Part shown: positions 1 through 45,791 of the stretch, in pieces
How the letters are laid out: each line of letters starts with the position of its first letter
Numbering within the stretch: the first letter of the stretch is position 1
From: Candidatus Nomurabacteria bacterium
Lineage (GTDB): Bacteria; Patescibacteriota; Minisyncoccia; Phycocordibacterales; UBA9973
Assembly: GCA_026395995.1 (NCBI GenBank)
Contig: JAPLXQ010000003.1
Location: forward strand, 1 to 45,791
DNA length: 45,791 nucleotides
Direction of reading: 5' to 3'
Notes under the pieces: model-generated
Database searches by the model: none
Seen by the model: only the letters and a program-made list of their open reading frames with translations
Told to the model about the DNA's origin: nothing
Position numbers and translations under genes: made by a program

Positions 1-90
1 TGCTACTTTTCGAGTCGACCAACCTCTCCTTACAAGGTCACTAGCATCCCTTCTAATTCTTGGCATGTTTTTGTTTGTTGTGTATGACAT
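1..90 (-). CDS. IS transposase, N-terminal fragment (runs off left edge)
   Basis: Thirty codons are visible, starting at the ATG at 90 and running leftwards out of the window. The readable protein has the segment MPRIRRDASDLVRRGWSTRK, a basic helix-turn-helix start of the kind seen in IS481/IS3-type (DDE) transposases; the family call is from memory of that motif. An identical start sits at 45710-45791 in the opposite orientation. A TAATAT box lies 7 nt before the ATG, so expression may be leaderless. The catalytic part is outside the window, so the family cannot be proven here. Confidence 0.6.
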   Translation of the reverse strand, partial: MSYTTNKNMPRIRRDASDLVRRGWSTRKVA

Positions 91-141
91 ATTTTTAATA
101 TTAAACCCTTAGGTGATTCCAAGCTATTGAACCATTACGAA
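9..141 (-). mobile_element. Insertion sequence end, left copy
   Basis: This 133-bp stretch is the exact reverse complement of 45659-45791 (position i pairs with 45800-i). It contains the upstream region and first codons of the transposase, so it is the 5' end of one IS copy. Identity stops at 141. Beyond three mismatches (142-144) there is a further 6-nt match, TTTGAC at 145-150, which may be a conserved terminal base set or chance. The other IS end and any target duplication are outside the window. Confidence 0.75.
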
Positions 142-231
142 TTGTTTGACAATGTATTTATATGTTCTTTTTTAGAATACTAAATATCTATATTTATGTA
201 AATAAATATATGTAACTACAAAGGATATTTC

Positions 232-252
232 CACGGAGGCATTGCCTCCGTG
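232..252. repeat. REP-like hairpin, left of the Y1 transposase
   Basis: Perfect 9-bp stem CACGGAGGC/GCCTCCGTG with a 3-nt loop. The same stem, extended by one base pair, recurs at 904-926 right after the transposase stop codon. A pair of near-identical GC-rich hairpins bracketing a Y1 transposase is the usual arrangement of REP elements and their RAYT enzyme. Confidence 0.8.
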
Positions 253-263
253 TATGACTATGA

Positions 264-269
264 TATAAT
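264..269 (+). promoter_or_regulatory. -10 box of the Y1 transposase
   Basis: Perfect TATAAT, with 6 nt between it and the ATG at 276. Transcription should start at or next to the A of the start codon, giving a leaderless mRNA. It lies only 11 nt after the left REP hairpin. Confidence 0.6.
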
Positions 270-275
270 TTTATT

Positions 276-902
276 ATGGCACTAAGAAAAGAAACTTTTG
301 CAACTGGTGAATTCTACCACTTGTATAATAGAGGGAACGATAAAAAAATAATCTTTAAAGATAAGAAAGATTATGAACACTTTTTGTTTTTAATGTATGT
401 ATGCAATACAGAAAAAAGTATCGAGTTACGTTATATTAGCAAGAGTTTTAATCGTGGAGAAACTCTCGTAGACATAGGCGCATATTGTTTAATGCCGAAT
501 CATTTCCATATATTAATTCATGAAAAAATTGAAGGTGGTATTTCAAAATATATGCATAAATTACTAACAGCTTACACTATGTATTTTAACAAAAGATATG
601 AACGTACTGGTAAACTTTATGAGGGAGTTTTTAAATCAAAATATGTAAATAGTGATAAATATTTAAAATATTTATATTCATACATACATTTAAATCCAGC
701 AAAACTAATAGACATAAATTGGAAAGAGAACAAAGGTAGAGATCTCAAAAAACTATTAGAATATATTTTTTCTTATAATTATTCAAGTTTAAAAGAATAC
801 ATAGACCAAAATTTTAAAATTACAAACTCAATAGCATTCCCAAATTACTTCAACAAACCTAATGATCATAAAAATGAACTATTTGAATGGTTAAATTTCT
901 AA
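276..902 (+). CDS. REP-associated tyrosine (Y1/HUH) transposase
   Basis: This 208-residue protein matches the TnpA-REP/RAYT class of single-strand DNA transposases, which nick and rejoin hairpin ends through a tyrosine. The HUH motif is visible as NHFHILIH (histidines about 76 and 78), and the catalytic tyrosine is most likely in YLYSYIHLNP (about 132-141). The N-terminus TGEFYHLYNRGNDKK is typical of the family. Length is in the normal range and I see no frameshift, so the gene looks intact. Hairpins at 232-252 and 904-926 frame it and the right one begins 1 nt after the stop. The hairpin sequence differs from the CTCCCC-type palindromes scattered through the window, so it is not shown that this enzyme moves those. 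Confidence 0.88.
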   Translation: MALRKETFATGEFYHLYNRGNDKKIIFKDKKDYEHFLFLMYVCNTEKSIELRYISKSFNRGETLVDIGAYCLMPNHFHILIHEKIEGGISKYMHKLLTAYTMYFNKRYERTGKLYEGVFKSKYVNSDKYLKYLYSYIHLNPAKLIDINWKENKGRDLKKLLEYIFSYNYSSLKEYIDQNFKITNSIAFPNYFNKPNDHKNELFEWLNF

Positions 903-903
903 T

Positions 904-926
904 ACACGGAGGCGATGCCTCCGTGT
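904..926. repeat. REP-like hairpin, right of the Y1 transposase
   Basis: Perfect 10-bp stem ACACGGAGGC/GCCTCCGTGT with loop GAT. It is the partner of 232-252 with the same stem core and a different loop, and starts one base after the transposase stop codon. Confidence 0.8.
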
Positions 927-964
927 AAACCATGTGTATTTGTTGATAAAAATAATTGACTTGA

Positions 965-970
965 TATAAT
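965..970 (+). promoter_or_regulatory. -10 box of comM
   Basis: Perfect TATAAT with 6 nt to the ATG at 977, the same geometry as at 264-276. The -35 is weak (TTGTTG at 940-945, spacer 18). No Shine-Dalgarno site fits in the space left, so a leaderless start is likely. Confidence 0.55.
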
Positions 971-976
971 TAAATT

Positions 977-2548
977 ATGAGTTTTGCAAAAGTTTATTCT
1001 GCGCAAATTAATTTACTCACCGGCACGATTGTCACAATAGAGACAGACCTCTCTCGAGGTTTAAATGCTTTTACAATTGTTGGGTTACCTGACAAAGCAG
1101 TAGATGAAGCGCGCGACCGAGTAGGGAGCGCGCTTAAAAATTCTGGTTACGAATCTCCAAAAAGTAAAAACCAGAAAACCGTAGTCTCACTCGCACCAGC
1201 AGATCTTAAAAAAGAAGGACCGTATTTTGATCTTGGTATTGCTGTAGCATATTTACTAGCAACGAATGAAATAAAATTTAATCCAGAAAATAAAATTTTC
1301 CTTGGAGAGCTTTCACTCAACGGGGATTTAAAAAGTATTCGTGGAGTTTTACCTTTAGTCCAAGAAGCTAAGCACCAAGGCTTTGAAGAAATTTATCTAC
1401 CAAAAGAAAATGCAACAGAAGCAGCACTAGTAGATGGAGTAAAAATTTTCGGTGCTGATACTTTAAAACAAGTTATTGAACATATAGATGAAAGTAAAAT
1501 ACAACTAGAAGAAGGCGATGATGAAATTAGAAAAACAAAAAAGAAAATTACTCTCCAACCAAAAACAGAAATAATTTTTGAAAAAGTTATTACCAATGCA
1601 GACTTTTCAGATATTCGTGGACAAGAGGGTGCAAAGAGAGGATTGGAAATTGCAGCTGCAGGTGGACACAATATCGCAATGTCTGGTCCACCAGGCACAG
1701 GGAAAACAATGCTCGCGCGAGCATTTAGTGGCTTACTTCCTGATTTAAGTATCGACGAAGTTTTAGAAATTACAGGAATACATTCTATTGTCGGTGCGAA
1801 CGGCGGTGAGCTAGTAAAAAATCCACCCTTCCGTGCCCCACATCACACTTCATCTTATGTCTCACTTATTGGAGGAGGAACTTTCCCAAAACCAGGTGAA
1901 GTTACTCTCGCACATCGTGGAGTTTTATTTCTCGATGAATTTCCAGAATTTGATAAGAGGGTGATGGAGTCTTTACGCCAACCACTCGAAGACAATATCG
2001 TCACAATCTCTCGCGCAAAAGGCACAGCGGTTTTTCCATCCAATTTTATTTTAGTCGCTGCGATGAATCCTTGCCCATGTGGAAACCAAGGTAACAAACA
2101 AAAAGCTTGTATCTGTAAACAAAATGATTTGGACAGATACAAAAGAAAACTTTCAGGCCCAATAATGGATCGCATCGATCTATGGATCACTGTCAGCAAT
2201 ATTGATTACAAAAAACTTGGAGAAGTAGGTGATGGAGAAAAAAGTAGTGCTATTCGTGAAAGAGTAGAAAGTGCTAGAAAAATTCAAAAAGAAAGATGTC
2301 AAAAAGCTGGCAGAAAAATAACTTCAAATAGTGAAATGAATGTAAAAGATTTAACTCTTCTTATAAAATTATCAGACGAAGTAAGAAAAGTTTTAGAAGA
2401 AAGTTCTGAACGGCTCGCGCTTTCAGCGCGAGCCTACCACCGTGTCATAAAAATAGCCCGCACAATTGCGGACTTGGAAAATTCTATTGAGATTGAAAAG
2501 CATCACATCCTCGAAGCAATACAGTATAGACCAAAAGTTCAAAATTAA
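977..2548 (+). CDS. comM: ComM/YifB-type Mg-chelatase-like AAA+ ATPase
   Basis: This 523-residue protein has full family length. ComM proteins are hexameric helicases that promote branch migration during natural transformation. In order it shows the N-terminal domain with VGLPDKAVDEARDRV, an AAA+ core with Walker A GPPGTGKTML (about 237-246) and Walker B LFLDEFPEF (about 315-325), the conserved four-cysteine stretch MNPCPCGN..ACICKQ, and the C-terminal domain with LSARAYHR. Start at 977 is supported by the -10 box 6 nt upstream. It converges with the M23 gene across a shared terminator. Three GC-rich palindromes lie inside it (1107-1135, 1710-1723, 2412-2434). With pilB and the secretion cluster it hints at DNA uptake, which is inference. 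Confidence 0.93.
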   Translation: MSFAKVYSAQINLLTGTIVTIETDLSRGLNAFTIVGLPDKAVDEARDRVGSALKNSGYESPKSKNQKTVVSLAPADLKKEGPYFDLGIAVAYLLATNEIKFNPENKIFLGELSLNGDLKSIRGVLPLVQEAKHQGFEEIYLPKENATEAALVDGVKIFGADTLKQVIEHIDESKIQLEEGDDEIRKTKKKITLQPKTEIIFEKVITNADFSDIRGQEGAKRGLEIAAAGGHNIAMSGPPGTGKTMLARAFSGLLPDLSIDEVLEITGIHSIVGANGGELVKNPPFRAPHHTSSYVSLIGGGTFPKPGEVTLAHRGVLFLDEFPEFDKRVMESLRQPLEDNIVTISRAKGTAVFPSNFILVAAMNPCPCGNQGNKQKACICKQNDLDRYKRKLSGPIMDRIDLWITVSNIDYKKLGEVGDGEKSSAIRERVESARKIQKERCQKAGRKITSNSEMNVKDLTLLIKLSDEVRKVLEESSERLALSARAYHRVIKIARTIADLENSIEIEKHHILEAIQYRPKVQN

Positions 2549-2550
2549 AT

Positions 2551-2588
2551 AAAAAAAAATCTTTACAAAACTGTAAAGATTTTTTTTT
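2551..2588. terminator. Bidirectional terminator between comM and the M23 gene
   Basis: A 17-bp perfect stem made of an A-tract plus TCTTTACA, loop AAAC, then TGTAAAGA plus a T-tract. The A/T-tracts on both sides make it work on either strand. It serves both convergent genes and overlaps the M23 stop codon. Confidence 0.85.
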
Positions 2589-3714
2589 ATTTTACCCAAG
2601 ACCTATCCCAACCTGGATTCCAACCTCCACGTACTTCAAAGTGTAAATGATTACCGAAAGAGTGGCCAGTATTACCGACATAACCGATGACTTGTCCTTG
2701 GTAAACATTATCACCAATAGAGACATTTAATTTTGATTGGTGAGCATAATATGTCTGCATTCCATTTGGATGTTGAATAATGACCAAGTTTCCAAATCCA
2801 CCATTTTTACCATTTCGAGCAAAGATTACTCTTCCAGCTGCGGCTGCATGTATAGGCGTACCAGCTACGTGACAACTAAGGTCCACAGCAGTACCATCAT
2901 GTCTACCTTGAGTAGTATCACATCCAGGAAGAGGGTTCACGAAGTATCCTTCACTAGACCTCATTTGAGATTTATTTTTATTTGAAGGTAAACGTCCTCC
3001 TTGCTTTACTTTTTTACTAGTAGAAACACTACCCTTAACCTCAGCTCCAGGAATCACAAGCTCATCACCTACAGCAATACCATTCTCTCCAATATCGTTA
3101 AAAGAGGTAATATCTTCTACTTCTACACCATAAAGCTTTGCAATACCTTTCAAGGTTTGACCTTTTGTGACCACATGCACAACCCCAGAAACTGGTGGAA
3201 TAAGCCAAACATCACCTTCAACTGGTGTTGCTCCTTTTTTAAGATCATTGGCCCAGACGATAGTATTAGCAGAAATATCAAACATTTTAGCAATATCAGC
3301 CACGGTATCTCCTTTTCGAACGACATAGACACTAATTTGATCAGCAGAAAGATCAGCTTCATCAGAACTTGTTCCCATAGCACTAGTAGCAGGAAGAAGG
3401 GCATTATCTGAGAGAATGTTTACATCGGTATCTGCTTTTATAGAGTTTTTATCTTTTGAATCGACTACAGAGATAGCAGAGATATTTGCTTCTAAGGCTG
3501 TGTTTTGAGCATTATTACCATTTAAAATAGAATTATCAGCAGAAACTGGAGACCCCAATACTATATCTGAAAGGAAACTAGCCTTTACGTCAATAGGCGC
3601 CAAAACAACCCCAAACACTAAGAAAAGGGCTAAAATAGGAGAAATAATTTTAAATTGAGTATTATTCATAAGATATAAAGGCTTTTCTAGCATTCGGTCA
3701 TGTCTTTCGTGCAT
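2587..3714 (-). CDS. LysM-containing M23 peptidase (cell-wall hydrolase)
   Basis: 375 residues. An N-terminal hydrophobic segment (about 20-42) marks it as exported or anchored. Two LysM repeats follow: YVVRKGDTVADIAKMF (about 128-175) and HVVTKGQTLKGIAKLYG (about 178-223). The C-terminal M23 lysostaphin-like domain (about 263-366) keeps its zinc ligands in GRHDGTAVDL (about His271) and HLHFE (about His356), so it should be active on peptidoglycan cross-bridges. Starts at 3714, 3693 or 3669 are all possible; the last two leave a shorter tail before the membrane segment. A good promoter lies at 3732-3760. It is transcribed divergently from the operon starting at 3878. Confidence 0.92.
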   Translation of the reverse strand: MHERHDRMLEKPLYLMNNTQFKIISPILALFLVFGVVLAPIDVKASFLSDIVLGSPVSADNSILNGNNAQNTALEANISAISVVDSKDKNSIKADTDVNILSDNALLPATSAMGTSSDEADLSADQISVYVVRKGDTVADIAKMFDISANTIVWANDLKKGATPVEGDVWLIPPVSGVVHVVTKGQTLKGIAKLYGVEVEDITSFNDIGENGIAVGDELVIPGAEVKGSVSTSKKVKQGGRLPSNKNKSQMRSSEGYFVNPLPGCDTTQGRHDGTAVDLSCHVAGTPIHAAAAGRVIFARNGKNGGFGNLVIIQHPNGMQTYYAHQSKLNVSIGDNVYQGQVIGYVGNTGHSFGNHLHFEVRGGWNPGWDRSWVK

Positions 3715-3731
3715 CTGATCTGTACCTATTA

Positions 3732-3760
3732 AGGATAGCTCTTTAGGGGCCTAGAGTCAA
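3732..3760 (-). promoter_or_regulatory. Sigma-70-type promoter for the M23 gene
   Basis: Read on the minus strand: TTGACT (3760-3755), spacer 17, TATCCT (3737-3732). The expected transcription start is near 3726, about 12 nt before the ATG at 3714. It is back-to-back with the promoter at 3782-3810. Confidence 0.6.
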
Positions 3761-3781
3761 TGGGGCTGTGCAAAACTATCC

Positions 3782-3810
3782 TTGACAAATCAAGATAAAA
3801 GGTATATAAT
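3782..3810 (+). promoter_or_regulatory. Strong sigma-70-type promoter for the 3878-9273 operon
   Basis: TTGACA (3782-3787), 17-nt spacer, TATAAT (3805-3810): both boxes match the consensus. The expected start is near 3817, leaving a leader of about 60 nt before the ATG at 3878. Confidence 0.75.
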
Positions 3811-3877
3811 ATAAAGGTATCAAGGCTCAAAAAATTAGGTATTATTAGTGATAAGTTTTATAATATATTCATATAAA

Positions 3878-4720
3878 ATGCCAAAAGAAAAAATTACAAC
3901 ATCTAATACAGCAGACACTACCGAAGCCCAAATAGACCCACTTGAATTACTCAAAAACAAATGGGGTGCTAATAATTCAAATTCCAACAAAAATAAACAA
4001 AACAGTCAAAAACTAGCAAAATTTGACAAAGTTGACAACAGTCTGCCTAAAGTTATCCCTAGAAAAATCCAAAGAAAGATAGAGACTATAGAAGTTCCAG
4101 AATCTTTAACTAAAGAAAAATTAGTAAATTTGGGATACCCAAAATATCTACTAGACAATCTTTCTGATGAAGAAAAGAAAGATTTAGCTTCAAAAAACAT
4201 AAAATTTGAGGTTTTTATGACTAATCTAAAGAAAAACTTTATCAAGATACAGAGTAAAGAAGGAAAGAAGTCTCTAAAAAATAAACATCAAAAGATTGTA
4301 GGTGCAATAGAAAGAATAAAAGTTTTTGAAGAAAAAAAGGAGGCGGGGAAAATAATGTCCAATGATGAAATAGCTGGAAGACTAATCGGATCTCTTTTTC
4401 CAAAACAAGAATTGATAAAACAATTACCAGATGAAGACATTGAAGAATGGAGAAAGTACTATCAAGAACAATTAAAAGATGAAAGTTTAAGTGACGAGAT
4501 GAAGGAAAGATATTTAAAAAAATTAAAAACAATCCGAGAGTACAAAGAATTTATTGATGAAGTAGAAGTTACTAAAAAAATTATTATCAAAAAAGAAGGA
4601 GAGGAAGACGAAGAGGAAATATTAGAAATGCTACTTAAAAAAGTCGAGGCTAAAAAAAGAGAGGAAAGGGAGAAAAGAAGAGAGGCTGGTTTATTAAAAG
4701 ATTTAAAACCTAAAAAATAA
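3878..4720 (+). CDS. Unknown charged, coiled-coil-prone protein
   Basis: 280 residues, unrecognised. The reading frame opens at 3848, but the start MPKEKITTSN at 3878 is preferred because the extra upstream residues are translated leader. No signal peptide or membrane segment is seen. The protein is rich in Lys and Glu. Its middle part (IPRKIQRKIETIEVPESL..LGYPKYLLDNLSDEEKKDL) looks folded, and residues about 200-280 form a highly charged helical tail suited to a coiled coil. The stop is followed after 1 nt by the ATG of the DHH-motif giant, so the two are co-transcribed from the promoter at 3782 and may act together. The role is not known. Confidence 0.8.
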   Translation: MPKEKITTSNTADTTEAQIDPLELLKNKWGANNSNSNKNKQNSQKLAKFDKVDNSLPKVIPRKIQRKIETIEVPESLTKEKLVNLGYPKYLLDNLSDEEKKDLASKNIKFEVFMTNLKKNFIKIQSKEGKKSLKNKHQKIVGAIERIKVFEEKKEAGKIMSNDEIAGRLIGSLFPKQELIKQLPDEDIEEWRKYYQEQLKDESLSDEMKERYLKKLKTIREYKEFIDEVEVTKKIIIKKEGEEDEEEILEMLLKKVEAKKREEREKRREAGLLKDLKPKK

Positions 4721-4721
4721 T

Positions 4722-7700
4722 ATGTCAGAACAACCACCAAAAGTTCGTACAATAGAAGAAATAAATACAGAAATAAAAACACTGCGTTTAAATCCTAAAA
4801 AACTAAAAATGGATGTTTTGGACCTACAATTACTCGCATTAGAGAGAGAACTCAAACAAGCTAAGAACTTGGAGCAGAGTAAGGTTAAAAAAGAAAAAGA
4901 AAACAAATCTGTAAACAAAAATTACACAATACAAAATTCTAAAGAAAAAGAAACTGAAATTTTACCAGGTCTAATGATTAATGGGGTAGTAATAGGACCA
5001 AACGATAAAATATTAGGCCCAAAAACTTTTAAACAAGGTAATACTTATTTTTCAATACCAGAATCAAAAATAATTTCAAAAAAGAAAAACAAAAAAGAAA
5101 AGAAACAAGTAAATAAAATTGTCACAGAAAAAGAATTGGAAAATCTGACAAAAGGACGAAGTGTGTGGTCTAACGACAGGACAAATGGTGGAAAATATAT
5201 TATAAATGAAACTCCAGAAACAAGTAAGGATAAAAAATACGTCTTTAAAAAAGAAAATGGTAGTGTCTTTAGAATTTCTAGTGATCAATTAAAGAAATTG
5301 GTAAAAAACGAATCAATTCAATTGACTTTAACTGAAGAAGAATATAAATCAAAATCTCCAGCTGTAAAAGCAGTAAATGCGCCAATAACTAAAAAAGCAA
5401 CAACCCAGGAAACAAAAGAAAATACAAATATACCATCTTTAATGATACAAGGAATGGAAATACTTCCTACTGATGAAATAATTGGCCCAAGAACTTTCAA
5501 AAGAGGTACTACTTATTTTTCAGTACCTGATACTCAGCCAGAATTAACAAAAGTTACAGCAATACAATCCACGCCAGCTACTCCCGCTACAAAAATAAAT
5601 AAAATTAAAACCCCAGAAGATGCAAAGAAAGAATATCGTGATTTTATAAACAAAGCAGCAAAAGTCATCAAGCAAAGAGGAATAGATAGAATAGTCATTC
5701 ATGGAGATGAATTTAAAGTAGATAAAAATCTACCAGAAGATAAAAAAAATAAATTAGAAGAGGAATGGGAAAATTTACGATATGAAACAAACGACTTCGA
5801 CCTAGACCTCGAAGGTTCTATGCTGTTTCTCAATAATATGGCTAGTGGAAACAAAAAGATTTTAAACGATAAATTATTTTTAGAAAAAATTTCTAAAGGA
5901 TCAGAAGGTTTAAAATATCCACTCCGTAATAAAGAAGTAATACTATATATAGACGTCGGGGGTAAAAACCCTGGAGTAGAGACAGAAGGAGGAGTGACAA
6001 AAATTTATGCTGATCATCATGGTACAGAAGGTGGCTACACTACTTCAGCTACACAAATAGTGCGAGATATAATGACAGCCGGAAAGTTTTCTCTCGGAGA
6101 CCCTAAGACAAAAGAATATTTAAATAAAACAGCCAGCTTTATAGCAAAGTTTGATAATTTGGCATACCTTGATGATAAAAAAGATTCGAGAGATCCAAAG
6201 AGTGAGAGATTGGTAGATGAAAAATATTTACGAAATACTTTCCCACGAAGTCTATATTCACTTGCAAAGTTTTTACCATTTGAAACTGTTTTAGAAATTC
6301 TCGGCAAGAATGAGAAATATTTTAAAGACGGAAAACCTCGCGACTGGACAAATACTTTTACACGCGAAGAAATAGAAAATGGAGAAATTGGAAAAATGGA
6401 AGTAGATTACCGAGGTAAAAAAATTACTGTTAAAGAATTAGTTGAAAGAAATATTAAAGATTTAAATTATGCAATAAACAATACAAACATAGCCCTAAGG
6501 TATCAAGGAAATAATACAGACTCTGTTCTCGGCAAGACTGTCTTTCATGCTTTTACAAAAGATACAGACGGTAAATCTAATACCATTCCAAACCATCTAG
6601 CTTATATCACTGCTCGCGCATTAGGTAATGATGCTTTTGTTTCTTACAATCCAGAAAGTGGGGCGATATTTATAAACTCAGATGGAAAAGTAGATTTAAT
6701 GCCTATTTGGGAAAAATTGAATGCAATAATTCCTGGCTATCCAAAACCAATTCGTAACCAAATGATGTTTGCTCCAAAAGACCCTGAAATGAATAAAAAA
6801 ATGAAAGATATTTCACAAGAAAAAATTCTTGAGATTTTAGGAATGGGTGAAAATAAAAATACTGCTCCAGTAGCAATAAAAACAACTATAGAAAAAGATG
6901 TGGATAAAACAGCTGACATAAAAAAAGACATAACTAAAAAAATTGACGATAAGGATAAGAATAACAAAAAAGAACAACCTAAAGGACCGACAGCTGAACA
7001 AATAGCTCAAATAGAGAGAGAGAGAATGACACGCTTGCAAGCTGTGGCTACTGCTCGTGAGACTTTGTTTCAAATTAAAAATGAACCAGAAAGTGCTTGG
7101 GGTAAATTTAAAGGTTGGTTTAATGCTAAGAGCACAGAAAAGCAAACAAAAATAACTAATCAAGAAAAAATTTATCATGATGCCAAAAAAGCATATATAG
7201 AAATGCTACCAAAGGGAACACCTGAAGCTAATCTTTTTATTCTTTCTGAAGCAGAAATTGTTAGAAACCATAAAACAGAAAATCTTCCACTTTCTGAAAA
7301 AATTAAAAATGGAATTTCAAAAGGGGTAAAATATTGGGAAGAAATCGGTACTAATCCAGAAGACAGTAAGACAAAACAATGGGCTAAAAAAATAGCTAAA
7401 AGTCTTATTGCTGTCGGTATCATTGGTGGAGCTTCAGCTGCGGCAGTCAGCAGTCTGGCTGCGATCGGAGTAGGTACTGCTAGTGCACTGTCTGCTGGAG
7501 CAGGTTCATATCTCGGTAGAAAAATGCTAATGACTGTCGGAATGAGTTCGGTAATGACCATCATGCCACCTGGAGTAAAATCATTCTTATCAATGGCCTT
7601 ACCAATGATGAGTGTCGCAGGTGGAGCAGGATATCTAGCATCAAAAGGAGCACAGTTTGCAATGAATAAATGGTTTGGTTTTAGTGAAGAATCTATAAAA

Positions 7701-8948
7701 TCAAAACTAGATACAGAAATTAATAAATTAAAAAATCCAGACCTAAACAGCAACGAATCTTTGGATGACAAAATAAAAAGAATTGAAAAAGAATATGCAA
7801 CGATAGAAAAATCTGCAAAACAAAAAAGATTTGGTAGAAGATTGATGAGTGGAGTTGCAGCTCTAGGTACCGGTATTGCTGTTTTGGAATATGGAGGATA
7901 TAAAATGGACGAACATAATGCCGAACTAGCTCACGCACAACAAATAAAAAATGAAGAGCTACGACATTTCAATCCTAATACAAAAGAAGTCGATCCTGCT
8001 TTTGCTGGTAGAGAATATCCACAAGGAGAACATGGAATAAATACCAAAGTAGAATTCAGTTCTCGTGGTGCTATAGCGACACTAGATGATTTGAAAGGAG
8101 AGCTGACAAAACAATATCATGGAGATTTTTCTCATGTACCACAAAGTGTGCAAGATTTTATGCACACCAGCTCTACAGAAGAAGCAATGAAACTCGGAAT
8201 GTTTCATCCTAATGATCCTACTGGAAATGAAAGTATGATGATCATGCGAGGCTCTACTATTAGCTTTGATGAACATGGAAATTTGTCATATCATGACATT
8301 CAAAAAAATATTGATCACACGTTAATAGAAGGGGATAAAAATGCGATAGAACAATATAAAGGAAACATGTTTGATTCAGATCAAAACTCTGAAACTGAAA
8401 ATCAAACAGAAAACGCCAATTCACCAGAAGAACAAAATTTTCAAAATGAAACAGTGGGTGAAAACAATCAAGAAAATAATAATGAAGTCACGACAGACAA
8501 TCCAAATATGACTTATGACGAAGAAGCAGAAAAAGAAAATCCTATTAATCCTGAACATTCTGACAACACAAACAATGAAACACAATCAGAAGAAATAACA
8601 CCGACAGAAGACACTGCACATTTTGGACTAACTGAAGACCAACTAAAAGAAACACAAGTAGTCCATGATGAAAATGTTGATAAATTATTTGATGATACTA
8701 ACAATTGGAATGAAATAAAAAACCAACCAGCTGATGTTTATATAAATGCACCAATCGATGGTGTAACTCCTGAATATCAAAATTTCGTAGAATACTTACA
8801 CAATTTATCAGAAAAAAGTAAATTAGAACCTTATCTTGGTACAATGTTTGAAAGAGGAGAAACGACTGATACTTATATTCAACGAGCCTTAGAAAAATTA
8901 GCCTCTGAAGATAGATTAGAAGAAGTGACATTAACACAACATTATTAA
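4722..8948 (+). CDS. 1408-residue DHH-motif protein with central hydrophobic region
   Basis: Large multi-part protein of unknown role. Residues about 80-115 and 236-270 carry two copies of one module (compare GPNDKILGPKTFKQGNTYFS with PTDEIIGPRTFKRGTTYFS). Residues about 400-680 look like a DHH-type phosphoesterase: ILYIDVGG, then ADHHGTEGG with D431-H432-H433, then a possible substrate-binding half with GNDAFVSYNPESGAIFINSDG. About 890-985 is glycine/alanine-rich and hydrophobic (several membrane passes). About 1020-1050 is a helical charged stretch, and about 1220-1330 is an acidic Asn/Glu/Thr-rich linker before a small C-terminal domain. DHH proteins are usually 300-600 residues and soluble (RecJ, nano-RNase, cyclic-di-AMP phosphodiesterase), so this fusion is unusual. 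The DHH call rests on motif reading only. Confidence 0.75.
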   Translation: MSEQPPKVRTIEEINTEIKTLRLNPKKLKMDVLDLQLLALERELKQAKNLEQSKVKKEKENKSVNKNYTIQNSKEKETEILPGLMINGVVIGPNDKILGPKTFKQGNTYFSIPESKIISKKKNKKEKKQVNKIVTEKELENLTKGRSVWSNDRTNGGKYIINETPETSKDKKYVFKKENGSVFRISSDQLKKLVKNESIQLTLTEEEYKSKSPAVKAVNAPITKKATTQETKENTNIPSLMIQGMEILPTDEIIGPRTFKRGTTYFSVPDTQPELTKVTAIQSTPATPATKINKIKTPEDAKKEYRDFINKAAKVIKQRGIDRIVIHGDEFKVDKNLPEDKKNKLEEEWENLRYETNDFDLDLEGSMLFLNNMASGNKKILNDKLFLEKISKGSEGLKYPLRNKEVILYIDVGGKNPGVETEGGVTKIYADHHGTEGGYTTSATQIVRDIMTAGKFSLGDPKTKEYLNKTASFIAKFDNLAYLDDKKDSRDPKSERLVDEKYLRNTFPRSLYSLAKFLPFETVLEILGKNEKYFKDGKPRDWTNTFTREEIENGEIGKMEVDYRGKKITVKELVERNIKDLNYAINNTNIALRYQGNNTDSVLGKTVFHAFTKDTDGKSNTIPNHLAYITARALGNDAFVSYNPESGAIFINSDGKVDLMPIWEKLNAIIPGYPKPIRNQMMFAPKDPEMNKKMKDISQEKILEILGMGENKNTAPVAIKTTIEKDVDKTADIKKDITKKIDDKDKNNKKEQPKGPTAEQIAQIERERMTRLQAVATARETLFQIKNEPESAWGKFKGWFNAKSTEKQTKITNQEKIYHDAKKAYIEMLPKGTPEANLFILSEAEIVRNHKTENLPLSEKIKNGISKGVKYWEEIGTNPEDSKTKQWAKKIAKSLIAVGIIGGASAAAVSSLAAIGVGTASALSAGAGSYLGRKMLMTVGMSSVMTIMPPGVKSFLSMALPMMSVAGGAGYLASKGAQFAMNKWFGFSEESIKSKLDTEINKLKNPDLNSNESLDDKIKRIEKEYATIEKSAKQKRFGRRLMSGVAALGTGIAVLEYGGYKMDEHNAELAHAQQIKNEELRHFNPNTKEVDPAFAGREYPQGEHGINTKVEFSSRGAIATLDDLKGELTKQYHGDFSHVPQSVQDFMHTSSTEEAMKLGMFHPNDPTGNESMMIMRGSTISFDEHGNLSYHDIQKNIDHTLIEGDKNAIEQYKGNMFDSDQNSETENQTENANSPEEQNFQNETVGENNQENNNEVTTDNPNMTYDEEAEKENPINPEHSDNTNNETQSEEITPTEDTAHFGLTEDQLKETQVVHDENVDKLFDDTNNWNEIKNQPADVYINAPIDGVTPEYQNFVEYLHNLSEKSKLEPYLGTMFERGETTDTYIQRALEKLASEDRLEEVTLTQHY

Positions 8949-8967
8949 TTAATAAAATAAAAATAAA

Positions 8968-9273
8968 ATGGCAACAATAAAACAAACCTTAATCGAATTG
9001 TTTGAACTAGATAAAATGTCTCCTGAGAAGGCGACAGAGACAGCTGAGAGATTGGCAAAATTAGTCATGCAAGCAGTTTTGACTCGTGTCTTACCAATGC
9101 TTTCAGAAGAAGATTTACAAAAATATGAAGACATTATAGATACAAACCAAAGCCCTGAAATTTTATTTGATTTTCTAAATTCCAAAGTAGTAAATTTTCA
9201 AGAAATTCTAACTGAAGAGACAGAAAGTCTGCACCGAGAGCTCTCGGGAGAAATGGAATCTTTGATTAGTTAA
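8968..9273 (+). CDS. Small helical protein, unknown
   Basis: 101 residues, acidic and almost entirely helix-forming. It has the pattern LFELDKMSPEKATETAERL followed by VLPMLSEEDLQKYEDII, reminiscent of small conserved CPR proteins (DUF5663-like; tentative). It lies 19 nt after the DHH-motif gene with no promoter seen, so it is the last gene of that operon, and a terminator follows at 9292-9327. No Shine-Dalgarno site precedes it. Confidence 0.75.
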   Translation: MATIKQTLIELFELDKMSPEKATETAERLAKLVMQAVLTRVLPMLSEEDLQKYEDIIDTNQSPEILFDFLNSKVVNFQEILTEETESLHRELSGEMESLIS

Positions 9274-9291
9274 TAAATAAAAACCATTTAT

Positions 9292-9327
9292 AAAAAACAT
9301 TTTGAAGTAAAATTCAGAATGTTTTTT
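9292..9327 (+). terminator. Terminator after the 3878-9273 operon
   Basis: A 15-bp stem with one G-U pair (A6-CATTTTGAA against TTCAGAATG-T6), loop GTAAAA, and a T-tract. The in-frame ATG at 9319 lies inside this stem, which argues against using it as the helicase start. Confidence 0.75.
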
Positions 9328-9336
9328 ATTTTGTGC

Positions 9337-9342
9337 TATATT
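9337..9342 (+). promoter_or_regulatory. -10 box of the UvrD/PcrA gene
   Basis: TATATT, 6 nt before the ATG at 9349, the same geometry as the other leaderless candidates. It follows directly on the terminator stem. Confidence 0.45.
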
Positions 9343-9348
9343 AAAATG

Positions 9349-11373
9349 ATGGAACATTTGAAAGGACTCAATGATGCTCAAAAAGAAGCGGCTCTGCACA
9401 CTAGTGGGCCGTTGTTAATCGTCGCTGGTGCTGGAGCAGGGAAGACTAAAACTATCACTCATAGGATTGTTAATCTAATAAAACAAGGTGTTTCACCAGA
9501 AAAAATCTTAGCGGTAACATTCACAAACAAATCTGCTAAAGAAATGCGTGAACGCATCATAAATGAAATAGAAAAAAATGCGAAAGGACAAAATACTGTG
9601 CCTTTTGTGAGTACTTTTCATTCACTTGGAGTTCATATCATTAAAGAAAATTCTAGGTTAATCGGTGTCACTAGACATTTCACTATTCTCGACGAGAGTG
9701 ATTCACTTTCGATAATCAAAGAATCTCTGAAAGAAAACGATTTAGATCCAAAACAATATGAGCCAAAGAAAATAAAAGGTATGATCAGTCGAGAAAAAGG
9801 AAAGTTTACCAAGATGGAAGATTATTTTGAAAGTGCGACTGACTATTTACCCAGAGTCGTCGCTCGTGTCTGGAAAAGCTATGAGACAAAAAAAGCCAAA
9901 GAAAATGCTCTAGACTTTGATGATTTACTTTTAAAGGCCACAACATTATTAAAGGAAAATTTAGAAGTACGAAAAATGTATCAAGATCGTTGGAGCCATA
10001 TACATATCGATGAGTACCAGGACACAAATGAAGCTCAATACATAATGAGTAAGCTACTTTCTGAAAAGCATAAAAATATTTGTGTCGTCGGAGATGCTGA
10101 CCAAAATATTTATTCTTGGCGTGGAGCAAATTTAAAAAACATCTTATCTTTTGAAAAAGATTATCCAGATGCAAAAATTGTATTACTGGAAGAAAATTAT
10201 CGTTCTACAAAAAATATTTTGGAGGCTGCGAATACTATTATTAAAAAAAATAAATATCGTCCTGATAAAAATTTATTCACCTCAAATGAAATTGGTGAAA
10301 AAATTTCATTACATGAAGCCCTAGAAGAAACCGAAGAGGCGGATTTCATTGCAACAAAAATTTTAGAGATTGTAGATAGTTCCGATAGTAATAAAATTTT
10401 TGATCCTGAGGCCTTCTTTGGGCGCAATTCTGGGGACAAAGTGGGACCCTCGGATACAAAAATTTCATCACTATCTCCACATTTTTCTGACGTAGCAATT
10501 CTTTACCGTGCAAATTTTCAATCACGCGTACTAGAAGAAGCAATGCTTCGTTATAATATTCCATATCAAGTTCTAGGAATAAAATTTTTTGAAAGAAAAG
10601 AAATTAAAGACACTCTTTCATATTTACGAGCAGCACTGAATCCAGAAAGTTTATCTGACATAAAAAGAATTATAAACTTCCCTGCACGTGGAATAGGGAA
10701 GGTAACTCTCACAAAAATATTTGCAAAGGATACAACAGAGCTACCAATAAAAATGCAAATAAAAATAAAAAACTTTTATGAATTATTGGAAGAAATAAAA
10801 GAAAATATTTCACACAATACAGCTTCAGAAGTTATAAAATTTGTAATTAAAAAAACAGGTATAGAAGAAGAATTAAAAAATGGCGGTGAAGAAGAAATGG
10901 AAAGATTGGCAAACATCAAAGAGCTAGCGACACTCGCACTAAAATACGACAATTTGGAAAATGGTCTTGGTGTCGAAAAACTTATCGAGGATGCATCCCT
11001 CGCTTCCGACCAAGATTCAATAATGATTACAGATGAAAAACCTGAAAAAATAAATGGTATTAAGATGATGACTGTTCATGCTTCAAAAGGACTAGAGTTT
11101 AAATATGTTTTTGTCACAGGATTAGAAGAAGGACTTTTTCCAAACCAAAGAGCCGGTGAAAGTAAATCAGCAGAAGATAGTGAAGAAGAACGTAGACTTT
11201 TCTATGTAGCCATCACTCGTGCTCGTGAAAAATTATTTTTATCCTTTGCAAACTTCCGAACAATTTTTGGTTCAAGGCAAATAAATTCACCATCGCAATT
11301 CATTTCTGACATACCTAGAGATATAATAGAAAGGAGTGATGAGAATCCAAATGTAAAAACAATTTATATATAA
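9349..11373 (+). CDS. UvrD/PcrA/Rep-family superfamily 1 DNA helicase
   Basis: 674 residues. This ATP-driven 3'-5' helicase type acts in nucleotide excision repair, mismatch repair and fork restart. Visible motifs in order are the Q-motif GLNDAQKEAA, Walker A VAGAGAGKTKT (about 24-34), motif Ia AVTFTNKSAKEM, Walker B IDEYQDTNEAQ (about 220), motif III GDADQNIYSWRGA, motif IV LEENYRSTKNIL, motif V TVHASKGLEFKYVFV (about 574) and motif VI YVAITRAREKL (about 614). The frame extends upstream to 9319, but that ATG lies in a terminator; 9346 is also possible, and 9349 is chosen for the 6-nt distance to the -10. PcrA, UvrD and Rep cannot be told apart here. Confidence 0.95.
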   Translation: MEHLKGLNDAQKEAALHTSGPLLIVAGAGAGKTKTITHRIVNLIKQGVSPEKILAVTFTNKSAKEMRERIINEIEKNAKGQNTVPFVSTFHSLGVHIIKENSRLIGVTRHFTILDESDSLSIIKESLKENDLDPKQYEPKKIKGMISREKGKFTKMEDYFESATDYLPRVVARVWKSYETKKAKENALDFDDLLLKATTLLKENLEVRKMYQDRWSHIHIDEYQDTNEAQYIMSKLLSEKHKNICVVGDADQNIYSWRGANLKNILSFEKDYPDAKIVLLEENYRSTKNILEAANTIIKKNKYRPDKNLFTSNEIGEKISLHEALEETEEADFIATKILEIVDSSDSNKIFDPEAFFGRNSGDKVGPSDTKISSLSPHFSDVAILYRANFQSRVLEEAMLRYNIPYQVLGIKFFERKEIKDTLSYLRAALNPESLSDIKRIINFPARGIGKVTLTKIFAKDTTELPIKMQIKIKNFYELLEEIKENISHNTASEVIKFVIKKTGIEEELKNGGEEEMERLANIKELATLALKYDNLENGLGVEKLIEDASLASDQDSIMITDEKPEKINGIKMMTVHASKGLEFKYVFVTGLEEGLFPNQRAGESKSAEDSEEERRLFYVAITRAREKLFLSFANFRTIFGSRQINSPSQFISDIPRDIIERSDENPNVKTIYI

Positions 11374-11375
11374 TA

Positions 11376-11409
11376 CTCACCACTCTCTGCTATCGCTAGG
11401 AGTGGTGAG
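11376..11409. repeat. Hairpin between the helicase gene and rsmA
   Basis: Perfect 10-bp stem CTCACCACTC/GAGTGGTGAG with a 14-nt loop, 8 nt before the rsmA ATG. No T-tract follows, so it is not a standard terminator. It could act on rsmA translation, process the transcript, or be another small palindromic insertion. Confidence 0.6.
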
Positions 11410-11417
11410 CAAAATTT

Positions 11418-12215
11418 ATGAAAATACATAAAGCAAAAAAATCATTAGGTCAAAACTTTTTAAAATCAGTACCAGCACTGAACGCTATTGTGAATGCCGG
11501 AGAAGTAAAAGATACTGATACTATTTTAGAGATTGGTCCTGGAAAAGGAGCACTGACTGAAAAACTTTTAGAGAAAGCTGGCACAGTTATTGCTATTGAA
11601 AAAGACAAAGACCTACTAGAATTTTTGAAAGAAAAATTTAAAACAGAAATTGAAAATGAAAAATTAATTTTAATAAATGAAGATATTTTAGAGCACCCCC
11701 TCCCAACCTCCCCCTTGGCGAAGGGGGAGGGGAAATACAAGATTATCGCTAACATTCCATACAATATCACCGGAGCGATTTTGAAAAAATTTTTAACAGC
11801 CGAAAATCAACCAGAAAGAATGGTCTTAATGGTACAAAATGAAGTAGCAAAAAGAATCGTCGCTCGTGATGGGTCAGAAAGTATTTTATCAATTTCCGTG
11901 AAAGCTTATGGAAATCCAAAAATAATAATGAAAGTGCCAGCACGATATTTTTCACCAGCACCTAAGGTGGATTCTGCTATTATTGCAATTACAGATATAA
12001 ATAGGGATAATTTTAAAGATAAAAAACTAGAAGATATTTTTTGGACTTTAGTTAAGACTGGTTTTGCACACAAAAGAAAGATATTATTAAGTAACTTAAA
12101 AGAAATCGCTAGGCAAGACCTAACGATAATATTTAAATCTTTAAATATTTCAGAGAAAGTTCGAGCCGAAGAACTAGATCTAAAAGACTGGTTGGAAATT
12201 GCTAAAAAATTATAA
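11418..12215 (+). CDS. rsmA: 16S rRNA dimethyladenosine transferase RsmA/KsgA
   Basis: 265 residues. It dimethylates two adjacent adenines near the 3' end of 16S rRNA during 30S assembly, using S-adenosylmethionine. It starts with the family signature KSLGQNFLKS, followed by SAM motif I ILEIGPGKGALTEKLL (about 37-52), the acidic motif VIAIEKDKDL, and catalytic motif IV NIPYNITG (about 113-120). Between NEDILE and KYKIIANIPYN there are about 13 extra residues (HPLPTSPLAKGEG) encoded by a GC-rich palindrome at 11694-11738. Ordinary RsmA proteins have a short loop here, so this is an in-frame insertion before the motif IV strand. It is otherwise intact. Confidence 0.96.
   Translation: MKIHKAKKSLGQNFLKSVPALNAIVNAGEVKDTDTILEIGPGKGALTEKLLEKAGTVIAIEKDKDLLEFLKEKFKTEIENEKLILINEDILEHPLPTSPLAKGEGKYKIIANIPYNITGAILKKFLTAENQPERMVLMVQNEVAKRIVARDGSESILSISVKAYGNPKIIMKVPARYFSPAPKVDSAIIAITDINRDNFKDKKLEDIFWTLVKTGFAHKRKILLSNLKEIARQDLTIIFKSLNISEKVRAEELDLKDWLEIAKKL
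11694..11738. repeat. CTCCCC-type palindromic element inside rsmA
   Basis: Core CTCCCCCTT-GGCG-AAGGGGGAG with a C-rich 5' tail and the end GGGAAATAC. It is read in frame as HPLPTSPLAKGEGKY. The base composition stands out sharply from the AT-rich gene around it. Confidence 0.85.
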
Positions 12216-12223
12216 CTTTGTGT

Positions 12224-12229
12224 TATAAT
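12224..12229 (+). promoter_or_regulatory. -10 box at the head of the secretion cluster
   Basis: Perfect TATAAT with 6 nt to the GTG at 12236. It overlaps the end of rsmA (stop at 12213-12215) by spacing of only 8 nt, and is the first promoter of the 12236-29661 gene series. Confidence 0.6.
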
Positions 12230-12235
12230 TAAAAA

Positions 12236-12616
12236 GTGAAAAAAGATTGGAAAAAAATTGGAGTAATACTAATAGTTTTATTATCTTTTAAAATAGCTTA
12301 TGCATCAGGCGGGCAAGTTTTTGGTGGTAAAATTACTGAAGCTCCAGATACTCAAGTAAAAACTTTAGATGAAGGAGATTACAATTGTGAACCACAAAAT
12401 ACAACGATTGATATAAATCCATTCAAAGGACCTCAAAAATTCTACATACCACAAGGAACAGAATCAAAATCACACAACAAAGAGAAGGTTGGTCAGTGGG
12501 TTATTGGTCTTTATAGTGGTACGACTACAATAACTTGTACAATGAAACAATACCCTTTCTCTGTACAAACATTTCAATTTAATACTATAAAGAAAATTTG
12601 GGGTAATTCAAAATAA
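12236..12616 (+). CDS. Small exported protein at head of type IV secretion-like cluster
   Basis: 126 residues, unrecognised, starting with GTG. Residues 1-24 form a signal peptide (basic start, hydrophobic core GVILIVLLSFKIAYA, likely cleavage after YAS or nearby). The mature part is a small beta-rich domain with two cysteines (about 53 and 102) that could form a disulfide. The GTG is supported by a TATAAT 6 nt upstream. Its stop overlaps the next start (TAATG at 12614-12618), so the two are translationally coupled. Confidence 0.75.
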   Translation: MKKDWKKIGVILIVLLSFKIAYASGGQVFGGKITEAPDTQVKTLDEGDYNCEPQNTTIDINPFKGPQKFYIPQGTESKSHNKEKVGQWVIGLYSGTTTITCTMKQYPFSVQTFQFNTIKKIWGNSK

Positions 12617-13596
12617 TGTTTAAAAACATACTAAAAAAGATATTAAATAGTAAGAATATGCCAAGTAAAAAAATACAAGTAATTGTAATTGCCTGTATTG
12701 GTGTATTAATTATATTTATTTTCTTTTTAAAATCTGCTACAAAGTCTAACTTTCTAGCAGAAAAAAAACAGTTGGAAATACAAAATTCAACAATTAACGA
12801 CTTAATTGCAAAAGATACCGATGGTGATGGGGTTCCAGACTGGGAAGAGGCTCTCTGGGGTACAGACAAAAATAAAACAACGACTTTTGAAGGTATTACA
12901 GACAAAACATACATCGAAAACAAGAAAAAAGACTTAAACATTACAAATTCTACAAGCAATACTGAATCTTTGACTGAAACAGAGAAATTCTCTAGAGATT
13001 TCTTTACTGCCTTTATGGCAATGAAGACTGGGCAAGTAGATAACACAGCAATCAATAGTTTTTCTGCTGCATTAGGCCAAAAAGTCGCCAATCCAAATAT
13101 TATAGATCAATACACGCAAAAAGACGTAAAAATAGACAAATCTGGTAATGCCACAAAAGAAGCCAATTATTATATGGATATTCAAAGCTCTTTTGAATAT
13201 TACCAGCTGGCTGGTCTTGGTGACGAGCTAGACATTGTAAGCAATACAATTGCTACAGCACCAAATACAGAATCAAAAGACCAAAATGAACAATTATTAA
13301 AAATTTCTGAGGCTTACAAAGGTTTTGCGACAAAAATAATGACACTCGAAGTACCAGAAAAACTTGTCACCTATCATTTAAAAATAGCTAATAGTGCTAA
13401 CAATACAGGTATCAGTGTCGGAAATATGTCAAAAATAGTCAGTGACCCAGTCATTGGCCTTTCTGGTCTTTCTCAATATCAAAAATATAGTGATGACTTA
13501 ATTAATGCTGCAAAAGAATTGGAATCAACTTTACCAAATAGTAATGCTATAATAGAAAGTGTGAATCAGAACAGTACCCCTTCAAAAGGAATCTAA
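12616..13596 (+). CDS. Membrane-anchored protein with calcium-binding-type repeat
   Basis: 326 residues. One transmembrane helix near the N-terminus (about 17-37, IVIACIGVLIIFIFFLK) is followed by an extracytoplasmic domain. Residues about 66-85 read DTDGDGVPDWEEALWGTD, the DxDxDG pattern of thrombospondin-type-3/EF-hand-like calcium sites common in CPR surface proteins. The rest is helical with a Ser/Thr-rich linker and no recognised fold. It overlaps the upstream gene by 1 nt and lies 27 nt before the next, so it belongs to the secretion operon. Surface assembly or adhesion is plausible but inferred. Confidence 0.8.
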   Translation: MFKNILKKILNSKNMPSKKIQVIVIACIGVLIIFIFFLKSATKSNFLAEKKQLEIQNSTINDLIAKDTDGDGVPDWEEALWGTDKNKTTTFEGITDKTYIENKKKDLNITNSTSNTESLTETEKFSRDFFTAFMAMKTGQVDNTAINSFSAALGQKVANPNIIDQYTQKDVKIDKSGNATKEANYYMDIQSSFEYYQLAGLGDELDIVSNTIATAPNTESKDQNEQLLKISEAYKGFATKIMTLEVPEKLVTYHLKIANSANNTGISVGNMSKIVSDPVIGLSGLSQYQKYSDDLINAAKELESTLPNSNAIIESVNQNSTPSKGI

Positions 13597-13623
13597 AAGA
13601 TTTAATAAATAGGTGAATAAAAA

Positions 13624-16383
13624 ATGATCTCAATACGTCAGATATACAAACAAATAATTGGTTCTATAATAATCGGAAGTATTATTTTAATGCCTTTCAG
13701 TGGACAATTACAAAAAAATTATGCTGAAGCTAATTCAGCAGGTATTGCAGGATATGTAAAAGGCCTTGCTCCTCTTATTGTCAGTCTTCCTGGTTGTAAG
13801 GAAATTCTAAAATCTGGAATGCAAGACATGTTTTCTAAAATAAAAGGAGCTTTCAAAAAAACAAAGAGTAGTTCTGGTTCTGGACATGATGCAGACCCAA
13901 ATGGTACCGGCATAGACGACACAGGGACAACAACTCAAGCAAAAGCAGAATCAGTGCCTGTTTTTGATGTTACTGTTTATAACAACACAAAAAGTACAGC
14001 CAGCTCAACTTCAGAAATAGAAGCTTCTACTGGTTCGATGAATAAAAATCAGGGTTGTTTAAATTCAATAGGAAAGGCTGTCGCGAAAATGCTTCTAACT
14101 GAAATGACAAAAAGTATGGTGGAATGGATAAACGGAGGTTTTGATGGTACACCAAAATTTGTTCATGATATTCCTGGATTTTTTCAAGATGTCGCGAAAA
14201 ATGAAATTTTACAATTTGGATTAGAAATAAATAATCCTTTACTTTTCCCGTTTGGAAAAGATTTCATAAAAATGCAAAAAAGGAGATTTGTAAAACAATT
14301 TGCAGACAATGCAAAATATTCTCTTAATGAGGTGATAGCAAATGGTAACCCTGGACACACTGCAGCTGATTTCAAGGTTAGCTTTGCTGATGGTGGTTGG
14401 GGAGCATGGAATGCAATGACACAACTTCCACAAAACAACCCTATTGGGTTTAATGTTGCAGCATCAAATGAAATGCAAATCAGACTTGATGGTACAGCAA
14501 AATCAACTGCTCAAAATATTCGTGATGGTATCGCCACAGCAAATGGCTATTTGAATCAGGAACGTTGTGCTTCACCATCTCACGATATTACTAGAGGGGA
14601 AGATGCAAAAGCATTGAGAGGTGTAGATGGTGCTAGACGTTGTACTGTATGGGAGACAGTCACCCCTGGTCACCTTATTTCAGAATCTGCTACAAAGACC
14701 TTACAATTTAGATCAGATTCACTTTTATCTGTAACTGACTTAAACGATGCAGCTGCAGCCTTGATAGATGCATCACTTAGTCTACTTGTGACAAAAGTCG
14801 CTGGTGATGATGGTTATGCAGGATTATCAGACGATCCAAACAGTGATATGGCCTTTAATACAGACACTTCTTTGACTTCCAATGGAAACGTCGAAAAAGA
14901 TTTTCCAGGTGATATGGGTGATAGTGATTGGTTGAATGCCAACCAAGACTTTAATATTCGCACAGATCTTACCCAAGCACTCATAGATGAACAAAGAATC
15001 TTTATGCAAAAACTGCAAGATCAAAATGTGGAACTAAAATCTGTTAAAAAAATTGGTAATCAAAAATGGAATTATGGTTTGCTTCCAATTATTTATCAGT
15101 TAGATTATTGTATCCCTGGACCACACCCAGGATATGAAGAAGAAGCTCAGACAAACCTAGACGCGGCTGAAGCCAAAATCGTTGATATTGGTGGAATGAA
15201 TTTCGCTCAAATAAACAAAGCTACAGGTACTGGAAGTTCAGCAGACTGGGACACCATGTTTCTTGCGTTTAACACTTTCGTCGTAGGAACAGGGGGTATA
15301 GCTAATTATGAAACGATTGACAAAACTCTTCATTTAACTGATAAATATGCTTATCAGTATTTATCAGATTTCCCAAATAAATATTTAGGGATCCAATTTA
15401 AAAAAGATGGTGCATCAGAATCATATAGTAATACTATAGAAGCGCTGGACCAAGCATTTAGTGGTTATCAAGCGATGATCAATAATGTATATAATACGTT
15501 AACATTACCAGGTGTTGCTGACCAGGCTAAAAGAGAATTTAACACAGCTAGTGGCTACCAATCAATGTTTGATAAAAATGTTGCAGATATTGCTCTAAAA
15601 AAAGCTGACATCAAAAGATTGTCAGATATAAAAGATAAAATAGATACTTTGACTATTCAAAAAGATAACCATACTCTTCCATTAACCATGATAGATCCAG
15701 CTACAAACCTAATTACTACAGATTATAATGCTCAATTCGAAGAAGATTTAAAACCTTATATTGGTTCATTCTCTAGAATTTCTCTCAACATGAAAACAGG
15801 GGATGAAATAGCTAAGGCTGATAGCCTACTACAACAAATAAAAGATAAAGAAAAATATATTTATAATGATTTATTAAAAGGTGCAACTGGTTGTGAAAAA
15901 GAACTTTCAACACCACCAGCTTTTAAATTATGGCAGCTTAAAAGATATAACTATCCTTTACCTAATATTTATAACTATGACGGTGTAGGCTCTACTATTC
16001 CGGACCCGTTTGGAAATGGTATATTTCATTCAGGGCAAATAGCCAACACTTCAGTATATCAATATGAATCTGGACAAGGTGCTCCAGGGCTATGGTGGGT
16101 TAATTTTTCAAGTTCTGTTATTCTCCCACACTTTGACGGGCAAGAATACAGTTCTTCTGGATCAGGAAATGGAAATATGTATCAAGACTGGCATACAATA
16201 GGGTCACTATGTCAAAGCATCGCAGAAAGAATGCTATTAACAACCGTGGGTGTTCCTTATGGGAATTGTAGAGTAGCAGCTAGTAATTTTACAAATATGT
16301 ATATTCAAGCATTAAATTTTGAAAGCGATGATCAAGGACCATACAACATAACCACATTTGAAAAAACATTAGGGATTTATTAA
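13624..16383 (+). CDS. 919-residue exported protein of secretion cluster, unknown
   Basis: No family recognised. The N-terminus has a membrane/signal segment (about 8-27, IIGSIIIGSIILMPFSG) followed by a short conserved-looking helix (GYVKGLAPLIVSLPGCKEIL). A Gly/Ser/Asp/Thr-rich linker spans about 78-135. The large central region includes LLTEMTKSMVEWINGGFDG..FVHDIPGFFQDVAK, which resembles an amphipathic or pore-like segment. A helical, coiled-coil-prone stretch lies at about 655-690 (DIALKKADIKRLSDIKDKID). Several cysteines are spread along it. AGGTG-like bases at 13611-13615 are one of the few Shine-Dalgarno-like leads in the window. Its place just before the adhesin gene suggests an exported component of the apparatus. 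Confidence 0.8.
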   Translation: MISIRQIYKQIIGSIIIGSIILMPFSGQLQKNYAEANSAGIAGYVKGLAPLIVSLPGCKEILKSGMQDMFSKIKGAFKKTKSSSGSGHDADPNGTGIDDTGTTTQAKAESVPVFDVTVYNNTKSTASSTSEIEASTGSMNKNQGCLNSIGKAVAKMLLTEMTKSMVEWINGGFDGTPKFVHDIPGFFQDVAKNEILQFGLEINNPLLFPFGKDFIKMQKRRFVKQFADNAKYSLNEVIANGNPGHTAADFKVSFADGGWGAWNAMTQLPQNNPIGFNVAASNEMQIRLDGTAKSTAQNIRDGIATANGYLNQERCASPSHDITRGEDAKALRGVDGARRCTVWETVTPGHLISESATKTLQFRSDSLLSVTDLNDAAAALIDASLSLLVTKVAGDDGYAGLSDDPNSDMAFNTDTSLTSNGNVEKDFPGDMGDSDWLNANQDFNIRTDLTQALIDEQRIFMQKLQDQNVELKSVKKIGNQKWNYGLLPIIYQLDYCIPGPHPGYEEEAQTNLDAAEAKIVDIGGMNFAQINKATGTGSSADWDTMFLAFNTFVVGTGGIANYETIDKTLHLTDKYAYQYLSDFPNKYLGIQFKKDGASESYSNTIEALDQAFSGYQAMINNVYNTLTLPGVADQAKREFNTASGYQSMFDKNVADIALKKADIKRLSDIKDKIDTLTIQKDNHTLPLTMIDPATNLITTDYNAQFEEDLKPYIGSFSRISLNMKTGDEIAKADSLLQQIKDKEKYIYNDLLKGATGCEKELSTPPAFKLWQLKRYNYPLPNIYNYDGVGSTIPDPFGNGIFHSGQIANTSVYQYESGQGAPGLWWVNFSSSVILPHFDGQEYSSSGSGNGNMYQDWHTIGSLCQSIAERMLLTTVGVPYGNCRVAASNFTNMYIQALNFESDDQGPYNITTFEKTLGIY

Positions 16384-16385
16384 AA

Positions 16386-19300
16386 ATGAAAAAAAATATC
16401 TACAAAAATATAATAAAATTTCTTATTCTAGTTGTTTTTATAACACCAGTTTTTTCTAAATTTGCACATGCCACAAACCCACTAATAGTAACAACAGGAT
16501 CAGCAAGTCTTATTGGAGTATTTAGTGCAACATTGACTGGTACAGTTTTTAATCCTAATCCTGTTACAAACTATAATTCATGGTTTGAATATAGCCCAAA
16601 TCAAACATCTTTAAACAATGGTGGTGGTCAGTCTACATCACCATCTTATGGTACTCTTCAGCCTTACACATCTGCCACGTCCAGCATTGTAATTAATTTT
16701 ACAAATCTTTATTCTTCAAATCCAGTTACTTATTATTTTAGAATTTGTGAGACTGATATATCGGGAATTGTCTGTGGTTCCTCTAATAGTTTTACAACAC
16801 TTGCAAACACAACACCACCAGTCAACCAGACTAGTTCTACTGGTGTAATAGGTGCTGGTGTTGGTGGTGCAGCAAACAATACTTTTAGTACAGAAATTAC
16901 AAATGTCTTAACTTATAACGCAATAAATTTACACGACACTTCAGCAAAATTAACTGGTTCAGGAACTATATTAAATAGCCAAAATCATTATGCCTATTTT
17001 AGATATTCTAAAATTACTGACAATCCACCTATTTTTTGTAACGACATTTATGGATCAGCAATGAGATCAATAGCATCAACAAGCCCAAACACAAACGGTT
17101 CCTTTATTGGTAGTGGTAATTTTAGTGCTACAGTTCAAGGGCTTGAACCAGACACCAGTTATGCTTATTGTGCAGTAATTTCAAACAGTGCTACAAACCT
17201 AAATATGAATCAGCAATATTTATTACCTCCGACAGATATTCAATATGGAGGTGTAAAATATTTTACTACAAAATGTGGTACTACTTGTACGACAATTCTT
17301 ACAAAATCAGTTTCTGATGTTACACCGACTACGGCTTATTTAAATGGTCAGTTTAATTCTACAAAAACAGTAACGACATCATTTGAATACACCGTTGACC
17401 CAGCGACTCTTCCTCCTGTAAATGGACATCCGGCTACAGCCAATTGGCAAACAGTAAATATTGAAAACCACATTGTTCCACAACAAAATGGTTCCACTTC
17501 AGCCTCTGGTGGTCTAAAAAAACAATTAACAGGTTTAACTCCAAACACTTCTTATTTATTTAGAGCAGTAGCACAAACAGATTGGGGAGTACCTGGTTCA
17601 CCGGCAATTCAATCTTATTCTGGTGAAACACTTAGCTTTGTCACTCGTCCACCAGCATCGACACCTGAAGTACCGACAGACCCAGGAATCGGAACAGGAA
17701 ATCTTCCAGATATAATTCCCGGAGACTGGACCGACGGAGCAGGTGGTCCATGTTCATCATTAACCCTAAACAATATCTCAAATAGAACTGTTCGAGTGGG
17801 AAATAATCTTTCTTTATCAACACACTATTGTGGGGCTCAAGGAGAAGTAGTTACTTACGGAATAATTGACCAACCTGGTGGTTCATATTTTAACCCAGCA
17901 AATAGTTCTTTTACATGGAGACCGACTTTTACTCAAATTGGCCCACATATTGTAAAAATAAATGCTACGACCCCATCAGGAAATGACGCCGAAGAAATAT
18001 CATTTACTATCAATGTAATAGCTTCTAATACAAATTGTAACACTTTAACTATTGAACCAATTCCAGATCAAAATTATGATGTAGGTCAAACTGGTAATTT
18101 AAATGTTAATGTTTGTGGAAATAATGGGGAAGTTGTCACCTATGGAGCAGATGGTTTACCTGCAGGTGCTGGTATTAATCATGACAATGGATATTTTTCC
18201 TGGTTTCCTACAGAAGACCAAATAGGTCCACATGACATTATCTTTACAGCCAGTACCCCTAGTCAAAATGCAGTATCTGTTACAGTGCACTTTATTATTT
18301 CTGCATCAAATAATGCTCCATTAAATCCAAATGATCCAAACAATATTCACGGGAACTCTGTCTCTTGTCCAAATTTCAAAATAAACCCTATTTCAAATAA
18401 AAATGTTCAAGTTGGATCTCCTATTTCTTTTACTGTTCATACCTGTGGAAATCAAGGACAACCAGTGACTTATTCTATTACTTCTACATTAATGCCATCA
18501 AACGCAAGTATTGATCATGAAACTGGTATTTTTTCTTGGCATACAGGTCCGAATCAATCTGGTACTTATGAAATAACTGTTCATGCCGGTACTCCTATTG
18601 GTGCGATAGATTTAACTACAGGAAACCATGCGATAGTTAATGCGACACCAGTAACAGTACAGATAAAAGTAAATGCTTTACCTGTCGATTGTCCAACTCT
18701 AAAAATAAATCCTATATCAAACATTACTGCTTTTGTCGGCCAACCAGAAACTTTTTATGCGACAGTTTGTGGAGACCATGGCCAAACAGTCACTTATGGA
18801 GCAGATAGCTTACCAACAAATGCTGGCATTAATCCAGAAACTGGTTTTTTCTCTTGGACTCCAACAATTAACCAACTTGGTATAAACAATATAACCATTA
18901 TGGCAAATACAACAAGCCAAAGAACTGTTACTGATATTGTTCACATTAATGTGAAAAACATAAACAACAATCCTTTTAGTGGAAATGTGAATGGCAACAA
19001 TCCTTTTAGTAATGGAACAAGTAATGGTAGCAATCCTTTTGGAAATGGAACTTTTGGTAGTGGTATAGATAGTAATGGCAATAGTTCAAACGGAAGTGGT
19101 GGTAATAGTCCGACAGTTCTAGGATCTCTAAATAATCCTGCTCCGGCCTTGGGTTCAGCATTAGTTCCTCCATATAGTGACGTCGTAAGATATCACGAAG
19201 GAATAGAGCATGTCTTTACTAGACAAATAGTAGGGGATATATCTCTCGCAAGAATTTATGGATATCAAGATGGACAAAATTTACAAATTTTTGCCGGAAA

Positions 19301-19511
19301 CCTAGCTCACTCATTTGCTACAATGTTTGGATATTATCATGGTGGGGGAAGAGAAATACGAGTCATTACTCCAGACATCGCAGCCTATCAGCTCGGACTC
19401 AAAGATGGAATGCTAGCTGTTTATGAATATTATGATAATCACTTGACCGGTGTCGCTACTGCTACAGGAAGCTTGAAAGAAACTTTTGAATACGAATATT
19501 ATTTTCATTAA
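16386..19511 (+). CDS. Large Ig-like repeat surface protein (adhesin-like)
   Basis: 1041 residues with a signal peptide (about 8-29, IIKFLILVVFITPVFSKFAHA). Residues about 30-420 contain fibronectin-type-like beta domains (patterns such as LTGLTPNTSYLFRAVAQTD). Then come four repeats of about 95-110 residues starting near 454, 551, 660 and 768, each with C-x-x-L..I.PI.......VG........CG..G..VTYG and F.W.PT..Q.G, the layout of cadherin-like/He_PIG putative Ig domains with a conserved Cys pair. A low-complexity run built on NNPFSG/NGSNPFGNG follows (about 858-905). The C-terminal domain (VVRYHEGIEHVFTRQIVGD..) is separate. Likely surface-displayed and possibly an adhesin or sheath; no partner can be named. 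Confidence 0.85.
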   Translation: MKKNIYKNIIKFLILVVFITPVFSKFAHATNPLIVTTGSASLIGVFSATLTGTVFNPNPVTNYNSWFEYSPNQTSLNNGGGQSTSPSYGTLQPYTSATSSIVINFTNLYSSNPVTYYFRICETDISGIVCGSSNSFTTLANTTPPVNQTSSTGVIGAGVGGAANNTFSTEITNVLTYNAINLHDTSAKLTGSGTILNSQNHYAYFRYSKITDNPPIFCNDIYGSAMRSIASTSPNTNGSFIGSGNFSATVQGLEPDTSYAYCAVISNSATNLNMNQQYLLPPTDIQYGGVKYFTTKCGTTCTTILTKSVSDVTPTTAYLNGQFNSTKTVTTSFEYTVDPATLPPVNGHPATANWQTVNIENHIVPQQNGSTSASGGLKKQLTGLTPNTSYLFRAVAQTDWGVPGSPAIQSYSGETLSFVTRPPASTPEVPTDPGIGTGNLPDIIPGDWTDGAGGPCSSLTLNNISNRTVRVGNNLSLSTHYCGAQGEVVTYGIIDQPGGSYFNPANSSFTWRPTFTQIGPHIVKINATTPSGNDAEEISFTINVIASNTNCNTLTIEPIPDQNYDVGQTGNLNVNVCGNNGEVVTYGADGLPAGAGINHDNGYFSWFPTEDQIGPHDIIFTASTPSQNAVSVTVHFIISASNNAPLNPNDPNNIHGNSVSCPNFKINPISNKNVQVGSPISFTVHTCGNQGQPVTYSITSTLMPSNASIDHETGIFSWHTGPNQSGTYEITVHAGTPIGAIDLTTGNHAIVNATPVTVQIKVNALPVDCPTLKINPISNITAFVGQPETFYATVCGDHGQTVTYGADSLPTNAGINPETGFFSWTPTINQLGINNITIMANTTSQRTVTDIVHINVKNINNNPFSGNVNGNNPFSNGTSNGSNPFGNGTFGSGIDSNGNSSNGSGGNSPTVLGSLNNPAPALGSALVPPYSDVVRYHEGIEHVFTRQIVGDISLARIYGYQDGQNLQIFAGNLAHSFATMFGYYHGGGREIRVITPDIAAYQLGLKDGMLAVYEYYDNHLTGVATATGSLKETFEYEYYFH
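18961..19055 (+). repeat. Short tandem coding repeat (NPF/NG repeats)
   Basis: Three degenerate copies of a unit based on AACAATCCTTTTAGTGGAAA within the adhesin-like gene, giving the low-complexity NNPFSG..NNPFSNG..SNPFGNG linker. Such tracts can change length by slippage. Confidence 0.7.
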
Positions 19512-19617
19512 TTCAACCCCAATCCCTTATCAGGGGCTTACTGCAAATAAACTTTCTGAAAATTTTGAACGAAGGTTTCCCTTCCTTGATAAGGGAAGGT
19601 TAGGATGGGTTGTATTT
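19510..19617. repeat. CTCCCC-family palindromic element pair between genes
   Basis: The 19512-19696 gap contains AACCCCAATCCCTTATCAGGGG on the left and TTCCCTTCCTTGATAAGGGAAGG followed by GGATGGGTTGTATT on the right. Both are local palindromes and their outer tails are roughly complementary. A short open frame across this region (19486-19671) is an artefact of the repeat. Confidence 0.65.
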
Positions 19618-19696
19618 AAAAAAAATGTATGTATTTCAAAAACTAAATATAGTATAATGTATTCAGAGTGAATAACTCTATCTCAAAACATTTTTA

Positions 19697-21829
19697 ATGA
19701 AAAAACTTTTTCCAAAAATAATAATATCAGTAGTAATGATAGCTATTTTCTTGGCACCTATTGTACCAAGTTTCCAAACTAAAAATAAAATAGTTTCAGT
19801 TAAAATAGAGCATAAGGTGGCCTTAGCTTCAGACTGTAACCCAGACACAGAACATGAAGATTCAAGCGGAAATTGTGTCCCAAATGAAGGAGATAGCGAG
19901 ATAGATAAAAGTGCTGGATTTGAATGTAATCTTTGGCCATCTACTTGGTTTCGTGGTTGTATTGTTGGTCTTATTTATTACATGGTCTTTAAGCCTATAT
20001 CTTATCTTGCTACGCTAGCAGCCGGTGTTTTAGATTTCTTTATTTATTACTCGACAAACAGTAGCTCTTACTCAGCAGGCTTTGTCAGCACAGGATGGGC
20101 GACAGTGCGAGATATTGCTAATATTTTTTTTATTGTGGCCCTTTTGTATGTAGCAATTCAAACCATTTTAGGACTAGGTTCACAAGGTAAGAAAATGATT
20201 TCGACGATTATCATCGTCGCTCTTTTAATAAATTTTTCTTTATTTTTTACTCAAGTAGTCATCGATGGTTCCAATATTCTAGCCAAAGTATTTTATAATC
20301 AAATAAAACCTGTAGGTGCCAATGGTCAACCTGTAAATGCTAGTGATCAAAAATCAATAACTGTTGGCTTGGTAAGCTCTTTTAATCCACAAGACTTAAT
20401 GACACAGTCTCAAGATGATCCAGGTAGGCAATTTGTCATTTTAATATTGCTCATAATTATGTCTGTAGTGATGATCTATATTTTTATTTCCATTGCACTA
20501 CTCTTTGTCGCCCGAGTCGCTGGACTTTGGGTTGCAATGATCTTTTCACCAATTGCTTTTGCGTCTTTGACATTGCCATTCAAAATTCCTGGTGTAGGCT
20601 GGGATGAATGGAAAAATGATTTACTAAAACAAGCCTTTTTAGCCCCAGTCGTTGTCTTTTTCTTTTATATTATTCTTTTATTTGGTCAAAATTTACACTT
20701 AATAAACGAAGATGCTATACATGCCACAGATAATATCAGTGCTTTAATGAAAGTAATAATTCCTTTCTTTATTATGATGATGCTTCTTGTTCAAGCAAAA
20801 AAACTCGCAGTCGACTGGTCTGGAAAGATTGGAGCTGCTATCAATGAAGCTGGAGGTAAGGTCGTAGGTTTTGCTACAGGAGCTGTCACGGGTGGAGCTG
20901 CTATGATGTTACAAAAAACAGTCGGAGCAAGAGCCACACGTACTGCTAATGATGATGAATTAAAAGCAAAAGCCGCCGGAGGAGATAAAGATGCTCAAAA
21001 GAGATTGGAGATTGCAAACAGAAGAGCAAATAGAAGCTACGACTTTAGACAAACAGGTGTCGGTGGTTTTGCTGCTAAACAAGCTGGCTTGGATGTAAAT
21101 AGTGGTACAAGTGCATTAGGATTAGACACAAAGAGTACTAAGGGTGGATATAAAGCAAAAGAAAAGAAGGCAATTGAAAAAGAGGAAAAGAGATTCAAAA
21201 CATATGAACTTAGTGGGGAAGCAGCAGCAATACAAAATAAAAAAGCAGAGGACGCAAAAGATGATAATCTTCGATTAAAAGAATATCAAGAAGATTTGAA
21301 AACAGCAAAAGGAGAGCATGAAAAACTTGGTCTAGGAACTGAATTTGAGGAAGAAGAATTTAAAAAAGCATACGTTAAAGGTGGAGACTTAAGTATTCAC
21401 GGAGTAGATAAAAAAGTTAAAGGTGGATCAATTGCAGAAGAAATGGTTCCAGACGCTAATGATATCAATTCTGCAAGAAGAAAGGCTTATACTTTGAGTA
21501 TGATTAATGGTGATGAATTAGATAAAACCAAAAGTGCTATGGGTGTCTTCTTTAAAGAATGGCAAAATGGTATGAAGAAAATGGTAACTACTGCTAATGG
21601 TGGAGCAGCTACAGCGGCATTAGGAATTGGTTCATTGGGAGTATTGGTTGCTCCTACTATTGTTGGTGGTGGTTTATTGCTTGGTCTAAAACGTATTTTT
21701 GAAGATAAATACACTGGTGGAATAAAAAGATCTGATGCTGAGCTTGTAAATGCACTTAGAAAATCTAAGGCGCCAGATGATACTGCTACAATATTGGCTG
21801 AAATTAAAAAACTAAAAAAAGAAGAATAA
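19697..21829 (+). CDS. VirB6/TrbL-like polytopic inner-membrane protein
   Basis: 710 residues. An N-terminal signal-like segment (about 5-23) precedes a short Cys-containing loop and then about six to seven transmembrane helices between about 90 and 375 (for example IANIFFIVALLYVAIQTILGLG, MISTIIIVALLINFSLFFT, FVILILLIIMSVVMIYIFISI, VVVFFFYIILLFG). The rest is a long charged cytoplasmic tail (about 380-650) with a Gly/Ala-rich hydrophobic stretch near 640. This layout fits the VirB6/TrbL channel component of type IV secretion systems. A TATAAT at 19653-19658 may start an internal transcript with a leader of about 30 nt. The call rests on topology and neighbours (PrgI, VirB4), not on a sharp motif. 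Confidence 0.75.
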   Translation: MKKLFPKIIISVVMIAIFLAPIVPSFQTKNKIVSVKIEHKVALASDCNPDTEHEDSSGNCVPNEGDSEIDKSAGFECNLWPSTWFRGCIVGLIYYMVFKPISYLATLAAGVLDFFIYYSTNSSSYSAGFVSTGWATVRDIANIFFIVALLYVAIQTILGLGSQGKKMISTIIIVALLINFSLFFTQVVIDGSNILAKVFYNQIKPVGANGQPVNASDQKSITVGLVSSFNPQDLMTQSQDDPGRQFVILILLIIMSVVMIYIFISIALLFVARVAGLWVAMIFSPIAFASLTLPFKIPGVGWDEWKNDLLKQAFLAPVVVFFFYIILLFGQNLHLINEDAIHATDNISALMKVIIPFFIMMMLLVQAKKLAVDWSGKIGAAINEAGGKVVGFATGAVTGGAAMMLQKTVGARATRTANDDELKAKAAGGDKDAQKRLEIANRRANRSYDFRQTGVGGFAAKQAGLDVNSGTSALGLDTKSTKGGYKAKEKKAIEKEEKRFKTYELSGEAAAIQNKKAEDAKDDNLRLKEYQEDLKTAKGEHEKLGLGTEFEEEEFKKAYVKGGDLSIHGVDKKVKGGSIAEEMVPDANDINSARRKAYTLSMINGDELDKTKSAMGVFFKEWQNGMKKMVTTANGGAATAALGIGSLGVLVAPTIVGGGLLLGLKRIFEDKYTGGIKRSDAELVNALRKSKAPDDTATILAEIKKLKKEE

Positions 21830-21852
21830 AAAAGTAAATTATAAATAACAAA

Positions 21853-21879
21853 TCCTGCTTCGCATAAAGCTACGCGGGA
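21853..21879. repeat. Imperfect hairpin between secretion genes
   Basis: TCCTGCTTCGC..GCTACGCGGGA with loop ATAAA, two mismatches and one G-T pair. It is GC-rich in an AT-rich gap and sits 12 nt before the next ATG. It does not match the CTCCCC family and may belong to a second palindrome family. Confidence 0.5.
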
Positions 21880-21891
21880 CAAGAAAAAAAT

Positions 21892-22701
21892 ATGGATGAA
21901 AATACAAAAAAAACAATAAAGGAAAAATTTGATTCTCTACCAGAGAGTATTCAAGAAATTATTTTATCTTCAGACTATCAAAATACCTTAGTTGAAATAG
22001 GGAAGTCAAATCAACTAACCATACCACAAATGGGAACACTTGAATTGGAGACCACTCTCGTCATGATGGGATTAACACCGACAAAGAATTTTGAAGCAGA
22101 ACTTACAAAAGAATTAGGGGTCAACCCAATGAAAGGTTCACAAATAGTTAATGAAATAAATACAAAAATCTTTTTAAGAATTCGAGATTTATTAAAATTA
22201 ATGAATACTCCAAAAGGAGAGGAGCCTAGCTTGGAAGAAACTTCCAATTTAAAAGGAGTAGAGAATATTCCATTTAAAGTTTTTACACCAGTAGTAAATA
22301 CAATAAATACAACAAAATCCACCTCACCCCAACCCTCTCCTTATAAAGAAGAGGGAGTTAGTATGCAAGATAATTCTGTTTTAAATCATGCTGGAATTGA
22401 AATTGTGAATCCAGTTTTAATGAGAAATGCTGTACCTTCTGATGCTGGAGGGGAGACAAGAAATGAAATGCTAAAAGACGTGGAACAACCAAGTTTAATT
22501 GGCAAAATACCACCAGTAGTAAAAGAAGAAAAAATATTTCCCTCAAGTCTAGTCTCTAAATTATCTGAAACTGTCAAAATGCCAGGTTCTACTACTGAAT
22601 ACTCAATGAATAATCTAACTAAAAATTCAAACCAAACTCCGTTGGCGGCTAATCCAAAATTGCCCAAAGTAGATCCTTACAGAATGTCACCGGATGAATA
22701 G
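21892..22701 (+). CDS. Unknown cytoplasmic protein of secretion cluster
   Basis: 269 residues, unrecognised. Residues 1-110 are helical and folded-looking (IKEKFDSLPESIQEIILSSD, LELETTLVMMGLTPTKNFEAEL), while the remainder is low-complexity and probably unstructured. Within that part TSPQPSPYKEEGV (about 144-156) is encoded by a palindromic element at 22320-22357. No signal peptide or membrane helix. Position between the VirB6-like and PrgI-like genes suggests a cytosolic accessory of the secretion apparatus. It ends with TAG, and a double palindromic element follows. Confidence 0.75.
   Translation: MDENTKKTIKEKFDSLPESIQEIILSSDYQNTLVEIGKSNQLTIPQMGTLELETTLVMMGLTPTKNFEAELTKELGVNPMKGSQIVNEINTKIFLRIRDLLKLMNTPKGEEPSLEETSNLKGVENIPFKVFTPVVNTINTTKSTSPQPSPYKEEGVSMQDNSVLNHAGIEIVNPVLMRNAVPSDAGGETRNEMLKDVEQPSLIGKIPPVVKEEKIFPSSLVSKLSETVKMPGSTTEYSMNNLTKNSNQTPLAANPKLPKVDPYRMSPDE
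22320..22357. repeat. CTCCCC-type palindromic element inside gene 21892-22701
   Basis: CACCCCAACCCTCTCCTTATAA..AGAAGAGGGAG, an 8-9-bp imperfect stem with the typical C-rich 5' tail. It is read in frame as SPQPSPYKEEG, a different reading phase from the copy in rsmA. Confidence 0.8.
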
Positions 22702-22703
22702 AA

Positions 22704-22806
22704 TTTTTCTCCCTCCTCTTCGCCAAGGGGAGGGCTGGGGTGGGGTGGGGTGTAAATTTAATCACCCCCTCTCATTCTCCCCCTTGGCGAAGAGGGAGAA
22801 GAAATA
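22704..22806. repeat. Two palindromic elements in opposite orientation (large cruciform)
   Basis: Copy one (about 22706-22751) has CTCCTCTTCGCCAAGGGGAG with a GGGGTGGGGTGGGG tail. Copy two (about 22762-22805) is inverted and reads CACCCCCT..CTCCCCCTTGGCGAAGAGG. Their outer arms (TTTCTCCCTC and GAGGGAGAAGAAA) are complementary, so the whole 103 bp can fold as one long stem with inner hairpins. It fills the gap before the PrgI-like gene and ends 17 nt before that gene's -10 box. Confidence 0.75.
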
Positions 22807-22823
22807 CAAAATTAAATTTGTGC

Positions 22824-22829
22824 TAAAAT
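22824..22829 (+). promoter_or_regulatory. -10 box of the PrgI-like gene
   Basis: TAAAAT (one mismatch to consensus) with 6 nt to the ATG at 22836, the same spacing as the other leaderless candidates. Confidence 0.4.
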
Positions 22830-22835
22830 AAAACT

Positions 22836-23261
22836 ATGCAATTCAAAGTTCCACAATTTTTAGATATTGAAGACAAAATATTTGGACCATTCACTTTCCG
22901 ACAATTTGCATACTTAATCGGTGGAGGTGGTCTTTGTTTTGTTATTTATAGAACGACACCTTTATGGGTTGGCGCCTTACCAATACTAATAGTTGGAGGA
23001 TTTTCATTAGCTTTAACTTTTTACAAAGTAAACAATAAACCTTTTATTTTTGTACTAGAAGCTGCTTTTAGTTATTTATTTCGTGATAAATTATATATTT
23101 GGAAAAGAAGAATGAAAAAGCCAGGAGAGAAGGAAGCAGAGGCTGAGATAAAAAAAGAAGAGCAAGTTCAAACTGAAATGAAAAGAGTAAATAAGCTAGG
23201 AACAAGTCGTTTAAAAGATCTAGCCTGGAGCTTAGATGTTTTAGATATTAAAAAACAATAA
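22836..23261 (+). CDS. PrgI-family protein (VirB3-like, type IV secretion)
   Basis: 141 residues. The opening FKVPQFLDIEDKIFGPFTFRQF followed by two close transmembrane helices (about 24-41 and 44-62) is the hallmark of the PrgI family, the Gram-positive and CPR counterpart of VirB3, which normally partners VirB4. A charged tail with lysine/glutamate repeats follows. The TraC-N-like and VirB4 genes follow within 8 and 28 nt, as in other type IV systems. Confidence 0.85.
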   Translation: MQFKVPQFLDIEDKIFGPFTFRQFAYLIGGGGLCFVIYRTTPLWVGALPILIVGGFSLALTFYKVNNKPFIFVLEAAFSYLFRDKLYIWKRRMKKPGEKEAEAEIKKEEQVQTEMKRVNKLGTSRLKDLAWSLDVLDIKKQ

Positions 23262-23268
23262 TAAATAT

Positions 23269-23925
23269 ATGGCATTAAAAGCAAAAGCAACTCAAGAGTT
23301 TGTCCCAATCAAAGAAGTCCGCGATGGAATCGTGGTTCTAAAAGACGGTGGACTCCGAGCTTTGGTTTTAGCCAATTCTACAAACCTATCTTTAAAATCA
23401 GCCGAAGAACAAAAGGCGACGATTATGCAGTTCCAATCTTTTTTAAATACGATTGATTTTCCTATACAAATAGTTGTTCAGTCTAGAAGATTAGACATCC
23501 GACCATATCTATTATTACTTGAGAATAGAATTAAGGTTCAAACTGAACCATTACTTAAAATACAAACAAAAGAATATATGGAATTCATTAGAAATTTTAC
23601 TGAAACGACAAATATTATGACCAAAAATTTCTTTGTAGTTGTTCCATATACACCAAACCAGCTAAATCCAAGAGGTGGATTTTTTAGTAATTTATTTTCT
23701 AAAAAAAGTACAGCGGAAGAAAAAGAAGAAAGAACTGCCGATTTTGAAGAAAAAAGATCTCAGCTTGATCAACGAATAGGAATTATCGAGCAAGGTCTTG
23801 CAAGATGTGGTATTAAATCAGTCGAACTCGGTACTGAAGAAGTAGTAGAAGTATATTATAAAGTTTTTAATCCAGGAGAAGTAGAAGGTAAAATTGATTT
23901 AGGGCAAGGAGAGCCTGGAAAATAA
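23269..23925 (+). CDS. TraC-like N-terminal-domain protein, no ATPase
   Basis: 218 residues. Its N-terminal half (FVPIKEVRDGIVVLKDGGLR..LVLANSTNLSLKS..QSFLNTIDFPIQIVVQSR) resembles the amino-terminal domain of TraC/VirB4-type proteins. There is no Walker A, so it cannot be an ATPase alone. The next gene carries its own VirB4 N-terminal domain, which means this is not simply the severed head of a broken VirB4. It probably acts as a structural companion of VirB4 at the membrane with PrgI. It starts 8 nt after the PrgI-like stop codon. Confidence 0.75.
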   Translation: MALKAKATQEFVPIKEVRDGIVVLKDGGLRALVLANSTNLSLKSAEEQKATIMQFQSFLNTIDFPIQIVVQSRRLDIRPYLLLLENRIKVQTEPLLKIQTKEYMEFIRNFTETTNIMTKNFFVVVPYTPNQLNPRGGFFSNLFSKKSTAEEKEERTADFEEKRSQLDQRIGIIEQGLARCGIKSVELGTEEVVEVYYKVFNPGEVEGKIDLGQGEPGK

Positions 23926-23952
23926 TGTATAATAGATTAGAGCAAGAAAAAC

Positions 23953-25797
23953 ATGTCAATATTTGATTCACTATTTGGTAAAAATAAAGGGACACAAAAT
24001 GCTACCAGAGCATCTGTTTTAGCTGTGCTACCTGAAGAAATTTATGAGTCAGCTACAATGGAGCTTCAAGACATTATTGCACCATCTGCTTTAAAAGTAG
24101 AACCTAAATCTTTAAACCTTGGTGACAAAATAGCTCGTACTTTCTTTGTTATTTCTTATCCGAGATTTCTTACAGACAACTGGTTCTCACCAATTATCAA
24201 TTTAGACAAAATTTTTGATGTATCAATTTTTATTCACCCGATAGATACTTCTTTGGCCTTAAGAGAATTTCAAAAAAAAGTAGCTGAAGTTCAAAGTCAA
24301 ATCAATGAAAGAGAGGCGAAGGGGATGGTACGTGACCCAATGCTTGATACTGCAAATCAAGATCTAGAAAGTTTACGTGATAACTTAATGCAAGCCCAAG
24401 AAAAAATGTTTGATGTTGGTCTTTATATTACAATCTATGCTGACAATGAATTGGAACTTTTCAAAATTGAAAGTGAAATAAAATCTATCTTAGAATCAAA
24501 ATTAATTTATCTAAAACCAGCATTATTCCAACAAGACGAAGGTTTTAAAAGTGTTATTCCGATGGGTAATGACCTATTGAATGTTCACCAAAAATTGAAT
24601 TCTGAACCATTATCGAGTATCTTTCCATTCGTTTCTTTTGACCTTACTTCTGATAAGGGTATTTTGTATGGTTTAAATAGACACAACTCTAGTATGGTTA
24701 TTTTTGATAGATTTTCCTTAGAGAACTACAACTCTGTAACCTTTGCTAAATCTGGTTCAGGAAAATCTTATTGTACAAAATTAGAAATTATTAGATCCCT
24801 CATGTTTGAGACAGATGTCATTGTTATCGACCCTGAAAGGGAATATGAGTATTTAGCTGAAGCTGTAGGTGGAAGATATTTTAATATTTCTCTTTCTTCT
24901 GATCACCATATCAACCCTTTTGATCTGCCTATTCCTCGTGAAGATGAAACAGCTGAAGATGTCTTGAGATCAAACATTATAAACCTTGTTGGATTATTTA
25001 GATTAATGCTAGGAGGTTTGACCCCAGAAGAAGACTCACTTGTCGATCGTGCTATTTCTGAAACCTATGCAATCAAAGACATCACACCGGAATCTGATTT
25101 TTCTAATATTGAGCCACCACTACTTTCTGATTTTGAAATGGTTCTTTCTGGAATGGAAAACAGTGAATCTGTCATTCAAAGACTTGTAAAATACACTCGT
25201 GGCTCTTGGTCTACATTTCTAAACAAACCAAGTAACGTCGACATTAATAAAAAGTTTATTGTTTTCTCTGTGCGTGATATGGAGGATGAGTTGAAACCTA
25301 TTGCGATGTATATCGTCACCCACTATATCTGGAATGCTGTTCGTAAAAATTTAAAAAAGAGATTGCTCGTCGTGGATGAGGCTTGGTGGATGATGAAATC
25401 TGAAGACACAGCCTCTTTCTTATACAGTATTGCAAAACGTGGCAGAAAATATTTCCTTGGACTTGCGACAATTACTCAGGATGCTGCAGACTTTATGAAA
25501 TCACCATACGGTGTACCTATTGTGACAAACTCTTCGATTCAAATACTCCTAAAACAATCTCCTTCAACTATTGATATTCTACAAAAAACCTTCAATTTAA
25601 CAGATGAGGAAAAATATCTTTTACTTGAATCTGGAGTAGGGGAAGGTATCTTCTTTGCTGGTACAAAACACGTAGCTATCAAGGTTATTTCTTCTTATAC
25701 TGAAGACCAAATAATTACTTCAGACCCTTCTCAAATCCTTTCAATAAAGAAAGCCAAGCAAGACCTCGAAGAAGCTGAAGCAGTGGAAAAGAAATAG
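23953..25797 (+). CDS. virB4: VirB4-family type IV secretion ATPase
   Basis: 614 residues. The N-terminal CagE/TrbE/VirB4 domain (about 20-240, with KIARTFFVISYPRFLTDNW) precedes the RecA-like motor. Walker A is TFAKSGSGKSYCTKLE (about 265-280), Walker B LLVVDEAWWMM (about 470-482), and the arginine-rich/Q motif region is SIAKRGRKYFLGLATITQD (about 493-511). It powers substrate or pilin movement in type IV secretion or conjugation. A TATAAT at 23928-23933 may drive an internal transcript, with 19 nt to the ATG. It ends with TAG. Confidence 0.93.
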   Translation: MSIFDSLFGKNKGTQNATRASVLAVLPEEIYESATMELQDIIAPSALKVEPKSLNLGDKIARTFFVISYPRFLTDNWFSPIINLDKIFDVSIFIHPIDTSLALREFQKKVAEVQSQINEREAKGMVRDPMLDTANQDLESLRDNLMQAQEKMFDVGLYITIYADNELELFKIESEIKSILESKLIYLKPALFQQDEGFKSVIPMGNDLLNVHQKLNSEPLSSIFPFVSFDLTSDKGILYGLNRHNSSMVIFDRFSLENYNSVTFAKSGSGKSYCTKLEIIRSLMFETDVIVIDPEREYEYLAEAVGGRYFNISLSSDHHINPFDLPIPREDETAEDVLRSNIINLVGLFRLMLGGLTPEEDSLVDRAISETYAIKDITPESDFSNIEPPLLSDFEMVLSGMENSESVIQRLVKYTRGSWSTFLNKPSNVDINKKFIVFSVRDMEDELKPIAMYIVTHYIWNAVRKNLKKRLLVVDEAWWMMKSEDTASFLYSIAKRGRKYFLGLATITQDAADFMKSPYGVPIVTNSSIQILLKQSPSTIDILQKTFNLTDEEKYLLLESGVGEGIFFAGTKHVAIKVISSYTEDQIITSDPSQILSIKKAKQDLEEAEAVEKK

Positions 25798-25807
25798 ATA
25801 TTAATGT

Positions 25808-25813
25808 TATAAT
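25808..25813 (+). promoter_or_regulatory. -10 box for gene 25821
   Basis: Perfect TATAAT with 7 nt to the ATG at 25821, so a leaderless internal promoter within the secretion cluster is likely. Confidence 0.5.
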
Positions 25814-25820
25814 ACAAAAC

Positions 25821-26792
25821 ATGAGAAATAAAGTTTTAATCTTAATCTTTTTTATGCTATTTGCATTTATTGCTCATGCAGATGTACATGAAAGTGATGT
25901 TATCTTAAGCACTTCACCTAAATACCCAAATCCAAACCAAAATGTCACTGCTACAATAAGTACTAATGCTACTGATTTAAACAAAGCCAATATTCATTGG
26001 TCTATAAATGGAAAAGAGTTTATAGTCGGTGTCGGTAAAAAGAATTTTTCTTTTGATATGGGTGGTGTCGGAGAATCTTTAACTATTCAAGCACGTATCG
26101 ACACCATTGATGGGCAAAGTATCGTTAAAAATATTTTAACCACTCCGGCCGAAGTAGATATGCTATGGGAAGGGGATGATAGTTATTCTCCACCATTCTA
26201 CAAAGGAAAAACACTAGTTCCAGAAGAAGGAACTTTTAAAGTTGTCGCTATGCCAAACTTAACAACAAAATATGGACACATGAATCCTGAAAATTTATCT
26301 TACAGTTGGATTTTAGACTCAAAAAGTCAACCTAGTGATTCTGGTTGGGGTAAAAATTACCTTATTTTAAAAAATAGTTATTTAGATGACAATAATATTG
26401 TAGAAGTAACAGCTTCTGATATCTCTGGGTCCACCAACGCAGGTGGTAAAATAACCCTAAATACAGTAAACCCAGAAATATATTTTTATAAAAATGATCC
26501 GAAGTTTGGAATACTATATAACAATATTGTTGGTAATGGTTTTAATTTAGATACAGGTGGTGCTACTTTTATAGCTGAACCATATTTCTTTTCTCCTAAA
26601 AACATTGATTCTCCAAATCTTAATTTTAATTGGATAATAAATGGATCACAAACTTCTACCCCCACACCCAAAAATGTTCTTTCTATCAAACCAAACCCAA
26701 ATGAATCAGGCACAGCTAAAATAAGACTCACTATTACTAACATAAAAACACTTTCTCAAACATTAACCAAGGAATTTAATGTTAATTTTTAA
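25821..26792 (+). CDS. Exported Ig-like protein of secretion cluster
   Basis: 323 residues with a clear signal peptide (about 1-20, VLILIFFMLFAFIAHA cut before DVHESD). The mature part is beta-rich, with PKD/Ig-like patterns repeated three times (for example TISTNATDLNKANIHWSING, LSYSWILDSKSQ, LNFNWIINGSQT). No cysteines are apparent after the signal. It lies 4 nt before the pilin-peptidase gene, so the products are probably partners on the cell surface. No specific family is recognised. Confidence 0.78.
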   Translation: MRNKVLILIFFMLFAFIAHADVHESDVILSTSPKYPNPNQNVTATISTNATDLNKANIHWSINGKEFIVGVGKKNFSFDMGGVGESLTIQARIDTIDGQSIVKNILTTPAEVDMLWEGDDSYSPPFYKGKTLVPEEGTFKVVAMPNLTTKYGHMNPENLSYSWILDSKSQPSDSGWGKNYLILKNSYLDDNNIVEVTASDISGSTNAGGKITLNTVNPEIYFYKNDPKFGILYNNIVGNGFNLDTGGATFIAEPYFFSPKNIDSPNLNFNWIINGSQTSTPTPKNVLSIKPNPNESGTAKIRLTITNIKTLSQTLTKEFNVNF

Positions 26793-26795
26793 AAA

Positions 26796-28211
26796 ATGAA
26801 AAAACTTATTTCAAAAATTTTAATAGTCTTAGTAATAATCTCAGTTTTTTCTTCTTCTATTTTAATAAAACCTAAAATTTCTTTAGCGACAGGGGTTTGC
26901 TCTATCCAATCAGCAAGGTTTGATCCTTCTGGTACAAAATCAGGTTCTTGGTATACAGATGCTACTCATCCTGATGTGACTGTTGATATAGTCACCGCAA
27001 ACTGCGAAGGACAGACAATTGAAGTCAGTATTACTGAAAAGGACTTTCCAAGTGGCGATGATGATATTTCACAATTAAACAACCATCCAATCACAGTACC
27101 TACAAGTAACCATATGATAATTCACATGAAAGCAGGGGAAAATTATTGTGAAGTAGAGAGTAATCCAGATTGTTATTACTATCTTTCAGTTTTTCTACCT
27201 GGATCTATTATGAATGATTATAATTCAGATAATAAATATCATGGAAATTTAAAATTTAATTGTGATACTGCTTGTCTAGATAATTGGCAGTTTGTTTCCG
27301 AAGAATTGGTAGCTGGGCCAGCAAATACACTAGGTACATCTGATCCAAAAATTGATTATTATCCTTTGGCCCCATTACCAGAAGTAGGAGTAGAATGTGC
27401 CACCAATCCAGATTCAAATGATCCAAACAATAAAAACTGTGTTCACACTCAACCCACAGATTCAAACCCTTGTCCTTTTGGTGATTATTTAAATGCTTTA
27501 ATAAAAGTATTTATTGGGCTTTGTGCTGTGTTGGCAATGATAATGATAGTTATTGGTGGTATTGAATATATGACCAGTGAGCTTATCTCTAGTAAAGAAG
27601 AAGGGAAGAAGCGTATTACCGGCGCCCTCTTTGGTCTAATTATTGCCTTATCATCTTATGCATTACTCAATACAATCAACCCCGCAGTACTACAAATTTG
27701 TTTAAATAAATTACCGGAAGCCAAAGTGACAATGACACCAGAAACAGACGAAACAACTTTTGGACACCCTACAAGCACATTATCTATTGGTGCCCAAACC
27801 CTTACAGCTTGTAATACAAGTCAATTACAAACAATAACTTTTATGGGCAAAAGTGTACAAGTAAATACTGCTGTTATTCCGAGTTTACAAGCAATAAATA
27901 CACAATGGCAAAATAGTTCCGACCAAGCAATACGAAATTATGTAATAAACGATATTGGATCATATAATTGTCGAAGTGTTAGGGGGCAACCAACATATCC
28001 GTCTGCTCATTCTTTTGGAATAGCTTTAGATATAAATCATGTAACAAACCCATTTAATGCTCATGTTTGTACAACAAATATGCCACCATCTTTTGTTAGT
28101 CTTTTTACAAGCAATGGTTGGGGCTGGGGAGGAAATTGGTTAACACCCAAAGACCCTATGCACTTTAGTAAATTAGCAGGAGAAACAGGTCATAACACAC
28201 CCTGTCCTTAA
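26796..28211 (+). CDS. VirB2/TrbC-like pilin domain fused to M15 (VanY-type) peptidase
   Basis: 471 residues in three parts. Part one: signal peptide (about 7-30) and a Cys-rich exported domain (about 31-220). Part two: two hydrophobic helices (about 229-256, IKVFIGLCAVLAMIMIVIGG, and about 272-296, GALFGLIIALSSYALLN) joined by a short charged loop (SSKEEGKKR), the layout of VirB2/TrbC pilins. Part three: a C-terminal M15 D-Ala-D-Ala carboxypeptidase-like domain (about 335-471) with SAHSFGIALDIN (zinc ligands His and Asp, about 404-411), GWGWGGNW and DPMHFS (about 452-457). Catalytic residues look intact. A wall-cutting enzyme joined to a pilin-like membrane hairpin would place muralytic activity at the secretion channel; that is inference. 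Confidence 0.85.
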   Translation: MKKLISKILIVLVIISVFSSSILIKPKISLATGVCSIQSARFDPSGTKSGSWYTDATHPDVTVDIVTANCEGQTIEVSITEKDFPSGDDDISQLNNHPITVPTSNHMIIHMKAGENYCEVESNPDCYYYLSVFLPGSIMNDYNSDNKYHGNLKFNCDTACLDNWQFVSEELVAGPANTLGTSDPKIDYYPLAPLPEVGVECATNPDSNDPNNKNCVHTQPTDSNPCPFGDYLNALIKVFIGLCAVLAMIMIVIGGIEYMTSELISSKEEGKKRITGALFGLIIALSSYALLNTINPAVLQICLNKLPEAKVTMTPETDETTFGHPTSTLSIGAQTLTACNTSQLQTITFMGKSVQVNTAVIPSLQAINTQWQNSSDQAIRNYVINDIGSYNCRSVRGQPTYPSAHSFGIALDINHVTNPFNAHVCTTNMPPSFVSLFTSNGWGWGGNWLTPKDPMHFSKLAGETGHNTPCP

Positions 28212-28221
28212 AATAAATATT

Positions 28222-29661
28222 ATGCAAAAAAGAAATGTTGTACTTTTAATAATCACTTTAGTAGCAATAACTGCTGGTTTTTTTCTGTATCTATATTTTT
28301 TCCCTCAGGCAAAACCTGTAGTAAATAATCCAGATGTCACTTCACAAAACTTTTTTCCATTTGGAAATACTCCAAAGAAAAATACACCTACAGGCCCAGC
28401 CAATATATCGGGACTGGGGATATTAAATCCTTTGACAGGTGATGGTGGATCAACAAATACTCTACCTATCAAAAAAATCTCAAGCTTTCCCATAGCTGGA
28501 TTCGGAATTTACAACAAAGAAGTGTTTTCTAATATTCCAGCAGTGGTAAATACAACCACACCCCAAACCCTCCCCTTATCAGGTGAGGGAGTAAATACTA
28601 CTACGACTAACACTACCACTCAACCCCCTGACAAGGGGGCGAAGGGGGTTGTATTAAAAACAACAAAACCAATCAAGCCAACTCCACCACCAACAGAATT
28701 GATTACAATGGTTCGATATATAAACAAAGAAAATGGAAATATTTACCAAACACCAGCTGATACTATCACTGAAACAAAATACACAAATACAATAATTCCA
28801 AAAATTTACGAAGGTTTATTTGTAAGCAATACAAAGACTGTTGTAATGCGATATTTAAATATCGACAATAAAACAATTGAAAGTTATTTAGGGATTTTAC
28901 CGGTTGAAGTTTTAGGAGGGGATGGAACTGGAACAAATGAAATAAAAGGTTCTTTCTTGCCACAAAACATTATCGATATGAGTATCTCACCAGACAATAG
29001 TAATATTTTTTATCTATTCAAGAATGCCTCAAACAATGATTCTAGTATTATCGGTACTACCGCTGGTGCACAAGGAGATAAAAAGACTCAGATCTTTAGC
29101 TCAGCTTTTACTGGTTGGCTTTCACAATGGCCTAATGCAAAAATAATTACATTGACTACAAAACCAGCTGCTGATTATCCTGGATATATGTATTCTATTG
29201 ATCCAAACAAAAAAGATTTTAATAAAATCTTAGGTGGCATAAACGGACTCACTACATTGACCAGTCCATCTGGAGCAGATGTCCTTTATAACAATTCTAC
29301 AAATGGTGGTTTGGATTTAAATATCTATCATATCAATAGTGGCAACTCGGACAAATTATCTATTAAAACATTACCTGAAAAATGTGTTTGGACAAAAGCC
29401 AATGATGCTATTTATTGTGCTGTTCCTAGATTTTTAGATAATGCTAAATACCCTGATGCTTGGTACAAAGGATTGATTTCTTTTGGAGATGAAATCTGGA
29501 AAATAGATGTGACAAATTTAAATGCTAAAAAAATATCTGATCCATTACAGGTAGCAGGAGAGGAAGTAGATGGAATAAAACTTACACTCGATGACAATGA
29601 AAAATACTTGTTCTTTATGAACAAAAAAGATAATTACCTTTGGGAATTAAAGACAATCTAA
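28222..29661 (+). CDS. Anchored protein with propeller-like domain
   Basis: 479 residues. One N-terminal transmembrane helix (about 5-25, NVVLLIITLVAITAGFFLYLYF) is followed by a Pro/Thr-rich exported linker (about 30-170). The C-terminal region has beta-propeller-style repeats with turns such as SISPDNSNIFYLF and LDDNEKYLFFMN, reminiscent of TolB/WD40-like PD40 repeats. Two palindromic elements at 28558-28655 encode part of the linker (PQTLPLSGEGV and QPPDKGAKGVV). It is the last gene of the secretion cluster and meets jag tail to tail with 4 nt between stop codons. Function unknown. Confidence 0.78.
   Translation: MQKRNVVLLIITLVAITAGFFLYLYFFPQAKPVVNNPDVTSQNFFPFGNTPKKNTPTGPANISGLGILNPLTGDGGSTNTLPIKKISSFPIAGFGIYNKEVFSNIPAVVNTTTPQTLPLSGEGVNTTTTNTTTQPPDKGAKGVVLKTTKPIKPTPPPTELITMVRYINKENGNIYQTPADTITETKYTNTIIPKIYEGLFVSNTKTVVMRYLNIDNKTIESYLGILPVEVLGGDGTGTNEIKGSFLPQNIIDMSISPDNSNIFYLFKNASNNDSSIIGTTAGAQGDKKTQIFSSAFTGWLSQWPNAKIITLTTKPAADYPGYMYSIDPNKKDFNKILGGINGLTTLTSPSGADVLYNNSTNGGLDLNIYHINSGNSDKLSIKTLPEKCVWTKANDAIYCAVPRFLDNAKYPDAWYKGLISFGDEIWKIDVTNLNAKKISDPLQVAGEEVDGIKLTLDDNEKYLFFMNKKDNYLWELKTI
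28558..28655. repeat. Two CTCCCC-type palindromic elements inside gene 28222-29661
   Basis: Copy one (28558-28592) has ACCCTCCCCTTATCAGGTGAGGGAG. Copy two (28621-28655) has CCCCCTGACAAGGGGG plus CGAAGGGGGTTGTATT. They are separated by a Thr-coding run. Both are read in frame, and the outer parts could pair across the pair. Confidence 0.75.
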
Positions 29662-29665
29662 TTAT

Positions 29666-30220
29666 TTATATATTACCTATGTATTTAATTACGACTCTGC
29701 GAGTAGGTCCATAGCCAGTTGACTCTGATTTTAAATCACTAGAATTGGAAACATATTCATGTACAATACGACGATCAAAAGCAGACATTGGATCGACTTC
29801 TACACTTGATTGAAAATATCTAGCTCGTTCAGCTATCATATGTGCAACAGCCCGGACATTTTCAACTCTTTTTTTATGAAAACCATCTATATCTATCAAG
29901 ATACCTTCCACTGTTTTCTCCCCCTGCGAAGGGGGAGTGCCTGAAGGGCGAGGGGGTGTGACCTCTCCGTCCTCTGGACACCTCTCCTTATCAGGAGAGG
30001 AAGAATTCTCCACAATTCTCCTAATCAAATGATTGAGTGAATGTAAAGCTTCACCTTCACGACTAGTGAAAAAATGAGGCTGATCTACAGAGACAGAGTA
30101 CCATGTTGTTTGAGAATTATTTTCTTTTAAGACATCAATATTTAGAACAGAAATATTCATATTTTGAATTATTTCTTTTATTAAATTTTGTATTTCTGTA
30201 TTATTCATAATATTTTTCAT
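29666..30220 (-). CDS. jag: Jag/KhpB RNA-binding protein (KH + R3H)
   Basis: 184 residues. Jag/KhpB is an RNA-binding protein with KH and R3H domains that influences cell division and wall synthesis and is nearly always next to yidC. The N-terminal half (about 10-85) fits the KH domain. The C-terminal R3H domain carries MSAFDRRIVHEY..TRRVVIKYIG. Between them, where most homologs have a short loop before the strand GILIDIDGFHKKR, there are about 26 extra residues rich in Pro, Gly and Ser encoded by two palindromic elements at 29916-30001. Starts at 30220 or at the methionine five codons in are both possible. Confidence 0.9.
   Translation of the reverse strand: MKNIMNNTEIQNLIKEIIQNMNISVLNIDVLKENNSQTTWYSVSVDQPHFFTSREGEALHSLNHLIRRIVENSSSPDKERCPEDGEVTPPRPSGTPPSQGEKTVEGILIDIDGFHKKRVENVRAVAHMIAERARYFQSSVEVDPMSAFDRRIVHEYVSNSSDLKSESTGYGPTRRVVIKYIGNI
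29916..30001. repeat. Two palindromic elements inside jag
   Basis: 29918-29960 carries CTCCCCCTGCGAAGGGGGAG plus an 18-nt arm ending GGGGGTGTG. 29981-30000 carries the perfect palindrome CCTCTCCTTATCAGGAGAGG. Translated from the minus strand they give SSPDKERCPEDGEV and TPPRPSGTPPSQGEK. The longer element is the same type as that in tsaE, but inserted in the other orientation relative to the gene. Confidence 0.8.
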
Positions 30221-30249
30221 TAAACTATAAACAGTTTTAATTATATCAA

Positions 30250-30987
30250 TTAATTCTTCACAGACAAACCTTTATTTAAAGCATTCTTTTTATTAACATA
30301 AATTTGCTGACCCACAGTAAAGAGGTTACTGGTCACCCAATACAGTGCCACAGCCCCAGAAATGCCATATGCAATGAATGTAATTATAAAAGGGAAAACA
30401 TACTTCATTTGCATTTGCATACTCTTAGCAAAGCTTTCTTGGAAAGAAGCCTTACCGCTAGTAGTAGATGGTTCATTCTTAGGCATATAGTGTGCTTGTA
30501 AAAACTGAGACAAGCCAGCAAGGACAGCTAAAAACAAACTCTTTTGACCAATATCTATCAAACCTAAAAAGTGAGTATTTACATTTGTTGGTATTTTAAC
30601 AAAAGAATACATTAAACTACTGTCAAAATTTATTCCTTTATAAAAAACATAATAAAGAGCTAAAATAATAGGAATCTGAATTAAAACCAAAAGACAACCA
30701 GAAAAAGGGTTAGTTTTATATTCTTTATAAAGTTCAAAAGTTTTTTTAGCAACTTCTTCTTTACTTAAACCAGAATTTTTAATCTTAGCAATTTCTGGTT
30801 CAAGAATTTTCATTTTAGCCTGACTTTCAATAGATTTTTGAGAGAGGGGGAAGAGGACTGTTTTTACTAATAAAGTAAGAATAATAACAGCAATTCCGAG
30901 GTCTCCACCTGGAATGATGTTTATAAGAAAAGCTAAAACGTTAATAAATGGCTTATAGAGAGCAATATTCCAAATTTGATGTAACAT
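30250..30987 (-). CDS. yidC: Membrane protein insertase YidC
   Basis: 245 residues, the short Oxa1/YidC form without the large periplasmic domain. It inserts membrane proteins together with or without SecYEG. Visible features are a first membrane helix, the conserved entry PLSQKSIESQAKMKILEPEIAKI (about 47-70, with the positively charged cytosolic hairpin), QIPIILALYYVFYKGI, and later helices including FPFIITFIAYGISGAVALYWVTSNLFTVGQQ. Gene order rpmH-rnpA-yidD-yidC-jag confirms it. It is separated from yidD by a palindromic element. Confidence 0.94.
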   Translation of the reverse strand: MLHQIWNIALYKPFINVLAFLINIIPGGDLGIAVIILTLLVKTVLFPLSQKSIESQAKMKILEPEIAKIKNSGLSKEEVAKKTFELYKEYKTNPFSGCLLVLIQIPIILALYYVFYKGINFDSSLMYSFVKIPTNVNTHFLGLIDIGQKSLFLAVLAGLSQFLQAHYMPKNEPSTTSGKASFQESFAKSMQMQMKYVFPFIITFIAYGISGAVALYWVTSNLFTVGQQIYVNKKNALNKGLSVKN

Positions 30988-31020
30988 TATCTCATTCTAC
31001 TCTAAAAAATCTAAAAAACA

Positions 31021-31062
31021 AACACCCTCCCTAGCCCTCCCCTTAGCGAAGGGGAGGGGAAA
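31021..31062. repeat. CTCCCC-type palindromic element between yidC and yidD
   Basis: ACACCCTCCCTAGCCCTCCCCTTAGCGAAGGGGAGGGG. It abuts the stop codon of yidD (31063-31065) exactly. The core stem CCTCCCCTT..AAGGGGAGG is perfect, and the tail is the same C-rich tail as in the other copies. Confidence 0.85.
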
Positions 31063-31281
31063 TTAAATTAGTGGATCCATATGATTTTTCTGCCAAGGAT
31101 GACAACGTAGAATCCTTAAGACCGTTAGTCTTAAACCCTTAAGGGATCCATATTTTTCTATTGCTTGTTTACTATATTCTGAACATGTAGGATAAAAAAC
31201 GCAATTTCTTTTGTTTTTTAAAGGTGAAATTCTCTTTTGATAAAAATCAATTAATTTTATTAAGTATATTTTTAATTTCAT
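31063..31281 (-). CDS. yidD: Membrane protein insertion efficiency factor YidD
   Basis: 72 residues, the normal length. The family signature is clear: RISPLKNKRNCVFYPTCSEY, then QAIEKYGSLKGLRLTVLRIL and RCHPW. It is a small membrane-associated protein that helps YidC-dependent insertion. It overlaps the 3' end of rnpA by 35 nt, as is usual for this gene pair. Confidence 0.94.
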   Translation of the reverse strand: MKLKIYLIKLIDFYQKRISPLKNKRNCVFYPTCSEYSKQAIEKYGSLKGLRLTVLRILRCHPWQKNHMDPLI

Positions 31282-31669
31282 TTTCTAGATTTAAGATAGG
31301 ATTATAAAGCTTATTTTTCTTTTTTCCAAAGAATTCCATGCTTTTCTTACCAAAGACAAATACTCCAATCAGCCCCTCTCCTTTCCAGGAGAGGGTAGGG
31401 TGAGGTTCTTGGTGAGGTTCATTTTTTAATAACTTTCTTAAAACAGCATAACCACGACGACGTAGTAAATTCCTTCCAACAGCTCTTTTGCAAGCTGTTT
31501 TTGGGGCAGTAAAGGAAATACGGATTGAGTTCTCCCTCCCATTCGCTAAGGGGAGGGCTGGGGTGGGGTGCATGTATTTAAAAGATAAATTGGCAGAATT
31601 AACAAAACGGCCTTCTTTGAAGACCTTTTCGACCGTTTTACGGTCAGTTCTGTTTTTTTTAGGTAGCAT
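31247..31669 (-). CDS. rnpA: Ribonuclease P protein component
   Basis: 140 residues, slightly long for RnpA (about 110-125). The protein subunit of RNase P supports tRNA 5' maturation. Recognisable parts are LPKKNRTDRKTVEKVFKEGR, the core strand IRISFTAPK, and the signature ACKRAVGRNLLRRRGYAVLRK (the family's RNR-type motif). Two palindromic elements add residues: YMHPTPALPLANGREN (from 31531-31571) before the core strand and PHPTLSWKGEGL (from 31371-31407) after the RNR helix. Both are loop positions in the usual fold. Overlaps yidD by 35 nt and lies 14 nt after rpmH. Confidence 0.92.
   Translation of the reverse strand: MLPKKNRTDRKTVEKVFKEGRFVNSANLSFKYMHPTPALPLANGRENSIRISFTAPKTACKRAVGRNLLRRRGYAVLRKLLKNEPHQEPHPTLSWKGEGLIGVFVFGKKSMEFFGKKKNKLYNPILNLENEIKNILNKIN
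31371..31407. repeat. Palindromic element inside rnpA (3' copy)
   Basis: CCCCTCTCCTTTCCAGGAGAGG followed by GTAGGGTGAGG. The core stem CCTCTCCT..AGGAGAGG is nearly perfect. On the minus strand it is read as EPHPTLSWKGEGL. Confidence 0.8.
31531..31571. repeat. Palindromic element inside rnpA (5' copy)
   Basis: TCTCCCTCCCATTCGCTAAGGGGAGGG followed by CTGGGGTGGGGTG. The stem CTCCC..GGGAG is imperfect. On the minus strand it is read as HPTPALPLANGREN. Confidence 0.8.
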
Positions 31670-31683
31670 ACGCTATAAAAAGC

Positions 31684-31818
31684 TTATACTGCAAGCTTTT
31701 TTCGTCCTTTTTGTAAACGACGCTTTAGTACAGCCTTACCATTTTTAGTCTTAGAACGAACTAAAAATCCGTGAGTTGTTGCTCTTTTTCTTTTATTAGG
31801 TTGGTATGTTTGTGACAT
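31684..31818 (-). CDS. rpmH: 50S ribosomal protein L34
   Basis: 44 residues: starts [18 protein letters not shown], followed by [20 protein letters not shown], the universal L34 sequence pattern. Small, very basic protein of the large ribosomal subunit. It heads the rpmH-rnpA-yidD-yidC-jag operon. The promoter at 31825-31853 puts the -10 box 6 nt before the ATG. Confidence 0.97.
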
Positions 31819-31824
31819 ATTTAT

Positions 31825-31853
31825 ATATTATGTTAAATAAGCAAAAAAATCAA
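31825..31853 (-). promoter_or_regulatory. Promoter of rpmH operon
   Basis: Minus strand: TTGATT (31853-31848), 17-nt spacer, TAATAT (31830-31825), then 6 nt to the ATG at 31818. Good promoter geometry and no room for a Shine-Dalgarno site. Confidence 0.6.
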
Positions 31854-31862
31854 GTAAAATAC

Positions 31863-31871
31863 TTATCCACA
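31863..31871 (+). promoter_or_regulatory. DnaA box upstream of dnaA
   Basis: Perfect TTATCCACA in the 121-bp gap between divergent rpmH and dnaA. It may control dnaA expression (autoregulation) or belong to a bipartite origin. Confidence 0.7.
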
Positions 31872-31926
31872 GTTTATAAACACAGTTAATAAGTTTTGTT
31901 TATTTCCTTTGAAACACAAGAGCGGG

Positions 31927-31932
31927 TATAAT
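31927..31932 (+). promoter_or_regulatory. -10 box of dnaA
   Basis: Perfect TATAAT with 7 nt to the ATG at 31940. The -35 is not obvious. The DnaA box at 31863-31871 is about 56 nt upstream, so DnaA could bind near this promoter. Confidence 0.6.
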
Positions 31933-31939
31933 AGTTAAC

Positions 31940-33304
31940 ATGATTGATGCAAAAGAACTTTGGAGAAAATGTTTAGGTGAAATAGAAAATGAAGTTTCAA
32001 AAGCTAACTTTAGTACCTGGTTCAAAAACACTTGTATTATAAAAGAGGACACAGGTGTTATTTATATTGGAGTACCAAACGAATTTGTACGAGATTGGCT
32101 TAAAAATAAATACCACAAACTAATAACTAAAACTATTACAGATTTTTATGATTCTATGCGAGCAGTAGAATATTCAATTACTAAAATTGATAGTATTCAG
32201 AAAGACATACAAATTGGAGCAGGGGATTTTACTCAACAGAATACAAACAAAGAACTTCCCTTAAAAGATCTTTATATAAACAAAGAAGACAATTTAAACC
32301 CTCGTTATAAATTTGATTCTTTTATTGTTGGACCTTTCAATGAGCTGGCTTATTCAGCTGCTCAAAATATTGTCGCCAAGCCTGGAATGAATTACAATCC
32401 ATTTTTTGTTTATGGTGGAACAGGTTTAGGAAAAACTCACTTACTCCAAGCAATAGGTAATGCTATTAAAGATAAATATCAAGATAAAAAAGTTCATTAC
32501 ATAACTCTTGAAAAATTTGCGACAGATTTAGTAAATTCTTTCCAAGCAGGGAATAATAAAGCAAATGCTTTTAAGGAAAAATATCGTAAATATGATTTAT
32601 TAATCATTGATGATATTCAATTTATTGGAAAAATGGAAAAAACTCAAGAAGAGCTTTTTCACACATTTAATACTTTCCACGAAAACAATAAGCAAATTGT
32701 TTTTTCCTCAGACAAACATCCAAACTTTATTCCAGGCCTAGAAGACAGATTGAAGTCTAGATTTTCAGCTGGAATGATAGTGGATATTTCAGAACCAGAG
32801 TATGAGTCTCGTCTAGCTATTCTTAAAGTTAAATTAAAAGAACAAGGAATAACCTTAGAAGATGAATTGGTTCAATATGTGGCTGAGGCTATTCAGGGTA
32901 ATATAAGAGAATTGGAAGGATCATTAAATACAATAATAGCTCAATTAAGACTTAAAAATAGACCTATTTCTGTAAATGAAGTAAAGAATTTAATAAAAAA
33001 CAACATTAAACCAAAGAAAAATGTAGCAATAAAAGAGATCGTAAAAATCGTAGCTGATTTTTACGATTTAGAAGAGACTGAAATATATGAAAAAACAAGA
33101 AGAAAAGAAATAGTAAGAGCAAGACAAATCGTTATGTATCTTTTAAGAGAAGATTTTAATATATCTTATCCATTAATAGGTCAAAAACTTGGAGGTAAGG
33201 ACCATACGACAGTAATTCATTCACATTTAAAAATAAAAACTGATTTAAAAAATGATCCTGGTTTAATTCAAGATTTAGATCAAATTAGAATTTTATTTAA
33301 ATAG
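31940..33304 (+). CDS. dnaA: Chromosomal replication initiator DnaA
   Basis: 454 residues, full length. Domain I (about 1-80, ELWRKCLGEIENEVSKANFSTWF), a short linker, an AAA+ domain with Walker A GGTGLGKTHLL (about 158-168), Walker B LLIIDDIQF (about 220-228) and sensor/arginine region FSSDKHPNFIPGLEDRLKSRF, and domain IV with the DNA-binding signature GGKDHTTVIHSHLKI (about 416-430). It opens the origin and loads the replication machinery. Ends with TAG. Neighbours (rpmH divergent, dnaN downstream) are the classic arrangement. Confidence 0.98.
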   Translation: MIDAKELWRKCLGEIENEVSKANFSTWFKNTCIIKEDTGVIYIGVPNEFVRDWLKNKYHKLITKTITDFYDSMRAVEYSITKIDSIQKDIQIGAGDFTQQNTNKELPLKDLYINKEDNLNPRYKFDSFIVGPFNELAYSAAQNIVAKPGMNYNPFFVYGGTGLGKTHLLQAIGNAIKDKYQDKKVHYITLEKFATDLVNSFQAGNNKANAFKEKYRKYDLLIIDDIQFIGKMEKTQEELFHTFNTFHENNKQIVFSSDKHPNFIPGLEDRLKSRFSAGMIVDISEPEYESRLAILKVKLKEQGITLEDELVQYVAEAIQGNIRELEGSLNTIIAQLRLKNRPISVNEVKNLIKNNIKPKKNVAIKEIVKIVADFYDLEETEIYEKTRRKEIVRARQIVMYLLREDFNISYPLIGQKLGGKDHTTVIHSHLKIKTDLKNDPGLIQDLDQIRILFK

Positions 33305-33555
33305 TTTAAAAAGCTGTGGAAAAGAAATGTAAAACATTATAATAATAAATTAATAAACAAATTTAGCTACTGAATAAAATGTTAATAAAAATTGTTTAAA
33401 AAGAAATTATGTGGATAAGTTAAAGATTATTAAAAAGAAATTAAATTACAATTATCAAAAATAAGTTGATTACATAAATACAAAATATACTTATCCACTT
33501 ATCCACCTGTATAGTAGTAATAATAAATTATATATATAAAATAAATAAAAATACC
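33305..33555. other. Putative oriC between dnaA and dnaN
   Basis: 251 bp of very AT-rich DNA without a gene. DnaA-box matches: TGTGGAAAA at 33315-33323 (one mismatch), TGTGGATAA at 33410-33418 (perfect, reverse), TTATCCACT at 33491-33499 and TTATCCACC at 33499-33507 (overlapping by one base, one mismatch each). A run of A/T-only sequence (33509-33545) could be the unwinding element. It may equally control dnaN. Confidence 0.65.
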
Positions 33556-34653
33556 ATGAAATTAGAAATCAATATTGAAAAAATTAAAAACGCAATAAAT
33601 CTTTCAGAGAAGATTACAGGTAAAAATTTAACTCTACCGATTTTGTCTTCAATTCTTTTTATAGCTTCAGGCAAGTCATTAAAACTTCGTGCTACAAACC
33701 TTAGTGTGGGTGTTGAAATAGAAATTCCTGCAAAAATAGAGAGAGAAGGTGTAGTGGCTATTTCTGGATCTATTCTTTCTGGTGTTTTTTCAAATATTAT
33801 TCAAAATGAAAATGTTATTTTAAACGAAGAAGATGGAAATATTATTATTCAAACAAAGAAAAGTAAAATAAAATTAAAATGTCAGCCATATGAAGATTTT
33901 CCGACAATTCCACAAGTCGAAGGTCAAAGTTTTAATATTGATTCAAAAAAGTTAGTCGATGGCATTAAATCTGTCTATTATAGTTCAGCTGTTTCTGATA
34001 TTAAGCCTGAAATTTCAAGTGTTTATATTTATTCAAATGATGAAGATTTAATCTTTGTTTCTACTGATTCTTTTCGTTTAGCTGAGAAAAAAATAAAAAT
34101 AAAAGATTTACCTGAAATAGGTGGAATTTTAATACCTTTTAAAAATATTCCCGAAATTCTTCGTATTTTTGGAGATAATACTGGAGATATAAAGGTTTGT
34201 TTTAATAAAAATCAAATATCTATGTCCATGGATGGTATCTATTTTACTTCTAGAGTAATTGATGGAGTTTTTCCTGATTATCGCCAAATAATGCCAAAAG
34301 AAAATAAAACTGAAGCTGTGGTTTTGAAACAAGACTTACTGAATGCTTTAAAACTCTCAAATATCTTTTCTGATAAATTTAATCAATTAAATCTTTCTAT
34401 TAAACCAAAAGAAAAAATATTTGAAATATATTCTCAAAATTCAAATGTTGGTGAAAATAAAACAGGACTAGATGCAGCACTGACAGGGGAGGATGTAGAA
34501 CTCTCTTTTAATTATAAATACTTTCTTGATTGTCTAAGCTCTGTAAATGCCGATAGTATGGTTTTAAGATTAAATGAATCAAATCGTCCAATGGTCATCT
34601 CTGGAGTGTCTGACGGGTCATTTACGTATCTTATAATGCCAATGAATAGGTAA
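33556..34653 (+). CDS. dnaN: DNA polymerase III beta subunit (sliding clamp)
   Basis: 365 residues, the normal length. The clamp tethers polymerase III to DNA. Visible patterns are LPILSSILFIASGKSLKLRATNL near the start, FPTIPQ, the middle-domain motif FVSTDSFRLAEKK, the segment VIDGVFPDYRQIMP, and the C-terminal YLIMPMNR with the family's usual MP[MI]R-like ending. No clear promoter; transcription may read through the oriC gap. Confidence 0.97.
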   Translation: MKLEINIEKIKNAINLSEKITGKNLTLPILSSILFIASGKSLKLRATNLSVGVEIEIPAKIEREGVVAISGSILSGVFSNIIQNENVILNEEDGNIIIQTKKSKIKLKCQPYEDFPTIPQVEGQSFNIDSKKLVDGIKSVYYSSAVSDIKPEISSVYIYSNDEDLIFVSTDSFRLAEKKIKIKDLPEIGGILIPFKNIPEILRIFGDNTGDIKVCFNKNQISMSMDGIYFTSRVIDGVFPDYRQIMPKENKTEAVVLKQDLLNALKLSNIFSDKFNQLNLSIKPKEKIFEIYSQNSNVGENKTGLDAALTGEDVELSFNYKYFLDCLSSVNADSMVLRLNESNRPMVISGVSDGSFTYLIMPMNR

Positions 34654-34661
34654 ACACTCAA

Positions 34662-34919
34662 ATGATTGAACTAAAAGATCTTCTTGGTAAATATAATGAT
34701 CTATTCTTTTCAGGAAGTTTTAAAAAAGATACTATTCGCACAATTATTTCTGAAGAAATAGGATTTGAAATAAAATCAGAAGATATAGAAATAAAAAATG
34801 GAACTGTCCAGCTCAATATAAAACCTATCTATAAAAACGAGATTTTTATGAAACAGGAAAAAATTCTTGCCAAACTTACTGAAAACCTCGGCAAAAAAGC
34901 CCCACAAGATATAAGGTAA
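34662..34919 (+). CDS. Short DciA/DUF721-like protein
   Basis: 85 residues. The C-terminal half (NGTVQLNIKPIYKNEIFMKQEKILAKLTENLGKK) matches the pattern of the DUF721/DciA domain, which in many bacteria acts at loading of the replicative helicase DnaB. It is shorter than typical DciA (100-180 residues). Its location 8 nt after dnaN fits a replication role. It meets the penicillin-binding protein gene tail to tail with one base between stop codons and no terminator. Assignment is tentative. Confidence 0.6.
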   Translation: MIELKDLLGKYNDLFFSGSFKKDTIRTIISEEIGFEIKSEDIEIKNGTVQLNIKPIYKNEIFMKQEKILAKLTENLGKKAPQDIR

Positions 34920-34920
34920 T

Positions 34921-37437
34921 TTATTGTATTACACTAAAATTAGAAACAGTTTCTGCGCGGTTCCAGACGGAATCATAGGAAATTAATTTTATTTCATTTG
35001 TTTGTTTTAGGTTTTCTAAATCTGACGGAGTAAATGAAAAATTAAATGGAGGTTTAATTGTTTGAATATAAATACTATTTATAAAAACATCTATTTTAGA
35101 GAGAGGATATCTACCAGTACTATTTATTTGTAAGTTTATTGGTTGAGTAGCTGGTGTAGTAATAGCTGTATTTGGGTTTATAATCGTGACTACAGGTTTA
35201 TTTGTTTCAATATGAACATCGTCTGATGATATTGGTATTTGAGAAGCGCTGACCCAAGTATAACTTGCGTGATGGTTTGCCAACCAATTTTGTACAGGAA
35301 TTTCCCAATGTTCAAATTGTGAATCGTCTGATGGGTTTACTGGTGCCGGTCCTAAAATATCATTTTTATTTACCCAATATAGTATTGAGTGAGGATTACT
35401 AATTACTTTTTCTACTTTTGTTTCTTTGGGTGTTAATATTGTTGCAAGTTTTCCAGAAATACTATCAATAAAGAAATTTTCATTTCCTTGCCATAAACCA
35501 CGAAGAACTGGTTTTACTTTTTCTGGATCTGTCTCTAAATTTGGTTTTTCAAATTTTTCACTTGGGTAAATTTTTAAAGCTTCAATAATAAACTTATTCC
35601 AAATAGGACCGGCTACAGCCGAACCTCCTTTTTTCATTGGTTTATTATCATTGTTTCCAGCCCAAACTCCGACAGCTATTGATGTCGAATATCCGACAGT
35701 CCAAGCATCCTTGTTACTATTTGTAGTTCCTGTTTTTACTGCGACATCATATCCTGGAATTTTTAAAACTGAATTAGCTCCGAATGTCGGGGTACGAGCA
35801 ACGTTGTCATTTAAAACATCTGAAATAGTCAAAGCGGTATTTTTAGGTAAAACTTCTCTTGGGTTTGGAATAGCTTCCTCTAATATTTTTCCATTACCAT
35901 CTTCTACTTTTAATACACCAATAGCCGGATTTCTGATTCCATTGTTTGCAAAAACACCATAAGCAGAAGTAATATCTAAAAGTTTTACTTCACCACCTCC
36001 GATAACGAGAGTTAATCCATAACGACTGTAGTCAGACAGGGTACTAATACCCATACTTTCAGCGGTCTTCAGTGAATCTTTCATTCCAGATAAATAAAAT
36101 AGTTTAACAGCTGGGATGTTTATCGATTGAGCGAGGGCATATCGAAGAGACATTGGTCCACGGAATTTTCCATCATAGTCATCGGGCATGTAGCAATCTT
36201 TTTGATCATGACCGGCTGTGGCTTTTCCATAAGAATTACAAGTAGTTTGGAATTCTGTCGGTACATCAAATAAAACAGTGTCAGGAGTAAAGCCTTTGTT
36301 GAAAGCATTAGCATAGATAAATGGTTTAAAAGATGATCCAGGTTGTCTACTAGCGGTGGCAATATTAAAATTGCCATCAATTTTTTTATCAAAGTAGTCT
36401 CGTGATCCGACCATAGTGAGTATTTGTCCTGTTTTTGGATCAATAGCGACAAGGGATGCATTGCTACCATTCCAGTCTTTTTCGTTTTGTAAGGCACCTT
36501 CTTTTACTATAGCCTCAGCTTTTTGTTGTAAATCATAATTTAAAGTTGTTGTCACTTTTAATCCACCATTGGCGACAAAATCTGCTCCGTATTTTTGTTC
36601 TAGATAATCTTTAATATAAAAAACAAAGTGTGGAGCTTTTATTCCTCCTGTTTGTTGAGGTAGAAAAGTCACTACTTCACCTTTTGCTTGATCATATTCT
36701 TTTTGATCTATCATTTTTACAGCTAGCATTCTTCCGAGGACGAAATTTTTTCTATCTTCTAATTTTTTTAGATTTTTTCCGTAAGGGGAAAGAGTTGTCG
36801 GTGATTGTGGAAGGGAAGCAATATAAGCAGCTTCAGCTAGATCTACATCAGAGGCGTTTTTACCAAAGTATGTCTGGCTGGCTTCTTGGACACCGTAAAT
36901 ATTACCACCATAAGGTGATTCATTTAAATATAATTCTAAGATTTTTTCTTTTGGCATTGAATTGTCTATTTTTATAGACAAGACCCATTCTTTTATTTTT
37001 CTTAAAATTGTTTTTTGGGAATTGAGTAAAGTATTTTTTACGAGTTGCTGGGTAATAGTGGAACCACCTTGAGTTTTACCTACATGGAGTGCGTTGGCTA
37101 GCACTGCACGTACAATAGAAGTAAATTTGATTCCACCGTGAGTATAAAACTCTGCATCTTCTACGGCCACTGTCGCATTTTTGATATTAATACTCATTTG
37201 ATCAAAAGGAATAATTGTTCGTTTTACATCTTGGTGAATATCATAGAGTAATGTTGCTCCTGTACGGTCATAAATCTTTGTCGAACTAATAACCTTTCTT
37301 CCATCAAAAGAGTGAAAATCAGGGATTTTAATAGTGGAAATATAAACTAAGACAATACTAAAAATAAAGATAAAAGAACCTGTCCCAAACATGAATAGGT
37401 TTTTCCAAAAGACTCTTTTTTTATGATTTTTCTTCAT
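34921..37437 (-). CDS. Class A penicillin-binding protein (GT51 + transpeptidase)
   Basis: 838 residues. It makes and cross-links peptidoglycan at the membrane. An N-terminal transmembrane helix (about 14-33) is followed by the glycosyltransferase-51 domain with VEDAEFYTHGGI (about 90-101), QGGSTITQQLVKN and ESPYGGNIYGVQEAS. The transpeptidase domain has the nucleophile motif PGSSFKPF (SxxK, about 366-373), SIN (SxN, about 434) and KTGTTNSNKD (KTG, about 563). A C-terminal beta domain (about 740-838) is Ig-like and may bind wall or be surface exposed. All catalytic motifs are present. PBP1A versus PBP1C cannot be decided. Confidence 0.95.
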   Translation of the reverse strand: MKKNHKKRVFWKNLFMFGTGSFIFIFSIVLVYISTIKIPDFHSFDGRKVISSTKIYDRTGATLLYDIHQDVKRTIIPFDQMSINIKNATVAVEDAEFYTHGGIKFTSIVRAVLANALHVGKTQGGSTITQQLVKNTLLNSQKTILRKIKEWVLSIKIDNSMPKEKILELYLNESPYGGNIYGVQEASQTYFGKNASDVDLAEAAYIASLPQSPTTLSPYGKNLKKLEDRKNFVLGRMLAVKMIDQKEYDQAKGEVVTFLPQQTGGIKAPHFVFYIKDYLEQKYGADFVANGGLKVTTTLNYDLQQKAEAIVKEGALQNEKDWNGSNASLVAIDPKTGQILTMVGSRDYFDKKIDGNFNIATASRQPGSSFKPFIYANAFNKGFTPDTVLFDVPTEFQTTCNSYGKATAGHDQKDCYMPDDYDGKFRGPMSLRYALAQSINIPAVKLFYLSGMKDSLKTAESMGISTLSDYSRYGLTLVIGGGEVKLLDITSAYGVFANNGIRNPAIGVLKVEDGNGKILEEAIPNPREVLPKNTALTISDVLNDNVARTPTFGANSVLKIPGYDVAVKTGTTNSNKDAWTVGYSTSIAVGVWAGNNDNKPMKKGGSAVAGPIWNKFIIEALKIYPSEKFEKPNLETDPEKVKPVLRGLWQGNENFFIDSISGKLATILTPKETKVEKVISNPHSILYWVNKNDILGPAPVNPSDDSQFEHWEIPVQNWLANHHASYTWVSASQIPISSDDVHIETNKPVVTIINPNTAITTPATQPINLQINSTGRYPLSKIDVFINSIYIQTIKPPFNFSFTPSDLENLKQTNEIKLISYDSVWNRAETVSNFSVIQ

Positions 37438-37478
37438 ACTTTAATCATAGCAAATTGTATGTTATTATACGAGTATAT

Positions 37479-38675
37479 ATGAAAATAATAACAGACGAAA
37501 AAAGAATAGATGAAGTTTTGAGTCGTGGTGTTCACGAAGTTTTTACTAAAGAAGAGTTAAGAAAAAAACTTCTTTCTGGCAAACAATTACATTTTAAACT
37601 TGGTACTGATGTTACAGGGTCTTTTTTGCATTTAGGCCATTCAGTTATTCATCGTAAACTTCGTGATTTTCAGGAACTTGGACACAAAGTCACTTTGATT
37701 ATTGGAGATTTTACAACACTTGTCGGTGATCATTCAGACAAAGTCGATATGCGTAAAGAAACGACACTCAAAGACGTCAAACAAATGGAAAAAGATTATC
37801 AAAATCAATTTTTCAAGACGGTACTCAAAGGTCAAACAAAAATACGACATAATTCAGAATGGCTAAAAAAATTAAATTTTAATGATGTTATTAATTTAAC
37901 AAAACAATTTACTATTTCACAAATGCTTGATCGTGAATCTTTTGTGCTTCGCTATAAGGCTGGCAAACCTATTGGTCTCGACGAATTTTTATATCCATTA
38001 ATGCAAGGCTATGATTCTGTCGCACTAAAATGCGATGTTGAACTCGGTGGAACTGATCAAACTTTTAATTTACTCGCAGGACGACATTTAATGTCTTGTT
38101 TTGGTCTTATTCCTCAGAATGCTATTGCTATGAAATTACTCGTCGGCTCTGATGGACGCCCAATGGGTAAAAGTCTAAAAAACTTTATACCAATTTCAGA
38201 TAATCCAAACGATATGTATGGACAGATAATGTCTATTGTCGACGAAGTTATGTTTGATTACTTTGAACTCGTCACTCGTATACCGATGTCTGAAATTACA
38301 ATGATGAAAAAAGAAATGCAGTCAGGTACAAATCCAATTAATTTCAAAAAGCGTTTAGCTAAAGAAGTTGTACTTTTTTATCACGGAGAGAAAAAGGCCA
38401 ATGAAGCTGAAGAAAATTTTATTAATACTTTTTCCAAAAAAGAAATTCCAGATAAGATGGAGGAAATAAATGGTAGTAAAGGAGAAAATTTGGTAGATAT
38501 TTTAGTTTCAAAAAAAGTTTTAATTTCAAAAGGTGAATGGCGTAGACTGGTAGAGCAAAATGCTATTCATGATTTAGAGAATGATACGAGAATTATAGAT
38601 GTGAATTTAAAATTAGAAAAAAATTTAACTTTGAAAATCGGCAAGAAAAGATTTGTAAAAATATTAATTAAATAA
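37479..38675 (+). CDS. tyrS: Tyrosyl-tRNA synthetase
   Basis: 398 residues. Class Ic synthetase that charges tRNA-Tyr. HIGH-type motif FLHLGHSVIHRKL (about 48-60), tyrosine-binding GGTDQTFNLLAGR (about 190-202), and the KMSKS-type loop MGKSLKNFI (about 229-237; here with Gly-Lys-Ser). An S4 RNA-binding domain is at the C-terminus (VDILVSKKVLISKGEWRRLV). The frame opens at 37455, but the start at 37479 (MKIITDEKR) is preferred because of family length. It ends inside a 48-bp perfect palindrome. Confidence 0.93.
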   Translation: MKIITDEKRIDEVLSRGVHEVFTKEELRKKLLSGKQLHFKLGTDVTGSFLHLGHSVIHRKLRDFQELGHKVTLIIGDFTTLVGDHSDKVDMRKETTLKDVKQMEKDYQNQFFKTVLKGQTKIRHNSEWLKKLNFNDVINLTKQFTISQMLDRESFVLRYKAGKPIGLDEFLYPLMQGYDSVALKCDVELGGTDQTFNLLAGRHLMSCFGLIPQNAIAMKLLVGSDGRPMGKSLKNFIPISDNPNDMYGQIMSIVDEVMFDYFELVTRIPMSEITMMKKEMQSGTNPINFKKRLAKEVVLFYHGEKKANEAEENFINTFSKKEIPDKMEEINGSKGENLVDILVSKKVLISKGEWRRLVEQNAIHDLENDTRIIDVNLKLEKNLTLKIGKKRFVKILIK

Positions 38676-38718
38676 AATAAAAAATCGTCGCTCATGAGCG
38701 ACGATTTTTTATTTTATT
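38671..38718. terminator. 48-bp perfect palindrome, shared terminator
   Basis: Both arms are 24 nt and perfectly complementary with no spacer (centre between 38694 and 38695, core TCGTCGCTCATGAGCGACGA, flanked by A- and T-tracts). It contains the stop codon of tyrS (38673-38675) and, at the mirror position, that of the small acidic protein (38714-38716). The T-tract on each strand makes it a bidirectional terminator. Confidence 0.9.
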
Positions 38719-38857
38719 CTTCTACTTCTTCATGAAACCCATGACCCAAGATAGGATCTTCAACGTCTAAGTCAGCGACTTCCAAGGCATCTGGTTCTTC
38801 ATCTAGATCTGGTAGACCAAAATTTCCTTCTTTTACTTCTTCATCTTCATAATCCAT
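38714..38857 (-). CDS. Small acidic protein
   Basis: 47 residues, starting MDYEDEEVKEGNFGLPDLDE and ending FHEEVEE. About 40 percent Asp/Glu, no membrane segment. No family recognised. Support comes from its tail-to-tail layout with tyrS across a symmetrical terminator and from a reading frame that fills the gap exactly. It could be a short acidic RNA-mimic or RNA-polymerase-associated protein, but nothing shows this. Confidence 0.6.
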   Translation of the reverse strand: MDYEDEEVKEGNFGLPDLDEEPDALEVADLDVEDPILGHGFHEEVEE

Positions 38858-38954
38858 ATATACTTTTACTTTTTATTTTTTAAAAACGACCTTGATAATA
38901 AATTAATTATTTAATTTCTTTATTTTATATCAAATCCAGTTTACTTCCGCAATC

Positions 38955-39446
38955 TTATTTCTTATAAACTGTGGATAAGTGTGCATGGCCTGTGATGGCT
39001 ATCGCTATCGCATCTAGCTCATCGTCACTTTTTTTAGAATTATCTATGTCTACAAGCATTTTTACCATACGCATTACTTGCTCTTTATCTGCTTTACCAT
39101 ATCCAGTCGTCGCTATTTTTATCTGTGGTGGGCTCGCTTCGAAAATTTTGAGTCCTGCTTTGACAGCTTCATATATCACTACTCCACGTGCTTCGGCGAC
39201 ATGCATCACAGTTTTTTGGTTAGTAGTTAAAAAAAGTGTCTCAATAGCCAATACATCTGGCTTGTATTTTTTTATTACTTTTTGCACTTCTTCGCCGAGC
39301 AACTTTAATCTTTCTGCAAATTCCAATTTCGCTGAAGTTTTGAAACACTCAGAAAAAATAACCTGCTCGCGTTTGTCACCAGTATTTTTTTCTAATACTG
39401 CTACTCCCAATCTTTCAAACCCTGGATCAATTCCTAAAATTATCAT
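38955..39446 (-). CDS. ruvC: Holliday junction resolvase RuvC
   Basis: 163 residues, the full family length. It cleaves Holliday junctions. MIILGIDPGFERLG carries catalytic Asp7, VLAIETLFL holds the catalytic Glu (about 68), and KSDDELDAIAIAITGH the C-terminal Asp pair (about 138-141). A -10 box TATAAT (39458-39453) lies 6 nt before the ATG. It precedes nothing from the RuvAB complex except ruvB two genes away; no ruvA is in the window. Confidence 0.95.
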   Translation of the reverse strand: MIILGIDPGFERLGVAVLEKNTGDKREQVIFSECFKTSAKLEFAERLKLLGEEVQKVIKKYKPDVLAIETLFLTTNQKTVMHVAEARGVVIYEAVKAGLKIFEASPPQIKIATTGYGKADKEQVMRMVKMLVDIDNSKKSDDELDAIAIAITGHAHLSTVYKK

Positions 39447-39473
39447 AAGTTAATTATAACAGATAGAGATGAC

Positions 39474-40013
39474 CTACTCGGCGTTTGTAAAAACTTCTTG
39501 CACGTCGTCATAATTTTCTAATTCGTCGATGATTGTTTGTAATAGAGTCGCATCTTCTTCGGAATTGATTTCAGTTAGCATATTTGGTTTCCAAACTAAA
39601 CCTTCAGGTGATAGCTCTTTTGTGAAGCTCCATACTACAGATCCGATACCTCCTAATGCGAATCCATGCTTCGTCATTATATGGCGGATGTCTTGTGCTG
39701 AACGATTTTTACTATCAGTGAGAACTTCGATAATAATTCCTACACCTGCAGGGCCGTATGCTTCATATGTAATAGTTTCCATTTGTGCTGATGGTTCACT
39801 CGCTTTCTTTATAGCTCTGTCTACGTTGTCAGTAGGGAGGCCTTCTCGTTTTGCTTTCAATATTGCCGCTTTAAGTCCCGGCGCCTCTCTATTACCTCCG
39901 CAGTTTTTTGCTTCGGCTGTGAGTAAGCGCACCATTTTAGTAAAGATTTTATGCGTATCTTTACCATTCGCCTCTTTTTTCATTTTATTTTTTACCCACT
40001 GTGAATGACTCAT
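39474..40013 (-). CDS. YebC/PmpR family protein, short form
   Basis: 179 residues against about 240 in most of the family. YebC proteins bind DNA or act as translation factors that relieve ribosome stalling. The N-terminal domains are clear: HSQWVKNKMKKEANGKDTHKIFTKMVR, the Gly-rich CGGN..LKAAILKAKREGLPTDNVDRAIKK, and YEAYGPAGVGIIIEVLTDSKNRSAQDIR. After GSVVWSF the usual middle domain of about 60 residues is missing; the protein jumps to TLLQTIIDELENYDDVQEVFTN, the family's C-terminal helix. No frameshift is seen in the DNA, so the short form seems real. It lies 5 nt after ruvB in a ruvB-yebC run. Confidence 0.9.
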   Translation of the reverse strand: MSHSQWVKNKMKKEANGKDTHKIFTKMVRLLTAEAKNCGGNREAPGLKAAILKAKREGLPTDNVDRAIKKASEPSAQMETITYEAYGPAGVGIIIEVLTDSKNRSAQDIRHIMTKHGFALGGIGSVVWSFTKELSPEGLVWKPNMLTEINSEEDATLLQTIIDELENYDDVQEVFTNAE

Positions 40014-40018
40014 GTTTT

Positions 40019-41011
40019 TTATTTCATTTCAAATCCTAAATGCTCATAGGCTTTGTGGGTAGCAGTGCGTCCACGAGCTGTGCGTTCGAGGAGGCCGAGC
40101 TGGATCATATATGGTTCGATGACTTCTTCGATAGTTGCTTCTTCTTCAGACGTTGCAGCAGCGAGAGTTTTTAATCCGACTGGTCCACCATTAAATTTTT
40201 CAATAATTATTTCAAGTATTTTTCTATCAGCAGAGTTTAGTCCTATTTCATCTACTTCTAGAAGTGCTAAAGCCTTCTTCACAGTTTCCTTATCAAATTT
40301 ATTCTTATGAACCTGTGCGAAGTCACGACAGCGTTTCAAAAAGTAATTTGCAGTGCGGGGAGTAAAGCGTGAGCGCTTTGCTATTTCTTCCATGGCTTCT
40401 TCGTCGACTTCAATATTTAAAATTTTTGCAGAGCGGAGGAGGATTTGTTTTATTTCTTCTTCACTATAAAATTCCATACGGAAAGTTCCTCCAGAGAAAC
40501 GAGAGCGGAGTGGGGAAGAGATGAGCGCCATACGAGTCGTCGCAGCTATGAGTGTGAATGGTGGTAGGTCAAGCTGTATTGTACGAGCAGATGGGCCTTT
40601 ACCGATAATGATATCGAGCACGCCGGATTCCATAGCAGGATAGAGGACTTCCTCGATCATTTTATTAAGTCTGTGGATTTCATCTATAAAAATAATATCT
40701 CCAGGGGCGAGGTTTGTCAGAATACTCGCTAGATCACCGACTTTTTCAATAGCAGGACCGGAAGTTATCTTCATTTGGCGTCCAGATTCTTTGGCGATAA
40801 GGTGGGCGAGGGTAGTTTTACCCAATCCTGGTGGGCCATAGAAAAGGATGTGTTCAGGAATGTGTCCGCGTTCTTCAGCTGCACCCAAAAGGATTTTTAA
40901 ATTATCTTTTATTACTTTTTGGCCAATATAGTCATCCCAGGTCGAAGGACGCAAAGTTTGGTCTAGGTGGCTTTCGTCCTTATTTATATTGGTTTTTGAA
41001 TCTTGGGACAT
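40019..41011 (-). CDS. ruvB: Holliday junction branch migration ATPase RuvB
   Basis: 330 residues, full length. It drives branch migration with RuvA. LRPSTWDDYIGQKVIKDNL near the start, Walker A GPPGLGKTTLAHL (about 60-72), Walker B IIFIDEIHRLNK (about 112-123), sensor 1 LIAATTRMAL, arginine-finger region SPLRSRFS, and the C-terminal winged helix with EEVIEPYMIQLGLLERTARGR. It has its own promoter at 41016-41044 and is followed closely by yebC. Confidence 0.97.
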   Translation of the reverse strand: MSQDSKTNINKDESHLDQTLRPSTWDDYIGQKVIKDNLKILLGAAEERGHIPEHILFYGPPGLGKTTLAHLIAKESGRQMKITSGPAIEKVGDLASILTNLAPGDIIFIDEIHRLNKMIEEVLYPAMESGVLDIIIGKGPSARTIQLDLPPFTLIAATTRMALISSPLRSRFSGGTFRMEFYSEEEIKQILLRSAKILNIEVDEEAMEEIAKRSRFTPRTANYFLKRCRDFAQVHKNKFDKETVKKALALLEVDEIGLNSADRKILEIIIEKFNGGPVGLKTLAAATSEEEATIEEVIEPYMIQLGLLERTARGRTATHKAYEHLGFEMK

Positions 41012-41015
41012 AATT

Positions 41016-41044
41016 TTTATACCTTATTTATCGATATTTGTGAA
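41016..41044 (-). promoter_or_regulatory. Promoter of ruvB-yebC
   Basis: Minus strand: TTCACA (41044-41039), 17-nt spacer, TATAAA (41021-41016), 4 nt to the ATG at 41011. Back to back with the stronger promoter at 41053-41081. Confidence 0.5.
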
Positions 41045-41052
41045 TAATTTGC

Positions 41053-41081
41053 TTGACATTTAAATTCGGTTATGCTATACT
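41053..41081 (+). promoter_or_regulatory. Strong promoter of structured RNA locus
   Basis: TTGACA (41053-41058), 17-nt spacer, TATACT (41076-41081), predicted start about 41088. No open reading frame of meaningful length follows, which suggests the product is RNA. Confidence 0.7.
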
Positions 41082-41087
41082 TTCTTT

Positions 41088-41393
41088 GTACAGTATTTTA
41101 CAGGTGTTATCAACATACATATCCACATTATAGCATTTGTAAGGTATGTGATGGTAGTATAATAGTTTTAGACAAGTTTGATAGAGGATAGCGCCTCTAT
41201 TTTGTTTTCTAAAAAAGAATATAAGATTGGTTTACGAGAAGGCATCAATCTTTAAGCAATCAGCCCCTGGTTCTATAGTTTTGCATAGGACGTTTTGGTT
41301 TCTAATTTATTAATTTCTGGAACCATCCTATAATGATCTATTACTTTTGGAGCTTAGCTCTGGAAGGATTGTTTAAAGATTAATGCTTTTTTT
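41088..41393 (+). ncRNA. Putative structured non-coding RNA (6S-like rod)
   Basis: The gap 41012-41509 has no gene, yet a near-consensus promoter is followed by three stem-loops. First, 41109-41155: ATCAACATAC with GTATGTGAT. Second, about 41166-41217: TTTTAGACAA with TTGTTTTCTAAAA around an inner ATAGAGG/CCTCTAT hairpin. Third and largest, 41242-41261 paired with 41367-41386: 20 positions with one C-A mismatch and one G-U, enclosing about 105 nt with further internal pairing (for example TAGGA...TTGG with CCA-TCCTA), then a run of seven T. The long rod with internal bubble and terminal T-tract recalls 6S RNA. I cannot align it to 6S, and the third domain alone (about 155 nt) could be the mature form. 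Confidence 0.5.
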
Positions 41394-41401
41394 ATTTGTC
41401 C

Positions 41402-41501
41402 GCACGACTACTTATTTTAGTTGCACGGATATTTTTTTACTAAAAAATTCCTCGTGCTCGCGTCGCCACGCTCGCAAAGACACTAAAATAAGTAGTCGTG
41501 C
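41402..41501. repeat. 100-bp nested inverted repeat upstream of pilB end
   Basis: Arms of 20 nt (GCACGACTACTTATTTTAGT, 41402-41421, and its exact complement 41482-41501) enclose 60 nt that hold a second imperfect stem (GCACGGATATTTTTT with AAAAAATTCCTCGTGC) and a GC-rich stretch. It lies between the RNA terminator and the pilB stop codon. It may act as terminator for both strands or be a small palindromic mobile element. Confidence 0.8.
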
Positions 41502-41509
41502 TTCCAAGA

Positions 41510-43207
41510 TTATTCTTCCATAAAGTCTACGACGCTTTTTACTTCATCGTATGAAGTCACACCAGTGAATATTTTTATGATACCATCTTGGCGCATTGAG
41601 AGTATTCCTTGAGTTGAGGCAATTTTTTTTATTTCTCTTTCGGAAGGATTGTTCGGCATTATTTTTTCAATAGCCTCATCTGTTTTGATAGCTTCAAAGA
41701 TTCCCATACGTCCTTTGTAACCAGTCATATTACATTTCTCACAGCCGACAGCCTTAAATAATTTTATTGGCGCGTTTATGTCTACATTATATTTCTTCAA
41801 ATCTTTTCCTTCAGCTACAGCCCCTTCTAAAATCATTTTAATTGTTTTTGTTTCTTCTTCTGTCGGAGCTATTTCTTGTTTGCATTCTTTACAAAGTTTA
41901 CGGACGAGACGCTGAGCAATAGAGAGTGATAAAGCAGAGACAAGAATTTTCGGATTCACTTCAAGGTCGATGAGACGGGGGATGACACCGGCTGCATTGT
42001 TTGTGTGGAGGGTAGAAAAAACAAGGTGACCAGTGAGTGCTGATTCGACTGCAATTTTTGCAGTTTCAGCATCACGGATTTCTCCCACCATCACCACATC
42101 TGGATCTTGTCGGAGTGCAGAGCGAAGCCCTTCTAGGAAAGTATAGCCTTTTAGTGAGTCGGTTTGTGTTTGAGTGATACCAGCTAGGTGGTATTCGATT
42201 GGGTCTTCGATTGTAATAATCTTTATTTCAGAAGAATAAATTTTACGCAGGAAAGCATAAAGAGTAGTAGTCTTACCGGAACCAGTCGGTCCAGTGACTA
42301 AAATCATTCCATTTGGTTTGGCTATTTCAGCTTGAATAATTCCAAAGAGGAAAGGATCAATCCCCATATCTTCTAGATTTACTTGGATAGATTTTGGATC
42401 CAAAATACGCATAACAATAGATTCACCGTAGGCACCTGGAATCATTGAATTACGAATACTAATTTCTTCACCACCAATCATAATAGAAAATCTACCATCT
42501 TGAGCTGTCTTGTTTGTGAGCTTCATTCCAGAAAGAAGCTTTAATCTAGAATTTAATAAACGGTAAATGTCGAGTCCAAAGAACATGACATCTTGTAAGA
42601 CACCGTCCAGACGAAATCGAAGTCTTGAACGAGATTCTTCTGCTTCGAGGTGAATATCGGAAGCTTTGATAGAGATAGCTCCAGCAAGAATGATTTCCAA
42701 TATTCTAGAAATTTTATGTGTTTGTCCGTTGGTCAATGCTTCGGTAATTAATTTCTCGACGTCTTGCATCATTTTTATTTTTCCAGCTGTCTCCATGAGA
42801 ACTTCACCAGAAATATCTAATCCTCCGACTTTGGAGCTTTCAGCCATTGAGAGTTCTGTGTATCTATTCCAAATTTTATTTAAACTTCCCATTGAAGCCA
42901 TGTAAAAAGTCGGTACAAGATTTTTACCCTTCATATCATTCTCTAAATTTGTCATCAAGTCTGGGTCAGGGGAACGAAGGGCAATAGAAATATTTTTACC
43001 AGCCAATTTAAAAGGACCTACGTTTAGTTTGCGAGAGTCAGCCTCAGAGATATATCGAAGTGATTCATTGTCGATAGCAAGACTAGCCAAATTTACATAT
43101 GGGATATTGTATTTTGATTCTGCTAGCATTTGGACCAATTCCTCCTCCTCTTCTTTGTGGATTTCGTCTAATTGCTTTTTTGGTTTATCTTCATTGAATG
43201 ATGTCAT
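41510..43207 (-). CDS. pilB: Type IV pilus assembly ATPase PilB / GspE family
   Basis: 565 residues. It powers pilus extension. An N-terminal MshEN/T2SSE-N-like domain (about 20-160), then the motor with Walker A LVTGPTGSGKTTTLYAFL (about 300-317), the Asp box TIEDPIEYHLAGITQTQ, Walker B VMVGEIRDAETA (about 366-377), and the His box LVFSTLHTNNAAG. The tetracysteine zinc site is KLCKECKQE..CEKCNMTG. TATACT (43221-43216) lies 8 nt upstream of the ATG. It is a lone gene here; no pilC, pilT or pilin is in the window. Confidence 0.95.
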   Translation of the reverse strand: MTSFNEDKPKKQLDEIHKEEEEELVQMLAESKYNIPYVNLASLAIDNESLRYISEADSRKLNVGPFKLAGKNISIALRSPDPDLMTNLENDMKGKNLVPTFYMASMGSLNKIWNRYTELSMAESSKVGGLDISGEVLMETAGKIKMMQDVEKLITEALTNGQTHKISRILEIILAGAISIKASDIHLEAEESRSRLRFRLDGVLQDVMFFGLDIYRLLNSRLKLLSGMKLTNKTAQDGRFSIMIGGEEISIRNSMIPGAYGESIVMRILDPKSIQVNLEDMGIDPFLFGIIQAEIAKPNGMILVTGPTGSGKTTTLYAFLRKIYSSEIKIITIEDPIEYHLAGITQTQTDSLKGYTFLEGLRSALRQDPDVVMVGEIRDAETAKIAVESALTGHLVFSTLHTNNAAGVIPRLIDLEVNPKILVSALSLSIAQRLVRKLCKECKQEIAPTEEETKTIKMILEGAVAEGKDLKKYNVDINAPIKLFKAVGCEKCNMTGYKGRMGIFEAIKTDEAIEKIMPNNPSEREIKKIASTQGILSMRQDGIIKIFTGVTSYDEVKSVVDFMEE

Positions 43208-43268
43208 ATTTCTATAGTATACAGCATTTGAGGCTTAAAATGAAAGCCTTTTTGGCCTATTTTTTAGC

Positions 43269-43297
43269 TTGACTTTTTAATCCTAATATGCTATACT
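43269..43297 (+). promoter_or_regulatory. Promoter of orphan secreted protein
   Basis: TTGACT (43269-43274), 17-nt spacer, TATACT (43292-43297). Expected start about 43304, giving a leader of about 88 nt that contains the hairpin at 43327-43381. Confidence 0.65.
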
Positions 43298-43326
43298 TTA
43301 TAGGTAATACGTTCGTTGAAAAAAGG

Positions 43327-43381
43327 TTTTAAAAGTTATCAATTGTCCCAAATTTATTGGTATTTTTGATAACTTTTAAAA
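43327..43381. repeat. 16-bp perfect hairpin in 5' leader
   Basis: Arms TTTTAAAAGTTATCAA (43327-43342) and the exact complement (43366-43381), loop of 23 nt that includes CCAAATTTATTGG. It ends 10 nt before the ATG at 43392, so its folding could block or expose ribosome entry. It has no T-tract of terminator type in the correct place. Confidence 0.75.
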
Positions 43382-43391
43382 CAAATATATC

Positions 43392-44303
43392 ATGAAAAAC
43401 TTAATTCTTTTAGTAATTGTTGTACTTTTAACAAGCGCAACAACAAATGTAAAACTGTATCCTGTACTTAAACACAAAGATGACCTTACCTCTCGCACTT
43501 TTGAAGAAGTTCTGAATCAGTATCAGGATTCCATTGATTTGGAAAACTGGAAAATGGCGTTAGTAGGAAATGCTTACCAAAGAAGATTATCACCAGCCAG
43601 AATTTTCTGGACAAAAAACTTAAACCAGGATGACCTTCGTTATTATCGTGATTCGGCTACTTATATGGCTCCTATTTCTTTTAATGGAAATGAGATAAAT
43701 ATGGCTGGAGTTGATAGTAAAGGAAATGCACATTTTATCCTTCACCGAAACAGCAAACCCGGTGAAACTGCCGTATTTGTGATTATGAAAATTATGTATG
43801 GCGAATACGAGGACTATCCTGGTCAATTGGCTGATGCACCAACCATTTCGGGTTATTGCTGTAATCCGTTTTATGTTCTTCGTAAGAGGGATGTAAATCA
43901 TTCAGTTCAACCTGTTAAATCTGTGCGACCTGTTGCTCCTGTTCCTGTTTCGGAATCAAACCCAGTGACCTTGAATAATTCTGGTTATAACAATAACCAA
44001 ATTATTGTTCATGATACTGTCTATGTTAGTTCTGGAAATCAGAGTCAGGAAAACTTCGAAAGTGGTAATAGTTATGGAGGAGGACAAAAAGTAAGAGGAA
44101 GCACTTCTACTACTTATGTGTGGACCAGCCCACTACGTGGTTATAGTCATTTTGACTACAATCAACATAGAAGGGCCCGATTTGTTGTTTATAGCAATAT
44201 AAATAATTGCCAAGTGGATTATTTTCCACAACAATCAAATTGTGTGGGAAATAATTCTCACAAACATCAGACACACAGAAGTCATTCCGTGTGTAAAAAT
44301 TAA
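43392..44303 (+). CDS. Orphan secreted protein
   Basis: 303 residues, unrecognised. A short signal peptide (about 1-19, KNLILLVIVVLLTSATT) precedes a conserved-looking N-terminal domain (about 20-165, with LENWKMALVGNAYQRR, ISFNGNEINMAGVDSKG, FVIMKIMYGEYEDYPGQ). The rest is low-complexity, rich in Asn, Ser, Val, Pro and His, ending NNSHKHQTHRSHSVCKN. Base composition is noticeably less AT-rich than its neighbours, a hint of transfer. It has its own promoter, leader hairpin and terminator, and is therefore a single-gene unit. Confidence 0.75.
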   Translation: MKNLILLVIVVLLTSATTNVKLYPVLKHKDDLTSRTFEEVLNQYQDSIDLENWKMALVGNAYQRRLSPARIFWTKNLNQDDLRYYRDSATYMAPISFNGNEINMAGVDSKGNAHFILHRNSKPGETAVFVIMKIMYGEYEDYPGQLADAPTISGYCCNPFYVLRKRDVNHSVQPVKSVRPVAPVPVSESNPVTLNNSGYNNNQIIVHDTVYVSSGNQSQENFESGNSYGGGQKVRGSTSTTYVWTSPLRGYSHFDYNQHRRARFVVYSNINNCQVDYFPQQSNCVGNNSHKHQTHRSHSVCKN

Positions 44304-44306
44304 CGC

Positions 44307-44338
44307 ATACCCCTGGTAACACCCAGGGGTATTTTTTT
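44307..44338 (+). terminator. Rho-independent terminator
   Basis: 10-bp stem ATACCCCTGG/CCAGGGGTAT, loop TAACAC, followed by seven T. It lies 3 nt after the stop of gene 43392-44303. Confidence 0.9.
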
Positions 44339-44357
44339 ATGCTAAAATGAAAAATAT

Positions 44358-44822
44358 ATGAAAAAGATTATTTCAAAAAATACAGAAGAGACAGAAAAAA
44401 TTGCTAAAGATTTTTTAGGGCAGATTTTGTCTTTTCCAAAACAGGCTACAGTCGTGGCCCTATATGGTAATCTCGGTGCAGGAAAGACTACTTTTACTCA
44501 GTCACTAGGTAAACATCTTGGAATAAAAAGAAAAGTAAATAGTCCGACTTTTGTGATCATGAAATCTTATTTTCTCCCCCTGCCAAGGGGGAGTGCCCAA
44601 GGGGCGAGGGGGTGTTTTAAAAACCTTATACATATAGATGCTTATCGTTTGAAAAATGAAAAAGATTTAGAAAATCTAGGTTGGGCAGAAATAATTGCTA
44701 ATCCAGAAAATTTAGTCTTTATCGAATGGCCAGAAAATGTACCAAAAGCACTTCCAAAAAAACACCATAAAATAAAAATCTCTCACACAAAAGAAGGTCA
44801 TAGAAGTTTTGAAATAAAATAA
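44358..44822 (+). CDS. tsaE: tRNA threonylcarbamoyladenosine biosynthesis ATPase TsaE
   Basis: 154 residues. It assists TsaB/TsaD in making t6A37 in tRNA. Walker A YGNLGAGKTTFTQSL (about 35-49), VNSPTFVIMKSY, HIDAYRL (about 93-99), and FIEWPENVP (about 122-130) are intact. Between KSY and NLIHIDAYRL there are about 15 extra residues (FLPLPRGSAQGARGCF) encoded by a palindrome at 44572-44614, where normal proteins have a short loop. A TAAAAT box lies 9 nt before the ATG. It is tail to tail with the gene at 44865. Confidence 0.95.
   Translation: MKKIISKNTEETEKIAKDFLGQILSFPKQATVVALYGNLGAGKTTFTQSLGKHLGIKRKVNSPTFVIMKSYFLPLPRGSAQGARGCFKNLIHIDAYRLKNEKDLENLGWAEIIANPENLVFIEWPENVPKALPKKHHKIKISHTKEGHRSFEIK
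44572..44614. repeat. Palindromic element inside tsaE
   Basis: CTCCCCCTGCCAAGGGGGAG followed by TGCCCAAGGGGCGAGGGGGTG. It is the reverse complement type of the element in jag relative to gene sense, and is read in frame as LPLPRGSAQGARGCF. Confidence 0.85.
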
Positions 44823-44866
44823 AAAATTCCGCTTAACCTTTTTTGATTGAACGGAATTAATTTTTT
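44821..44866. terminator. Bidirectional terminator between tsaE and 44865 gene
   Basis: Stem AATTCCG/CGGAATT extended by TTAA/TTGA across one mismatch, A-tract before and T-tract after, so it can serve both convergent genes. Confidence 0.65.
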
Positions 44867-45593
44867 ACCTTACTTCTTTGTTTAGAAGGTAGGTATAAGC
44901 CCAAGGGCCTTCTAGCCAAAATCCTCCCTGTGTTACATTCTTGCTATTTACTACTCCAATAAGTGCTGGATGGCAACTAAACTTTTTGCGTTCTGGGGTA
45001 ATGCGATAGGTGTAAATAGTTGTCGAAACTAAAATAATAGAATTATCATCATAATCATCCGGATCTCTTTGTTCTCTACGTTCATTGCTACCCTTAATAA
45101 ACAAAATAAAATGAGCTTCTACTTTATCTTCTGTATGAGTTAATAGTTCATTTCCAATTTGATTTATTATATTTTCAGCCTGTGTAGGTGTGATTGCATG
45201 TGAATATAATTTGTTTCCAACAGTCTCACCAATCACTTGGCTTCTTACTTCTCCAGAAAAATGAGCTTCGATTAGGGTTGTTTTGTCTGTAGCAGGATAG
45301 GCGACTTTAAAGTAAGTAAAAATTTCTTCACCACGAAAATATTCTGATTGTAGTGGGTAGCATTTTCCAGCATCAAAAGCTGGAACAATAATAGTTTTTT
45401 TACCCAAAATTACCTTCTTTAGTAGTTTTGATTTGGCTTCTTTTAATACAGCCTTAATCTCGTTGTAAACATTCCATCCTTGTCTATCAATGATTTTTTT
45501 CTCATCAATTTTTGTTAGTCCTATTTCTTTGCTTGCGCGATGAAGCAATTCTTCAAATTTTAGTCTTTTCTGAACCTTTTTGTTTTTTGACAT
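44865..45593 (-). CDS. Unknown protein, cytoplasmic
   Basis: 242 residues when started at the ATG at 45593 (MSKNKKVQKRLKF). The frame extends to 45629, but the upstream residues are not family-like and lie next to a better promoter leader. No membrane segment or signal. It has a helical, basic N-terminus (about 1-60) and a beta-rich body with ITPTQAENIINQIGNELL, DKVEAHFILFIKG and the Asp-rich loop RDPDDYDDNS. No domain recognised. Its likely promoter on the minus strand has TTGACT at about 45654-45649 just inside the IS boundary, so the element's flank may have shaped its expression. Confidence 0.72.
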   Translation of the reverse strand: MSKNKKVQKRLKFEELLHRASKEIGLTKIDEKKIIDRQGWNVYNEIKAVLKEAKSKLLKKVILGKKTIIVPAFDAGKCYPLQSEYFRGEEIFTYFKVAYPATDKTTLIEAHFSGEVRSQVIGETVGNKLYSHAITPTQAENIINQIGNELLTHTEDKVEAHFILFIKGSNERREQRDPDDYDDNSIILVSTTIYTYRITPERKKFSCHPALIGVVNSKNVTQGGFWLEGPWAYTYLLNKEVR

Positions 45594-45658
45594 TGTCTTG
45601 TTATTTAAAAGATTTGTTTGTCTAAACAATATAAACTTTTTTAATTAAAGTCAAATTT

Positions 45659-45791
45659 TTCGTAATGGTTCAATAGCTTGGAATCACCTAAGGGTTTAAT
45701 ATTAAAAATATGTCATACACAACAAACAAAAACATGCCAAGAATTAGAAGGGATGCTAGTGACCTTGTAAGGAGAGGTTGGTCGACTCGAA
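45659..45791 (+). mobile_element. Insertion sequence end, right copy
   Basis: Exact reverse complement of 9-141. It includes the IS end and the first 27 codons of the transposase reading out of the window. Confidence 0.75.
45710..45791 (+). CDS. IS transposase, N-terminal fragment (runs off right edge)
   Basis: The readable start MSYTTNKNMPRIRRDASDLV continues to the window end. It is identical to the copy at 1-90, with the same TAATAT box upstream. The rest of the gene is outside the window. Confidence 0.6.
   Translation, partial: MSYTTNKNMPRIRRDASDLVRRGWSTR

What the first reader, a model, noticed from the sequence alone, without database searches (positions are those of the whole stretch)
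4722..8948. Giant DHH-motif membrane protein with duplicated module
A DHH-type phosphoesterase-like core (ILYIDVGG, ADHHGTEGG, GNDAFVSYNP) is embedded in a 1408-residue protein that has a hydrophobic region, an acidic tail and two copies of an N-terminal module, in an operon with two unknown proteins. DHH enzymes act on nucleotides, nano-RNA or cyclic dinucleotides. A membrane-tethered form could be a signalling or nucleic-acid salvage enzyme.
Basis: partly seen in the sequence, partly recalled or inferred. Interest (0 to 1): 0.7.

Follow-up and report, generated by a model that had tools for sequence, protein, structure and literature searches.

The report
Membrane-anchored DHH enzyme of tiny bacteria
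In the ultra-small Patescibacteria a little-recognised branch of the DHH phosphate-ester-cutting enzymes is repeatedly encoded beside, or fused into, a giant membrane protein, which points to phosphate-ester (probably nucleotide) chemistry done at the cell membrane, with the substrate still unknown.

Summary
ORF 4722-8948 (+, 1408 aa) of a Candidatus Nomurabacteria genome contains a DHH-type domain (residues ~297-712) that Pfam does not recognise. An AlphaFold model (pLDDT 81.6, pTM 0.82) matches DHH proteins in all 50 best VIA-align rows (Z up to 11.8). The five predicted metal ligands (D360, D362, D411, H433, D478) are kept in 28-31 of 31 relatives found across the phylum. The canonical DHHA1 substrate motifs (GGGH, RxRxR) are missing; a conserved Arg (R678) lies near. 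The C-terminal ~600 residues are a different, genus-wide protein: about five putative membrane helices, an acidic tail that should lie outside, and a conserved helical end domain, between a LysM-M23 peptidase gene and uvrD. Only 7 of 80 genus genomes carry the DHH part, usually as a separate gene of the same locus; here and in a sister genome it is fused. Fusions also occur elsewhere in the phylum, some with reversed domain order, and the 101-aa neighbour gene is a recurrent partner. Best reading: a membrane-anchored, active DHH phosphoesterase acting on small linear nucleotides. Cyclic-dinucleotide signalling is disfavoured (DAC in 0 of 11 genomes, GGDEF in 1 of 16). The "duplicated module" is a young 36-aa repeat.

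The parts
4722..8948 (+). 1408-aa fusion protein: variable N-term, DHH phosphoesterase domain, charged linker, membrane region, acidic tail, C-terminal helical domain
4962..5069 (+). first copy of the 36-aa repeat (residues 81-116)
5430..5537 (+). second copy of the 36-aa repeat (residues 237-272), absent from the sister genome
   Evidence: L031 translation
5610..6857 (+). DHH domain plus C-terminal associated domain (residues 297-712)
   Evidence: AF2 model pLDDT 81.6 / pTM 0.82; Foldseek and VIA-align
5799..5807 (+). motif I, D360 and D362 (predicted metal ligands)
5952..5954 (+). motif II, D411 (IDVGG)
6012..6020 (+). motif III, D431-H432-H433 (ADHHG)
6153..6155 (+). motif IV, D478 (FDNLAY)
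6753..6755 (+). R678, conserved Arg in the C-terminal associated domain, near where DHHA1 proteins have GGGH
   Evidence: 26 of the 28 rows with a residue there
7374..7925 (+). membrane region (residues 885-1068), about five putative helices (hydropathy and eye)
8067..8411 (+). region after the membrane helices (residues 1116-1230), at the position where other giants carry a module also found in the exported-type Ig protein 16386-19511; the window copy is itself too diverged to match that module
8412..8621 (+). acidic low-complexity linker (residues 1231-1300)
   Evidence: low pLDDT
8622..8945 (+). C-terminal helical domain (residues 1301-1408), confident model, conserved in the giants of the genus, highly diverged patch against the sister genome
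8968..9273 (+). 101-aa conserved partner protein (weak DUF5663 match, below cut-off)
3848..4720 (+). Lys-rich 280-290 aa protein (ATG at 3878), not conserved beyond the sister genome
2587..3714 (-). divergent LysM + M23 peptidase; left border of the locus
9319..11373 (+). UvrD/PcrA-type helicase; right border of the locus, followed by ksgA and type IV secretion-like genes

Best explanation
The gene encodes a membrane-anchored phosphoesterase. A DHH catalytic domain of a divergent subfamily, found here only in the window's phylum (nothing in the phage, plasmid or viral collections; other phyla not searched), is fused to the locus's resident giant membrane protein. Shown by computation: DHH fold; all motif I-IV metal ligands conserved across the phylum; a membrane region followed by a strongly acidic tail; repeated linkage or fusion of the DHH domain to this class of membrane protein, in both domain orders. 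Inferred: the enzyme is active and two-metal dependent; it sits on the cytoplasmic face, with the acidic tail and end domain outside the membrane; it cleaves small linear phosphodiesters (short oligonucleotides or nucleoside phosphates) near the membrane, either to recycle nucleic-acid fragments or to answer a signal from the outer part. Because GGGH and RxRxR are missing, its substrate probably differs from those of NrnA and RecJ, both of which the genome also encodes.
For: Fold: (all 50 listed VIA-align entries are DHH superfamily, Z 7.8-11.8, model range about 7-417; the first eight Foldseek rows are RecJ or archaeal RecJ-type DNA replication proteins). Catalytic residues. Purifying selection against the sister genome, dN/dS 0.23 over the DHH region. 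Linkage: fused in the window, L031, L072, L073 and L076; same-strand neighbour or same locus in L039, L040, L042, L043/L069, L071, L127, L138, L128; membrane parts of L071, L076 and L127 homologous to the window's (E 1e-6 to 3e-5). The small partner lies next to the giant in L071, L072, L073, L076 and L127. Topology: charge asymmetry, and a tail module of related giants shared with an exported-type Ig protein. Separate RecJ and NrnA-like genes in the same genome. Meaning of the motifs: PMC8268124 and PMC9757072.
Against: No member of this subfamily reaches Pfam's DHH cut-off; the best is 20.5 bits against 28.1, and profile-profile matches to RecJ/NrnA are weak, so membership rests on the fold model plus the motifs. 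Several DHH loci (for example L074, L129, L130, L132) show no membrane partner, so the tether is not essential to the enzyme. The membrane part gave a low-confidence model (pLDDT 48) and helices were counted by hydropathy only. No substrate evidence exists.
Confidence: 0.6

Rival explanations
1. Membrane-bound cyclic-dinucleotide phosphodiesterase, a GdpP-like signalling enzyme.
For: GdpP is the known membrane-anchored DHH/DHHA1 enzyme (PMC9757072), and this locus sits beside cell-wall enzymes (M23 here; amidase in L050 and a weak YkuD match in L039).
Against: DAC cyclase absent from 11 of 11 genomes carrying the domain, with 11 of 14 control genomes positive; GGDEF absent from 15 of 16; no PAS or GGDEF domain in the protein; GGGH motif missing.
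Confidence: 0.1
2. Salvage enzyme: a membrane-placed nanoRNase-like exonuclease that finishes degradation of imported or shed nucleic-acid fragments, complementing RecJ and NrnA. (A sub-case of the best explanation.)
For: DHH enzymes act mostly on short oligonucleotides (PMC9757072); the nearest predicted folds are RecJ and NrnA; uvrD and secretion-like genes adjoin. Patescibacteria are generally poor in nucleotide synthesis (own knowledge, not tested here).
Against: The genome already has RecJ and an NrnA-like protein; the gene is sporadic (7 of 80 genus genomes), so it is not a core salvage function.
Confidence: 0.35
3. Non-catalytic scaffold or sensor: the DHH fold binds a nucleotide ligand and regulates the membrane protein, as Cdc45 uses the fold without catalysis.
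For: Cdc45 is among the structural matches; the genus-wide core of the locus is the membrane protein, not the DHH domain.
Against: Metal ligands conserved in 28-31 of 31 members over the phylum, which an inactive fold would not require.
Confidence: 0.12
4. An effector or inhibitor domain loaded onto a variable envelope protein (polymorphic N-termini at a fixed C-terminal carrier), used in contact with other cells.
For: Variable N-termini and variable gene content on a conserved C-terminal carrier at one chromosomal spot; mosaic divergence in the C-terminal domain.
Against: No known toxin domain in the other N-termini, no PADLOC match for the DHH proteins; the DHH metal ligands are strongly conserved, also in stand-alone members.
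Confidence: 0.08

Closest known systems
NrnA / pApase (DHH-DHHA1 phosphoesterases)
   Same: DHH catalytic fold, motif I-IV metal ligands, second domain after a helical linker
   Different: GGGH and RxRxR motifs absent; conserved Arg in 'PGxx..(V/I)R' instead; a variable insertion (about 10-30 residues) between the first strand and the motif I DxD; often fused to or neighbouring a giant membrane protein
RecJ exonuclease
   Same: best Foldseek matches; DHH core
   Different: no RecJ accessory domain recognised; a separate recJ exists in the genome
GdpP, membrane-anchored c-di-AMP phosphodiesterase
   Same: DHH-type enzyme tied to the membrane
   Different: no PAS or GGDEF domain; DHH is N-terminal to the membrane helices; hosts lack DAC
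DUF5663 (PF18908) small protein
   Same: 101-aa neighbour gives a weak match (E 0.0035, below cut-off)
   Different: function unknown; recurrent partner of the giant membrane proteins rather than of the DHH domain itself

Membership tests
DHH phosphoesterase superfamily | motifs I-IV with metal ligands (DxD, D, DHH, D) | tested here: met
   conserved in 28-31 of 31 relatives
DHH phosphoesterase superfamily | DHH alpha/beta fold | tested here: met
   predicted model; no experimental structure
DHH phosphoesterase superfamily | profile match to PF01368 at the curated cut-off (a detection criterion rather than a structural one) | tested here: inconclusive
   window copy has no match; best relative L039 E 0.0044, 17.7 bits (20.5) against 28.1
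DHH phosphoesterase superfamily | metal-dependent phosphoester hydrolysis | not testable with these tools
   needs a biochemical assay
DHHA1 subfamily (NrnA, RecJ, GdpP) | GGGH (motif VII) and RxRxR (motif VI) substrate-binding motifs | tested here: not met
   alignments have neither; no PF02272 match
DHHA1 subfamily (NrnA, RecJ, GdpP) | C-terminal domain fold | tested here: inconclusive
   VIA-align ranges span the C-terminal domain (to residue ~416 of the model) of NrnA and RecJ at rmsd 5-6
GdpP | membrane helices + PAS + degenerate GGDEF + DHH/DHHA1 | tested here: not met
   no PAS or GGDEF match; domain order differs
GdpP | c-di-AMP present in the cell (DAC cyclase encoded) | tested here: not met
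   PF02457 0 of 11 genomes, control positive
LysM domain (considered for the module after the helices) | homology to LysM | tested here: inconclusive
   hhalign of the shared tail module against the locus's own LysM repeats gave no alignment

The most novel reading that the evidence does not exclude
A previously undescribed transenvelope signalling enzyme of Patescibacteria: an outside-facing tail senses the wall or a host cell and controls a cytoplasmic DHH phosphoesterase acting on a messenger nucleotide that is not a classical cyclic dinucleotide.
Probability: 0.13. Interest if true: 0.78.

Novelty: new variant of a known kind. Interest (0 to 1): 0.46.

Why it matters
It identifies a DHH enzyme subfamily that Pfam and NCBIfam do not recognise, present sporadically over the Patescibacteria and repeatedly tied to giant membrane proteins with a small conserved partner. 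These bacteria have very small genomes and (own knowledge) depend on partners, so a membrane-placed phosphoesterase bears on how they obtain nucleotides or sense their surroundings. The compact 340-370 aa stand-alone members (L129, L130, L132) give a practical handle for biochemistry.

Tried and rejected
Radical SAM match to the window protein (E 0.024): covers residues 306-362, seen in no relative, below cut-off; rejected as chance. MjaI restriction endonuclease match of 3878-4717 (E 0.003, below cut-off, Lys-rich sequence) not credited. PADLOC gave nothing for the DHH proteins; the weak PDC-M36B match of the 101-aa protein (14.8 bits) not credited. Viral contigs, phages and plasmids: no relatives at that sensitivity. 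Fold search of the membrane half: model too uncertain and no useful match, so nothing can be said of its fold. LysM identity of the tail module was suspected from sequence patterns but not supported. Recent transfer of the whole locus between sister genomes was considered: the locus is ~98% identical while secretion genes are ~70%, but other regions are 87-98%, so a general mosaic fits as well. DHH in L130 and L135 lies near the pbp/ruvC (and in L135 dnaN) cluster; only two loci, taken as coincidence. No papers on DHH enzymes in Patescibacteria or on DUF5663 in the held library.

Full report
What is there. The window is contig C10 of a 761-kb genome; a 92%-identical homologue lies in a Candidatus Nomurabacteria genome (L031). 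ORF 4722-8948 encodes 1408 residues. Pfam and NCBIfam recognise nothing credible in it.

The DHH domain. The region 297-712 has matches in 7 of 80 genus genomes, the own genome included, and at E <= 0.001 in 16 of 383 class-level and 18 of 379 phylum-level genomes with the wider profile (more than half of the phylum-level matches are partial, weak ones). Alignment of 31 members shows that the invariant positions are those of a DHH active site: D360/D362, D411, D431-H432-H433, D478. The AlphaFold2 model of 293-712 is good (pLDDT 81.6, pTM 0.82). Foldseek's first eight rows are RecJ or RecJ-type structures (E 0.0035 at best, probability up to 0.97). All 50 entries listed by VIA-align are DHH-superfamily proteins (RecJ, NrnA/Pde2, PAP phosphatase, Cdc45), Z 7.8-11.8; the DHH core of 5ghs aligns over 136 residues at 3.0 A. 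By sequence alone the link is faint: one relative hits PF01368 at E 0.0044, and the profile hits PDB 6mtz at E 0.0016 over the DHH-motif segment. It is a divergent member of the superfamily by fold and catalytic motifs.

What differs. Published work assigns motifs I-IV to metal binding, and GGGH (motif VII) with RxRxR (motif VI) to substrate binding in the DHHA1 subfamily (PMC8268124, PMC9757072). Neither substrate motif is present here; an Arg (R678) is conserved in 26 of the 28 rows that have a residue there. The same genome has a RecJ and an NrnA-like protein, so this is a third DHH protein, probably with a different substrate.

The membrane half is another protein. Residues 796-1408 are homologous to a large protein encoded at the same place in nearly all fetched genus loci where the gene is covered: between a divergent LysM-M23 peptidase gene and uvrD-ksgA plus type IV secretion-like genes. 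It has Gly/Ala-rich hydrophobic segments, an acidic tail, and a C-terminal helical domain modelled with confidence and conserved throughout. Charges fit a cytoplasmic N-terminal part and an outer tail (N-terminal part net positive; residues 1069-1408 about -47). In nine other giants a module after the helices is also the C-terminus of the Ig-repeat protein 16386-19511 (E down to 1e-37). That protein begins with a signal-like hydrophobic segment (sequence), so the module is probably outside the membrane. The window's own copy is too diverged to be recognised there.

Linkage. The DHH domain is fused to a giant with membrane helices in the window and L031 (DHH first), L076 (DHH first, another family of the phylum), and L072 and L073 (DHH after the helices). 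It is a neighbouring or same-locus gene in L039, L040, L042, L043/L069, L071, L127, L128 and L138; in L128 the giant is cut by the contig end, and in L138 its homology to the window's is weak. The tree puts the window fusion inside a well-supported clade (98/99) whose other members have separate genes in the same locus, so the fusion is derived; the fusion label needs at least two changes on starred branches. The 101-aa gene 8968-9273 has homologues next to the giant in many genus loci and in L071, L072, L073, L076 and L127. The upstream gene 3848-4720 is found only in the sister genome. Several DHH loci have no membrane partner (L074, L129, L130, L132), so the association is frequent, not obligatory.

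The duplicated module. Residues 81-116 and 237-272 are 56% identical and match as DNA (117 nt, 74%). The sister genome has one copy. It is a local, young duplication (or a copy lost in the sister) in a variable linker. Other divergent patches between the sisters lie in the upstream gene, in linkers, and in the C-terminal domain (69-83% against ~98% around it).

How it may work. Shown by computation: fold, conserved catalytic ligands, membrane segments, recurrent linkage. Inferred: two-metal hydrolysis of a small phosphodiester on the cytoplasmic face of the membrane. Cyclic-dinucleotide turnover is unlikely, since DAC is absent from 11 of 11 genomes and GGDEF from 15 of 16, with working controls. 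Salvage of short oligonucleotides or nucleoside phosphates is the least demanding guess; control by the outer part of the giant is an open, more interesting possibility. The locus elsewhere carries wall enzymes (Amidase_2 in L050; a weak L,D-transpeptidase match in L039) and the M23 peptidase, so an envelope role for the giant is plausible.

Verdict. It is a new variant of a known kind: a divergent DHH phosphoesterase subfamily, here fused to a genus-wide giant membrane protein. The substrate is unknown.

Noticed in passing
window 11694-11745: A dispersed GC-rich palindromic repeat (also at 22763-22814 and 31022-31073) lies in frame inside ksgA and is read as PLPTSPLAKGEGKY; KsgA length varies (257-363 aa) among relatives, which suggests in-frame repeat insertions like those of Rickettsia.
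   Followed up: partly
window 228-929: ORF 276-902 looks like a REP-associated tyrosine (Y1) transposase (MPNHFHILI by eye) and is flanked by near-identical palindromes 228-255 and 902-929; a 47%-identical gene sits nearby in the sister genome, on the opposite strand.
   Followed up: partly
window 9-150 and 45650-45791: The two contig ends are a 142-nt inverted repeat (98% complementary), so the assembly probably breaks at a dispersed repeat.
   Followed up: no
window 31374-31571: Intergenic repeats near dnaA match many places in the sister genome, with ten or more short hits.
   Followed up: no
window 16386-19511: Putative exported protein with Ig-like (He_PIG) repeats whose last ~100 residues are a module shared with giant membrane proteins of other genomes.
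   Followed up: partly
window 8622-8945: The C-terminal domain is a sharply bounded patch of high divergence against the sister genome (dS about 0.68 against about 0.12 in the rest of the gene), which suggests local recombination.
   Followed up: partly
L137:5695-14565: A 2957-aa open frame in another family of the class carries a PP2C-type phosphatase domain (residues ~700-1000) and a DHH domain with a degraded motif III (QDH in place of DHH) at 1342-1713.
   Followed up: no
L050:12735-14822 and L039:5978-7129: The variable locus of other Nomurabacteria carries peptidoglycan-type enzymes: an Amidase_2 (E 9e-17) and a weak YkuD L,D-transpeptidase match.
   Followed up: no

Follow-up and report, generated by a model that had tools for sequence, protein, structure and literature searches.

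The window, that is the whole 45,791-nt stretch of DNA analysed, comes from a Nomurabacteria-like genome of 760 kb and carries 13 C-rich palindromes, matching the first-pass annotation, which had estimated about 13. Two covariance models trained on window copies recovered twelve of them at E<=0.1 (nine with R1 and three with R2), while the thirteenth, at 28618-28654, was spotted by eye only, was excluded from the second model and was reported by neither. In the window, CTCCCCTT with at most one mismatch occurred 41 times, compared with 25.2 expected (sd 4.25; maximum 35 among 100 shuffles).

Nine of the 13 copies lie in coding regions, where at least eight had been claimed. A type-1 element, in which a CACCCC tail is followed by a hairpin, is in frame at 11693-11734 (+) in rsmA (ORF 11418-12215, +) and adds approximately EHPLPTSPLAKGEGK. 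Further in-frame type-1 copies, both R1 matches, are found at 22319-22356 (+) in ORF 21892-22701 (+) and at 28554-28595 (+) in ORF 28222-29661 (+), the latter ORF also containing in frame the diverged C-rich palindrome seen by eye (28618-28654, -); neither ORF matched a Pfam or NCBIfam family. In jag (ORF 29666-30220, -), a type-2 element, which has two hairpins, is in frame at 29918-29959 (-) and is abutted tail to tail by a second at 29960-30000 (+), both being R2 matches. Two R1 matches are in frame in rnpA (ORF 31247-31669, -), at 31373-31408 (-), adding approximately EPHPTLSWKGEGL, and at 31530-31571 (-), adding approximately MHPTPALPLANGREN. A type-2 element read antisense at 44574-44615 (-; R2 match) is in frame in tsaE (ORF 44358-44822, +) and adds approximately LPLPRGSAQGARGCF. 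The names of these four genes were confirmed with Pfam and NCBIfam, with the NCBIfam scores of jag and rnpA below the curated cut-offs, and the inserts in RsmA and TsaE were spanned by the respective domain matches. The four intergenic copies are a weak one at 19576-19613 (-; R1, 29.7 bits), a tail-to-tail doublet of R1 matches at 22707-22748 (-) and 22762-22803 (+), and a type-1 R1 match between yidC and rnpA at 31021-31062 (+). The first-pass annotation did not mention that copies form tail-to-tail doublets, such as this one and the one in jag (29918-/29960+).

An R1 search of the genome gave 83 matches at E<=0.1, and 73 of these also passed E<=0.001; the eight window copies used to build the model match by construction. 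The core is enriched genome-wide, as the first-pass reading of a dispersed family required. Approximately 94 copies were counted, comprising 81 of the 83 R1 rows (two 25-nt partial matches overlapping other copies were dropped) and 13 of the 33 R2 rows (of those dropped, 19 overlapped R1 copies and one, C13:242968, was weak); 24 of the 94 scored below 30 bits. Forty-six copies were wholly within ORFs of at least 140 aa, although two of these, at the 5' end of the uvrA ORF, may be upstream of its true start. They occupy 32 ORFs (34 initially, with two pairs each being one ORF seen in two loci), 27 of which were named, including polA, ligA, uvrABC, valS, argS, infB and rsmA; the recJ host ORF is truncated by a contig end. 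When NCBIfam was run on 26 host ORFs, three had no match at E<=1e-15, and some of the 23 named were below the curated cut-off.

The varied phase and orientation noted at first were also seen genome-wide, with 33 of the 46 in-ORF copies co-oriented with the host ORF, 13 antisense, and all three phases in each group. It was considered that the elements could be specially free of stop codons, which was rejected, as nothing beyond composition was found: 3.91 of the six frames were stop-free compared with 3.93 in shuffled composition. As open frames are no commoner than in shuffled composition, there is no visible adaptation to coding. Among the 40 best-scoring copies, 25 were in genes; retention of all insertions that keep the frame and bring in no stop codon would lead to about two thirds, which is a rough, order-of-magnitude inference.

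In alignments of Jag, RsmA, RnpA and TsaE with orthologs, the insert was missing in most relatives, and some carried a different palindrome at the same loop. The 14 TsaE sequences compared at order level all lack the C-rich insert, although G043 has a longer loop that is unrelated to it. Across 17 aligned congeners, neither RnpA insert was present; at the first site L028 has another, longer segment, while the predicted ORFs of L034 and L040 begin only downstream of that site. The Jag comparison drew on loci from 29 of the 35 congeners, with L032 left out. Extra residues shared with distant orthologs, which would have spoken against the first-pass reading, were looked for and not found, and for the four genes checked the initial reading of an in-frame, lineage-specific repeat family at loop positions is borne out. 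The likening to Rickettsia palindromic elements (RPE) was right in principle, because in both cases palindromes lie in frame in unrelated conserved genes, and here most relatives lack the extra residues while some have other palindromes at the same loop. RPE, however, are described as approximately 150 bp long and encoding a conserved peptide (PMC10969869), whereas the units here are approximately 42 or 93 nt long, occur in all phases and on both strands, and have another sequence in another phylum.

It could be argued that these segments are not mobile at all, but are loop expansions or ancestral low-complexity sequence. The RsmA loop in congeners also holds other short repeats, and C-rich TsaE inserts are found at a common loop in four congeners, where they may be inherited. 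However, a single 42-nt family is spread across intergenic sites and dozens of genes unrelated to one another, a dispersal that already contradicts this explanation, and the absence of the insert from order-level TsaE and the covariation described below also speak against it; we consider it scarcely credible.

The element unit consists of a hairpin and a mirror-repeat (third-strand) tail, often as a doublet, giving a C-rich stem, a loop, a G-rich stem, a short loop and a second G-rich stem that would allow a purine triplex. The mean triad match was.845, compared with.744 when tails were permuted, a value that 0 of 500 permutations reached, and 63 of 89 copies had a triad match of at least 0.9. 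The palindromes have the BoxC/PIT triplex-motif architecture of E. coli and other bacteria, with a predicted triplex supported by this covariation, so a reading of them as a new, unrelated sequence family has to be corrected. The discovery of BoxC in E. coli dates from the 1990s. The likeness to the BoxC/PIT/TM motif includes the pyrimidine stem, loop, purine stem and G-rich third strand, the tandem inverted pairs and the presence in many bacteria (PMC4666352). The TMECO consensus is given as CCCTCNCCC N3-6 GGGNGAGGG N3 GGGNGAGGG (PMC4666352), and the window copies compared with it by eye deviate at stem or loop positions. In E. coli, BoxC is always intergenic according to that study (PMC4666352), whereas about half of the copies here are in frame in ORFs.

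The target-site duplication of transposase-type MITEs was not found at the 43 best copies, where k=2-6 was at the permuted level; the ends of the elements can be placed only to within a few bases, and a shift of up to 3 was allowed for. No fixed target site was apparent either. Our initial guess for a mover was a Y1/RAYT transposase, with the elements as REPs. REP/RAYT systems likewise combine one gene between palindromes, many solo palindromes and inverted doublets, the genome has nine Y1 genes, and the palindromic doublets resemble REPIN/BIME organisation. However, none of the nine Y1 genes in the present genome adjoins an element, the nearest C-rich element being at least 845 nt away, and by eye they are adjoined by other, mutually different short palindromes. 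This mover was therefore dropped and is very improbable.

All five DUF559 matches in the genome had an element 3-18 nt away, in contrast to 0 of 9 Y1 genes with one within 800 nt (p=0.0005); two of the five are cut by contig ends, leaving one side visible, and some of the adjoining elements are weak matches (23-30 bits). The same nuclease end, with an almost identical palindrome, recurs at two sites, namely the ends of contigs C7 and C9. The BoxC study reports no associated mobility gene (PMC4666352), whereas the present data link DUF559 to palindromes of that design, and DUF559 as a partner of BoxC appears to be a new point.

This linkage extends well beyond the present genome. Thirty fetched loci, a selection of the matches, were examined as related DUF559 loci (26 strong and four weak). 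At the 26 strong loci a GC-rich hairpin (score 5) was found on 43 of 52 sides, compared with 22 of 394 control windows, and on both sides in 17 loci, while the weak look-alikes had one on 0 of 8 sides. Flanking palindromes, in three GC classes, were also enriched in the best 80 of at least 573 DUF559 relatives from many phyla (L194 duplicates L166, and L240 appears on the same contig as G030:C13). At DUF559 loci, 99 of 152 C-rich hairpins had third-strand tails, compared with a mean of 12.4 with shuffled tails; the other 53 had no such tail, and 8 of 106 sites had no score-5 hairpin on either side. At 34 sites both flanks could be scored, giving 25 inverted pairs (14 tails-out and 11 tails-in) and nine direct pairs.

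By structural comparison, DUF559 matched I-Bth0305I, a Vsr-like homing endonuclease of similar fold (3r3p; E 7.7e-4, probability 1.00), and more weakly its fold relative Vsr, the mismatch endonuclease (1vsr; Foldseek E 0.068); PDB profile matches beyond 3hrl were at chance level and were ignored. The protein thus has a homing-endonuclease-like PD-(D/E)XK fold, unlike the Y1 transposase of REP/RAYT systems, and would be catalytically active; the ends are a hairpin plus third strand. For Vsr itself, we know of no linkage with palindromes. YcjD was previously matched to Vsr (PMC1189080), and a Caulobacter DUF559-domain protein, VsrA, has been proposed as a mismatch-repair endonuclease (PMC12907096). 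DUF559 could be a repair or housekeeping enzyme acting on hairpin or triplex DNA or on mismatches, kept by the palindromes for regulation or substrate control, with the repeats now immobile. This is improbable given its scattered distribution, with matches in 30 of the 60 genomes searched (the present one included), its presence or absence at one Acinetobacter site and the finding of the gene in frame within LeuRS.

In some congeners, the nuclease and its palindromes are in frame inside leucyl-tRNA synthetase, while other congeners have the empty site. Homing endonucleases and inteins can likewise sit inside a host enzyme, but neither an intron nor a protein-splicing part was seen here, and there are many insertion sites instead of one. 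In Acinetobacter, the position after one same gene is followed by the nuclease element, by the palindrome only or by neither; 32 of 79 genomes were read, of which 20 had been selected for lacking the nuclease in the host-gene match, and this split is therefore not a frequency. The mobility proposed in the first-pass annotation thereby gains a candidate enzyme and filled and empty sites, while movement itself is something we still infer.

Another possibility is that DUF559 is a passenger, whose genes use, or survive inside, palindromes as landing pads, and that BoxC is spread by an unknown transposase or by recombination. Co-occurrence is imperfect, with two of 17 R1-positive congeners (G021 and G024) lacking a DUF559 match and eight of 18 R1-negative ones having it (the weak match in G010 was counted as absent), and flanking pairs are direct as well as inverted. 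The 2015 study found no mobility activity near BoxC copies, offered no mover and tied the motif to rearrangement instead of mobility (PMC4666352). However, the tight spacing at all five DUF559 matches, the bacteria-wide enrichment, the duplicated C7 and C9 ends and the palindrome-only and nuclease-bearing forms at one Acinetobacter site make a passenger role unlikely.

The palindromes are therefore probably MITE-like, non-autonomous versions of a small mobile element, the sole gene of which, a DUF559 endonuclease, is the candidate mover. The autonomous copy would be the nuclease gene between two palindromes, mostly inverted, with solo palindromes and tail-to-tail doublets as short derivatives. 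The nuclease may recognise the hairpin or triplex ends or a target and nick or cut DNA, and the element could then be copied in through repair, leaving no target duplication. In this genus, insertion would occur into dense coding DNA, and near-neutral, frame-keeping loop copies would persist, so that conserved proteins gain approximately 12-31 residues for each element or doublet, and LeuRS can carry a whole nuclease.

The palindromes flanking a small DNA-cutting enzyme in many phyla suggest an overlooked kind of mobile element. We regard it as an even question whether the whole of a broader picture holds, namely a bacteria-wide class that depends for its movement on a DUF559 nuclease of Vsr/homing fold and not on a transposase, with the long-orphan BoxC as its triplex-forming ends, with conserved and essential proteins of Nomurabacteria rewritten in frame, including whole nuclease domains in LeuRS, and with doublets as joined ends from a circular or tandem intermediate. 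If expressed, the in-frame load on polymerase I, ligase, UvrABC, aminoacyl-tRNA synthetases and IF-2 would be a natural experiment on insertion tolerance in a reduced genome.

In E. coli, a published BoxC (TMECO) copy lies between ycjD and fabI, and a different, AT-richer palindrome lies upstream of ycjD. The sapF-fabI region was considered as the ycjD empty site, but was rejected, as in three genomes without ycjD (L313-L315) transporter genes adjoin sapF, so that, as far as read, these are not clean empty sites. The ycjD gene is present in a DH5alpha record, and with a one-gene candidate mover in laboratory E. coli the question of BoxC mobility becomes directly testable.

The genome studied is 98% complete (760,693 bp in 13 contigs, the window being contig C10), and the C-rich islands are conspicuous against the window's GC content of 34%. 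Two covariance models were built from window copies: R1, comprising the tail and a single hairpin (eight copies), and R2, comprising the tail, a small hairpin and the main hairpin (three copies). The first-pass annotation had regarded the palindromes as a family, and the genome-wide count agreed, with 83 R1 matches at E ≤ 0.1, including 73 that pass E ≤ 0.001; when these were merged with the 33 R2 matches, about 94 element copies were obtained. At E ≤ 1e-6 with stricter filters, R1 found 44 copies in this genome, compared with a total of 44 over 17 of the 35 congeners (genomes of the same genus) and none in 24 order-level genomes, indicating that the R1 subfamily has expanded in this lineage. 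The two ends of the contig (9-150 and 45650-45791) form a 142-nt inverted repeat, 98% complementary, which is perhaps a repeat where the assembly broke.

Entirely within ORFs of at least 140 aa lay 46 of the 94 copies, and 25 of the 40 top-scoring ones. The variation in phase and orientation proposed earlier from the window held genome-wide, as 33 in-gene copies were co-oriented and 13 antisense, with every phase represented. The 46 copies correspond to 32 ORFs after merging those present in two loci. Outside the window, NCBIfam names 23 of the 26 host ORFs, some below the curated cut-off: holB, priA, atpG, a glcD/ydiJ-like gene, gatB, recJ, xerC/D, tig, polA, fpg, an rluA-family gene, argS, recG, ligA, rnr, tgt, uvrB, uvrA, uvrC, infB, lepA, valS and tsaD. 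With rsmA, jag, rnpA and tsaE of the window, 27 of the 32 are named. Open frames in the elements are at the level of shuffled composition, therefore in-gene copies in the genus need no special design.

The linker ahead of the R3H domain of Jag is 33 aa in this genome, almost entirely element, against only 6-9 aa in some congeners (L036, L033, L039, L035, L043). The same site carries other in-frame C-rich palindromes in L019, L021 and L024, and unrelated in-frame palindromes in L022, L023, L025 and L026; in L025 (G030) a long palindrome of another kind, almost perfect, makes up the linker. By eye, 21 of 30 aligned RsmA sequences have a short loop ahead of YKIIANIPY; the loop holds other C-rich elements in G013 and G003, an unrelated palindrome in G049 and other longer segments in five (G010, G005, G022, G039, G048). 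Short tandem repeats, not palindromes, also seem to occupy this loop in several congeners among loci L317-L346. Neither RnpA insert was seen in any of 17 aligned congeners, of which L034 and L040 begin past the first site, where L028 has a different, longer segment. The C-rich TsaE insert was found in none of 14 order-level relatives, one of which (G043) has a longer, unrelated loop, and was absent from nine congeners; related C-rich inserts in the same loop of G010, G012, G004 and G003 were either inherited or repeated. No report of in-frame palindromic insertion in Patescibacteria was found in the open-access literature searched.

Two R1 copies in inverted orientation enclose a single ORF (121-135 aa) in three congeners, and these ORFs match DUF559 (PF04480; E 2.5e-34 for one of them). 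The closest element to each of the five DUF559 matches in this genome is 3-18 nt away. A Y1 (RAYT/IS200-like) transposase is an unlikely alternative mover of the elements: nine such genes are present (276-902 in the window and loci L005-L013), and none has an element within 800 nt, the closest being 845 nt away. The DUF559 matches on contigs C7 and C9 are visible on one side only because contig ends cut them; the two have the same nuclease sequence at the 3' end and almost the same type-1 (single-hairpin) palindrome but lie at different sites, the pattern that a repeated element breaking an assembly would leave. A further copy, with an internal stop, lies between two palindromes (C8:65354-65665, in L132).

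By eye, short palindromes, distinct for each gene, adjoin most of the Y1 genes on one side or on both. In at least four Y1 ORFs (L005, L006, L009, L010) the gene's palindrome seems to lie in frame, ahead of the PNHFH strand.

Of 26 strong DUF559 loci, 21 had a GC-rich hairpin scoring at least 5 upstream, 22 had one downstream and 17 had both, compared with 22 of 394 more distant windows at the same loci (Fisher 1.6e-34) and none of the eight sides of four weak nuclease look-alikes. Among the best 80 of 573 DUF559 relatives, from many phyla, hairpins of score 7 occurred on 34/58, 25/42 and 44/60 sides in three GC classes (controls 6/262, 5/194 and 17/283, respectively), and on both sides at 38 loci. 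Over all 106 sites, a third-strand tail accompanied 99 of 152 C-rich hairpins, compared with a mean of 12.4 (maximum 18) in 20 shuffles, and at eight sites neither side had a hairpin of score 5. The 34 flanking pairs scorable on both sides comprised 25 inverted and 9 direct. Within the genus, R1 copies and DUF559 are moderately associated (15 of 17 R1-positive and 8 of 18 R1-negative congeners; p=0.012, with a weak match in G010 counted as absent).

Filled and empty sites were seen in LeuRS, where the WIGRSEG-TTRPDT spacing is 25 aa in G005 and G010, 29 aa in G046 and also short, by eye, in G022, G012, G003, G009 and G017. It is 172-188 aa in G023, G020, G014 and G035, which carry an in-frame DUF559 bounded by peptides that palindromes encode, for example NPSPALPEGEGE and VLSFGEDLGGVE; DUF559 likewise lies within LeuRS in G011 and G006. 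Among LeuRS loci L356-L359, L371, L354 and L355, the enzyme of several relatives contains a further in-frame segment, about 150 aa long and close to profile position 360-368; G008, G038 and G044 have an extra segment close to position 237, with no DUF559 match reported there. Immediately past one host gene in 32 Acinetobacter genomes, 20 of which were chosen for missing DUF559, palindromes with DUF559 were present in 12; another 10 had palindromes, or short remnants, with no DUF559 next to them (by eye), and 10 had neither. The palindrome-only forms include two clean doublets (L377, L378) and one clean single (L396), and other sites in many Acinetobacter genomes match parts of the palindrome query.

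The AlphaFold2 model of the DUF559 protein (pLDDT 86.2, pTM 0.77) matched 3hrl (protein NGO0050; E 1.4e-7), followed by the homing endonuclease domain of I-Bth0305I (3r3p; E 7.7e-4); the match to Vsr (1vsr) was weak (E 0.068). An active nuclease appears plausible because residues including E25, D53, E64, D66, H70, D77 and R80 are invariant in 14 aligned proteins. We somewhat favour DUF559 as the mobility enzyme of the elements; its cutting, its cut target and the route of copying are what we infer.

The 5' tail of the element is a mirror copy of the pyrimidine stem, which allows the tail's complement to lie on the purine stem as a third strand. Mean triad match over 89 copies was 0.845, compared with 0.744 (sd 0.010) when tails were permuted among copies and 0.670 when letters were shuffled; 0 of 500 trials reached it in either control, a number that is not a strict probability because related copies are not independent. 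Matches of at least 0.9 occurred in 63 of the 89 copies and at most 25 in controls. All 13 adjacent pairs in this genome (gap ≤15 nt) were tail to tail, for example with the centre GGGGTGC-TGAATTCA-GCACCCC. The flank beyond the tail of the nuclease-bearing copies on C7 and C9 is TTCA-GCACCCC, which makes the doublets look like two joined element ends. Target duplication was looked for at element copies and none was seen.

The same design is found in the E. coli BoxC/PIT/TM motif, which PMC4666352 describes as always intergenic and not found with mobile elements; neither "DUF559" nor "endonuclease" occurs in its main text. No report linking DUF559 to palindromes or triplex repeats was found in the open-access literature searched, and such a link may be in print elsewhere. 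E. coli has a DUF559 member, ycjD, whose product was earlier listed in PMC1189080 as a PD-(D/E)XK protein detecting Vsr. A query of ycjD with its flanks was covered to at least 80% in 3,359 of 5,426 genomes. Each of three loci checked contained the exact sequence of the published E. coli copy TMECO number 9 in the ycjD-fabI interval, and a different palindrome lies upstream of ycjD. In three E. coli genomes lacking ycjD at this position (L313-L315), sapF is adjoined by an MFS transporter gene and a gene for an outer-membrane efflux subunit.

Follow-up and report, generated by a model that had tools for sequence, protein, structure and literature searches.

A VirB2-like membrane hairpin joined to exchangeable, putative wall-cutting heads at a T4SS locus of Patescibacteria

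In a Candidatus Nomurabacteria genome of 0.76 Mb, one gene encodes a 471-aa protein in which a transmembrane hairpin of a T4SS pilin family is fused to an M15 peptidase. The gene (26796-28211, plus strand) is a single open frame of 471 codons without interruption and lies in the window, by which we mean the whole 45,791-nucleotide stretch of contig JAPLXQ010000003.1 that was analysed. The protein is probably a VirB2-like T4SS subunit whose own C-terminal wall-cutting domain does the job of VirB1, in a family whose C-terminal domains (heads) are exchanged by recombination.

Results

The earlier note on this DNA had placed a pilin-like hairpin and a cell-wall peptidase in one protein, and HMM searches of the whole protein bore this out: PF18895 and PF13539 both match within the one ORF, assigning the hairpin to a pilin family and the C-terminus to the M15 peptidases. 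The protein starts with a putative signal peptide (about aa 1-32, 26796-26891; hydrophobic at aa 4-22, helical at 2-21, with a presumed cleavage site) and continues as a Cys-containing, extracytoplasmic N-terminal region (26892-27467), which is highly variable in length among relatives and has a low-confidence fold, AlphaFold giving no confident model for it. The T4SS_pilin-type transmembrane hairpin (aa 225-305, 27468-27710) and the M15 peptidase head (aa 340-458, 27813-28169) follow, all on the plus strand.

The head matches PF13539 (Peptidase_M15_4) over aa 397-458 with an E value of 2.2e-14 and 54.2 bits against a cut-off of 25. The zinc/catalytic residues H405, D412, D453 and H456 are identical in all seven aligned M15_4 heads, which include one from beyond the order, in agreement with the intact zinc motifs noticed previously. 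The description as "VanY-type M15" was right as to the M15 peptidase and wrong as to the family, which is M15_4 and not VanY (PF02557). AlphaFold modelled the head mostly with confidence (340-412 and 431-458), and among solved structures the closest relative is Ply500, a phage L-alanyl-D-glutamate peptidase (2vo9, E 5e-4). A Foldseek search with the whole-protein model gave no significant match, the top one being again Ply500 (E 0.75). The head is similar in sequence to this phage endolysin and to the M15 domains of phage tape-measure proteins, but these lack the hairpin; coverage of at least 80% of the 471-aa protein was reached by none of the 14 phage matches and none of the 14 plasmid matches. 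With its intact active site the head is a putative wall-cutting enzyme, its activity being predicted from sequence.

The surrounding genes, all on the plus strand, form a T4SS locus. Upstream lie a VirB6-like polytopic membrane protein (19697-21829; NCBIfam MMCAP2_0566 conjugal transfer family, E 2.6e-4, below cut-off), a PrgI/VirB3-like protein (22836-23261; PF12666, E 1.3e-8, above cut-off), a TrsD/VirB4 N-terminal-like protein (23269-23925; NCBIfam TrsD, E 4.5e-5, below cut-off), the VirB4 ATPase (23953-25797; NCBIfam conju_CD1110, E 5.4e-114, 382 bits against 325; PF19044) and a secreted Ig/PKD-like protein (25821-26792; weak Ig/PKD matches), which is the immediate neighbour here and adjoins in most relatives. 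A conju_CD1110-type VirB4 with adjoining PrgI and TrsD, the latter below its cut-off, characterizes the locus as MPF-FATA type. Directly downstream, whatever the head type, is an N-anchored conserved protein of 479 aa (28222-29661), which has no Pfam match and is possibly an unnamed T4SS component. The start of the locus (13624-19511) encodes two large secreted proteins, one of 919 aa and then one of 1041 aa that has Ig repeats, and both are possible adhesins. Further downstream come genes that we take, by eye, to be yidC, rnpA, dnaA and dnaN. This order fits the published Patescibacteria T4SSs, which are often near dnaA (PMC12102498). The PrgI-TrsD-VirB4 locus, the proximity to dnaA and the VirB2-like pilins are likewise features held in common with the T4SSs described by Quinonero-Coronel et al. 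2025 (PMC12102498) and with that of Southlakia epibionticum.

Comparison with a close relative (L202, CALQZZ010000025.1) revealed an exchange of the head alone. The two DNAs are 86.9% identical over 25890-27747 and 95.1% identical over 28216-29921 (blastn), with 96-98% identity over two aligned stretches on to dnaA, and blastn gave no alignment between 27747 and 28216. Between these breakpoints, the 468-bp segment carrying the M15 head (27748-28215, plus strand) is replaced in the relative by 693 bp encoding an unrelated lysozyme/SLT-like head (SLT 11.9 bits, below cut-off). A single fixed M15 fusion is ruled out by such exchange, M15 being one of many head types.

For 56 loci placed on a VirB4 tree, 13 head states called for 38 changes against a mean of 40.8 after shuffling (16 of 200 shuffles were as low), and loci with VirB4 at least 85% identical shared a head class in 8% of 945 pairs, compared with an expected 9.2%. 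In Mantel tests against VirB4 identity over the 56 loci, the correlation was 0.68 for the hairpin, 0.80 for the 479-aa gene, 0.82 for PrgI and 0.84 for TrsD (0 of 300 permutations as high in each case), but shared head class showed none (rho -0.05). Since hairpin, PrgI, TrsD and the downstream gene all follow VirB4, transfer of whole loci is ruled out as the source of the random heads; only the head departs from the descent of the locus. We propose that recombination where the hairpin ends would exchange the head, while the hairpin, like the other parts of the locus, would descend vertically.

Exchange at such a pace suggests a head tuned to something in which close relatives differ, plausibly the host cell wall. 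The T4SS hairpin subunit may then be a universal tool holder, the heads being swapped with changes of host so that the wall of each host can be opened, a reading that we put forward tentatively and regard as possible. The random head pattern fits tuning to the host and also fits a neutral exchange, in which any wall-loosening enzyme opens the cell's own wall and the heads drift irrespective of host. This variant of the preferred explanation differs from it only in the target wall and in the cause of exchange, and the existence of headless loci also speaks for it. We nevertheless consider it rather unlikely, as the heads are repeatedly replaced at the same boundary by apparently intact enzymes, which suggests selection for change over drift or loss, and as the active site is conserved within the M15 heads.

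The hairpin itself scores above the gathering threshold of the T4SS_pilin family (PF18895, aa 232-293, E 3.7e-6, 27.4 bits against 26.6), although the hairpins of several relatives fall slightly under it. The match to TrbC/VirB2 (PF04956, aa 226-294) is sub-threshold at 16.7 bits against 27.9, so that the hairpin described earlier as "VirB2/TrbC-style" is upheld by the former family and not by the latter. AlphaFold gave a confident two-helix hairpin (helices 227-260 and 264-294, pLDDT mostly at least 90). The VIA list contained the Aeropyrum conjugation pilin 8dfu (Z 7.8, 72 residues, 2.9 A), level with unrelated helical hairpins. From the signal peptide and the loop between the helices, a topology is predicted in which both termini lie outside the membrane and the short loop faces inward, the charge of the loop being only weakly positive. 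A further transmembrane stretch is absent from 126 of 128 tails, and with both ends outside the head would thus act on the wall while held at the T4SS.

A two-helix hairpin and proximity to virB4 are common to the fused protein and the VirB2-like T4SS_pilin (PF18895) proteins of Patescibacteria, the latter occurring also in tandem arrays. In the same genome, five stand-alone pilin-hairpin genes lie in tandem at about 239.3-241.3 kb of C13 (L195:11312-13284), preceded by a gene for a 529-aa secreted protein. Their products are headless and have 109-138 aa, in contrast to the fused protein with its long domains on both sides of the hairpin. As the genome has these five stand-alone pilins, the fused protein need not be the pilus subunit, and it may sit at the base or tip or serve as an anchor instead of forming part of the shaft.

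The stand-alone pilins also speak for an alternative in which the hairpin is a mere membrane anchor for a VirB1-type hydrolase, its role as pilin or channel part having been lost, and all known Gram-positive VirB1 proteins are indeed membrane anchored (PMC12857230). The constraint on the hairpin, however, goes far beyond the needs of an anchor: in the close relative with the replaced head, 81 of 81 residues are identical (dN 0, dS 0.16). The hairpin furthermore tracks VirB4, exceeds the pilin-family cut-off and is retained at the locus even where headless, and we judge a pure anchor to be improbable.

To describe the heads, we searched 124 tails with Pfam, which matched SLT (9), NlpC/P60 (8), M15_4 (4), VanY (4), YkuD (2), SLT_2 (2) and M23 (1); the matched tails are thus almost all wall enzymes, and no nuclease or other cytosolic toxin was found by Pfam among the 124. 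Head classes beyond those named by Pfam were defined by our own profile clusters and by motifs read by eye. By these clusters 78 of the 124 tails are enzyme-like and 46 are without a recognised enzyme. The commonest class in the order (31 tails) has the motif TGGTExWxH...HxPGxxxVDL...HWH, with invariant H, D, H and H and four Cys, and looks, from its sequence, like an M15/LAS enzyme. No Pfam model matched this HWH head, its profile comparison with the VanY and M15_4 heads was not significant, and comparison with solved structures yielded no convincing enzyme, the fold searches listing mainly hairpin matches. Three members of the HWH cluster (L062, L076 and L054:1815-2636) have differing heads with DAxxxxYVxVPxxxxIPxGTPV...VGDxG, perhaps chitosanase-like by eye, a likeness that Pfam did not confirm. 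One hairpin protein (L045:2340-4385) has a long tail with the look of right-handed beta-helix repeats. Tandem hairpin genes with two heads also occur, combining SLT with NlpC/P60 (L118) or SLT with an HWH head (L101). In other classes of the phylum the heads include M15_4, Amidase_2, GH18, M23 and C39-like ones; examples from outside the order are a hairpin with a GH18 glycosidase (L297) and a hairpin with an N-acetylmuramoyl-L-alanine amidase (L304).

A constant carrier with a variable C-terminal hydrolase, exchanged fast between close relatives, is also what antibacterial effectors would look like, with the head killing or breaching neighbouring cells. In T6SSs, VgrG and Hcp are structural parts of the secretion machine, some of them with C-terminal effector domains, and the fused protein would be their T4SS counterpart or a polymorphic toxin; bacteria-killing T4SSs are reportedly known. 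A machine part bearing a wall-degrading domain is indeed common to both, but the T6SS is an unrelated machine, and the recognised heads here are nearly all wall- or polysaccharide-degrading. The lack of nucleases and other cytosolic toxins among the Pfam matches of the 124 tails likewise counts against effectors. Moreover, the upstream and downstream genes are constant whatever the head, so that no cognate immunity gene is visible. In polymorphic toxins the immunity gene changes with the toxin domain, whereas here PrgI, TrsD and the gene downstream follow VirB4; that no gene was seen to vary with the head speaks against toxin and immunity pairs, and we regard effectors as improbable.

The hairpin was found in 53 of 60 near relatives and, over the order, in 214 of 247 genomes and 135 of 149 genera. 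An in-frame C-terminal tail of at least 90 aa is present in 123 of 156 relatives and absent in about one fifth, so the fusion is conserved, a point that the earlier note had asked to be checked. VirB4 lies on the same strand at the locus in 88 of the 92 relatives with enough upstream DNA, and the 479-aa gene begins at most 300 bp downstream of the hairpin gene in 130 of 144. It is therefore the same gene at the same place across the order, between VirB4 and the 479-aa gene, yet with a differing tail. Over the phylum, the hairpin profile matched 357 of 381 genomes, many of these matches presumably being stand-alone pilins, and in other classes some hairpin-head genes had no VirB4 in the several kb examined.

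Given the pilin-family match, the conserved fusion and the lack of relatives with hairpin and head as separate genes, the suspicion that a sequencing error had joined two genes here fails. More than 100 relatives with the fusion in frame rule out such an error. Although every sequence is a metagenome assembly, the same boundary and in-frame fusion in more than 100 independent assemblies, with no internal stop codons, make the chance of an assembly or gene-calling artefact practically negligible.

Discussion

The likeliest explanation of these data is a VirB1-type wall-opening activity carried on a VirB2-like subunit, the heads coming from a common pool; incorporation into a pilus and the identity of the target wall are further suppositions. 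The constant pilin part with its differing wall enzymes is suggestive of a modular drill tip in a cell-to-cell machine. From the signal peptide and the hairpin, both ends of the protein would lie outside the membrane and the short loop inside, which would bring the M15 head to the wall, tethered to the VirB4/VirB6 machine if the protein is, as we suppose, located at the T4SS. There, the head would cut peptide bonds locally and open a passage for the channel or pilus.

VirB1 enzymes have been described as separate proteins, soluble in Gram-negatives and membrane anchored in Gram-positives (PMC12857230), in line with the earlier statement that pilin and wall enzyme are separate in known systems. 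Here, a wall-degrading domain is encoded with the T4SS, as the domain matches and the VirB4 locus indicate, but it is fused to the hairpin instead of forming a separate SLT protein, and the head in the window is M15 and not SLT. VirB1, PrgK and TraG-type hydrolases resemble the fused proteins in being T4SS-linked wall enzymes outside the membrane with domains of SLT, NlpC/CHAP or LytM type; they are separate proteins, whereas here the enzyme belongs to a VirB2-like hairpin protein and close relatives have exchanged one type of enzyme for another. Overall, the interpretation offered earlier was partly supported, namely in the pilin-family hairpin, the conserved fusion and the contrast with known systems; it did not foresee that heads are swapped and that M15 is one type among many.

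Not every T4SS locus of the phylum has the fusion: in Saccharibacteria (L334:7805-9631), the gene directly after VirB4 encodes a separate secreted protein of 608 aa, whose C-terminus is CHAP-like by eye and in which no hairpin was matched. This separate hydrolase-like gene contrasts with the fusion near the same place in the order of the window.

According to the 2025 survey, VirB2-like pilins lie near virB4 in 1,135 assemblies, most Patescibacteria genomes with VirB2 are without VirB1, and the pilus does not appear to need VirB1 (PMC12102498). In a search of open-access literature, the survey's passages on pilins, VirB1 and fusion and the first part of its T4SS section were found to mention no pilin-enzyme fusion. 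The fusions may be the missing wall enzyme of those Patescibacteria that have VirB2 but lack VirB1, which suggests that the enzyme escaped notice by being encoded within the pilin gene. In the one Patescibacterium tested so far, the T4SS proved essential (PMC12857230).

A swappable head permits head type to be compared directly with the wall type of the host. If the hairpin subunit is a tool holder for heads matched to hosts, the wall chemistry of the host could be read from the head type in the genome, and head type could help to predict the hosts of uncultured lineages.
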